A stretch of 32,317 bases of DNA from a virus, in the IMG/VR virus record IMGVR_UViG_3300050132_000058, positions 1 through 32,317 of that record; one strand, written 5' to 3'. Below the pieces are notes generated by a model that saw only the letters and a program-made list of their open reading frames with translations, did no database searches and was not told the origin of the DNA. Shown here in pieces: positions 1 through 32,317 of this stretch; positions within the stretch are counted from its first letter, which is position 1, and every line of letters begins with the position of its first letter. The translations under genes were made by a program, and so were the position numbers.

Positions 1-1134
1 ATAGGTCAGTGTGACGCGATAGGCCGGAATGCCATTGTTGGCGTCATTGCTGCGCACACGGTCGATATCCTTGATGTTCGGAAAGTTAAAGCTTGCGACC
101 GGCGCACCGCTTGGAATGTCCAGCCTGGCCATGCGCAACATGCCGAGGCGATCAAAGCCGAAGTAGGCACCGGCGCTTGGCGCCACGGCATCCATGACGT
201 TTAGCCCGGTCGAATCGTCGCATACCCAGACGCCGCACTCCGCGCTGTTGAGCGCATCCAGGGCGGTAACGTCGGTCGCCGATATATCGGCGGCGGTCAG
301 GCCCATGTCGAGCGCGATCTGTTGCAGTATCTGCGCCGTCGTGCGATTGGCAACCGTGGCGCCTTGCGATGCGTCGCAAGTCACCTGTCCGGCAGGCGAC
401 CCACCGAGACGAAAATAGCCACCGGCCGGATAGACGCGGTACTGGCCGGCTGTTGGCGCCGTCGCCTCGACGTCGGCCGACGTGGTGTAATCCGCGCCCC
501 TGACGAGTGCCAGGCCGGAATCGTAGACGTTCGATACGGTGGCGATGGCGCCGTCGTGCACTTGGTAGATCAGCTTGCTGGTGTTGCACAGGACAGGCGC
601 GAAATTGAGGGCGGTACCATACAGCTTCGGAATGGCCGTGCCTGCAATGTCGGTGGTACCGTCTTTCCCTGCTGGCAAGACGTTGGTGCCACCGTAACGA
701 TGCTGGCACAGCAGCATGTCGAGTTCCAATTGCCGATCGCGCAGAATGATCGACAAGCTCTTGTAGGTCACTTCGGCCTGCTGCATGGTGAGGCGCTGCG
801 CCACCGTGAAGCTGCTGTATGGTTGTGTCGGATCGCCGACCAGCAGGCGCAGCTTGCGCTTGTCCAGGCTGTAAGCAAGCATGTAGTCCAGCGCGCCATC
901 GACGTTTTCCAGTTCGCAAGTGCCATAGGCAACCTGCGAGCGGCCGCCGGTAGTCGCGTCCTGGTACATCATGCGCGTCAGGTTGCCAGGCTGGGTCAAG
1001 CGCGGGACGTAATGGGTCGATGCCGGCGTTTCGCCGGGTTGCGTCACGTAATTGCCGGACGCAAAATACAGCGTTTTAACGGTTCCGATAGCATCCACCG
1101 CGCAGTCAATCTCCGCCAGATAAATCATGCTCAT
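1..1134 (-). CDS. Tail distal/baseplate-type protein, partial (C-terminus beyond window)
   Basis: The frame is open from an ATG at 1134 to the left edge with no stop, giving the first 378 residues of a longer protein that starts MSMIYLAEIDC. The ATG overlaps the tape-measure stop (ATGA), so it is the next gene of the tail operon. Genes directly after the tape measure in siphophages encode distal-tail, hub or tip proteins, and this one is inferred to be such a component. I see no catalytic motif: the visible part is a soluble, beta-rich-looking sequence with no membrane segment. The plus-strand frame that overlaps it looks like a shadow. Family membership is not certain; the position, coupling and long open frame are solid. 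Confidence 0.8.
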   Translation of the reverse strand, partial: MSMIYLAEIDCAVDAIGTVKTLYFASGNYVTQPGETPASTHYVPRLTQPGNLTRMMYQDATTGGRSQVAYGTCELENVDGALDYMLAYSLDKRKLRLLVGDPTQPYSSFTVAQRLTMQQAEVTYKSLSIILRDRQLELDMLLCQHRYGGTNVLPAGKDGTTDIAGTAIPKLYGTALNFAPVLCNTSKLIYQVHDGAIATVSNVYDSGLALVRGADYTTSADVEATAPTAGQYRVYPAGGYFRLGGSPAGQVTCDASQGATVANRTTAQILQQIALDMGLTAADISATDVTALDALNSAECGVWVCDDSTGLNVMDAVAPSAGAYFGFDRLGMLRMARLDIPSGAPVASFNFPNIKDIDRVRSNDANNGIPAYRVTLTY

Positions 1135-4100
1135 GGTTTAGCCGCCTCCCGCTTCGCCTTTTTCTGGATGTCGGTCAGCGCGACATTCGACTGGCTGAGT
1201 TTGTCCAGCAACGCTTGATTGGCCGCCGACTGCAGCGTTACCAGCGCACGCAATTGCCGGGTCTGCTCCTTCAGTTCGGCCATGGTTTCCTTGCTGTCGC
1301 CGCCGGATAGAAGCTGCTTGGTCTGCGCGGCGTTAAATATCCGCGATGCGCCGGTCATTTCGAGTTCCGGCCCATTTTCACCAACGATGCGCAAGCCTCC
1401 GGCGTGATCGCCGCCGGCAGCAAAGCCCGGTACGTTGGCAACGTAAGTTAAACCATTGTTGACGCTCAGCGGATGGTGTGCCATGTACGCCGCGCCGTTG
1501 TCAAGTTCGCTCCATACCTGACCACTTGCGGCAGCGGATAGCTGTTGCGCGGTATAGGAGCTGGTGCCCGCCGCTCCGCTCGCAAACACGCCGCTGGTCG
1601 CAGACGAACCGGACGATCCGGACGTAGCGGCGGTGTAAGCTGACATTGCCGCTGCTACCGAAAGAACACTGGCGTTGATCGTAATTAAGCTCGATACCTG
1701 CGCCTGCATGACGGTCAACTGCGTTTGCGCAATGCTCACCTGTTGATTCGCGGCAGCGGTCGAGTCGGTGATTCCTTTTTGAACGGCGGCGTAGTCGTCG
1801 GCGTATGCCTGCGTGCTGGCGTTGTATGCCTTCGAGTCAGTCAAGAATTGTTGCGCAACAGTTTGCAGGTTTCCAAGCGCGGTCGGATCGCCGGTTGCGG
1901 CGGCTGCGGACGTACTTTGAAACGTCGCCTTGTCCTGGTTGTACTGCGCTTCCGGCGACAAGGTGCTGAGTGCGCCAGTCGAGAGCGATAGACCGAACGC
2001 AGTCAACGAATCGACGAACGCCTGATATTTTGTAATGGTGGCCGTCAGCGCGGTATTTTGCGCGTTATAGGCGTTCGTCAGGTTGGTTGTGGCTGTCGCA
2101 ACGGCTGTTGCCTTCGCTGCCTGCGCGGTGGCTGCGTCCTGCGCGTCATAGATGGCCTGCTGCGTGGCGAGCAGGTTGCCGGTAAGGGTAGACAGCACAT
2201 CCGAGCGCGTTGCCGCCGTATACGCCGCTGTGTTGCCCTGGGCTTGCAATAGCTGTTCGTCAAGCGCGTGCTGCGCGGCCACGGTGCTTGCCGAGGTTGC
2301 CGTGGTCAGCGCGTTGGCATTGTCTACCGCAGTGGAGAACGCACCGGACAGAGCCATCAACTGGCCGTAAAGCTTCTGGCCGGCGTCGGTGCTGGTGTCA
2401 ATGCCGGAAATCATCGCGCGGAAGCCGTCTTTTGTGGTCGGCATGCTTTCATTGAGTACGGAAAACTGGGCCGACAGGTCTTTCAATTCCGATGCCGACT
2501 GTTCGGCCGGCGTAAAGTAGTCCTTCAGGAAGTCGGACAGCCCGGTGCTCAGCTGCGACGAACCGCCAGCCCCGTTAATCATGCTCTGGCTTAAATTCAT
2601 GCCGTTGCCTGCCGTGTCGTTCATCAACTGCCGCATGGCGAGTAGGCTTGAATAGAGTGACGCGAGATCGGATGCGGCGCCGGATGCCACGGAAATTATT
2701 TTCCCCACGCCGGTAAGCGCGCCATTGGTCGCCGTTTCGACGGCATCAATACTCTGGCGCACGATCTCTGCGCCCACATCGCCTTGCTTGTTGAGGATAC
2801 CGGTGTAATTAATTGCCGTTATGCCGAACGCTTGCAATGCAACCTGGGCTTGCTCGACGCCGGTCGCCACCCGAATGACCGTATCCGTGTAGGTTTCGCC
2901 CATTTGAGCAAACACCTCCATGCCAGGCAATACGGCAGAAGTTACTTTGTCCATTGCAGCGCCGATAACGGCGTTCAATGCGGCAATTTGCGCGGTCCCG
3001 CTCAATCCCTGCAGGGAAACCTGGCTCACCGAAATGGTCGTATTCTGGATTGCCGTGCCGACATCGGTGCTGCTTTTACCCAAGGCGGTTGCAGCCGTTT
3101 GCAAAGTGGTTTGCAGGTTTTGGAATATCAGGCCGAACTGTTGCGTTACCTGGTCGGACACTGCGCCCGTCACATTGTTGGTGGTATTGCTGCCGCCGCT
3201 GAACCAGCCGCCTTTGGTATCCACGTTCTCTGTCGCATACTGCTGTACGCCGTTACCTTTTTGCAGGGATGCAACGGAGCCGCCAAACTGCAAGCCCGCA
3301 TCGGAAATAGTTGTGGATGACGAACCGAAAATATCCCCCATCAAACCACTGGATGACTTGCCGACCTGTATCCCTAAATTCAATCCGCTTGCAATAGCGG
3401 AACTGTTCCCGGATATGAGCGTCGCAACGCCGGTGACGCCGTTTTCCATGTTCTTCAGCGAGTCCGCCATTTGTGCCGTCAACGGCAGCATGGCCGACGA
3501 ATTACTGGTCAGCAGCGTCATGCTGGCAACGATGGAATCGCTCTGCTTGGCGGCATCGCCTAGAACCGTGCCGGTGCCTTGCGTTTTTTGCATTTGGGCG
3601 GCGGCGCTTGGATCGGGTGCCGACGAGCCGCTGCCGCCTACGCCTGCAATAGCAAAGCCAAGTGCCGCCATTGTCGCAACCATCGCGCCCATGCGAATCC
3701 ATGCGGTGTAAGGGTCGCCTTGGGCTTGTATGGCAACGCCTGTAGCCGCCGCCGCCGTACCAACGGCGGCACTACTCGTTACCTGCGTAATTGCGCTAGT
3801 CGCCGAAGATAATGCGGTCTGCGCATATCCCCACACCTGCAATACGGTCGATTCGTTTGCCATCAACATTTCGGCAACGCGATAGATTTGCTGGACTTCT
3901 TGCAACGCCTTGTACCCGGTCGAGCCCTTAGTGAAAAACTGTTCGGCCGCACCAGCCATGTCCGCGTAGTTTTTCATCTGCGCGACGGATGAGTCCTTGT
4001 CAAATTTAGTCTGCGCCGCTTTAATCAGGTCATACTCTTTGTCGGCACCTTCGGCGGCGGCGACACCCTTTAGATATTGGAGTTGAATGTCGTTCTGTGT

Positions 4101-6341
4101 TTTTCCGTAGTCGGTGAACGCCACCGCCATTTTCCCGATGGCCGTGCCGATGTTGCCAAACGATGAAGTCAGATCGGCTTCCATCTGCTTGGCGGCGATG
4201 CCGGCATCCTTGAACTGTTGGGTAAGCAGCCTTTGCTGCTCGACGCCTGCATCAAGGGCGGCGCCTTGCGTCGACAACCCGATTAACTCTTTACGGTCCG
4301 CAATTTCCTGATTGATATAATTCAGGCGCGCCGTATAGATGGCAAGGGATTTGTCGTCCAGTGCAGTTTTTTTGATCACGTCTTGCAGATACTGCGCATC
4401 GCTCTCCGATTGCGCTAGCTTTCCCGCGTTGATGTCCCTCAAGACCAGTTCTTTTTGCGAAGCGTTCTTTCCGATCTCGTCATTGTGCTGGCGCTGCTTG
4501 GCGATGGCCGCGTCAAGCTGCTGTGTTTCGGCGACGCCGACAGCCTGCACGGATTTGATGATGGCGTCATAGTCGGTTTTTTCATCCACAAGCTGCTTGT
4601 TTATTCCAGCGGTTTCTGCGGCGTCAGACAGCGCCTGGTTATGTTTAATGTCCTCTTCGTATCCTTGGCGCTGCGCTGCGGTCAGGCCAGAGATTTGAAG
4701 CATTTTCTGATCGAACAATGTTTTTGACGAAATGGCATCCAGCGAATTATTCGTCAGCATCGCGTCCTGCTGCGACTTGGTGATGTTGCCAAGTGCGGCC
4801 TGCGTGTTGATGTCGTCGGCAGCGGACTTGATCTTGATTTGGTCCAGCGCTTCTTGCGCCGTGATCTGGCCTTGGGTCAATGCTCTCGCATCGGCACCGA
4901 CTGCGCGTTGAGCGTCTTGGATCGCTTTCGTGGTTTGGTCGATGGCACTGCGCTTTGCCGTCTCTTGCGCAACGAAGCCAGCGCCCGGTTCGGACTTGTG
5001 CTGCTCAATCAGCGTTAAACTATCCTTCAATTCTTGAATGTGATAAGACGACGCGCTGGCCTTGATCTTATCCCATGAATCGGCCTGCAATTTATTGGCG
5101 GCGGCAGCGGCTTGTTCGGCGGCTGTCACTTCTTTTTGCTTCGCAACCAAAGGCGCCAACGCATCAATTTGCGCTTGGATGGCGACGATTGATGGGTCTT
5201 TCGTACTTACGCCACTTGCTCTCATTATGGAAATTTGATCGCGCATTCCCTGCGCTTTCTGTGCGTCGCTTTGAATCTTCCCGATGTCCATAATGGCATG
5301 ACCCAAATCCGTCCATGCTTTAATCTCTGTATTTAGCCACTGCGTTACAGTTCCGATATTTTTAGCCTGCACCGGCATGTGATCTGTCACATCCTTCGCC
5401 AACGCCAACTGCGCACCCTGCACATCGCCCAATCGTTGCAGCGTCGCGATATGCTCAATGTCCGTGGTGGTGAGAAAGTGCATGGACCGATTGAGTTCGT
5501 TTGCGCCGGCCAATGGGTCTTCAAACAGCTTAATCATGGCCGGTGCAATGGTGGCAATGTCTTGCCCTGTCGATTTTGCATAGTCGCTGGTGAATTTGGT
5601 AATCTGCTGGATCGCAGCGCCCCCAATCTTTCCGGACGCCACCAGTGCAGTGACAATCGCAGTAGAGGTACCAATCGTTACCTCCTTCGATTGCGTCATG
5701 CTGTCGGCAAGCTGCATCATGTGATCGCTGCTCATTCCGGCGTAGTTGCTGGTGACGGCCAGCGCGGTATTCATCCCGTCCTGCTCTGATTTTCCCGCCG
5801 CAAACGCCGCGTATAGGCCGATGGCTGCAGCCGTCGCGGCCAAAACGCCAAGCGTCAATGGATTGAATAGCATCGCGGTCACACCAGTGGCGTTGCCGAG
5901 TACGAGCATTGAGCTACCCATGCGAGTGTAGCTGCCGATCATGGCGTCATGAATGACGCGCATCGACTCCATTTTTGCCATGTTGGACGACATGCTGGCC
6001 GTATGATTGCCGGTTGCAGCGGTCGCGGCAGCGATCTGCGCGATCATAGGCGCAGCCTCTTCGGTCAAGCCCAACTGTGCAGCTTTCATTTCAAGCAACG
6101 CGGTCTTGTTCATTCCAACGGCCGCAGCCTGATCGCGCAAGCTATCCATATAATGGAGTTGCCCTACCGTTAATTGCGCGGTTGAGTTGCCCAGTTCCTT
6201 CTGCGCGCCGGCCATCGTCTGGCCGACATTCTCGGCTTCGGCACCCATTCTGGTAGTGGCGGCGGTGACCTGATCGATGCCGTCGACCGCAACCTTGTTG
6301 CCGTCGATATTGATCTTGATGCCTAATTCCACCTGGGTCAT
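1131..6341 (-). CDS. Tail tape measure protein
   Basis: This is the longest gene of the window, 1736 residues. Tape-measure proteins set the length of long tails and are ejected with the DNA. At about 0.15 nm per residue the length would fit a tail near 260 nm. The sequence is typical: Ala/Gln/Thr/Ser-rich, long helical and coiled-coil stretches, a hydrophobic segment at about residues 160-183 and another at about 885-910, and a low-complexity C-terminal third. The start has a good ribosome site (GAGGAAA) 5 nt upstream. It follows the G/GT chaperone frames, which is the standard order (tube, G, GT, tape measure), and its stop overlaps the next start. It replaces the sheath-tube-tape order of Mu itself, so the tail is non-contractile. 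Confidence 0.93.
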   Translation of the reverse strand: MTQVELGIKINIDGNKVAVDGIDQVTAATTRMGAEAENVGQTMAGAQKELGNSTAQLTVGQLHYMDSLRDQAAAVGMNKTALLEMKAAQLGLTEEAAPMIAQIAAATAATGNHTASMSSNMAKMESMRVIHDAMIGSYTRMGSSMLVLGNATGVTAMLFNPLTLGVLAATAAAIGLYAAFAAGKSEQDGMNTALAVTSNYAGMSSDHMMQLADSMTQSKEVTIGTSTAIVTALVASGKIGGAAIQQITKFTSDYAKSTGQDIATIAPAMIKLFEDPLAGANELNRSMHFLTTTDIEHIATLQRLGDVQGAQLALAKDVTDHMPVQAKNIGTVTQWLNTEIKAWTDLGHAIMDIGKIQSDAQKAQGMRDQISIMRASGVSTKDPSIVAIQAQIDALAPLVAKQKEVTAAEQAAAAANKLQADSWDKIKASASSYHIQELKDSLTLIEQHKSEPGAGFVAQETAKRSAIDQTTKAIQDAQRAVGADARALTQGQITAQEALDQIKIKSAADDINTQAALGNITKSQQDAMLTNNSLDAISSKTLFDQKMLQISGLTAAQRQGYEEDIKHNQALSDAAETAGINKQLVDEKTDYDAIIKSVQAVGVAETQQLDAAIAKQRQHNDEIGKNASQKELVLRDINAGKLAQSESDAQYLQDVIKKTALDDKSLAIYTARLNYINQEIADRKELIGLSTQGAALDAGVEQQRLLTQQFKDAGIAAKQMEADLTSSFGNIGTAIGKMAVAFTDYGKTQNDIQLQYLKGVAAAEGADKEYDLIKAAQTKFDKDSSVAQMKNYADMAGAAEQFFTKGSTGYKALQEVQQIYRVAEMLMANESTVLQVWGYAQTALSSATSAITQVTSSAAVGTAAAATGVAIQAQGDPYTAWIRMGAMVATMAALGFAIAGVGGSGSSAPDPSAAAQMQKTQGTGTVLGDAAKQSDSIVASMTLLTSNSSAMLPLTAQMADSLKNMENGVTGVATLISGNSSAIASGLNLGIQVGKSSSGLMGDIFGSSSTTISDAGLQFGGSVASLQKGNGVQQYATENVDTKGGWFSGGSNTTNNVTGAVSDQVTQQFGLIFQNLQTTLQTAATALGKSSTDVGTAIQNTTISVSQVSLQGLSGTAQIAALNAVIGAAMDKVTSAVLPGMEVFAQMGETYTDTVIRVATGVEQAQVALQAFGITAINYTGILNKQGDVGAEIVRQSIDAVETATNGALTGVGKIISVASGAASDLASLYSSLLAMRQLMNDTAGNGMNLSQSMINGAGGSSQLSTGLSDFLKDYFTPAEQSASELKDLSAQFSVLNESMPTTKDGFRAMISGIDTSTDAGQKLYGQLMALSGAFSTAVDNANALTTATSASTVAAQHALDEQLLQAQGNTAAYTAATRSDVLSTLTGNLLATQQAIYDAQDAATAQAAKATAVATATTNLTNAYNAQNTALTATITKYQAFVDSLTAFGLSLSTGALSTLSPEAQYNQDKATFQSTSAAAATGDPTALGNLQTVAQQFLTDSKAYNASTQAYADDYAAVQKGITDSTAAANQQVSIAQTQLTVMQAQVSSLITINASVLSVAAAMSAYTAATSGSSGSSATSGVFASGAAGTSSYTAQQLSAAASGQVWSELDNGAAYMAHHPLSVNNGLTYVANVPGFAAGGDHAGGLRIVGENGPELEMTGASRIFNAAQTKQLLSGGDSKETMAELKEQTRQLRALVTLQSAANQALLDKLSQSNVALTDIQKKAKREAAKP

Positions 6342-6353
6342 GTCGCTTTCCTC

Positions 6354-6782
6354 TTATTGTGCTTGTATCTGTTGGCTCTGCTTTTCTTGAAAGCGCTCGC
6401 GTATCACTTTCAGGGCCGCCGCCTCCATGCTGCGTATCCCCTCAAATATGTCCGGCCATTCCTTGCCGGAAATTTTGCGCCTCATGCCACTGCGTACAAC
6501 CGGCAACGCTGTGTATTTGAGGTTGGTTCTCACCGCCTCCCCTTCAAACACCGCCAGATCCCATTGCGTGGCCATCGCCAGAAACATGCGCAGCGTCGTC
6601 AGGTTTTCCGGCCATATCTCGCAACATGCCGGCTCGACCTCTTCTTCAAGGGGGAGATCGGCAATCTCTTCTTCCAGGCCGAAAGCCAGCATGTCTTCGG
6701 CCAATTCGTCGCTTATGTGGGCCTTGCCGAAGCCATCGTTCTTGCCGCCGCCGCTCGCCCACCAAGCGGCGGCTTCCTCTAG
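6354..6782 (-). CDS. Tail assembly chaperone T-frame (DUF1799-like), expressed as -1 frameshift fusion GT
   Basis: This frame has no ATG near its beginning; the first usable start is a TTG at 6704, well inside the conserved-looking region. Open coding sequence extends upstream of it (LEEAAAWWASGGG...) across the stop of the preceding gene, back to an in-frame stop near 6822. The G frame ends in the heptamer A_AAA_AAC directly before its TAG. A -1 slip there continues with CTA GAG at 6782 and gives 142 further residues, for a fusion of about 256. Lambda-like and many other siphophages make G and GT this way, and the short GT coats the tape measure during assembly. The Trp/Cys/acidic-rich content and the position fit the DUF1799 family of tail proteins. 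Initiation at TTG 6704 instead is possible but less likely. Confidence 0.8.
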   Translation of the reverse strand, partial: LEEAAAWWASGGGKNDGFGKAHISDELAEDMLAFGLEEEIADLPLEEEVEPACCEIWPENLTTLRMFLAMATQWDLAVFEGEAVRTNLKYTALPVVRSGMRRKISGKEWPDIFEGIRSMEAAALKVIRERFQEKQSQQIQAQ

Positions 6783-6788
6783 TTTTTT
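6747..6788 (-). promoter_or_regulatory. -1 programmed ribosomal frameshift signal (slippery site + stem-loop)
   Basis: Read on the minus strand, the G-frame codons AAA AAC at the end of the gene are preceded by A, giving A_AAA_AAC (6788-6782), a canonical slippery heptamer. The stop TAG follows at once. An 8-nt spacer (6781-6774) leads to a perfect 9-bp stem, GCCGCCGCT (6773-6765) pairing with AGCGGCGGC (6755-6747), around a 9-nt loop. Spacing and stem strength match known -1 stimulators. The shifted frame is the next tail gene. Confidence 0.85.
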
Positions 6789-7123
6789 GTCTTGGCGCCC
6801 GCGATTGAGGCGAAAAAGGTTTTAACGAGGGTCGGCCGCACCGGGAACACGTCCAGCAAGGCGGCGAGGTTCTTATCGTTAAACTCCAGGACAGTGCCAT
6901 CCTCATCCTGCACATCGCTCCAGCCGACCATGACTTCGTCGATCAAGCCGCTATCGGTCAGCTCCTTTGCAGCCAGGCGATCGCTTACGCCATCCAGTTC
7001 GCTCTGCGACAGGCGCTTGAATACGGCACCAAACGCTTTCGGTACCGTCTTGCCGTTGTCGGACGGAATGTCAACTTTCACCTGGGCGGTGTATGTGGGA
7101 TTGGTTGCGATTTTGAATGCCAT
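6779..7123 (-). CDS. Tail assembly chaperone G
   Basis: A 114-residue acidic protein starting MAFKIATNPTY and ending GAKTKN. It sits between the tail tube gene and the tape measure, the invariant place of the lambda G-type chaperone, and carries the frameshift site at its 3' end. The beta-rich N-terminus, the stretch LSQSELDGVSDRLAAKE and the C-terminal hydrophobic helix LVKTFFASIAGA suit that family. It is preceded by AAAGGAAA about 8 nt before the ATG. The unshifted product should be far more abundant than the GT fusion. Assignment rests on position and architecture rather than on a recognised motif. Confidence 0.82.
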   Translation of the reverse strand: MAFKIATNPTYTAQVKVDIPSDNGKTVPKAFGAVFKRLSQSELDGVSDRLAAKELTDSGLIDEVMVGWSDVQDEDGTVLEFNDKNLAALLDVFPVRPTLVKTFFASIAGAKTKN

Positions 7124-7216
7124 AATAAATTTCCTTTATTTTTTGTTGCGTTGGTTATCAAGCATTCAGGTCAGTTTGCCAAAAAGGCCCGGTTGATTGT
7201 TTGTGCTAGTTAGTGT

Positions 7217-8164
7217 TTAAATGTTAGTCAGGGCGATTTCGTCATTACCGGCCACCGGGATCGGCTGCAGCGTCAGCTTGTAGGCCAACATATCGTCAAC
7301 CTTATCGTAAGCGGCGTCGATCACCCGCACTTGCATGTCGGTTCTGACCTTCTTACCGGCGGCACTCCCATGGGTGTTCGTAAAGGCAACCACGGCGGCC
7401 GAGCTGGCCAACGCGAACGGATTGAAGGTGACGATGTCGGGCGCCAGCACCGTGAGCGTCGCTTGCGGCGCACGGTCGCTGATGACGATCTCGCGTTGCG
7501 GTCCTGGCAAATCCATCCGGGCAACCTTGTTGCCGAACGACCAGTCCAGCGCCGAGAACGGCAGCGGCACCCCATTGATGATCGCCGCCAGCGTGTTAGC
7601 GCTGTTGACGCCTTCTTCAATCGCCCATCCGGTGCGCGTCACGGCCGGCGCCGCACCGACAACCGGCGCCACATAGTTGAAATCAAACGTGAAGCTCAAG
7701 GTCGGCGTACCCTTGGCAGCGAACTTGCCCTTGACTTCGCCCCGGCCGCCGAGCAGCGCATGCTGCACGCCATCGATGTTGACGTAGGCGCACACACTGC
7801 CGAATGCCGAACTGATCAGATTGTAAGAGGCCGAGGTGGTGGCGACGATGGTTTCGGCGGTGCCGCATGCCAGAATCAGCGGTGCCCATTTAGGTGCCGT
7901 TCCTGCCACGCCCGACCCAGCCAGCGCCACGTCGAAGGTCAACTTAGCCCAGCTTGACACGATAATGTCGCCGCTGTTGCCCAGGTAAGGCAGGTCGATA
8001 TTGCGCGCCACCTTGTCGTTATCCATCGGCGTCAAGGTGACGTTGCGCGCTTCGATCCAGTTGGCGGCGCCGGTGGGTATCGCATCCACGCCATAAGTGG
8101 CCTCTGACTTGATCAGGATGGCTTTGTTTCTCCACCTACGTGGGCTGGCGATCAGATTAGACAT
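7217..8164 (-). CDS. Tail tube (major tail) protein
   Basis: 315 residues, beginning MSNLIASPRRWRNKAILIK. The N-terminal block (KSEATYGVDAIPTGAANWIE), followed by many short beta strands and Gly/Ala/Val-rich linkers, is typical of siphophage tail tube proteins that polymerise into stacked rings. A likely second Ig-like or tube repeat (EGVNSANTLAAIINGVPLPF onward) fills the C-terminal half. Its ATG overlaps the end of the small upstream gene, and the 93 nt downstream lead to the chaperone gene. No sheath gene precedes it, unlike phage Mu. Confidence 0.82.
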   Translation of the reverse strand: MSNLIASPRRWRNKAILIKSEATYGVDAIPTGAANWIEARNVTLTPMDNDKVARNIDLPYLGNSGDIIVSSWAKLTFDVALAGSGVAGTAPKWAPLILACGTAETIVATTSASYNLISSAFGSVCAYVNIDGVQHALLGGRGEVKGKFAAKGTPTLSFTFDFNYVAPVVGAAPAVTRTGWAIEEGVNSANTLAAIINGVPLPFSALDWSFGNKVARMDLPGPQREIVISDRAPQATLTVLAPDIVTFNPFALASSAAVVAFTNTHGSAAGKKVRTDMQVRVIDAAYDKVDDMLAYKLTLQPIPVAGNDEIALTNI

Positions 8165-8375
8165 TCTTCTTCTCCTTCAGAGGTTTAACGGGTTGCGTAG
8201 CTGGATCGGTTGCGCTGGCATCGTCGGCGGCGGGGTTGACCGTGACGGCGAGATCGGGAGCGATACTCTCGTCATCCGGGGGTGCCGGGGTGCGCAGGCC
8301 GGTCGCCGGATCGACGACATAGCGACCGCCCATTCCCCAGTACTGGCAATTCGTAAAATCCTGCAAACTGTTCAT
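8157..8375 (-). CDS. Small tail-operon protein (gp38/DUF2635-like position)
   Basis: 72 residues from ATG 8375 (MNSLQDFTNCQYWG); its start overlaps the end of the tail terminator gene and its end overlaps the tube start by 8 nt. It has a short N-terminal part with the phrase VDPATGLRTPAP and a Pro/Ala/Asp-rich disordered tail ending in KEKKNV. Mu places its small gp38 (DUF2635) here, and the VDPxTG phrase is reminiscent of that family, but the resemblance is weak. The role is unknown. The longer reading upstream of 8375 is ignored because it runs into the preceding gene. Confidence 0.65.
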   Translation of the reverse strand: MNSLQDFTNCQYWGMGGRYVVDPATGLRTPAPPDDESIAPDLAVTVNPAADDASATDPATQPVKPLKEKKNV

Positions 8376-8794
8376 AAAACGCTCCTGTCGATATACGACG
8401 TTAAATAAATGTCCTGCCACCACATGTGGCCGTCTTTGAATGCCAGCAGCCCGCTGCGGCCGCGCTCGAGCGGGTCATATCCTCCTGGCGGTTGCCAGCC
8501 CAGCAAAGCCGCCTTGACCGCCTGGCGCAGCGTCTCCATGTCCTGTCGGGCAGCGACGCCCTTGCTATCGGAGAGATTGCGCACCACCAGGATCACGCCT
8601 AGCGTGACCGCCACGCGTTGAATGACCAGGTCACCCATCGCGCTGACTCCTGGGTTCTCTTCCAACGGAATCACGAAAGCGGCCGGCGTTGCCCTCGGGT
8701 TGCTTTCGGCCGCATTCTGGAACTGGGCCGCACCGCCAACCTGCTTGAACGCGGCACCGCTGGCTTCCAGGTGTGCAATCACGTCGTCTATCAT
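8372..8794 (-). CDS. Mu gp37-like protein (DUF1834), likely tail terminator
   Basis: 140 residues, starting MIDDVIAHLEASGAAFKQV. The helix followed by beta strands with AFVIPLEENPG and VTLGVILVVRN matches the general pattern of DUF1834/minor tail proteins that cap the tail tube at the head-tail junction. It lies right after the gp36-type gene, as in Mu, and is coupled to it by an ATGA overlap. The family call is by pattern and order, so moderately sure. Confidence 0.75.
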   Translation of the reverse strand: MIDDVIAHLEASGAAFKQVGGAAQFQNAAESNPRATPAAFVIPLEENPGVSAMGDLVIQRVAVTLGVILVVRNLSDSKGVAARQDMETLRQAVKAALLGWQPPGGYDPLERGRSGLLAFKDGHMWWQDIYLTSYIDRSVL

Positions 8795-9189
8795 GGCCGT
8801 CCAGAGCGTTTGAAAACGGATGCGACCGGCGTCACCATGGCCACGGTCGACGGCGCGTACTCCGGGATCGGCGCCGAAGCCTGCAGCACGACCACGCCGT
8901 TTTGCACGTCCTTCAGCCAGGAGACCGCGTCCGTGTAGTCATCGCGCGTGCGCTGCATCACGGACGTACCCATCAGGTAGTAGCACGCCACTGCACACGC
9001 CACCTGCATCAACTTCGCCGGTACCGGCGCCAGCGGCAGCGTATAACCGCCGGCCAGGTAGCCATCGATCAGGGCATCGGCGTCGACCAGGATCACATCC
9101 AGCGCGCCGGCTGGCAGTGCCGATTCGCGTTGCGCCACCTCGTCGGCCCCGTAACGCAGTTCCAGATCGGTGCGGGTGGCGTAAGTCAT
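8791..9189 (-). CDS. Mu gp36-like head-tail connector (DUF1320)
   Basis: 132 residues. The opening MTYATRTDLELRYGADEVAQRE and the following LVDADALIDGYLAGGYTLPLAPVP are hallmark phrases of the DUF1320 family, which form head-completion or connector rings. Helical Ala-rich segments (KLMQVACAVACYYLMG) follow. It overlaps both neighbours by ATGA and stands between the gp35-type and gp37-type genes exactly as in Mu-like phages. Confidence 0.88.
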   Translation of the reverse strand: MTYATRTDLELRYGADEVAQRESALPAGALDVILVDADALIDGYLAGGYTLPLAPVPAKLMQVACAVACYYLMGTSVMQRTRDDYTDAVSWLKDVQNGVVVLQASAPIPEYAPSTVAMVTPVASVFKRSGRP

Positions 9190-9476
9190 GCCTCTTCGCC
9201 TTCCTCTGCCGCATCGGCCATATCGGCGGCCAGATCGACCTCGGTGACTGTCAGACCGGGGCAGTTATAAAGCAACGTCAGTTGCTCGTCGCTGAGGTCG
9301 GACAGCTTGACGCGCGCCGGCTTCCTACCCCATACCAAACCAGCGCGACGGAAACCATCCCGAGTCGCAGTAACTTCGAGGCCAACGGTGCTTGCCGTCG
9401 TCGAATTCAAGTCGCCAGTCGCGTTGCCGTCGGCGATACCGCTTTTTACGGGACTGGTATTTTTTTTTGATGCCAT
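9186..9476 (-). CDS. Mu gp35/HI1506-like protein
   Basis: 96 residues from ATG 9476, chosen over an in-frame GTG at 9485 because the GGAG at the GTG lies 8 nt before the ATG. The N-terminal half is Thr/Ser/Gly-rich and probably disordered. The second half reads RRAGLVWGRKPARVKLSDL...QLTLLYNCPGLTV, a pattern like the FluMu HI1506 N-terminal domain (R-AG--W-----V----L---Q---L). It follows the major capsid gene and precedes gp36, as in Mu-like phages. The function is probably a minor head or connector role. Confidence 0.78.
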   Translation of the reverse strand: MASKKNTSPVKSGIADGNATGDLNSTTASTVGLEVTATRDGFRRAGLVWGRKPARVKLSDLSDEQLTLLYNCPGLTVTEVDLAADMADAAEEGEEA

Positions 9477-9502
9477 GTCGATCACTCCAGGTTAGTCGGA
9501 TT

Positions 9503-9532
9503 TGTCTGTTCCAGCCGAGGCGGGAACAGACA
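9503..9532. other. 10-bp perfect inverted repeat after the capsid gene
   Basis: TGTCTGTTCC and GGAACAGACA flank a 10-nt loop between the capsid stop (9552) and the gp35-type gene. Neither strand has a T tract after the stem, so it is not a normal intrinsic terminator. It could be an mRNA-protecting or partial attenuation hairpin that raises the level of the capsid message over downstream genes. Confidence 0.55.
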
Positions 9533-9551
9533 GTGTTCGGTCGCTAAGAAC

Positions 9552-10619
9552 TTAGGCGACCGAACCATCCGAGCCATACGCCAGTTGCCAGAACCCGTAA
9601 CCGCCGGCCGCCCGTGCTTCGGCGCCGAACTTGAACATCCTGCGGTTGAACACGTCTTCCGCTTGCGGGTCGATTTGCTGCACGAACACTGGCGCCTGGC
9701 GTTCCTGGTACACAAAGGGCTTGACCGGCTTGGTCGTATCCAGCAGGAACCATGCGGTGTCCGACGTCAGCCGCGCATCTTCGACCACCGTGGCGACGCC
9801 CTTGTACGGGTTGGCCTTGCCGTCGTCAAGACGATCATTGGTCATCAAGGTGCGGGCGATATCGCCCAGGGCGACCGGCACCAGCAGCACGTCAGGCGTG
9901 ATGTTGAGCGGACGGCCCTCGTTATCCTTAAACTTTTTCATCGTGGTGCGCGCTACGCCGAAGCTAGCCATTGCAGCGGCCTGGCTGGCCGCCGACAGGA
10001 CCTTGGTGCCCTTGTTGCTGATCGAGGCGATGGTGCCGTCGGTCTGCTTGACCGGATGATCGACGTCGATGAAGAACTGGCCGTCATAGCACAGCGTGGT
10101 CATCGCGCCATTCGCCACGTCCATGATAATTTCATCGGGCATCTGCTTGGCCGACAGGCCAGCCATCTGCGCTTGCGGGCCGTAGATGCCGAGGTTGTCG
10201 TCGGCAATGTCGTTGCGGTTCACTTCCACCGTCGCTTCAAAATCATTGTTGACGATGACGTACTTGAACGCTTCCAGCGCCTTGACGTTCTTTTCACCGA
10301 TCCACGCACGCATGCGCGGGAAGTTGGACAGCCACATGTAATCGTTCTGTCCGGTGGTAGACACCACCTTCATGGCGACCTTGTCCCATACCGCAGGCGC
10401 GGCGGCGAAAGCGTTGTTGAATGACGTTTTGAGGCTGATGAACAGGTTCTGGACGTTTTCCTTGTTGACCAGCATGCCGACAGCCAGGATAGACGGGCCG
10501 GCGCCAAGATGAAGCGGATGCAGGTATGCGACGTACATCGCGAAAACCGCAAGCCCGAATGGGGCGATGGCGATGAGGGCGATGTGCAACCAGGTGCGAA
10601 GTGAATAGTGCGATTTCAT
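9552..10619 (-). CDS. Major capsid protein (Mu gpT-like) with hydrophobic N-terminal extension
   Basis: 355 residues. From residue 49 (MLVNKENVQNLFISLKTSF) the protein looks like a Mu gpT major head subunit, including DEIIMDVANGAMTTLCYDGQ, FIDVDHPV and NITPDVLLVPV. Residues 1-48 are extra: they contain a strongly hydrophobic stretch (about residues 11-33, LHIALIAIAPFGLAVFAMYV) not expected in a capsid protein. The start at 10619 is favoured because AAAGGAA lies 8 nt upstream, whereas the ATG at 10475, where typical gpT would begin, has no ribosome site. Either the two parts are a fusion of a small membrane protein with gpT, or the capsid is trimmed during maturation by the gpI-type protease. 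Confidence 0.88.
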   Translation of the reverse strand: MKSHYSLRTWLHIALIAIAPFGLAVFAMYVAYLHPLHLGAGPSILAVGMLVNKENVQNLFISLKTSFNNAFAAAPAVWDKVAMKVVSTTGQNDYMWLSNFPRMRAWIGEKNVKALEAFKYVIVNNDFEATVEVNRNDIADDNLGIYGPQAQMAGLSAKQMPDEIIMDVANGAMTTLCYDGQFFIDVDHPVKQTDGTIASISNKGTKVLSAASQAAAMASFGVARTTMKKFKDNEGRPLNITPDVLLVPVALGDIARTLMTNDRLDDGKANPYKGVATVVEDARLTSDTAWFLLDTTKPVKPFVYQERQAPVFVQQIDPQAEDVFNRRMFKFGAEARAAGGYGFWQLAYGSDGSVA

Positions 10620-10664
10620 GTTTACGTTTCCTTTGTGATGAACGATTGCGTTGTCGGATGCCGC

Positions 10665-11066
10665 TTACTCGATCCAGACGCCGTCGGTATCGATCCCGAC
10701 CAGCTTGCCGCCCGGCGAACGGGTGTTGGCGCCGTTGGTTTTGGCAACGGTTTGATCGTCGACGATGTAGACGATCTGGCCGAGATTGGCCTGGCTTACC
10801 GGGTCGGCAGCGCTGTTGACCCATTTGAAGGCTCTGTGGCGACGCACGATCAGGGTCTGCGCGCCGTCGATCCCAACGGTGTTGTCGACGTACGACTCGG
10901 CGCGGCCCAGGTAGGTCAACGTGGTAGCGGTCGCGCCCGGCGTGGCAAATCCGGTTGCATTGGCGCAGACCAGTGCGCCGGCGAAGATTTTTACACCCCC
11001 CGCGACAAGCACGCCGAGACATTCGGTATCCTTGAGCGGGGTATTGCGGTCGGCAGTTAAAGACAT
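10665..11066 (-). CDS. Capsid decoration/cement-like protein
   Basis: 133 residues lying between the protease/scaffold gene and the major capsid gene, where many Mu-like and B3-like phages carry a small head protein. The sequence (RNTPLKDTECLGVLVAGGVKIF...GALVCANATGFATPG, LTYLGRAE) is short-stranded and Gly/Ala-rich, resembling beta-barrel decoration proteins that bind the outside of capsids. There is no enzymatic motif. The assignment is based on position and character. Confidence 0.7.
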   Translation of the reverse strand: MSLTADRNTPLKDTECLGVLVAGGVKIFAGALVCANATGFATPGATATTLTYLGRAESYVDNTVGIDGAQTLIVRRHRAFKWVNSAADPVSQANLGQIVYIVDDQTVAKTNGANTRSPGGKLVGIDTDGVWIE

Positions 11067-11096
11067 GTTTGCTCCTGATCGGGTTGGGAGGGTTGG

Positions 11097-11672
11097 TTAA
11101 AGCGCGTTCTCGGACTTCAATGTTTTCTGGAAGTCTTCTTGCGACAGGCCCATGGCGGTACACATGGCGACCTGGTCAGCAGTCAGTGCAGCGCTGCCGC
11201 CGCCATTCGGGTCTTTGCCGGCGGTTTGCATGCCGGCCAGCAAGGCAATCGGCGGCGCATGCCCTATATAGGAAGACAATGCGGCCAAGTCCTTGGCACC
11301 GTATTCACGCGCCCAGGCTTCTTGCGCCGGAATGAGCTTGCCGGCGGCCAGCCCGGCCTTGACCACTTCATCCACGCTCTTGGCGTTGAGTTGCGCTGAG
11401 AGGGTCGCTACTTTCCCCTGCAGGTCTGTCATCATCCCGATGGCTACGTATTTAGCCGGGTCGGGTGCAGCCGATGTCAGGCTGGCGATGGTGGTGCGCT
11501 GGTGAGCGATGAAGTTCAGCAAGTCAAGCGACGCCGCCGCTGTGGCACCTTGACTCTGATCCTCCTTGATGTCGTCAATCACTTTTTGCATCTGCGCCTT
11601 GATATCTGCGTCGGATGCGCCGACCGGCATGTTCAGCAGCAGGCGCAATTGTTCGCGTAATTCTTTGTCCAT
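11097..11672 (-). CDS. Internal-start scaffold protein (Mu Z-like), nested in protease gene
   Basis: Inside the protease gene, in the same frame, ATG 11672 (MDKELREQLRLLLNMPVG) is preceded by AGGAG (11683-11679) with an ideal 6-nt spacer. This would give a 191-residue scaffold made separately from, and probably in excess of, the full-length protease-scaffold. Phage Mu produces Z from within I in this way. The segment is alpha-helical, charged and poor in Cys, as scaffolds are. Confidence 0.72.
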   Translation of the reverse strand: MDKELREQLRLLLNMPVGASDADIKAQMQKVIDDIKEDQSQGATAAASLDLLNFIAHQRTTIASLTSAAPDPAKYVAIGMMTDLQGKVATLSAQLNAKSVDEVVKAGLAAGKLIPAQEAWAREYGAKDLAALSSYIGHAPPIALLAGMQTAGKDPNGGGSAALTADQVAMCTAMGLSQEDFQKTLKSENAL

Positions 11673-12239
11673 CTGGTTCTCCTGGGAGGGTGAGTCAATA
11701 CGTGCGGTGGGTTTTGATGCTGCGAAGTGCGCCGACGCTGCCGCCAGCAACACTTCATCCATGCCGTCGATGGCAGGGTTATTGGTAATGGCGGCCATGA
11801 ACAGCGCGGTCACCGCGCCGCTTTTGTCGTAGGCGATGACCGGGGATATATAGCGGTATTCGCCGGCCGCGATCATGGCCTTGGCGCGATCCGTCCATTG
11901 CACGCCGGTGGCGAACAGGCCGACGCCTTCGCGCCATTCGACCCCGGTGAACCAGCCGGCGGCCGGCGCGGGTTGGCCGTTCTGCCTGGCCAGCATGGTT
12001 TGGTGTTCGTAGTCGATCACATAAGGGGTAGTACGGGCAATGGCTGCCGCCGCTAGGGTTTGCGCCAATGCAGCATCGATACGCCAGCCCGGCGCATCCG
12101 TTGGGCGACCGTCGCGAGCGCTGAATGATCCTGCCGGCAGCAATTGCAGTTCGCCACCGGCGGTCAGCGCCATGGAACAGGCGGCGACCGCCATCAAGTG
12201 GGCGTGTGCGGAGTGGCTGGGAAGCGTTGGTTTTAACAT
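11097..12239 (-). CDS. Mu gpI-like prohead protease with fused scaffold
   Basis: 380 residues. The N-terminal part (about 1-165) resembles the Mu gpI protease: GELQLLPAGSFSARDGRP, YVIDYEHQT, AAGWFTGVEWREG, GEYRYISPVIAYDKSG. The YVIDYEH block and the segment around Y-R-Y-I-S-P are the usual conserved places. The C-terminal part (from about residue 190) is helical, Gln/Lys-rich and scaffold-like. As in Mu (genes I and Z), an internal start for the scaffold alone lies at 11672. It is the first gene after the moron and its start is preceded by a copy of the late-promoter motif. Its product should cleave the scaffold and possibly the capsid N-terminus during head maturation. Confidence 0.85.
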   Translation of the reverse strand: MLKPTLPSHSAHAHLMAVAACSMALTAGGELQLLPAGSFSARDGRPTDAPGWRIDAALAQTLAAAAIARTTPYVIDYEHQTMLARQNGQPAPAAGWFTGVEWREGVGLFATGVQWTDRAKAMIAAGEYRYISPVIAYDKSGAVTALFMAAITNNPAIDGMDEVLLAAASAHFAASKPTARIDSPSQENQMDKELREQLRLLLNMPVGASDADIKAQMQKVIDDIKEDQSQGATAAASLDLLNFIAHQRTTIASLTSAAPDPAKYVAIGMMTDLQGKVATLSAQLNAKSVDEVVKAGLAAGKLIPAQEAWAREYGAKDLAALSSYIGHAPPIALLAGMQTAGKDPNGGGSAALTADQVAMCTAMGLSQEDFQKTLKSENAL

Positions 12240-12290
12240 GCCCCCATCTTCGCGCCTGGCGCGAAATGAGGGGAGGCGACATATGTCGGG
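12240..12290 (-). promoter_or_regulatory. Probable activated late promoter region, copy 2 (upstream of protease gene)
   Basis: Upstream of the ATG at 12239 lie TGGGGGC, a perfect 8-bp palindrome TTCGCGCC/GGCGCGAA (12249-12265), and GGCGACATATGTCGGG (12275-12290), whose central 12 bp are a perfect palindrome. The same three elements occur at nearly the same distances upstream of the lysis operon (21824-21875). No good -35 is seen, as expected for promoters that need a Mor/C-type activator. A promoter is required here because the plus-strand moron and its terminator separate these genes from the upstream late operon. Confidence 0.6.
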
Positions 12291-12353
12291 GTTATGGTTG
12301 CCAGCTTGGCGGCTGTTGTGTCATGCTGACAGCTCTTTTTACAAGGGAGTAAT

Positions 12354-12737
12354 ATGAAAAAAATAATGATCGCAGTCTTAGCCATCATTCTCGCCGGTTG
12401 CGCGAGTACTGGAAATGAGAAGCTTCGCACCGAGTCCGAAGGAACCATGTCTCAAAAAATAGTCGAAGGAAAAACCACTAAGTCAGAAATTAAGACAATG
12501 TTCGGCTCCCCCATCAAAACGAGCTTTACCGATGGCGGCTTGGAGATATGGAATTTTGAATTTAGCAACGTATCGGCTGATGCGATCAGCTACGTTCCAA
12601 TCGTCAACCTATTCGGCGGAAGCGCGAGCGGAAAGAAAAAGGAATTGGTCGTAATGTTCGATCAGGGCAGCATTGTGAAACGCTATTCAATGAGCGAGGC
12701 TGACGTTACGACTAAAACAGGTTTGTTCAATCGTTAG
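12354..12737 (+). CDS. BamE/SmpA-like outer-membrane lipoprotein (moron)
   Basis: 127 residues on the strand opposite to all late genes. It has a type II signal: positive N-terminus MKK, hydrophobic core and lipobox L-A-G-C with the lipidated Cys at residue 16, followed by Ala (outer-membrane sorting expected). The middle, IVEGKTTKSEIKTMFGSP...GGLEIWNFEF, follows the SmpA/OmlA/BamE pattern (G-T/K-x-E-V---FG-P, then W-Y/F). It has AAGGGAG 4 nt before the ATG and a strong terminator just after, so it is an independent transcription unit. Its base composition is visibly more A/T-rich than its neighbours. Position and features are those of a moron, a cargo gene likely expressed in the lysogen. 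A surface role such as blocking superinfection is an inference. Confidence 0.85.
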   Translation: MKKIMIAVLAIILAGCASTGNEKLRTESEGTMSQKIVEGKTTKSEIKTMFGSPIKTSFTDGGLEIWNFEFSNVSADAISYVPIVNLFGGSASGKKKELVVMFDQGSIVKRYSMSEADVTTKTGLFNR

Positions 12738-12760
12738 TCATCGACTCATATCTACATAAT

Positions 12761-12785
12761 AGCCCGCCTCATACGCGGGCTTTTT
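12761..12785 (+). terminator. Intrinsic terminator of the moron
   Basis: AGCCCGC and GCGGGCT pair perfectly (7 bp) around a 7-nt loop, and the stem runs into five T's (12781-12785) followed by AA. It lies 24 nt after the lipoprotein stop. On the minus strand the stem is followed only by ATTATGT, so it is mainly a plus-strand terminator. Confidence 0.9.
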
Positions 12786-12943
12786 AATATCTGAGGGGTG
12801 CCGATGACAGCAGCAATCCCCAACAAGGCCGTTAAAGCCCCGTTAATCGCCCGCTAAATGAATCCCATGCGGAATCGCACCCACCTACTTCTTTAAATCG
12901 CGCCACGCCCCCGTTACGCAAATTCTCGCGTCAACGCGTCGAC

Positions 12944-13543
12944 CTACCCCTGAATGTACCTGCACAAACCATCGACGATCAGATTTTCTTCATCTGGATA
13001 CAACCCGCCATCAGGCGTAATCGGCAAGAACGGTCGCGCCGGGATATCGCCCCACAAGTTGGGGAACTGGCTCTTGGTGCCGCCGAATTGCTGCATCGCC
13101 GCGTAGATCATGGACGAACCGACCAGCAGCGTGTTGCCGGATACGACCAGGCTACTGAACTGGCGCTCCAAATCGCCGCTCTCTCCCTGAAGCGGCCGCT
13201 TGTTAGCCACCAACTGCTGGGATTTCTTGGTCAGCGAACCATCTTTCTTGAAATAGCCCTTCTTGTCACCGACACGCGACTGACCCTCTTTGCCGGTCTT
13301 GATATGGGAGAAGGCGGCGAAGTTACCCGATCTCTTGTTCAGGTATGCGATCAACGTAGCCTGCGTATTCGGCAACCACGGCGTTCCATCCGGCCCGGTG
13401 GCGGTGGCAAAGCGCTGCTTGGTGCGCTCAATGATGTCGTCGCCCAGCGCCATCAGCACTGGCGACATATCGCCGACTCGTGCGCCCAGGGCGTTGAATG
13501 CCGCCGTGACGGCTTCGCTTTGAACTTCTATCGCGCCGCTCAT
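12944..13543 (-). CDS. Mu gpG-like virion morphogenesis protein
   Basis: 199 residues, starting MSGAIEVQSEAVTAAFNAL. The helix-rich start, DDIIERTKQRFATATGPDGTPW, the Lys-rich middle and the end YAAMQQFGGTKSQFPNLWGDIPARPFLPI (G-----IPARPFL is the family signature) identify the phage virion morphogenesis family, which includes Mu gpG and acts in tail completion or head-tail joining. AGGA lies 7 nt before the ATG. It is coupled by ATGA to a small gene upstream and is the last gene before the moron region. Confidence 0.88.
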   Translation of the reverse strand: MSGAIEVQSEAVTAAFNALGARVGDMSPVLMALGDDIIERTKQRFATATGPDGTPWLPNTQATLIAYLNKRSGNFAAFSHIKTGKEGQSRVGDKKGYFKKDGSLTKKSQQLVANKRPLQGESGDLERQFSSLVVSGNTLLVGSSMIYAAMQQFGGTKSQFPNLWGDIPARPFLPITPDGGLYPDEENLIVDGLCRYIQG

Positions 13544-13674
13544 GATTTTGTCCTATACTGGAGCCCATGAACCGGTGAGCTGTGGAAATTCGGAGTCCAC
13601 AGACTGGGAAAGCCGCCAGCGCCAACGCTACGGCCTGCTTGAATGGAGGGACGTCCGGCCTCCCATCGGTTCAT
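13540..13674 (-). CDS. Unrecognised 44-residue protein coupled to both neighbours
   Basis: A short frame that exactly bridges genes F and G. Its ATG (13674) overlaps the F stop as ATGA, and its TGA (13542-13540) overlaps the G start as ATGA. The protein begins MNRWEAGRPSIQAGRSVGAG and is rich in Gly, Ser, Arg and Pro, with three Trp/Tyr residues and no membrane segment. Similar double ATGA junctions occur throughout this phage and only between real genes, which is the main support. I do not recognise the product. It may be a leader that couples translation of F to G. Confidence 0.6.
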   Translation of the reverse strand: MNRWEAGRPSIQAGRSVGAGGFPSLWTPNFHSSPVHGLQYRTKS

Positions 13675-14930
13675 TTCACCACCTCAAACAATCCCCCCGC
13701 AATATCCCCCGCAATCGTTTCTGCCAGAATCTTGAACGCCGACACCAGCAGATTCGTATCGCCCTTGCCCTTCTTCAATTTGTAATCGAACTCGACCGCC
13801 AGCTTCGCCAGGCGCGGATCGGAACTATTCGCCACGAAAAGCAGCTTGCCGCTGTTGGTGTCATACAGTATCTGATCTGGGTTCGCCAGCATATCCGGCA
13901 ATGTCGCCCATTCTTCCGGTGTCAAGGCGTCGCCGGCATCCTGGTGACGCACCGCCTTTTTCCCAACTATCAGGCTATCCTGCACGGCGATCTCCGCTGT
14001 CGCCGGCGCTATCCCCTTGTTCGCGGACAGCCAGTCGAGCGTAGCCGGATCAATAGCCCCGACCAACGCCATGCGCCCGCGCTTGACCGGATCGGCCAGC
14101 ACGCCGTCCAGGAACGCCTGGAAAGCAGCGCTCTGCTCGGCCTGCAGCACCGGCCGCATCGCCTGGTACATCGCGGCGCCGACCGGCGCGTCGAGATTGA
14201 TCAGCTTATTGTCGATGAAGCTGGCCAGCGGCTGGTCGACGTTCGCACCGGGCGCATAGTCGAACCCCTTGTCGATGCCGACCGGAGCGCCGGTCTTGGG
14301 GTCGATGTCATCCCAGCCGGCCGGGGGCGTCCCTAGTCCCGCTGCCTGGGCGTCGGCGTAATCGCCGGCATCGGCCGACGTGACGCGGCAATGACAGCAC
14401 CAGCCGTTGGGCGGGTAATGGGTATCCCAGAATTCGTCGTCGTATGGCAAGACCAGGCCGTTCCATGCCAAATGCAGCGGGCGCGGGTGCGCGACGCCGT
14501 CTGCATGCACGTATTTCCAGTACGGCCGGATCTTCAGCAGTTCGGGATTCGTCAGTTGCTGGTAACGCCCGGCCGCGTAGCTGGTGGCCATGTTGGTCTG
14601 GTAGATGATGCGGGTCCGCCAGGCTTGCCCGGCCGCACTGCCCTCACCAGTCCAGCCGGTCCAGCCGTTTTTAAGGACGATGGCGTTAAAGTCCTTGCGG
14701 AAGGCGTCCAGCCCGGTGCCGTTTTCGATGGCGTTGGCAATCGCCCCATGCAGATCGTTGACCAGATCGGCCTGGGCAGCGCCGGCCACGATGAAGGCCC
14801 GGTCATGCGCGGCCTGCATGATGTCGTCCCAGCGCTCGCTGGGCAGATTGAGCTTGGCCTGAAAAAATGCCAGTTGCTCGGCGAAGGGGTTGGCGGCGTC
14901 CTTGCTCGCGAAGGCGACATTGAGCGGCAT
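13671..14930 (-). CDS. Mu gpF-like head morphogenesis protein with C-terminal nuclease-like domain
   Basis: 419 residues. Residues about 50-185 are the Mu F minor head domain: helical bundle, then HPRPLHLAWNG (148-158) and HYPPNGWCCHCRV (171-183), the conserved His/Cys block. The C-terminal part, about 315-405 (RHQDAGDALTPEEWATLPDM then ILYD, LLFVAN and LKKGKG), resembles the PBECR class of phage barnase/EndoU/colicin-like nuclease domains often fused to gpF-type proteins. It sits between portal and gpG as in Mu. The F part joins the portal region and may be packaged and injected. Activity of the C-terminal domain is inferred only. Confidence 0.87.
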   Translation of the reverse strand: MPLNVAFASKDAANPFAEQLAFFQAKLNLPSERWDDIMQAAHDRAFIVAGAAQADLVNDLHGAIANAIENGTGLDAFRKDFNAIVLKNGWTGWTGEGSAAGQAWRTRIIYQTNMATSYAAGRYQQLTNPELLKIRPYWKYVHADGVAHPRPLHLAWNGLVLPYDDEFWDTHYPPNGWCCHCRVTSADAGDYADAQAAGLGTPPAGWDDIDPKTGAPVGIDKGFDYAPGANVDQPLASFIDNKLINLDAPVGAAMYQAMRPVLQAEQSAAFQAFLDGVLADPVKRGRMALVGAIDPATLDWLSANKGIAPATAEIAVQDSLIVGKKAVRHQDAGDALTPEEWATLPDMLANPDQILYDTNSGKLLFVANSSDPRLAKLAVEFDYKLKKGKGDTNLLVSAFKILAETIAGDIAGGLFEVVK

Positions 14931-14932
14931 GC

Positions 14933-16549
14933 TTACTTGCCGTCCTGTACGTCGCTCAAACCTTTCAGTTCCGCCAGGTCGAAGGCGGCGGCCATCAACT
15001 TGACCAGCTTATCCTGCGGCTGGCCACCGAAGCCGGCGATCAGGTCTTTTTGCAGAACCGTTAAATCGGTGGCTTGGTCCACCATCGCTTTAACGCGATC
15101 GATCAAGCCCGACCAGATCGGCGCGGCAAAGCTTGCCAGTTGATCGACTGCGGCGCCGGCCGGATCATCGGCGACCGGCGTTGCGGTGGCCAGCGCGGCG
15201 ACGGCCGGCGAGGTGGCGGACAGCCCGGATGCGGGCGGGTTGCCCGACGATTGAATCAATTGTTGCCCGGCCGGCGTCGGAATCGTCAGCACCGGCTCGC
15301 CATCCTGCGGCTGCGGTATCCGCAACTTCTCCTGCGCCCAGGCCAGCGGCACCTGGAAGCCGACCGCCACCAGTTTCGGCAGCGCATCGGCATAGGCGGT
15401 CATATCGTCCGGTTCGCCGTCGTCCAGCACGAAGCGCGGGCAGCGCTCCAGGCCATTTATGCCATCCTTGCCGCCGCGATTGAGCGCGATGAGGGGATAG
15501 ACCAGGTCGCGTGTCAGCGTGGCACCGAGCTGGCGCGCATCGCTGGACATAATGTCGTGCCGCACTTCGTTGTGGACTTTGCCCAGCGCCAGCCCGCCGC
15601 TGCCCCGGTTGCCGTCGTCGGCCGACAGCGTTTGCCCGAGGATGCCCTTCGACAGGGCTTTCTCGGCCCATTCGATCATGGTCATGTGGCCGGTGGCATT
15701 GCCGCCGGTTGAAATCGGGCTGATTTCCATCTGCATTTCAGCCGGCATGATCGCACGGGCATCGTGGCCCAGCGCCGCAACGGCGCGCATGAGCGAGGCT
15801 TTTTCGTCGGCGGACGCGCCGGCAAAGTATTTGCCGACGATGATGGGCAGGCCGTAGGTTTCCAGGAACTCGGCGAAGTCGCCTACCGCGTATGCCTTGT
15901 ACAGGAACGGCCAGACCAGGGTGCGGTACAGGCCCATGCGCCCCAGGTAGCCGGTCTTGGCCTTTCCTGGCGTATGCATGACCCAGCCGAAGGGCAGCAG
16001 CGAAATCCCGTCCATCGAAGCGTCGCGCAAGGTCAATTCCGTACGGTGCGAATTGAGCCGGAACCATTCCTGCGGCCGGGGGTGGAATGCCGGCAGCAGC
16101 ATGTCGCCCTGCTTGCGCCATTCCAGCTCGACCGGAGCAAAGCCGTGGCCGACGCCATCCATCAGCGCCTGCAGCAAGTCTTCCATCGGGTCCACCGCGT
16201 CTTGCAGCACTTCGCGCACCCACGCGGCAGCGGCCTTCTCGGCGGCGCTGGCGTTGCGTGGCGGGATGATGTCCCATGCCAGGCCGACGATGGCGTTCTT
16301 GCGCTTGTCCATCTCGGCGCGCAAGTGGGCGTCGCGCTCTTCCATATCGGCAAATAACCTGTGCTGCTCGATCAGGTTGCCGTGGTCGGCCTCTTGCAGG
16401 GTGCGCGCCAGGCGACTCGGTGTCAGGCCGCCCAGCATCGGGATCAGGTATTGATTTTGCAGCGACGCGATCTTGGCCGTCTGCGGTTCTTGCAGTACGG
16501 CGCGGTCTATCGGTTGACCATACTGGTCGAGAATTTGGATTGCGCTCAC
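14933..16549 (-). CDS. Portal protein (Mu gp29-like, DUF935)
   Basis: 538 residues from the GTG at 16549, which overlaps the terminase stop (GTGA) and has AGGAG 6 nt upstream. The frame extends further up, but only through the terminase gene. Family phrases of DUF935 portals are clear: YLIPMLGGLTPSRLARTLQ, EERDAHLRAEMDKRKNAI, AYAVGDFAEFLETYGLPI and KALSKGILGQTLSADDGNRG. The portal is the dodecameric ring at one head vertex through which DNA is pumped. The C-terminal 100 residues are Ala/Gly/Pro-rich and variable. It is followed by gpF-type and preceded by terminase, the Mu order. Confidence 0.93.
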   Translation of the reverse strand: MSAIQILDQYGQPIDRAVLQEPQTAKIASLQNQYLIPMLGGLTPSRLARTLQEADHGNLIEQHRLFADMEERDAHLRAEMDKRKNAIVGLAWDIIPPRNASAAEKAAAAWVREVLQDAVDPMEDLLQALMDGVGHGFAPVELEWRKQGDMLLPAFHPRPQEWFRLNSHRTELTLRDASMDGISLLPFGWVMHTPGKAKTGYLGRMGLYRTLVWPFLYKAYAVGDFAEFLETYGLPIIVGKYFAGASADEKASLMRAVAALGHDARAIMPAEMQMEISPISTGGNATGHMTMIEWAEKALSKGILGQTLSADDGNRGSGGLALGKVHNEVRHDIMSSDARQLGATLTRDLVYPLIALNRGGKDGINGLERCPRFVLDDGEPDDMTAYADALPKLVAVGFQVPLAWAQEKLRIPQPQDGEPVLTIPTPAGQQLIQSSGNPPASGLSATSPAVAALATATPVADDPAGAAVDQLASFAAPIWSGLIDRVKAMVDQATDLTVLQKDLIAGFGGQPQDKLVKLMAAAFDLAELKGLSDVQDGK

Positions 16550-18057
16550 AACATGCTCCTGGAACTGGATTGAAAGTCGTCGCGGGCGCCGACGTTGCCG
16601 CCGCGCCTTGCGACCGATTGAAAGCCGGTGCATACCCCGGTCGGTTCCATGCGAAACGCGGCATAGGTGGCCATGGCCAGCGCAATGGCGGCATCGCCAT
16701 GTCTGTCGCGGCCGTCGCTGCCGCGTGTGTGCGCCGAATCCGGCACCTTGGCCACGCCCTTGTCCAGCTTGATGGCGCGCATGTCGGCCAACACATCGGC
16801 ATCCTTGGGAATGGTCAAGGTCTTGTCTTCAAATGCCGCCTTGAACGGCGGCATGTTCTCGCGGTACCACTCGACCGACAGCATCACCTGGGCGATGCGA
16901 GTCGCGCCGTAGCGCTGCATGGCGACCTCGGCCAGGTACTGGCCGTTGCCGCGTGCATCCATCGCCCCGGCGCGAAAGCGCGGCAGGCGGTCTACCATGT
17001 AAAACAGGATTTGCTTTTGCTGCTCGAACGGCACGTTGCGCAATTCGAGAATAAACGGCGTGACCAGGTTGAGCGTCTTGGTTTGGATCAACGGCCAGAA
17101 CACCGTTAAATCACCGGAGCGGGCAAAGTCTTCGCCGAAGTAATGATCCAGATTCAGCGGCAGCAGCTTTAGCAGCGGCAATAGCTGCTCTTCGCACCAG
17201 TCGCTGGTCTCGGCTTCGCGTAAGTGGGAAGACATCAAGGTAAAGCTATCGGGCAGCGCTAGGCGCAACACCGGGATATCCGACTGCATGCAGGATTCGA
17301 TCAATGCCCGCGTCAGGTAGGTACCGCTGCCCGATCCGGGGATGACGTCCAGCTCTTCGCTGGCGTTGTCGCCGTAGAAGGCGTACATCTGCGCGACCCA
17401 GGCCGATTCCGCTTCGAGCGACCACGTCTGGTCCGTCGACAGACAGATGCGCTGGTACAACCCCTGTGCGACCGCTTCCTTGAATTCGATCCGATGCACG
17501 CTGTAGGGCAGCTTCTTGGCGCGACAATCCAGCAGCAACTCGTTAAAGTGGTTGGTGTCGCCGTTATGGGTCGAGATGATGTGCACCTTGCCGCCCCACA
17601 TCAGGAGCGCCATGGCGGCTTTGATCAGCCCGGCCAGGTCGTCATGGAAGGCGGCTTCGTCGATAACGACGATGCCTTGCTTGCCGCGCAGGTTGGAGGG
17701 CCGGGAAGACAATGCCGTGACGCGGAAGCCAGAAGCGAACCTGATGACGAAGGTCAGGATGTCCTTGTCTTCGTCCTTGAACACCGCTTCTTCCATTTCG
17801 CCAGCAGCGAACTGGTAGTGCTTCGCCCAGGATGCGACGTCGCGGATGAACTCCTTGGCCATGTCCTGGTTGTAGCCTATATACCAGACATCGTCGCCGC
17901 CCGCATCCGAGGCGGACGACGCTGTCAAAGCCGCATCTGCCGCTTCGGCCCAAGACAAGCCGACCCGGCGCGACTTCTCGCAAATCTTGACCGGCGATTT
18001 GTCGGCCAACCACTTTTGCTGATAGGGCAGCAGGACGGTTGGTGCAAGATCGATCAT
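16546..18057 (-). CDS. Terminase large subunit (Mu gp28-like)
   Basis: 503 residues. The N-terminal ATPase has the Mu-type Walker A variant CEKSRRVGLSW (26-36) and Walker B VIDEAAF (131-137, with D133/E134). The C-terminal RNase H-like nuclease has acidic residues at GEDFARSGDLTVFWPL, near MDARGNG, and in DRHGDAAIALA. The protein cuts and pumps DNA into the prohead; in transposable phages packaging starts at the phage left end and continues into host DNA. The start at 18057 overlaps the small subunit stop (ATGA). The last residues form a Ser/Arg-rich tail. Confidence 0.94.
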   Translation of the reverse strand: MIDLAPTVLLPYQQKWLADKSPVKICEKSRRVGLSWAEAADAALTASSASDAGGDDVWYIGYNQDMAKEFIRDVASWAKHYQFAAGEMEEAVFKDEDKDILTFVIRFASGFRVTALSSRPSNLRGKQGIVVIDEAAFHDDLAGLIKAAMALLMWGGKVHIISTHNGDTNHFNELLLDCRAKKLPYSVHRIEFKEAVAQGLYQRICLSTDQTWSLEAESAWVAQMYAFYGDNASEELDVIPGSGSGTYLTRALIESCMQSDIPVLRLALPDSFTLMSSHLREAETSDWCEEQLLPLLKLLPLNLDHYFGEDFARSGDLTVFWPLIQTKTLNLVTPFILELRNVPFEQQKQILFYMVDRLPRFRAGAMDARGNGQYLAEVAMQRYGATRIAQVMLSVEWYRENMPPFKAAFEDKTLTIPKDADVLADMRAIKLDKGVAKVPDSAHTRGSDGRDRHGDAAIALAMATYAAFRMEPTGVCTGFQSVARRGGNVGARDDFQSSSRSML

Positions 18058-18593
18058 CCGGCAATCCCCAGAATCTCGCGCCGGATGGCGTCGGCCGCCT
18101 CGGCGCTTAATCCGGCCTTCTTCGTGATCTGCGTCACGGCCTCGGCGGCGGACAGCACGCGGCCTTTGACCTCGGCCGCATATTTCTTGCCGCTGATCGA
18201 GGCCCGCGCCAGATCGGCGATGGCGCGGGTGATGCCGGACAGGTTGAGCTTTTCCGGGTCGACTTGCAGGTCGAGCACGACGTTAAACAACTTCTCCTGC
18301 GTCATACGGATTAACGCCTGGCTGACCGCATCTTCATCGTCCGGACTGCCATCGATCATGGCTTTCGCTTGCTCGCTGACCAGCTTGAGCGACTTGAGCT
18401 TGTCTTCAAACTGGGAGCCGTAGCGGTGGATGCTGCTCTTGCCGATGTTGAAATCTGCGCCGGCGACGCGCAGGCGCTGATTCACCTCGGCTTCCAATAG
18501 CTCGTAGCCGGCAAAGCCGCTTTTCACCAACTCCGCATCCAGCCATTTTTTAATCGGCGCGGGCAGTTGTTCCACTTTAGAACGCGGCGGCAT
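18054..18593 (-). CDS. Terminase small subunit-like protein (Mu gp27, DUF3486)
   Basis: 179 residues. The start MPPRSKVEQLPAPIKKWLDAEL and the following helix-turn-helix-like region (FAGYELLEAEVNQRLRVAG, NIGKSSIHRYGSQFEDKL) are characteristic of DUF3486, the Mu gp27 family placed directly before gp28. These proteins are thought to recognise the packaging start of the phage DNA. The C-terminal half is helical. The ATG is 4 nt from the preceding stop. Confidence 0.88.
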   Translation of the reverse strand: MPPRSKVEQLPAPIKKWLDAELVKSGFAGYELLEAEVNQRLRVAGADFNIGKSSIHRYGSQFEDKLKSLKLVSEQAKAMIDGSPDDEDAVSQALIRMTQEKLFNVVLDLQVDPEKLNLSGITRAIADLARASISGKKYAAEVKGRVLSAAEAVTQITKKAGLSAEAADAIRREILGIAG

Positions 18594-18596
18594 CGA

Positions 18597-18905
18597 TCAG
18601 CCCCACGTCTTCACGGGCCGGGCGATACCGGGTTCGCAGGCTATCGTGTATTCGGCGATATCGATACCGTAACGCATCAACTGCATGTACCAGCGGCCGC
18701 CCGCATCGGGCTTGAGTTCGATCAGTTCGCGCGTTTCCAGATAGCGGGCTTCGCGCCGGATCTCCAGCGCGGTCGTATCGGGGTAGATGGAACTGAGCGT
18801 CGACAGCAGCAGCTCTTCATAGCAGCCGCTGGGTTGCGCATTGTAGAGCGTCAGGATGAGATACCAGCGTAACGATTCGCGCCGCACCTTGGCATGATCA
18901 ATCAT
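18597..18905 (-). CDS. Mu gp26-like small protein, probable winged helix
   Basis: 102 residues (MIDHAKVRRESLRWYLIL). The pattern of short helices followed by EIRREARYLETRELIELKPD and a WYMQLMRYGIDIAEY end looks like a winged-helix fold: the last part reads like recognition helix plus wing and then a tyrosine-rich C-terminal helix. It occupies the place of Mu gp26, between gp25-like and gp27-like genes, overlapping the upstream gene by 8 nt. The function in packaging or late regulation is unknown. Confidence 0.8.
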   Translation of the reverse strand: MIDHAKVRRESLRWYLILTLYNAQPSGCYEELLLSTLSSIYPDTTALEIRREARYLETRELIELKPDAGGRWYMQLMRYGIDIAEYTIACEPGIARPVKTWG

Positions 18906-19275
18906 GTCGGCTTCCTTTCAGTTGGATATTGGTCAGTTGAAGCCCCAAGCCGTCGAGCTTGGCTTCGATGATGGTCTGGTTGCGGATATAGTCTTCACGC
19001 CGCACGTACTGCATCGGCAGTTCGGCCTGCCATCTCAGGAAGTCGCGTTCCAGCCTCTGCATCTGTTGCAACGCTTTGCCCTCTTCGGCCATGTGGCGAT
19101 TCAGGGCGTCGTGAATGGTTTGATTGGCCGTCGTTGTCGCTTTTTCTTGGGCATCGAACCGATCATCAAGACCCTTGTTCATTTGCGAGAGAAACATCCT
19201 CGCCGCGATGCCCACTGCGGCAAAGAAGGCGAGCAACAGCGTAATCAGTTGCCATAATTCGAGTTGTACGGTCAT
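18898..19275 (-). CDS. Membrane-anchored coiled-coil protein (Mu gp25/DUF2730-like; possible i-spanin)
   Basis: 125 residues. An N-terminal membrane segment (LWQLITLLLAFFAAVGIAAR, about residues 7-26) is followed by a long charged helical region with Gln/Glu/Arg-rich coiled-coil character (AEEGKALQQMQRLERDFL). The order and topology match Mu gp25 (DUF2730). The same architecture, one N-terminal anchor and a coiled coil, is also that of inner-membrane spanins, and no other Rz-like gene is visible, so a spanin role is an alternative. It overlaps the zinc-finger gene by ATGA. Confidence 0.8.
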   Translation of the reverse strand: MTVQLELWQLITLLLAFFAAVGIAARMFLSQMNKGLDDRFDAQEKATTTANQTIHDALNRHMAEEGKALQQMQRLERDFLRWQAELPMQYVRREDYIRNQTIIEAKLDGLGLQLTNIQLKGSRHD

Positions 19276-19508
19276 GCTTTATTCCTTCCGGTTGCGCGTT
19301 CCAACTCTTCCTGACAAACGACGCAGGTCTGTACGCCGGGAACCGCCTGGCGGCGAAATAGCGGAATTGGGTCGTCACAGACTGCGCATTCGGTTGCCGA
19401 GTCGGCCACGGTCATGCCTGCCAGTCCTGCACGGCGGGCCTGACTGTCCAGGGCGTTCTGACGCTGTTGCTCTTCGCACTCGGTGGCGCGGTCGAAAATA
19501 TCGGTCAA
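19272..19508 (-). CDS. TraR/DksA-type C4 zinc-finger protein
   Basis: 78 residues. It has the family layout: a helical N-terminus (MTDIFDRATECEEQQRQNAL) then a C4 zinc finger C-x2-C-x17-C-x2-C (CAVCDD ... CVVCQEELERA). TraR-like proteins are short versions of DksA that bind in the RNA polymerase secondary channel and mimic DksA plus ppGpp. Phages often carry one in the late lysis-to-packaging block, as here. The ATG overlaps the lipase stop. Confidence 0.9.
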   Translation of the reverse strand: MTDIFDRATECEEQQRQNALDSQARRAGLAGMTVADSATECAVCDDPIPLFRRQAVPGVQTCVVCQEELERATGRNKA

Positions 19509-20158
19509 CGCGCGCCCTCCGTTAAATCGCGGCGGGCGGCAAGGGCGGCCTGCGCCACGACATACAAACTGCTTGAATGGTCGCGTAGCGCTTCCAGGTC
19601 GGTCTGCGCGGGCGCGGCATCCACGGCGATCCAGGGTTCGGTATGGACGAAATCAAACGAGCCAACGGTCAGCGGTAGCGTCGGCACGATGTCATTGCGA
19701 TTGCGGTAACTTGTGTGGGCCATACCTGATTTGGCGATGATGCGCGCCACATTGGTAAACGCCGGCTTCGGCGAGCCGAACACGCAAAGCTGATCTACCG
19801 GGAGTTGGTTGTAAGCGAACATGGCGGCAAGGATGCGCGCCCGCGCGCCGCCCAGGCTATGCCCGCTAATCGCCTTCTTTGGTCCGACGACGGTACGCAC
19901 TTCGGCGAATACATCATCCATGCCGGCTAGAAATCCGGCATGGCAAAATCCTAGCTGGCGATGCCACTTCGGCACCGCCGATGCGTCGCGCACCCAGTCC
20001 TCGGTCGTTACCGATCCGCGCAGCACCAGCACGTCCGTGTCATCGACGCGCTTGAGACCGACCACTACATCGTCGGTTTCCCAATAGCGGTCGAATTCAT
20101 TCAGCGACGTGTAAATATTGTCGCTGAATTGGGCCAGAATTAACGGTGTGACGCTCAT
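19505..20158 (-). CDS. Class 3 (alpha/beta hydrolase) lipase in the lysis block
   Basis: 217 residues from ATG 20158, which overlaps the stop of the upstream membrane protein (ATGA); the upstream extension of the frame is a shadow of that gene. Class 3 lipase signatures are all present: LVLRGSVTTEDWVRD (oxyanion-side strand), the nucleophile elbow GHSLGGA with Ser101, Asp156 in RNRNDIVP, and His194 in LRDHSSSLY. There is no signal peptide, so it would reach lipids only through the holin, by lysis, or from inside. Lying with endolysin and holin, it most likely helps to break membrane or outer-membrane lipid at lysis. This is inferred from context, not shown. Confidence 0.88.
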   Translation of the reverse strand: MSVTPLILAQFSDNIYTSLNEFDRYWETDDVVVGLKRVDDTDVLVLRGSVTTEDWVRDASAVPKWHRQLGFCHAGFLAGMDDVFAEVRTVVGPKKAISGHSLGGARARILAAMFAYNQLPVDQLCVFGSPKPAFTNVARIIAKSGMAHTSYRNRNDIVPTLPLTVGSFDFVHTEPWIAVDAAPAQTDLEALRDHSSSLYVVAQAALAARRDLTEGAR

Positions 20159-20799
20159 TTCGGGACGCTTGCCGCTGGCGCCAACACGCCCGGCAGGCTG
20201 ATTCCCGCCGTTGGCACAGGTGTGGTTGTCGGCACCATTCTGGGTCCAGGCAGTTGGCTCAATAGATCGTTTGCGCTGGCGGTGGAAGCGGACAGGCAAA
20301 GCGACTTCAATCCGCCCGCGATTTCAGGATGACGAACGATGGTCGACAACGGCGTGCCGCAGGCGTTTTGCGTCCATATTTTGATATTAAGGTCTTCCGC
20401 TGCGCGGGCGGCGATCATGCCGCTGGTGTTGTACGCGGACGCTGCTTGCGTGACGCTCGCGCAACCCGAGAGGCAGAGCGCTCCGGCGATGCCAGCGGCG
20501 AGAGCCAACAACAGGAACGGATTTGCAAAACCTGTTTGCGAAGTGCTTGCTGCTTGCGAAGTGCTTGCTGCTTGCGATGCGACTGGCATCCGTCTAGCCG
20601 ACTGCGTGGACGGCCAGGTATTCAGTACCGTAATGATATGGCCGACGAGGATGCCTAACGACACATGGCAAAAGGAAATCAAGGTGTCGGCGCCGTTCAA
20701 CTTTTCTTTGTTGAAGACGATGGCGATCCACGTTCCAAACAATACCCCGCAGGCCACTGCGTAAAGCCCGACTGTGAGACAGACGATTTTTATATTCAT
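20155..20799 (-). CDS. Holin-like membrane protein fused to a lipoprotein-like domain
   Basis: 214 residues with three parts. Residues 4-29 and about 38-60 form two membrane segments, as in small holins. Residues 74-89 carry a repeat AAST-SQ coded by an 18-bp tandem repeat. Residues 94-113 form a third hydrophobic stretch ending in a lipobox-like LSGC (Cys113), followed by a soluble C-terminal domain. An in-frame ATG at residue 71 (20589) would make the C-terminal part a normal lipoprotein, although it lacks a clear ribosome site. The gene follows endolysin directly (4-nt overlap) and precedes lipase. A holin or pinholin role with an attached outer-membrane spanin-like lipoprotein is inferred. 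Confidence 0.75.
   Translation of the reverse strand: MNIKIVCLTVGLYAVACGVLFGTWIAIVFNKEKLNGADTLISFCHVSLGILVGHIITVLNTWPSTQSARRMPVASQAASTSQAASTSQTGFANPFLLLALAAGIAGALCLSGCASVTQAASAYNTSGMIAARAAEDLNIKIWTQNACGTPLSTIVRHPEIAGGLKSLCLSASTASANDLLSQLPGPRMVPTTTPVPTAGISLPGVLAPAASVPK
20536..20571 (-). repeat. 18-bp tandem repeat inside the membrane/lipoprotein gene
   Basis: TTGCGAAGTGCTTGCTGC occurs twice head to tail (20536-20553 and 20554-20571), with a partial third copy after it. It encodes the hexapeptide repeat in the linker between the membrane part and the lipoprotein-like part. Slippage here can change linker length in steps of six residues without breaking the frame. Confidence 0.9.
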
Positions 20800-21245
20800 G
20801 CTTGATCTCCCGTTAAAAATTCAGTTTTTTCAGCAACACGACGATGCAGCAATCCCGCCACCACCACCCCTTTACATTTCGCCCACGCCTCGAATTGATC
20901 GCCAGCGGCCGCGAAATTGCCGGCGTTCAGGTCGGTCAGCAGCGTGGAGTGCGCCAGGTGGCCGCGCCCGAGGTTGAAATCGAAGTCGACCAGCGCATCG
21001 AACTCGCCTTGGGTAAGCTGAACCGCCACCAGTTGATTGACATCGTTGACCGACGTTTGGATATTCGCGCGTAGGTCGGCAATCGCTTTTTCTGGCGTGA
21101 TGGCCGAACCAGGTACGACCCCGTGCGTGTTGCCGTAGCCGTTCGTCCAAATGCCGCCGACATCCTGATAGGCGGTAAGCCGGCAACCTTCGGCATTTTC
21201 GGTAAGCGCAAGGCCAGCGCCGGAATATTGCATCGGCGGCTTCAT
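20796..21245 (-). CDS. Endolysin, T4-type lysozyme (GH24)
   Basis: 149 residues. The catalytic triad of phage lysozymes is plain: E19 in ENAEGC, D28 in YQDVGG and T34 in IWTNGYGNT, giving E-x8-D-x5-T. The domain continues with LTQGEFDALVDFDFNLG and ends LLHRRVAEKTEFL, all usual GH24 blocks. There is no signal peptide or SAR segment, so release depends on a holin, plausibly the next gene. It cuts the glycan strands of peptidoglycan. The start overlaps the end of the upstream gene by 4 nt. Confidence 0.95.
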   Translation of the reverse strand: MKPPMQYSGAGLALTENAEGCRLTAYQDVGGIWTNGYGNTHGVVPGSAITPEKAIADLRANIQTSVNDVNQLVAVQLTQGEFDALVDFDFNLGRGHLAHSTLLTDLNAGNFAAAGDQFEAWAKCKGVVVAGLLHRRVAEKTEFLTGDQA

Positions 21246-21823
21246 GGTTTCGCTCCGTGCCGTGCCGCCAGTTCGTCCGGTGAAAACACAAAGCCGTCAA
21301 CGAACGGAAATGCCTGGAGCAGGAAGATCGGGCCGGTGATCGAGTGCGCCCCGTGATTCTTCTCGCGATGAAGGTGCTTGTGCAGAATGAGCATTGCCTG
21401 CGCGCTGTCGACTAGTGTTTCCGGGTTCGCGGGATCGAATGCCTCGAAATCAAAGCCGCGCCACTTGAAGAACAGGACAATCCAGTAGATCAACCAGCCT
21501 TCGACCGGCGCCATTTCGCCGGTCGGCATCCAGGTGTACGGATCGCGCACGGGGAGTACCTTCACCGTGCCGAGCGCAATACCCTTCACGACGGTCCAAT
21601 TCACCGCGTGTTGAAACGCCCATTCAAGGAACGCGTGATGCCATTCGGTATCCACTGCCTGGCCGGTGATCATGCAACGGGCGCCGGCTTTCTTGTCGTC
21701 TCGCTTTGTCTTGGTGAAAGTGGACGACTCTGTACGGGCGTCATGATCGGGGTAGTACACGTCCTCGGCGAGCGTTGCCTTGAATTCGTGTTCGTGTCCG
21801 TCTTTTGGTAGGGGTGTGTTCAT
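21242..21823 (-). CDS. Unrecognised 193-residue protein with HNH-like His clusters
   Basis: First gene of the lysis operon, directly downstream of the late-promoter motif. I do not recognise a family. Visible are RCMITGQAVDTEWHHAFLEW (about residues 49-68) and LHKHLHREKNHGAHSIT (about 146-162): a Cys/Thr-Gly turn before a WHH pair and a second His-rich segment, loosely like the first and last blocks of HNH nucleases, but without CxxC zinc pairs. Between them is an aromatic stretch (GWLIYWIVLFFKWRGF) that may be a buried or membrane-facing helix. The position, coupled to endolysin by a 4-nt overlap, suggests a lysis or late role. Confidence 0.75.
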   Translation of the reverse strand: MNTPLPKDGHEHEFKATLAEDVYYPDHDARTESSTFTKTKRDDKKAGARCMITGQAVDTEWHHAFLEWAFQHAVNWTVVKGIALGTVKVLPVRDPYTWMPTGEMAPVEGWLIYWIVLFFKWRGFDFEAFDPANPETLVDSAQAMLILHKHLHREKNHGAHSITGPIFLLQAFPFVDGFVFSPDELAARHGAKP

Positions 21824-21875
21824 GCCCCCAACATTACGCGCCCGAGCGAAGGGAAATAAGGCGACATGTGTCGCC
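21824..21875 (-). promoter_or_regulatory. Probable activated late promoter region, copy 1 (upstream of lysis operon)
   Basis: Between the Mor-like gene and the lysis operon lies GGCGACATGTGTCGCC (21860-21875), with 7-bp inverted arms around TG. Then follow an imperfect palindrome TTACGCGCCCGAGCGAA (21834-21850, as read on plus) and TGGGGGC before the ATG. The same elements recur before the protease gene at almost equal spacing. A weak TAATGT could serve as -10. The layout suits a promoter with no proper -35 that is activated by the Mor/C-type protein encoded immediately upstream. Confidence 0.6.
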
Positions 21876-21889
21876 TGCGGGCCGGGAAA

Positions 21890-22309
21890 TTAGAACAGGC
21901 TGCGCTGCGCCGCTACCGCCTGCATGAGCTTATCGTTATCGACGTTCATGTCGGTCGTTTTTAGAATTCTTTGAATTTGGCGGTCGCTCATCTTGTTATC
22001 GCTGGCCAGCTTCCAGACCGACACATTGCTATTGTATGCGGCCACAATCGCCCGATTGCGTTCGGCGAGCTGCATCTTAGTCAGCAGCGGAACATAGATG
22101 TCGTCGCCGCCGAAGTTCTGGCACAACCGCTTGGCGTTCTCCATGCCGACGGTCTCTGCCAGCGCCGCGAAGTTTTGTTCACCCCGGCCCAATTCGCCTT
22201 TCGGCACCGTATAGTTCTTGCCGCCATAGTTGGCCGGCTCCATCATGCGCAGCGCGGCGTGCTGCCCGATGAGGCGTATTAACAGGACGGCCATCTCCGG
22301 CAGCTTCAT
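21890..22309 (-). CDS. mor: Mor/C-type transcription activator
   Basis: 139 residues from ATG 22309 (MKLPEMAVLLIRLIGQHAAL), 2 nt after the gemA stop; the longer frame upstream is gemA's shadow. It follows the Mor/C plan: a helical dimerisation part with NYGGKNYTVPKGE, then a C-terminal helix-turn-helix (RNRAIVAAYN, VSVWKLASDNKMSDRQIQRIL). In Mu, Mor activates the middle promoter and C the late ones. Here only one such gene is visible, at the end of the early operon and just before the putative late promoter, so it probably does the work of both. Confidence 0.9.
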   Translation of the reverse strand: MKLPEMAVLLIRLIGQHAALRMMEPANYGGKNYTVPKGELGRGEQNFAALAETVGMENAKRLCQNFGGDDIYVPLLTKMQLAERNRAIVAAYNSNVSVWKLASDNKMSDRQIQRILKTTDMNVDNDKLMQAVAAQRSLF

Positions 22310-22311
22310 GG

Positions 22312-22749
22312 TCAGATGCTCCTGTACGCTTTGGCAGCGCGGCGCTTGGCGTCGATCACCAGCGCGGCGATGATCTTCGACAGCATCGCGCCATCGCAGA
22401 AGTTGATCGAGTCTTTCTGGCAGATTTTCTTCGCCAGCACGTCCGCATAGGCCCACGAGTAGCCTGCCTCGGCCAGTTGCGCTTCAATCTTGCGCATGCG
22501 CGGCATGCGATCTTCGGCGACGCTGGGACGCGGACGGCCGGTGGATAGGCGCAGTTTGAAGCCGATCTTCTTGAAGTGATCAAGCAGCTTCTGGCGACCG
22601 CGCCAGTCCAGATCGGCCGCGCTGCTCTTGCCGGTGACGGTAAGCATGATGCTGCGGTATTCGTCGTCGGCCAGCGCCAGGTCTTTTTTGGCGAGATGGA
22701 TTTTGGCTAATTCGCTTTTACGCAGGGCGTCGGCGCTTTGTGGCTTCAT
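22312..22749 (-). CDS. gemA: GemA/gp16-like regulatory protein (DUF1018)
   Basis: 145 residues. The core LAKIHLAKKDLALADDEYRSIMLTVTGKSSAADLDWRGRQKLLDHFKKIGFK is a clear DUF1018/GemA block (I-L-K-D-Y-----G--S---L), and the C-terminus (INFCDGAMLSKIIAALVIDAKRR) also fits. In Mu, GemA affects host gene expression and DNA relaxation. It sits directly before the Mor-type gene, as in Mu. The ATG lies 3 nt downstream of the previous stop. Confidence 0.9.
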   Translation of the reverse strand: MKPQSADALRKSELAKIHLAKKDLALADDEYRSIMLTVTGKSSAADLDWRGRQKLLDHFKKIGFKLRLSTGRPRPSVAEDRMPRMRKIEAQLAEAGYSWAYADVLAKKICQKDSINFCDGAMLSKIIAALVIDAKRRAAKAYRSI

Positions 22750-22752
22750 GGC

Positions 22753-23223
22753 TTACTCAAACAGACCGGCGACGCTAGCTGCCGCGCAGCCCAACCTATA
22801 CAAATTTCCATCACGGACAATCCGTCCAGATTTTATTGCCGGCGACAGGAATTGGGAGGCCTTATACCTGGTAGTATCCAGACCCATTGCTATGGAAAGT
22901 TCCGTTCCGTTCGCACTCCTCCCTATCTCCCTCAGGTGGAGAACGGCCTTTTCAATGGTCCGCTCCTTCTCCAATTCGATGTGCACAGATTTCCCAGACG
23001 TTCCCCATCCAAGGTAAGCGGGGTTGATCGAATAGCCGATGACCTTCCGCTCATGGTGCAGCAAATCGATATTGCTCATCAACACTTGACCGCTCATCAC
23101 CAACTTGGGCAGCAGCGCCAGGACATCGTCCAAGTCGCATGCAAGCAGGTCGGCGATCTTGGCGGCATGAATGCCGGCCGTTTGCTTGATCACCGCTAAA
23201 ATCTGTTCCGTGTGTGTTGACAT
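22753..23223 (-). CDS. Putative winged-helix regulatory protein
   Basis: 156 residues from ATG 23223; a second ATG lies one codon upstream (23226), but GGAAG is better spaced for 23223. The N-terminal third (EQILAVIKQTAGIHAAKIADLL, ALLPKLVMSGQVLMS) is a typical winged-helix pattern. A second similar unit is seen at the C-terminus (KAVLHLREIGRSANGTELSIAMGL, FLSPAIKSGRIVRDGNLYRLG). Two DNA-binding-like domains separated by a linker suggest a phage regulator. No close family is recognised. Confidence 0.78.
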   Translation of the reverse strand: MSTHTEQILAVIKQTAGIHAAKIADLLACDLDDVLALLPKLVMSGQVLMSNIDLLHHERKVIGYSINPAYLGWGTSGKSVHIELEKERTIEKAVLHLREIGRSANGTELSIAMGLDTTRYKASQFLSPAIKSGRIVRDGNLYRLGCAAASVAGLFE

Positions 23224-23239
23224 CATTTTCTTCCAAGTG

Positions 23240-23497
23240 TTAATTGCTATCCAAAAGAAGTGTAGGGCGAGGTGGTGGCGCTCCCCGCATCTGCGATGCC
23301 CGGACAATCGTCATGCCGATTTCCGGCTGCTCTTGTTTGACGAAGTAAGTCCTGCTGCCATCGTAGCCCTGCTCACATTCGATGGCGTCTTTCATCAGTT
23401 CGACCAGACGCAAGCCTTTATCCGCTGGCAGCAGGAAGTCCCGATAGCCAATGGTCACGCAGCACATGGCGACCGGCTTTTGTGGTTTGGTTGCCAT
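23240..23497 (-). CDS. Small early protein, unknown
   Basis: 85 residues from ATG 23497 (MATKPQKPVAMCCVTIGYRDF), with GAGG 5 nt before it. It is mostly short strands and one helix: KGLRLVELMKDAIECEQGYD, then a Tyr/Val strand and a Pro-rich end. There is no recognised domain. It lies between the DUF3164 gene and a winged-helix gene in the early operon. Confidence 0.7.
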   Translation of the reverse strand: MATKPQKPVAMCCVTIGYRDFLLPADKGLRLVELMKDAIECEQGYDGSRTYFVKQEQPEIGMTIVRASQMRGAPPPRPTLLLDSN

Positions 23498-23504
23498 CTG
23501 CGCC

Positions 23505-24137
23505 TCAGACCGCTGCAATGTCGAGGCTGATCGGCGCATACTGTTCGGTATCGCCTACGCGTTCGTAAAAGCGGACGTACTGCTTGCTGCCGACGATCTG
23601 CACCGACTCCCCGATGGCCGTCATGGCGCGCTGCCAGCGTTCATCCTTGATGTCCAGACGGCGCAGGCCGAGGATGCGGCCGGTATTCAGGTTGCCCTCT
23701 TTGTCGGTCTGGAAGGCATCCTGCACCAGCACCTGGATTTCCGGCCGGCTACCCTGGCTCCATTCGTTGATGCATTCGTCGATCAGCGCCTTTGCCGCCT
23801 GCAGGCGTTCGTCCAGGACAATGTTGTCGGCGATGGCCACTTGCACCTTGTAGCGGCCGTCATAGCTGTACAGAGTGACGTTGCCTTTCTTGCCGCCTAA
23901 ATTGGCGCCGTACTGCTCGGCAGACAATTGCACGAAGGCTGCTACGTCGCCGAATACGCGCCCCTTGAATGCAACCATTTGCAGGCTCATCGTTTTGGCG
24001 GCAGCGACCAACTCTTGCGTTAAAGTGTCACGCGCCATTTCGATTGGCTTGATCAGCGACTCCGGAACCAGGTGGCCGCGTGCATCTTGGCGATAGCCTG
24101 TCGGGATGGTTGTGTTTTGTTCTGTGCTGGTATTCAT
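23505..24137 (-). CDS. DUF3164 family protein
   Basis: 210 residues. The phrases TGYRQDARGHLVPESLIKP, GGKKGNVTLYSYDGRYKVQV and SRPEIQVLVQDAFQTDKEG are the conserved blocks of DUF3164, found in the early regions of many Mu-like phages and of unknown biochemical function. Residues of the last block (GRILGLRRLDIKDERWQRAM) are also typical. The start overlaps the previous gene by ATGA. Confidence 0.9.
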   Translation of the reverse strand: MNTSTEQNTTIPTGYRQDARGHLVPESLIKPIEMARDTLTQELVAAAKTMSLQMVAFKGRVFGDVAAFVQLSAEQYGANLGGKKGNVTLYSYDGRYKVQVAIADNIVLDERLQAAKALIDECINEWSQGSRPEIQVLVQDAFQTDKEGNLNTGRILGLRRLDIKDERWQRAMTAIGESVQIVGSKQYVRFYERVGDTEQYAPISLDIAAV

Positions 24138-24730
24138 TGTGTTGCCTCTCTTTTGGTGAGTTTGTTTAATTGCTCTCTGACGTGTTGCGGCATAGCCTTC
24201 TTTGGAAGCGCGGCATCAAGCTTGACCGGGCCACCCTGCAGAACTACTGCAGGGCGATCCGGCGCCGTGCCGTGTCCAGCATGGCCAGCCCGTTGCTGCT
24301 CTTTCTTGGCTTCGGCCGCGCCTTCGCTCTTGTCGGCATAGCCCATGACGATTGTCAACAGATAGCCATGCGACGTTAAAGGCAGACGCAAGCCGCTGCT
24401 ACCGTGGGCGCGCTGGACGACTTCTTCCATGGCTTGCCGCCAGTAGTCCAGCGGTGCCGGCCAGACGCGCCCGCCGCGCTCCAGTGTCGCTGGCCGGATC
24501 ATCTCGACCAGCTCATTCGACAAACTCGCGACCCGCTCATACCGCAGCGCGGTTTTAGCCGGAGCAAACAGCGTGATGTACGACAGCAGCGGCCGCAGCA
24601 GCTTGCGTCCCTCGGCGTGGGCGTTGACCAGGGCCAGCATGGCGTCGCGCACCCCCTGGTGGGCGAATACCACGTCCCAGGTCAACGGATTGCGGCAGAC
24701 CGGGCAATCGAAGGTTGGCAGGTGCGACAT
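24134..24730 (-). CDS. Early protein with N-terminal CPxC motif, unknown
   Basis: 198 residues. The start MSHLPTFDCPVCRNPLTWDVVF has a CPVC knuckle with no second Cys pair close by, followed by a helical region (RDAMLALVNAHAEGRKLLRPLLSYITLF) and a basic C-terminus (LPKKAMPQHVREQLNKLTKR). I know related proteins only as hypothetical genes of Mu-like early operons. The TGATG junction with the upstream gene (one shared base) shows coupling. Confidence 0.78.
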   Translation of the reverse strand: MSHLPTFDCPVCRNPLTWDVVFAHQGVRDAMLALVNAHAEGRKLLRPLLSYITLFAPAKTALRYERVASLSNELVEMIRPATLERGGRVWPAPLDYWRQAMEEVVQRAHGSSGLRLPLTSHGYLLTIVMGYADKSEGAAEAKKEQQRAGHAGHGTAPDRPAVVLQGGPVKLDAALPKKAMPQHVREQLNKLTKREATQ

Positions 24731-24996
24731 CAGTGCAAACCTCCTTGACTCGCATGCACTTCCTTCACATGGGTCTTGATAAACGCATCGAAGACGTTGG
24801 TCAACGCCGCTTCGTCATGGCGCTGATACTGATAAGCGACAACAAACTTGCTAAGCCACTGCGACATTCCGGCAACCATCCCTTCATACATTTCAATGTC
24901 AGCCATTGCGCCCGACAACGCCTTATCCAGTTCTTCGTAGGTGGGCGGCGTGCCAGATTTCACGGCCGCGACCAACGCTGCTTTCCAGTCGCTCAT
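24730..24996 (-). CDS. Small helical early protein, unknown
   Basis: 88 residues (MSDWKAALVAAVKSGTPP), almost entirely helical by eye and acidic. It is coupled by ATGA to the gene upstream and by TGATG to the gene downstream. No motif is recognised. Confidence 0.75.
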   Translation of the reverse strand: MSDWKAALVAAVKSGTPPTYEELDKALSGAMADIEMYEGMVAGMSQWLSKFVVAYQYQRHDEAALTNVFDAFIKTHVKEVHASQGGLH

Positions 24997-25373
24997 GCCG
25001 AATCTCCCTTGCCCCGTTGATCCGCCTGTATCGAGTTGTCAATCGCCGACCGCACGACGTCCGGGCCGATGTCCCCAGCGGGGTTCTCGAAAATGAATTC
25101 GATCTTTTCGATAACCCCACCAGTCGCCGGCCAGCAGTCGAGGTAGCCGATTGCGCAACGGTCTTTATCAATAATATGATTCAGACGGTCGGTATCTGGA
25201 TGCGTTTGGCGCTGCGCGTTCCTCTGCAACAGGGCGCGAGCGAACTTGATAACACCTGGCAGGCCAGCGTGATATTGCGGAATACCGGTATCCCTTACAC
25301 TTGGACTGAATTCACCGTACTTCCCTGCAAGATCGGCGATTTGCTCGTCCGTCAGTTTCTTTGTTGCACTCAT
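24993..25373 (-). CDS. Early protein, unknown
   Basis: 126 residues from ATG 25373 (MSATKKLTDEQIADLAGKYG), overlapping the upstream stop (ATGA). The first part looks like a short helix-loop-helix; the second contains a possible small beta domain (IIDKDRCAIGYLDCW, IEKIEFIFENPAGDIG). No family is recognised. An upstream in-frame start six codons earlier exists but would run into the preceding gene. Confidence 0.72.
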   Translation of the reverse strand: MSATKKLTDEQIADLAGKYGEFSPSVRDTGIPQYHAGLPGVIKFARALLQRNAQRQTHPDTDRLNHIIDKDRCAIGYLDCWPATGGVIEKIEFIFENPAGDIGPDVVRSAIDNSIQADQRGKGDSA

Positions 25374-25642
25374 GCTTTCACCTCTTGCCACGTCACGCAG
25401 CAGCCGTCGATGTCGATGCTGACCACATCGGGACCATCGTCGCGCTGCTTTGTCAAACTGCCGCCTTTTTGACGCCGCAGCATCGGGCCGGCGGCAGGCG
25501 CAACTTCAATCGTCAAGCGGCTATCCAGCGTTGTTTCCAACACTTTGCAGCCCATCTCCCGCAGCCGCCGCACCACGCGGTTTTGCAGGCCGAGACGTTG
25601 GGTGATGGCTGGGGTAAATACACGGATACTTGGCATGCTCAT
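25370..25642 (-). CDS. Small basic early protein, unknown
   Basis: 90 residues from ATG 25642, with AAGGAG about 7 nt upstream; a second ATG two codons on (25636) is possible. It is basic in the middle (TQRLGLQNRVVRRLREMGCK) and acidic at the end (DDGPDVVSIDIDGCCVTWQEV). No domain is recognised. The frame upstream of this start is a shadow of the next gene. Confidence 0.72.
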   Translation of the reverse strand: MSMPSIRVFTPAITQRLGLQNRVVRRLREMGCKVLETTLDSRLTIEVAPAAGPMLRRQKGGSLTKQRDDGPDVVSIDIDGCCVTWQEVKA

Positions 25643-25686
25643 GGCACTTCTCCTTTGTGACATTCGTTGACACCTCAGTTGACAAA

Positions 25687-26196
25687 TCATGCGACCTCCA
25701 TTTGCACTTGCGGCCCGCCCACTACCGGCAACGGCAGCGTGACTTTGTCGATAATGCCGGCTTGCTGCCGGCCATCGGTAACCGGCACCTTGCACGGCTT
25801 GGCTACGACCGGCGCCGGCACCGCCGCCTTGACGCGCTTCGAACAGCCCTGACATGCGCGCCAGTGCTGCATTTCTCGCGGGCTGTTGGTCGGCGGGTTG
25901 GTGCGATAGGCAAACTCGCGACATTGCAAGCCAGTGATCCGATGTTCTGCGCAGTGGTATTCGGAAAGAAAAGGGCATGCCACCATACCGATAGTGTTCA
26001 TGACCTTTTCTTCCACCTTGGCGGTGCTGGCCTTACCATTGACGTAAGGCGAGGTTGCAGTCCGGTTCAGAATCGCCGACAACAGACCGCGCGAGACACC
26101 CGCACGTAGCGCTGTTTTATTGATGCTGCCGGTAGCGGCGACATCGGCGCGCACGATCGCGACCCACTCGGCTTCCGGTTTAGCGCTTAGCGTCAT
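25687..26196 (-). CDS. Helix-turn-helix protein with Cys-rich C-terminus
   Basis: 169 residues from ATG 26196, overlapping the upstream gene by 17 nt. The N-terminal region AATGSINKTALRAGVSRGLLSAILN is a helix-turn-helix of the Cro/resolvase sort. After a linker, Cys residues occur in VACPFLSEYHC, LQCREF and ACQGC, five in a spacing that could bind a metal. Proteins of this two-part design occur in early regions of Mu-like phages. The role is presumably regulatory. Confidence 0.78.
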   Translation of the reverse strand: MTLSAKPEAEWVAIVRADVAATGSINKTALRAGVSRGLLSAILNRTATSPYVNGKASTAKVEEKVMNTIGMVACPFLSEYHCAEHRITGLQCREFAYRTNPPTNSPREMQHWRACQGCSKRVKAAVPAPVVAKPCKVPVTDGRQQAGIIDKVTLPLPVVGGPQVQMEVA

Positions 26197-26797
26197 ATTG
26201 TTTTTCCTCGTTCTGGTCGAATACCTTTTGCTGCTTGGGCTGCGGGATCGGCGGCAACCGGCCTGTGTCGCGTACCAGCAAAAAACGCTTGGCGCCGTTG
26301 GAGGTCGGTGATTGCGGTGCCTCACGCCGCATCAGAACCAAGTAGCCGGCCAGTTCCAACTGACGCATGTATTTGTTCAGGTTATTTTTCATGCGCTCGA
26401 CCGTCGCGACGTCGCTGCCGGCATCCAGCAGTAGCCCGATCAGCTCCGGCACGCTGGCCTTGCGCCGAATGCGCAGCGAACGCCATGCGCGATCCCGCAC
26501 GGTATCGGTGCATGCCTTGGCTTTGCCGCTTGGTCCCTTTGGGCCGCTGATCAGCCTGGCGCCTTCTTCCTGTGCCGCCCGGCCGAGCGCGGTCAGCTTG
26601 TAGCAACCCGGCTTGACCGAGTCGTCCGCATAGATTTCGCGCTCCATGTAGCCATGCTCGACCAACTTGGTACAGGCGTTGGCGACCTGCCTGCCGGTCA
26701 ACTTGGTATGCATGACAATGGCATCATGTTTAACGCAGCCATGCGGACAGACCAGCGATTTAACGGCATCCATCACGGCTTGGGATGTCCAGATCAT
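26180..26797 (-). CDS. Winged-helix DNA-binding-like protein
   Basis: 205 residues. The N-terminal part (VMDAVKSLVCPHGCVKHDAI, LTGRQVANACTKLVEHGYME) is a winged helix: helix, turn, recognition helix and a basic wing (REIYADDSVKPGCYKLT). A second helical unit (AWRSLRIRRKASVPELIGLLL, YMRQLELAGYLVLMRRE) repeats the pattern. It is a likely phage early regulator. The start overlaps the preceding gene by ATGA. Confidence 0.8.
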   Translation of the reverse strand: MIWTSQAVMDAVKSLVCPHGCVKHDAIVMHTKLTGRQVANACTKLVEHGYMEREIYADDSVKPGCYKLTALGRAAQEEGARLISGPKGPSGKAKACTDTVRDRAWRSLRIRRKASVPELIGLLLDAGSDVATVERMKNNLNKYMRQLELAGYLVLMRREAPQSPTSNGAKRFLLVRDTGRLPPIPQPKQQKVFDQNEEKQYDAKR

Positions 26798-26988
26798 TGC
26801 GCATCCTCCGCCATGATTGTGACGACGGTGCCGATATCTCCGCAGTTACTCCTTATCTGCACGTCACCAACAAATGACCATTCCTTGTACATGCCCAACC
26901 CGGCGTGATTCATTGAATGTGTGACCAGCATCACCGGGCAATGTGGGGGAAGGCACTGCAGTTCCTTGATGAGTTCGCCGTTTGTCAT
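26794..26988 (-). CDS. Small early protein, unknown
   Basis: 64 residues from ATG 26988 (MTNGELIKELQCLPPHCPVM), overlapping the B-gene stop as ATGA. The sequence (PPHCPVMLVTHSMNHAGLG, GDIGTVVTIMAED) is a compact alternating-strand pattern. The product is unrecognised. The 15-codon upstream extension lies in gene B and is not used. Confidence 0.72.
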   Translation of the reverse strand: MTNGELIKELQCLPPHCPVMLVTHSMNHAGLGMYKEWSFVGDVQIRSNCGDIGTVVTIMAEDAQ

Positions 26989-27719
26989 CTTGCACCTCCC
27001 ACACGTGGCCGACGCGCCTGCCATTCGATGCACAGTTCCATGCCCTTGAACGCTTCGGCGGTTGCCTTATCCAGGCTATTCGCTCTGGCGATGCGCTCGA
27101 TGGTGGCGATGCCATTCATCACCAGGCGCATCTTGCCCTCACTCTGGCGGTGCAGTTTGCGCTGCAGATCGGGAGCAATCTCGACCTCGGCCAATTGTTT
27201 GCAGGTCAGTTGAATGTCTTGCTCGGTCAGCGTCTGGAAATGCACGACCTGGGCGACTCGGCTGCTGATCTGCGGATAACGGGCGATGCGCGATTCGATG
27301 GTTTCCATTCCCACCAGCACCACCAGCGTTTCCGTTAAATCGCTGATGTCGCGCACACATTCCAGAATGCTGGCGGTCGAGCGCACCGTGAACTCGGCTT
27401 CGTCGATGATGATCGGCGTTTGCCGTGCACCGATGGCGCCGATGATGCGCGCCTGCATTTCGTGATTGGTGGCATTGGTCTGGATGCGTAGCGTATCGGC
27501 CATTTCGGACAACAGGCCGCGCTTGGTCCATGTTTCCTTGGCGCGCAGATAGACGGCATTGGTGTCGACCGCGAAACGATCCACCGTTTCGCTCTTGCCC
27601 AAACCTGCAGGGCCGGTGACCAGCATCAGCGACGCCTCTCGTGCGCCGCGCTGCTCGACCGCCTTGACGGCTTGCAGGAACCTCGCGTAATTGCTGTTTT
27701 GAACAAATCCCTTTTTCAT
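26985..27719 (-). CDS. B: Transposition target-DNA activator ATPase (MuB-like)
   Basis: 244 residues, shorter than Mu B (312). It has the AAA+ ATPase motifs GPAGLGKS (Walker A, 36-43), TPIIIDEAEF (Walker B, D106/E107) and a sensor-like LVVLVGMETI. The C-terminus (PDLQRKLHRQSEGKMRLVMNGI) resembles the MuB/TniB/ExeA family. MuB-type proteins coat target DNA with ATP and deliver it to the transposase; the missing N-terminal part would remove the non-specific DNA-binding helix-turn-helix seen in Mu B, so this is nearer TniB and D3112-like B. AAGGAG lies 5 nt before the ATG. A tandem repeat and a hairpin separate it from gene A. Confidence 0.92.
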   Translation of the reverse strand: MKKGFVQNSNYARFLQAVKAVEQRGAREASLMLVTGPAGLGKSETVDRFAVDTNAVYLRAKETWTKRGLLSEMADTLRIQTNATNHEMQARIIGAIGARQTPIIIDEAEFTVRSTASILECVRDISDLTETLVVLVGMETIESRIARYPQISSRVAQVVHFQTLTEQDIQLTCKQLAEVEIAPDLQRKLHRQSEGKMRLVMNGIATIERIARANSLDKATAEAFKGMELCIEWQARRPRVGGAR

Positions 27720-27732
27720 CTATACTCCTTCT

Positions 27733-27771
27733 TGGTTGCGTTTCTCTGTACCCTGGTTACGTTTTTCTGTA
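27733..27771 (-). repeat. 21-bp-period direct repeat between A and B genes
   Basis: TGGTTGCGTTTCTCTGTA (27733-27750) and TGGTTACGTTTTTCTGTA (27754-27771), read on plus, differ at two positions and are 21 bp apart, two turns of the helix. They lie in the untranslated gap just before the B ribosome site. They could be a protein-binding pair or an RNA element tuning B. Confidence 0.85.
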
Positions 27772-27784
27772 ACTGCATCAATCC

Positions 27785-27814
27785 GGCTGTCTGACGTTCC
27801 AGCGTCAGACAGCC
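27785..27814 (-). other. 12-bp perfect hairpin containing the transposase stop codon
   Basis: GGCTGTCTGACG and CGTCAGACAGCC pair over 12 bp with a 6-nt loop. The transposase stop TGA is inside the stem. There is no T tract downstream on the minus strand, so simple termination is unlikely; it may slow readthrough or protect the A message and so set the A-to-B ratio. Confidence 0.8.
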
Positions 27815-30216
27815 ACCTTAAAAATTTCCTCGCCAGATAGTTCAGCCTCTTCGGCCGCTCCCCAGGAGATATCGAGCAATTCAAAGCGATCTGCCAATTG
27901 GGCATAGTCTTGCGGATCGTCGATATAACCTCTTAGGAAGCGTTTATCGGCCTCGTTCCAGTTACCGCGCCGCTGCATCAGCCATTCGTAGTGCTCGCTG
28001 TCGACTGGGAAAAGCGGACGGGCCTCGCTCGCCTCATTCGGCTGCTCGTTGATCGGCGCGGCCAGCGTCAGCGCCTCAAACTCGCCGACCAGGTTCAACG
28101 TTGGGCTGGGAATGTTTTCCAGTGCGGCGGGTGCTTCGTAAATGTCCCGCTTCGGCGCACCTTGCAGTTCTTCCAGCACTTCCTCGCGTTTCACGTCTAG
28201 TCGGCTCAGACGGCCTTCGCTTCGCTTGCGCGCCGCTTGATCCAGGAACGTCTCAGGGAAGTAGTCGCGCTTGTTGGCCTCGAAGCCGGCGCTGCACACA
28301 AATCGGCCTTTCTCGTCGTACACCCACACGCTATCGGCGTTGTGGATGTCGTAGGCCACACGCACGATGTCGCCGTGGTATTCGGTCAGTTCGTTGGAGA
28401 AATACAGATTGTTAAACAAGCGCACTTCGCCGCGCAGCACTTTGACTTCCTTCATCGGGCGGAACAGCTCCAGCGATTGCTCCGGCGTGATGGTGACCAG
28501 TTGCGCGCCCGCTTCAACGCCCTCTATCCATGACTCGTTGGGTGTCATGTGCCGCTTCCTGCCCAGCTCGGCGTCGTAGATCATTTTCAGGCTACGATGC
28601 GGCCGGTTGTTGTATCGTTCGGCGTGGTCTTTAACGAACTCCAGAAACCGTTGCCACGGCATCAGGTATTTGCTGACGCCGCTGGTCTTGATGTCTTTGC
28701 GGGTAATCTTGAACACCTTGTTTTTTGCCTCTGCATCCATGTCCTTGCCCATGTAGGTCGGCAATTCCTTGGCGGCACGTACCCAGATATCCCTGTGGCC
28801 TTTTTCCACGATCCCGCGCGCCTGCGAGTTGTAAGCAATCGAGTGTGTCATCGTGAACCCGAGGCGACTTTCCATGCCGATGCCTGGTTGGCTCATCATT
28901 GCGTTCTTGTAGCCAGAACCGTTATCGACATAGAAAATGCTGCATATCCCGCCCGTTTCGCAGGCATGCCGAATCGCATCCAGCACCGCCAGTCCACTTT
29001 CGGCCAGATCGATGCTCCAGCCGACCACCTTGCGCGTGGCGGTGTCGCGCACAGTCGTAATTTCTGGCCGGAATGGCCTGCCGTGCGCCGGATGCGCCAC
29101 TTCGGCATCGAACGCGTGGCCATCGGCGGTATACACGTCGGCAGGCCACAGCATGCTGCTGTCGCGACGGACAAATGGCTTGACGTTCTTGATGTCGCGC
29201 GCACCCATGCGCCCGGCCATCGATTCGACGTTGCCCATTTTTTCGATGAAGCGGCGGGCCTGGTGATATAGACATTCTTCGTCAATGCCGTATCGCTGAT
29301 ATATCTGCTCTACCGCCCAGCGCAGGCTAGGCTTTTGCGGGCGCTGGAATTGCGCCAACAGGTCAGCCGCCCACACCGGAATTTTCGTGACGGCATGTTG
29401 ATCCTTGGGAGCCAGCGCATTGACTGCGCGAGTGCTACCGGCTTCGCTGTTCGCCTTGCAGATTGCGAACCAGTCGTACAGGGTGCGGCGGCTCAAGCTG
29501 CGCTTGCCGTCCCGACCTGATCGGGCGTTTGCTATCGGCACCAGTTGCGCAAGGTGTTCCGGCAAGGTGCCGTCCTGCGCCATGATGCTGACCTTTTGAA
29601 TCGCCTTTTCGCGCCCGACCACTTGGGCGACTCGGTCGACCTCGCGCAATATGGCCATGCGAGCTTCGGCGGTACGCTTCTGCCAGTCTTTTAACGCAGT
29701 GGCCTGTACCCGTAACGCACCTGACTCAGCCGGGACAAACTCAACGGTCCCGTGAATCCGTTTCTGCGATGTAAGCGCGATGCTGTGTTGTACAGGCTGT
29801 GTCGGTTGATGTGCGCCAGGTAAAAGGGCGAACTTCCCATAAATTCTCTGTTTATTTTCCGATCCTGCCAACCTGCTTTCGGAGTGCGAAATCTCCCTAC
29901 CGCTGTTCTCACCATGCATCCCTTTCGCACCAAGTGTGCGCGATCCTTGGCTATTCTTGCTTTCGATAGAAACGGCTTGATCATGTTTTTCTCCTGTCAG
30001 TAATTGTTGTACTAGGTGGCCCTTGATGGACTCCATAACGTCGGGTGGTGGCGCATACTCTCGGCGCGTGCCGCCGATCCCTTTGGTCCGAACATACGCC
30101 CAGCCCTCGCGCTCTGCCTTTGCTAACGCTTTTCCTTTGCTTGTCGGTATACCCGGCAATCGCATTACAGCAAGCTCTGCCGCGCTGTAGTGGGTCTTGA
30201 TGACAACCTGACTCAT
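27805..30216 (-). CDS. A: Transposase A (MuA-like DDE recombinase)
   Basis: 803 residues from ATG 30216, which overlaps the upstream stop as ATGA; the 93 codons further up in frame are a shadow. Mu A is 663. Residues 1-60 are a Mu-type DNA-binding winged helix (YSAAELAVMRLPGIPTSKGK, GIGGTRREY). A linker to about 170 is Ser/Lys/Gly-rich and unusually long. Further DNA-binding helices follow, and then the DDE core with D365 (YTADGH), D431 (YVDNGSGYK) and E471 (GIVEKGHRD); after it come a beta-barrel part and an acidic C-terminus for contact with B and ClpX. It performs donor cleavage and strand transfer at the phage ends. Confidence 0.96.
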   Translation of the reverse strand: MSQVVIKTHYSAAELAVMRLPGIPTSKGKALAKAEREGWAYVRTKGIGGTRREYAPPPDVMESIKGHLVQQLLTGEKHDQAVSIESKNSQGSRTLGAKGMHGENSGREISHSESRLAGSENKQRIYGKFALLPGAHQPTQPVQHSIALTSQKRIHGTVEFVPAESGALRVQATALKDWQKRTAEARMAILREVDRVAQVVGREKAIQKVSIMAQDGTLPEHLAQLVPIANARSGRDGKRSLSRRTLYDWFAICKANSEAGSTRAVNALAPKDQHAVTKIPVWAADLLAQFQRPQKPSLRWAVEQIYQRYGIDEECLYHQARRFIEKMGNVESMAGRMGARDIKNVKPFVRRDSSMLWPADVYTADGHAFDAEVAHPAHGRPFRPEITTVRDTATRKVVGWSIDLAESGLAVLDAIRHACETGGICSIFYVDNGSGYKNAMMSQPGIGMESRLGFTMTHSIAYNSQARGIVEKGHRDIWVRAAKELPTYMGKDMDAEAKNKVFKITRKDIKTSGVSKYLMPWQRFLEFVKDHAERYNNRPHRSLKMIYDAELGRKRHMTPNESWIEGVEAGAQLVTITPEQSLELFRPMKEVKVLRGEVRLFNNLYFSNELTEYHGDIVRVAYDIHNADSVWVYDEKGRFVCSAGFEANKRDYFPETFLDQAARKRSEGRLSRLDVKREEVLEELQGAPKRDIYEAPAALENIPSPTLNLVGEFEALTLAAPINEQPNEASEARPLFPVDSEHYEWLMQRRGNWNEADKRFLRGYIDDPQDYAQLADRFELLDISWGAAEEAELSGEEIFKVAV

Positions 30217-30698
30217 GCCGCCATCCCGAAAAGTTCCAGTTCCGGTTCCCCAGTCTTGATGACATTGCTGCGTTGGTAGGCGACCTGCGACAGCGTCTTG
30301 GTAAGCGCCGCGACCGTAGCATCGACCGCATCGCCGTTCTGATAAAAACGCGCCAGCAGGGCCATCGCCTCCGCAAAGCAGCACTGCACTTCCGCTAGTT
30401 CGGTCACATCGGCCTTCTTTCCTGCGGGAATTTCGATCACGACCTTGTTGCCATGCGCCAAACAAAGGTAATCGCTGACTAGCGAAATGCCGCAAAAAGT
30501 TTCAAATTGCCGGACGCGGTTTAACGGCATGGAGTTCTCGGACAACCACCGGTAAAGGGTCTTGATCTCGACGCCCATCAGGTCGGCCAGCACCTTGGTC
30601 GTGCGACGCTGTTCGGCGGCAAACTCGACGCACAAGTCCATCGCCTCGGACAAGCTGGTCGGGCGTACCGACTTCCATCGTCTTTTTCTTATTGTCAT
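30213..30698 (-). CDS. CII/Ner-neighbour DNA-binding early regulator
   Basis: 161 residues. GGAGACGAAAAA precedes the ATG. The N-terminal segment EFAAEQRRTTKVLADLMGVEIKTLYRWLSENSMPLNRVRQFE is a helix-turn-helix with the recognition helix IKTLYRWL. The C-terminal part (ALLARFYQNGDAVDATVAALTKTLSQVAYQRSN) is helical. It lies between the Ner-like gene and transposase A. Such proteins are found in B3-like early regions and are presumably regulators of early transcription; the name is not known to me. Confidence 0.82.
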   Translation of the reverse strand: MTIRKRRWKSVRPTSLSEAMDLCVEFAAEQRRTTKVLADLMGVEIKTLYRWLSENSMPLNRVRQFETFCGISLVSDYLCLAHGNKVVIEIPAGKKADVTELAEVQCCFAEAMALLARFYQNGDAVDATVAALTKTLSQVAYQRSNVIKTGEPELELFGMAA

Positions 30699-30753
30699 TT
30701 TTTCGTCTCCGGGAAACGCGGGTGTGGCGCTTTAGTGCGTCGCGGCATAAGAT

Positions 30754-31068
30754 TCAACCAATGGCAGCAGCGTTGGCAACACGGCGGGGGCCGGAAGAGC
30801 GTAATGAAGTGGTTAAAACCGGCGTAAAATTACGCTTTGCATAACGTGTTGGCCAGATGTCCTCGGCCTTCATGTTTAACGCGCTGGCAATGATGGCTTC
30901 TCCCTTCGGATAGGGACGGCTTAACGCCTGCGTAAGCGTGCCGGGACCGTACCCGCTTTGCCGCGACAGTTCGCGCAAAGACCAGCCTGCTTTATGCAGG
31001 GCAGCAACGATGTCCGCTCTATGCCAATCGGCTTCGGCGGTTTTTTTTGGGGTGTTAGATACATGCAT
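30754..31068 (-). CDS. ner: Ner-like early regulator
   Basis: 104 residues. The sequence TPKKTAEADWHRADIVAALHKAGWSLRELSRQSGYGPGTLTQALSRPYPKGEAIIASAL is a full Ner/Nlp (SfsB) helix-turn-helix: it starts DWH-ADI, has a basic recognition helix, and carries the PYPKGE motif. Ner limits early transcription and the c promoter in Mu. AGGAG lies 7 nt before the ATG. It is the first gene of the early operon and is divergent to c. Confidence 0.94.
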   Translation of the reverse strand: MHVSNTPKKTAEADWHRADIVAALHKAGWSLRELSRQSGYGPGTLTQALSRPYPKGEAIIASALNMKAEDIWPTRYAKRNFTPVLTTSLRSSGPRRVANAAAIG

Positions 31069-31271
31069 GGTTAACTCCTGTTTGGTGAATTTATAAGTGT
31101 ATCTTAAGAGTTCCTAAGTATTCCGTCAATGCTTTTTTGAAGGAATACTTAATTTTCCTAAGCGCGACGGGGAAATTTTATATCCCATTGATTTATATGT
31201 GTATTTTTAAGTGTTCCCTCATTTATTGCCTGCTACATTGATGGAACGCTTTAGGCGAGGTAAGTATTCCC
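31069..31271. promoter_or_regulatory. c-ner control region with six operator copies
   Basis: This is the divergent gap between ner and c. The 11-mer TTAAGTATTCC or close variants appears six times: plus at 31104-31114 (TTAAGAGTTCC), 31114-31124 (CTAAGTATTCC), 31207-31217 (TTAAGTGTTCC) and 31260-31270 (GTAAGTATTCC); minus at 31142-31152 (a perfect copy) and 31243-31253 (weaker). The first two are one helix turn apart and cover the early promoter. The last lies just before the c start codon and could let c limit its own synthesis. The arrangement is that of the Mu O1-O3 operators for the c repressor. Confidence 0.8.
31094..31129 (-). promoter_or_regulatory. Early promoter for ner-A-B operon
   Basis: On the minus strand, TTGACG (31129-31124) is followed after 17 nt by TAAGAT (31106-31101), a good sigma-70 promoter (5 of 6 and 4 of 6 matches). 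Transcription would begin near 31094, leaving a short leader before ner at 31068. Two operator copies (31104-31124) lie exactly on the spacer and -10, so c binding should shut it. I could not pick a convincing c promoter on the plus strand. Confidence 0.8.
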
Positions 31272-31850
31272 ATGAAAAAGCTCTATTCCGCGTCAGAGAT
31301 CGCTGCGATGCATTTGCCCGACCTTCCAGCCACGAAGGCAAGAGTTATTGATCGGGCGACCGGCGAAGGTTGGCCGTATGAGGAAAAAAAGGGACTTGGT
31401 GGCACGCGTCGCATGTATGAAATACCTACGCGATACCTGGCGGAGCGTGCCATGTTGAATGTCCGTCATGCGACAAACGCCGCGACTGAAGTCGCATTAC
31501 AGTACGGGCCACTCAGCAAAACCCTGCGTCTGGAGATGCAAGAGGTCGCATTTAACGAAAACCTCGACACTAATCAGCTGATGGAGCGTTTTAAGGATCG
31601 CCTGCCGCAGCCGGTGGTCGCTGAACCCGGTGTTGCGCCAGGGAAGGTAATTGCCACGATAGCGGCCGGTACGAAGGTCGACCCGGCCATTCTGGAGCGG
31701 ATCATTCGGATAATGGATGAAATAGTGGTAGAGCAGGGTCGTGAGTGGGTGCCTGAGCGCAAGGCTGCGTTCATTGCCGTGCTGTATGACTATCTTGCAA
31801 AAGGTGCGGACGAGAATGACGTTAAAACGCTGCTTAGGGCCATCCAATAA
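31272..31850 (+). CDS. c: Mu-type c repressor
   Basis: 192 residues, the first plus-strand phage gene, reading away from ner toward the phage left end as in Mu. Residues 4-60 (LYSASEIAAMHLPDLPATKA, GWPYEEKKGLGGTRRMYEIP) are a Mu DNA-binding winged helix clearly homologous to the start of transposase A (YSAAELAVMRLPGIPTSKGK, GWAYVRTKGIGGTRREYAPP), which explains how repressor and transposase can share operator DNA. The rest is a helical dimerisation and regulation part. The expected role is to hold the lysogen by binding the six operators at 31104-31270. Confidence 0.93.
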   Translation: MKKLYSASEIAAMHLPDLPATKARVIDRATGEGWPYEEKKGLGGTRRMYEIPTRYLAERAMLNVRHATNAATEVALQYGPLSKTLRLEMQEVAFNENLDTNQLMERFKDRLPQPVVAEPGVAPGKVIATIAAGTKVDPAILERIIRIMDEIVVEQGREWVPERKAAFIAVLYDYLAKGADENDVKTLLRAIQ

Positions 31851-32317
31851 TGCGAATTTGCCATACCTGTCATTTCTGACAGGTACTATTTCCACTGGGA
31901 ATTGTTACAATTGGTAAATTTTTTGCCATGCCAACAAAAAATGACAACATGGACGCCCGCTTGAGGCGTTTTTTTAACGATGCCACCAGGGCAACCGTCG
32001 ATACCACCCTGCAATGCCTTCAACGAACCCAACTTGGATGCCATCTGCAAGGTGTGAAGGCGGCAAACGAATCTGCCTATGCCTCACCAGCAAGCCGGGC
32101 AAGGCCTTACAGAATAAAAAAAGGACCATCCCGTGGCCCCTTAAGTGCAGAATCCCGCGCTAATTTTCATGTTTACGGTGCATTTCGTCGTTTTTATTTG
32201 CGTTGTTCCAAAATGGCTAAATCCCCCTGCAAACTCAATACTAGCGCGGCTTTTCCCGCTTTATTCCACATCTTCCCATGTGCAGAAGCACTCACCCCCT
32301 CACATCTGCTCGATGCC
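31851..32317. other. Phage left-end region; no confirmed gene
   Basis: The phage left end should lie here beyond c. Seen are an inverted repeat ACCTGTCA-TTTC-TGACAGGT (31865-31884), possibly a weak c terminator or a binding site, and two related 25-bp segments beginning TTTGCCAT and ending TGACA (31857-31881, 31922-31946), spaced 65 bp. From ATG 31928 a plus frame (MPTKNDNMDARLRRFF...) stays open for 130 codons to the edge. It has no clear ribosome site and unremarkable codon use, so whether it is a gene or host flank is open. No end or target duplication can be shown because the other end is outside the window. Confidence 0.5.
31928..32317 (+). CDS. Possible partial gene running off the window
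   Basis: A frame open to the edge, 130 codons from ATG 31928, with no matching motif or family. The first half is charged (Asp/Arg/Asn-rich); the second has a short Cys/Phe-rich stretch (FRRFYLRCSKMAK). A 130-codon open run is not expected often by chance at this composition but can occur in 500 bp. No good ribosome site precedes it (only GGTAAA, 13 nt away). It may be a chance frame across the phage end and host DNA. Confidence 0.25.
   Translation, partial: MPTKNDNMDARLRRFFNDATRATVDTTLQCLQRTQLGCHLQGVKAANESAYASPASRARPYRIKKGPSRGPLSAESRANFHVYGAFRRFYLRCSKMAKSPCKLNTSAAFPALFHIFPCAEALTPSHLLDA

Follow-up and report, generated by a model that had tools for sequence, protein, structure and literature searches.

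The heptamer CGTTAAA, first noted as a dispersed motif in a preliminary description, is scattered through a fragment of a Mu-like transposable phage and, beyond that description, is also the half-site of a conserved pair near the middle of the phage genome. The motif is strict and specific to phage DNA, and the pair co-occurs with a tandem winged-helix protein. From these comparisons of sequence, we tentatively propose that CGTTARA is read by a phage protein, most probably the winged-helix protein, with the pair organising the genome and the half-sites tagging it. The evidence points towards replication or target choice, and the combination of a tag with a central doubling suggests an undescribed way for a phage to organise or mark its own DNA.

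A strict heptamer across a Mu-like phage fragment

Mu-like phages multiply by jumping around bacterial DNA. The window, that is, the whole 32,317-nucleotide stretch analysed here, is a fragment of such a phage: genes for a MuA-like transposase, MuB/TniB, GemA and Mor were all found in it, and its sequence lacks the phage ends (Table 1). We counted 16 copies of CGTTAAA and 12 of TTTAACG, about one per thousand bases; every previously listed coordinate was correct and there were no further copies. The earlier expectation of two to four copies agreed with Markov models of orders 0-3 (2.2, 2.7, 2.0 and 4.1), and dinucleotide shuffles (n = 100) gave a mean of 2.71 (s.d. 1.82) and a maximum of 9. 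In the 7-mer count that the preliminary description had proposed as a check, CGTTAAA ranked first of 7,024 7-mers under the order-2 model. Its one-letter neighbours occurred 0-8 times apiece, combining to 0.92 of expectation, and no base outside the heptamer was conserved.

In the gene set made for this analysis, 25 of the 28 copies lay inside genes; those at 12830 and 31973 were intergenic, and no gene was called at 1075. The genic copies (on the coding strand, 10 CGTTAAA and 15 TTTAACG) occupied all four stop-free strand-and-phase combinations, supporting the claims that all reading phases are used and that the signal resides in the DNA rather than the protein. The reported pattern of codon use held with altered counts, namely 11 TTA, 7 Val-Lys and 7 Phe-Asn instead of 12, 8 and 6, and the gene set contained 48 TTA codons in total, 11 of them within heptamer copies. 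That the copies arose by chance, through codon usage or from a recurring protein motif has virtually no probability. The heptamer is indeed unexceptional under an order-5 Markov model, falling outside the top 12 7-mers of the window, since GTTAAA and CGTTA, sub-words of the heptamer, are elevated together with it; we set this model aside as an uninformative test of enrichment. By contrast, 28 copies were reached in 0 of 100 shuffles, all four open phases are used and the enrichment recurs in independent phages, which refutes this explanation.

Copy positions fitted a uniform spread along the window (KS p 0.26). The orientation counts given earlier (14:4 to the left of 25 kb and 2:8 to the right) were correct, and the best split within the window was unusual, with 3 of 200 shuffles equally low. 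In nine relatives, however, 14 to 195 of 200 shuffles were as low as the best split, so the orientation switch is no property of the system. The ner-repressor gap of the window lacks CGTTA and contains all three window copies of AAGTATTCC (31116, 31142 and 31262), which are likely operators.

Table 1 Heptamer sites and associated features of the window
Feature	Coordinates	Strand	Remark
Half-site CGTTAAA	1075-1081	-	
Half-site CGTTAAA	1331-1337	+	
Half-site CGTTAAA	5013-5019	+	
Half-site CGTTAAA	6821-6827	-	same in G001
Half-site CGTTAAA	6877-6883	+	same in G001
Half-site CGTTAAA	8184-8190	-	
Half-site CGTTAAA	8399-8405	+	same in G001
Central pair CGTTAAAgcccCGTTAAT	12830-12847	+	intergenic
Half-site CGTTAAA	14684-14690	+	same in G001
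Half-site CGTTAAA	15059-15065	+	same in G001; faces 15089
Half-site CGTTAAA	15089-15095	-	same in G001
Half-site CGTTAAA	17104-17110	+	
Half-site CGTTAAA	17541-17547	+	
Half-site CGTTAAA	18281-18287	+	same in G001
Half-site CGTTAAA	19520-19526	+	
Half-site CGTTAAA	20811-20817	+	
Half-site CGTTAAA	24018-24024	+	
Half-site CGTTAAA	24374-24380	+	
Candidate reader, two winged-helix domains (PHROG 2030)	26180-26797	-	E 2.8e-29
Half-site CGTTAAA	26729-26735	-	within winged-helix gene
Half-site CGTTAAA	26759-26765	-	within winged-helix gene
TniB/MuB-like AAA+ transposition protein	26985-27719	-	
Half-site CGTTAAA	27333-27339	+	
MuA-like transposase	27805-30390	-	start codon provisional
Half-site CGTTAAA	28630-28636	-	
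Half-site CGTTAAA	29690-29696	-	same in G001
Half-site CGTTAAA	30520-30526	-	
Ner-like regulator, further candidate reader	30754-31068	-	
Half-site CGTTAAA	30875-30881	-	same in G001
ner-repressor gap	31069-31271	none	
Candidate repressor	31272-31850	+	weak match to Mu-type DNA-binding domain
Half-site CGTTAAA	31551-31557	-	
Half-site CGTTAAA	31820-31826	+	
Half-site CGTTAAA	31973-31979	-	intergenic

The heptamer is a phage trait

The nearest relative carries 39 CGTTAAA copies and four prophages of one host family carry 27-63, with other relatives having CGTTAGA instead (28-32 copies). The heptamer was the top-ranked 7-mer in 11 phage sequences, six with the AAA form and five with the AGA form. 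Nine of 16 window sites were the same in phage G001, compared with 65 of 376 same-composition controls. The A-form came mostly from betaproteobacterial phages and the G-form mostly from gamma- and alphaproteobacterial ones.

Strong enrichment was concentrated in a few host groups, as would be expected of a host-driven motif (related to uptake, recombination or defence) gathered by phages of some hosts. We consider such an origin very unlikely. The host flanks of 45 prophage loci contained 16 CGTTAAA against 17.9 expected, and in every whole host genome counted (12 of 12) the reversed control outnumbered CGTTAAA; CGTTAGA was counted in the flanks only, and the whole genomes were scored for CGTTAAA only. 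Furthermore, G256 has only 2 copies in the same host family as G018, and the pair described below marks phages, not hosts. Equal enrichment in host DNA, which the preliminary description had named as the sign of a host trait, was thus absent, which speaks against a host uptake or Chi-type motif, and we rejected a host trait.

A conserved pair near mid-genome

The copy at 12830 belongs to a pair of direct heptamer copies 11 bp apart, CGTTARnnnnnCGTTAR, usually single per genome. In the window, the pair is flanked by a MuG-like gene (12944-13543) and a protease-like gene (11097-12239). Like a Mu-type site, the pair is intergenic, in the G-I gap and near mid-genome; in seven complete phages it lies at 0.505-0.566 of genome length. 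Among Mu-like records, 34 of 57 had a strict pair in syntenic position, against 1 of 45 and 0 of 17 for the reversed control, and pairs also occurred in relatives without scattered copies. When viral contigs were scanned by DNA alone, 51 of 80 pairs, but 0 of 80 controls, had a MuG or protease homologue within 1.5 kb. Where both were known, the sixth letter of the pair matched that of the scattered copies in 8 of 9 A-phages and 9 of 9 G-phages; L148 is classed as A from four copies, yet its pair reads CGTTACA/CGTTACT.

The G-I gap of Mu contains a near-pair, CGTTAAAtaccGGTTTAA, that matches 12 of 14 letters, with 7 of 400 random Mu stretches equally good. In the gaps of SuMu, 3927AP2, B3, KS10 and TJ1, the best match was 10-11 of 14, equalled by 15 to 241 of 400 random stretches. 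A near-pair in Kp4866-3 was dropped because it belongs to an inverted repeat. Ab30 has a stretch without self-insertions at 18,736-18,772 (PMC5977238); this is not its pair, which is at 19,639.

A candidate reader protein

Beside the transposition genes, these phages encode a protein with two winged-helix domains, which in the G001/JBD30 subtype are homologous to each other. Its AlphaFold model (pLDDT 90.7) has a loose linker between the domains, a predicted arrangement that would suit two direct half-sites one turn apart. The strict pair was found in 34 of 48 Mu-like records with the protein and 0 of 9 without it (Fisher 9e-5, shared descent ignored). Contigs were also chosen solely for carrying the pair: a match to the protein at E<1e-30 was present in 24 of 50 of these and in 0 of 50 controls, although 4 of the controls had weaker matches at E<1e-3 (best 3e-21). 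Within P. aeruginosa phages, B3 lacks both pair and protein, and DMS3, JBD30, Ab30, Gregale and Cline have both.

Several observations count against this protein as the reader. It is also encoded by 79 of 81 relatives without scattered copies; the protein of the window and that of G001 share only 22% identity, although both phages use CGTTAAA; the strict pair is missing in 14 of the 48 records with the protein, some of which carry variants; and Mu has the near-pair and no winged-helix protein. Other candidates were considered. DUF3164 (named from the B3 record; PHROG 846; window 23505-24137) was rejected as reader, and BLAST found no relative of the G018 DUF3164 in the motif-rich RR1-B, L192, L160 and L129. 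Compared with the G018 copy, TniB is 27% identical in the window and 52% in G001; we did not count this divergence against TniB because the winged-helix protein is equally open to the objection. Covariation of the sixth letter with protein columns was uninformative, being confounded by descent, and no gene family separated the motif classes among 146 sequences, in a greedy gene set that missed some overlapping genes.

Alternative readings

Host gyrase might itself read the central pair as a strong gyrase site, with the scattered heptamers as extra affinity sites speeding supercoiling. The pair occupies the same G-I gap as the Mu gyrase site described in PMC10052514, CGTTAAAtaccGGTTTAA lies to the right of the cut site in a phage without the winged-helix gene, and the A- and G-forms largely differ by host class. 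We regard this reading as a serious rival, though a somewhat unlikely one: the phased bending signals described for the right arm of Mu look different from a strict 7-mer that tolerates no neighbouring variants, the pair is absent from B3, which shares its host with DMS3 and JBD30, and from Burkholderia KS10, and random Mu stretches can match as well as the near-pair.

The heptamer might instead be read at internal sites by a different phage protein, namely Ner, the transposase (through its N-terminal domain) or the related repressor, also a serious rival but one that we judge unlikely. Transposases are common to all these phages, and Ner is 64-70% identical among G018, G019, G147, G190, the window, G001 and L128, whose transposases have 40-56% identity to that of G018. 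Yet G256 has a close Ner (63%) and few heptamers, L129 and L048 have many copies and a distant Ner (41 and 38%), and the ner-repressor gap holds a different repeat. Transposase end sites were rejected, as ten Acinetobacter-type prophage ends are built of ATTYTGCACT units instead. Both Mu and SuMu lack the strict pair despite possessing Ner and a transposase. Transcriptional control is less probable still; here the sites would be repressor or road-block (stoperator-like) elements and the pair a late-promoter element. PHROG 2030 is labelled a transcriptional regulator and the pair lies upstream of the protease gene, but the sites are mostly genic and in both orientations, no further flanking letter around the pair is shared among the phages compared, and the pair has the same strand as the transposase in 25 of 34 cases and the opposite in 9, a flip that makes it unlike a promoter element.

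Proposed function and comparison with known systems

In the reading that we tentatively favour, the winged-helix protein would bind CGTTARA half-sites, two of which, one helical turn apart, would form a single element near the genome middle, where Mu has its strong gyrase site (SGS). At the pair, the protein may organise phage DNA for replicative transposition, joining arms and ends. Where single half-sites are dispersed along the genome, as in the lineage of the window and in several more, they could allow this protein to cover the phage DNA or draw it into loops; the DNA would thereby be labelled as self and be disfavoured as a site for the phage's own insertion. A full self-recognition code, in which the protein reads CGTTARA, the pair seeds a domain and 30-60 half-sites mark the whole genome as self, is doubtful; if true, it would ground the genome immunity of a transposable virus in a specific DNA sequence.

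Like the Mu SGS, the pair is a lone intergenic element in the G-I gap near the genome centre. It differs in consisting of a defined direct repeat, outside which hardly any sequence is shared, in its link to a phage gene missing from Mu and in the genome-wide half-sites of some lineages. L5-type mycobacteriophage stoperators are likewise many short asymmetric sites across a temperate phage genome; they are largely intergenic and have one orientation relative to transcription, whereas the sites here are mostly genic, in both orientations and not found in the window's ner-repressor gap. DNA uptake sequences and Chi are also strict short motifs, at approximately one per kb, that override codon choice, a likeness that ends with the phage specificity of the heptamer. 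Replicating Mu must avoid self-insertion, and its DNA forms a separate domain (PMC7350765, PMC3820752); these phages share the need to spare their own genome. The excerpted text of those two papers describes no sequence mark for Mu, whereas a candidate mark exists here. Among the open-access papers listed, none was noticed on CGTTAAA itself or on any motif dispersed through the genomes of transposable phages.

For transposable phages other than Mu, these data supply a site of defined sequence that may correspond to the central site of Mu, a phage protein that is a candidate to read it, and naturally occurring relatives that either have or lack copies throughout the genome. Two questions thereby become testable: which element fills the role of the Mu gyrase site elsewhere among transposable phages, and how such a phage spares its genome during replication.

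Two spacings between sites stood out: 11 bp, which represents the central pair, in five phages, and 21 bp in 12 phages, of which 11 belong to the Acinetobacter type and have the spacing in a similar place; the independent cases are too few for a claim of phasing. At the L061 prophage end, CGTTAAA lies beside an ATTYTGCACT unit, and at that of L064 CGTTAAT lies beside one.

Enrichment of an exact heptamer in phage DNA

By its gene content, the window (the entire IMG/VR contig, 32,317 bases) is a piece of a Mu-like transposable phage that omits the left part of the phage and both phage ends. Recognised genes encode a MuA-like transposase, an AAA+ TniB/MuB protein, Ner, a candidate Mu-type repressor, GemA and Mor; the remaining late-region genes were named by synteny with named phages, and most genes are transcribed leftwards. 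All three copies of AAGTATTCC or its complement lie in the ner–repressor gap and are likely to form an operator set.

The preliminary description had claimed at least 28 copies of CGTTAAA or its complement TTTAACG, far above chance; we found exactly 28, each where it had been placed, with 16 on the plus and 12 on the minus strand. Simple expectation models gave 2.0–4.1 copies (Markov orders 0–3), 100 shuffles produced a mean of 2.71 and a maximum of 9, and CGTTAAA ranked first among the 7,024 7-mers of the window. The heptamer is exact, as its one-letter variants are each present 0–8 times, and no conserved base flanks the copies in the window. Twenty-five copies lie inside genes of our own gene set and fall in each of the four strand-and-phase arrangements that create no stop codon, which bears out the view that the signal is in the DNA rather than the protein; 11 of them use the Leu codon TTA, which occurs 48 times in the gene set. 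The described strand bias had the right counts and is unusual in the window (best split matched by 3 of 200 shuffles), but it did not hold up in nine relatives, where 14 to 195 of 200 shuffles reach the best split and nothing comparable was seen.

The enrichment is a phage trait. Host flanks of 45 loci held 16 CGTTAAA (17.9 expected) and 6 CGTTAGA (7.6), and the phage sides of the same loci 103 (49.5) and 113 (24.4). In whole host genomes, CGTTAAA, the only form counted there, was rarer than its reversed control in 12 out of 12. Separately, GTCTGAA, part of the Neisseria uptake sequence, occurs 17 times (1.3 expected) in a transposable prophage of Neisseria sp. 83E34.

Forms of the heptamer in relatives

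The closest relative, G001 (transposase 70% identical, DNA blocks 66–78% identical; G002 is identical DNA), holds 39 CGTTAAA copies. Of the 16 window sites that fall in alignable DNA, G001 has 9 unchanged; for control 7-mers of equal composition the figure is 65 of 376 (Fisher 7e-4). The sites are conserved, though gains and losses occur too. Within the host family that includes the Duganella genome G018, a transposase-based prophage search covered 294 genomes, 23 of them with any match. In fixed stretches of 36.5–38.5 kb, used in place of delimited prophage borders, CGTTAAA numbered 59 in G147 (5.0 expected), 63 in G019 (6.3), 34 in G018 (2.4) and 27 in G190 (1.2; one DNA with G322/L128, counted once). 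In the same family, G256 has only 2 copies, and three more distant prophages have 7, 0 and 1.

CGTTAGA replaces CGTTAAA in Acinetobacter-type phages, Rhizobium phage RR1-B and others, with 28–32 copies in G005, G349, G333 and G330. RR1-B has 16 in 26 kb, and none of these phages is enriched in CGTTAAA. Among 145 loci of at least 6 kb, which are not independent because the same DNA sometimes appears in two collections, 13 reached p<1e-4 for the AAA form and 23 for the AGA form, 28 were weak and 81 showed neither. On a quick transposase tree, presence or absence of the motif needs at least 11 changes, and AAA versus AGA 2.

Enriched 7-mers in loci L113 and L109 (AGTAACG, 7 versus 0.3 expected and 6 versus 0.5, respectively; GCGTTAC, 15 versus 0.8 in L113) point to a putative third form, CGTTACT. 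Another octamer is enriched, as TCCTGACA in G012 (L034, L035; 15 versus 1.2) and as CGTCAGGA in phage RcapMu (L200; 10 versus 1.2). Four Acinetobacter-type phages (L055 and relatives) have facing CGTTAGA sites, 23 bp apart, upstream of the transposase. The left ends of ten Acinetobacter-type prophages (L055, L056, L057, L059, L061, L064, L069, L070, L092 and L154), deduced by comparison, begin with TGTGA and carry three ATTYTGCACT units.

Coordinates of features in the window and in related sequences
Feature	Sequence	Position	Strand
Small lipoprotein-like gene	Window	12354–12737	+
Central pair, CGTTAAAgcccCGTTAAT	Window	12830–12847	
Winged-helix gene (PHROG 2030)	Window	26180–26797	-
ner–repressor gap	Window	31069–31271	
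AAGTATTCC or complement	Window	31116, 31142, 31262	
Strong gyrase site, annotated cut	Mu	17,879	
Best pair match, CGTTAAAtaccGGTTTAA	Mu	17,916–17,933	
Facing CGTTAGA sites	L055	9658, 9681	
Two CGTTAGA pairs	L317 (viral contig)	6318, 6405	
Two CGTTAGA pairs	L324 (viral contig)	2125, 2249	
GTCTGAA-rich prophage	L119 (Neisseria sp. 83E34)	8200–21800	

A paired site near mid-genome

Five phages, the distant RR1-B included, have in common a same-strand pair of half-sites 11 bp apart. The pair, CGTTARn5CGTTAR, is present in 30 of 45 records (single in 29, double in G334; reversed control 1 of 45). Among 17 named phages 7 have it, three of which belong to the former set too, so that 34 of 57 distinct records contain it; variants occupy a similar location in some further records, such as G012 and G328. 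It lies at 0.505–0.566 of the genome in seven complete named phages. Across 38 elements read out, flanking letters are common to at most 23. Relatives that lack scattered copies also have the pair (G256, RcapMu, G006 and G009), as does JBD30, which has just four CGTTAGA. Where both are known, pair and scattered copies have the same sixth letter in 8 of 9 phages with CGTTAAA (A-phages; L148 differs) and 9 of 9 with CGTTAGA. The pair shares the transposase strand in 25 of 34 records and lies on the other strand in 9, and it flips between close relatives, so that it can hardly be a fixed promoter element.

A DNA-only scan of viral contigs for CGTTAGAn4CGTTAGA yielded at least 80 loci, and the control AGATTGCn4AGATTGC 80. 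Among the matches listed, a MuG- or protease-like gene lay within 1.5 kb of 51 of 80 pair loci and 0 of 80 control loci (Fisher 5e-21), both genes lay near 32 of the 80, and 33 of the 51 had 70–130 bp between the pair and the MuG-like match. The other 29, with neither gene within 1.5 kb among the matches listed, may include chance matches. Contigs L317 and L324 each have two pairs, separated by 87 and 124 bp respectively, and neither shows a MuG or protease match nearby. On the opposite strand, the gap holding the window's pair also contains a small lipoprotein-like gene; anti-CRISPR genes occupy the corresponding gap in JBD30, DMS3 and Ab30.

Candidate readers and a possible role

A strict asymmetric heptamer leads us to expect a base-reading protein. 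One candidate is the winged-helix protein encoded after tniB, for which AlphaFold predicts two winged-helix domains (residues 4–78 and 100–174) on a loose linker (mean pLDDT 90.7, pTM 0.61). Foldseek returned nothing beyond generic winged-helix and MarR-like matches, and Pfam no family above its cut-off for six members; in the G001/JBD30 subtype the domains are homologous to each other (hhalign 97.5%, E 8e-12; 15 hand-picked members). The protein is encoded in 48 of 57 Mu-like records and missing in B3, SuMu, Mu, Kp4866-3, 3927AP2, TJ1, KS10, BalMu-1 and FP_Mushu. Of the 48 records with the protein 34 have the strict pair, and of the 9 that lack it none does (Fisher 9e-5, shared descent ignored). 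In the first 50 of at least 80 pair-selected contigs, the protein was matched at E<1e-30 in 24 (controls 0 of 50) and at E<1e-3 in 25 (controls 4 of 50). Against this candidate, of 81 relatives with no marked enrichment 79 also encode it, and the proteins of the window and of G001 share 22% identity even though CGTTAAA is the form in both phages. Ner, the second candidate, is 64–70% identical among seven A-phages, but this conservation has exceptions.

The strongest competing explanation has host gyrase as the reader of the central pair. In Mu, the gap where relatives have the pair is occupied by the strong gyrase site. According to PMC10052514, the mutations that led to its discovery mapped close to G and I, the right arm of the site is essential and, among the other sites tried, that of a closely related Mu-like prophage was the only one that worked. 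The best pair match in the Mu gap has 12 of 14 letters and lies to the right of the cut, which hints at kinship of the pair with the Mu site; equally good matches occur in 7 of 400 random Mu stretches. The reading that we put forward, that a phage protein, most likely the winged-helix one, reads CGTTARA, with the pair as organiser and the scattered half-sites as a self mark, is possible rather than probable, and the 22% identity and the candidacy of Ner make it less likely. The winged-helix protein would bind the pair in tandem and hold the midpoint of the phage DNA, the part that the gyrase site plays in Mu; the scattered half-sites would carry this hold over the whole genome and label it as self.

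If they do label self, this would bear on the genome immunity of transposable phages. For Mu, PMC7350765 holds MuB responsible in part only. Ab30, a P. aeruginosa relative, carries the central pair, and 0.4% of its insertions land in Ab30 itself, as stated in PMC5977238.

Follow-up and report, generated by a model that had tools for sequence, protein, structure and literature searches.

Comparative evidence for a predicted G/GT-type −1 frameshift joining Phage_TAC_4 and DUF1799 frames in a Mu-like siphophage sequence

The tail module of IMG/VR record IMGVR_UViG_3300050132_000058, analyzed over the whole 32,317-nt stretch (the window), contains two overlapping frames between a putative major tail gene and the tape measure gene, which raises the question of whether the second frame is a gene of its own or is entered by ribosomes that slip back near the end of the first. 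A sequence-only reading had proposed the latter, with the frames acting as the tail assembly chaperones G and GT, and we consider it highly probable that programmed −1 ribosomal frameshifting, as in the lambda G/GT pair, yields a G-GT fusion. This assignment is based on the exact anatomy of the site, the placement of both protein families ahead of the tape measure gene, the conservation of the heptamer and of the −1 frame, the stability of the hairpin, and the annotation of the related pair in Serratia phage Scapp. Taken together, the comparative data indicate that the frameshift is very well supported.

Anatomy of the predicted frameshift site

The elements of the site, all on the minus strand, and the flanking tail genes are as follows.

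7217..8164, minus strand: putative tail tube or major tail protein, directly upstream of G (phrog_290 minor tail protein, E 2.8e-13; tail-module position)
6779..7123, minus strand: gene G, tail assembly chaperone, 0 frame, 114 aa, with a C-terminal AKTKN followed by TAG
6782..6788, minus strand: slippery heptamer A_AAA_AAC in the phase of G (ACA-AAA-AAC)
6779..6781, minus strand: G stop codon TAG, adjoining the heptamer with 0 nt between; part of Leu CTA in the −1 frame
6781-6774, minus strand: spacer TAGAGGAA, 8 nt, from heptamer to hairpin
6747..6773, minus strand: likely stimulatory hairpin after the 8-nt spacer, from the predicted fold
6354..6782, minus strand: GT extension in the −1 frame, 142 aa after AAC (LEEAAAWW...QIQAQ), with stop TAA at 6356-6354
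6354..7123, minus strand: predicted G-GT fusion, 256 aa, conceptual −1 translation
1131..6341, minus strand: tape measure protein, directly downstream of GT, 1736 aa (PF06791 TMP_2; phrog_24 tail length tape measure protein)

The 3' end of G reads GCC-AAG-ACA-AAA-AAC-TAG, which places the heptamer in the G frame at the end of the gene, as the sequence-only reading had stated, with TAG directly after it; the chance of AAAAAAC at a given position is ~4.5e-5. The spacer of 8 nt and the stem of 9 bp were likewise found where they had been described, with GCCGCCGCT (6773-6765) pairing with AGCGGCGGC (6755-6747), and the predicted fold lengthens the stem to 11 bp (GCCGCCGCTTG/CGAGCGGCGGC) around a 5-nt loop. 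The free energy of this hairpin is −24.8 kcal/mol (z −4.17 relative to dinucleotide shuffles). The −1 frame continues for exactly 142 residues after AAC, to 6354, in agreement with the earlier description, and its supposed lack of a usable ATG is borne out: the earliest candidate start of any kind is a TTG at 6704, 26 codons past the slip, the earliest ATG lies at 6692, 30 codons past it, and neither is preceded by a Shine-Dalgarno-like sequence.

On these features, ribosomes would mostly translate G and halt at TAG, while a minority would pause at the downstream hairpin with two tRNAs on AAA-AAC; the paused tRNAs would slip back by one base to AAA-AAA, and the −1 frame would then be read to give G-GT. 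By analogy with lambda, G, including the G part of GT, would coat the tape measure protein, the GT extension would recruit tail tube subunits, and tail assembly would be governed by a low GT:G ratio. The description of the site as strong was an overstatement, since A_AAA_AAC works with low efficiency in E. coli (PMC4066793, PMC5009743), which may not be the host of this phage. A low-efficiency heptamer would fit a low GT:G ratio such as that of lambda, in which G to GT is 30:1 (PMC5009743).

Conservation among homologues and the origin of the second frame

To follow the site beyond the window, homologues were gathered in two ways, by G alone and by GT alone, and near-duplicates were removed, leaving 78 heptamer-bearing sites that fall into 66 clusters at 60% and 43 clusters at 40% protein identity and are not phylogenetically independent. 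One locus (L022) was left out as not a real homologue, another (L015) ends before the site, and a third (L019) was set apart, as GGGAAAG there lies 27 nt ahead of the stop codon and the GT frame has no Pfam match. A family search of genomes with PF08748 returned no match even where the gene is present and is thus insensitive. The bacterial genome collection returned a single relative, a Herbaspirillum prophage whose G is 65% identical. In the prophage of Herbaspirillum sp. ST 5-3 (L010), the predicted fusion would read KRKN-LTDAAVWW across the junction.

The in-phase heptamer is AAAAAAC in 64 of the 78 non-redundant homologues and GGGAAAC in the other 14; by cluster at 40% protein identity, the counts are 32 and 11 of 43. 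The codon before the AAA of the heptamer varies (ACA, CGA, AGA, GCA, GTA, GAA, CAA, CTA), and A occupies the third position of that codon at all 56 A-type sites among the first 64 loci, where codon use predicts 10.5; at GGGAAAC sites this base is G. The change from AAA-AAC to GGA-AAC likewise swaps the encoded residue and keeps slipperiness. Because the residue varies while the third base stays A, or G with GGGAAAC, selection acts on the nucleotides of the slippery site. The −1 frame is also retained from its first residue, with L1, A4, A5, W8, and A9 conserved upstream of any start codon.

These patterns bear directly on the possibility that GT is a separate gene, in which termination-reinitiation or coupling leads to translation from a weak start (TTG 6704 or ATG 6692), with the heptamer incidental. 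Gene callers do pick such starts in most annotated relatives, and the first candidate is only 26 codons past the slip; however, conservation ahead of every start codon would not be explained by a separately initiated gene, the annotated start differs widely in type and position among relatives, the candidates lack a Shine-Dalgarno-like sequence, and the heptamer is kept through synonymous sites. We regard separate initiation as very improbable. The case named beforehand as decisive against the frameshift, a homologue with a good GT start codon and no slippery site, was not found among the homologues, and Scapp, which stands alone as a true pair lacking the heptamer, has an A_AAG tetramer and carries a frameshift annotation.

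Slippage could instead occur during transcription, so that a fusion mRNA arises on the run of six consecutive A residues at the site. Six A residues are short for slippage by bacterial RNA polymerase, many homologues carry GGGAAAC, a site free of long homopolymers, and a hairpin at ribosomal spacing is retained, all of which leave this route scarcely credible. Two adjacent, overlapping frames might also reflect one gene split by a neutral frameshift or a sequencing error, an explanation that we give practically no weight and that is refuted by the recurrence of the arrangement in 78 non-redundant sequences, among them isolate phage genomes and prophages. The programmed ribosomal frameshift is thus the reading that we carry forward.

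To examine the hairpin, we compared the 47 nt after the heptamer with 300 synonymous shuffles drawn from local codon use, and the sequence in the window folds more stably than the shuffles (p 0.003). The same 47-nt test over 64 loci gave a mean z of −1.5, while six control segments in the same genes gave mean z values of −0.2 to −0.6, and every one of these segments differs from the site (Wilcoxon p ≤2e-5). RNAalifold analysis of 25 sequences revealed compensatory pairs at 0 of 6 consensus pairs. The stem register moves between relatives, with GCCGCC/GGCGGC extended inwards in the window and outwards, as GAC/GTC, in another group; consequently, covariation speaks neither for nor against the hairpin. 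The alignment of homologues that had been suggested as a check therefore upholds the heptamer, across 78 homologues, and the stem by its stability but not by covariation, and the data point to the hairpin as a stable element rather than a covarying one.

The position of the G stop codon shows a further regularity. The stop directly follows the heptamer in 68 of 78 loci, compared with 38.9 expected from the use of synonymous codons in the −1 frame (z 8.4, a value inflated by the relatedness of the sequences), and in the same 78 loci the Leu codon CTA is used 31 times compared with an expected 7.8. This excess of immediate stops suggests that the stop position is kept. It is conceivable, though we think it unlikely, that a stop after a low-efficiency heptamer is itself selected, and that competition between release factor and slippage of the E/P-site tRNAs sets the G:GT ratio; if so, the stoichiometry of the tail chaperones would be coupled to termination. 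A literature search turned up no paper on a stop codon that immediately follows a slippery site.

Protein families and the tail module

To assign the two frames, we compared them with Pfam, where matches were judged by the gathering cut-off, and with PHROGs. G matches PF08748 Phage_TAC_4 over the whole protein (28.7 bits; cut-off 21.1) as well as phrog_313 (Tail assembly chaperone), and the −1 frame of GT matches PF08809 DUF1799 (45.5 bits; cut-off 26). The AlphaFold model of G (pLDDT 85.6) was compared with the solved tail assembly chaperone fold, represented by HK97 gp13, YqbN, and RBSTP2171. VIA-align places it nearest, though weakly, to 3fgx, 3klu, and 5ir0, with HK97 gp13 (2ob9) fifth; the ranks are high but the scores are low (Z 5.2 for 3fgx, 4.4 for 3klu, and 3.0 for 2ob9). 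PMC9603447 describes 3fgx, 3klu, and 2ob9 as tail assembly chaperones. Foldseek searches of the PDB returned no significant match for the G model and no meaningful match for the GT model, sequence searches of solved structures with G and GT gave chance matches only, and matches in BFVD include annotated tape measure chaperones. The proposal of a G/GT tail-chaperone frameshift is in this way strengthened by the family matches and the weak likeness of the G model to solved tail chaperones, alongside the conservation of the heptamer and −1 frame and the synonymous-shuffle test of the hairpin.

The overlapping frames sit between the tape measure gene and the putative major tail gene, which was assigned to the tail tube from its PHROG match and its position. 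Elsewhere, the window encodes transposition and head families of the Mu type (Mu-transpos_C, Portal_Mu, Phage_Mu_F, Mu-like_Pro, Mu-like_gpT, Gp36), and a search between the head and tape measure genes found no gene of sheath size. Based on the Mu-like head and transposition genes and the lack of a sheath-size gene, the source is, on its gene content, a Mu-like transposable phage that has a siphophage tail, in line with the earlier supposition; the transposase is of the MuA type.

Other genes in the window merit separate mention. A plus-strand ORF at 12354-12737 lies inside the minus-strand structural operon, encodes a small lipoprotein-like product (MKKIMIAVLAIILAGCAS...) with a sub-threshold BamE match, and looks like a moron gene. 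A class 3 lipase (19505-20299, minus strand; PF01764, E 1.5e-12) is located near a lysis gene (lysozyme, 20796-21245). The MuA-type transposase (27805-30495, minus strand) and a divergent regulator-like gene (31272-31850, plus strand) both have weak PF02316 matches; a common Mu DNA-binding N-terminal domain would be as expected of a repressor and a transposase that bind the same operators.

Known frameshift systems and the annotation of relatives

The finding is not new in kind, as G/GT frameshifting occurs generally across long-tailed phages according to Xu, Hendrix, and Duda (2004), as that work is cited in PMC5009743, PMC3483164, and PMC5313236. As predicted for the present locus, ribosomes in phage lambda slip by −1 close to the end of the first member of a gene pair that precedes the tape measure gene, with G abundant and G-T rare, but the lambda proteins belong to other families, and the heptamer A_AAA_AAC with its immediate stop is a feature of the locus described here. 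The slippery site of lambda is G_GGA_AAG. In the gp12/gp13 pair of Acinetobacter phage Loki, annotated as a two-segment join, AAAAAAC likewise lies directly before the G stop (PMC5313236); the −1 half is PF23812 Phage_TAC_18, however, rather than DUF1799, and Loki is lytic and not Mu-like.

Serratia phage Scapp (MH553517) has the same order of families, PF08748 then PF08809 before the tape measure gene, and its record annotates a tape measure chaperone together with a joined "Tape Measure Chaperone Frameshift Product." Unlike the present site, that of Scapp lacks an X_XXY_YYZ heptamer and reads GAA-AAG-TAT-TAA, with an A_AAG tetramer. No transposase is among the genes in the 40 kb of the Scapp annotation covered here. 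With its apparent A_AAG tetramer, the Scapp pair (L111:16156-16865) is a natural test case for the evolution of the site. PaMx73, a Mu-like Pseudomonas siphophage of the D3112 group, resembles the present phage in being transposable, with a siphophage tail and a −1 frameshift predicted for its tail assembly pair; the site proposed for its core ORFs 35/36 is T_TTT_TTC, 43 codons before the stop (PMC4378225), and thus differs in heptamer and geometry.

The claim that G/GT pairs of transposable siphophages are rarely annotated as such holds for 22 annotated relatives, but a frameshift had already been proposed for PaMx73/D3112-like phages (PMC4378225). A joined G/GT feature is present in 0 of these 22 records carrying the pair, and the expectation of a wrong GT start was also correct: the gene begins mostly 7 to 66 codons late in the 13 records with starts measured, or is omitted. 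In Rhodobacter phage RC1, GT begins with CTG at the junction, and the public records of ESCO41, Pandora71, and HK639 (L007, L101, and L104) have no gene over the DUF1799 frame. tblastn searches with the GT extensions of two relatives matched 808 and 1,049 phage records.

This locus leaves the general picture of frameshifting in phages as it was. It provides a clean comparative case in which Phage_TAC_4 and DUF1799 would together form a single frameshifted G/GT cassette; the gene tables inspected mostly give the second half as a separate protein with a late start, or omit it. This mis-annotation touches genome annotation as well as work on the stoichiometry of tail assembly.
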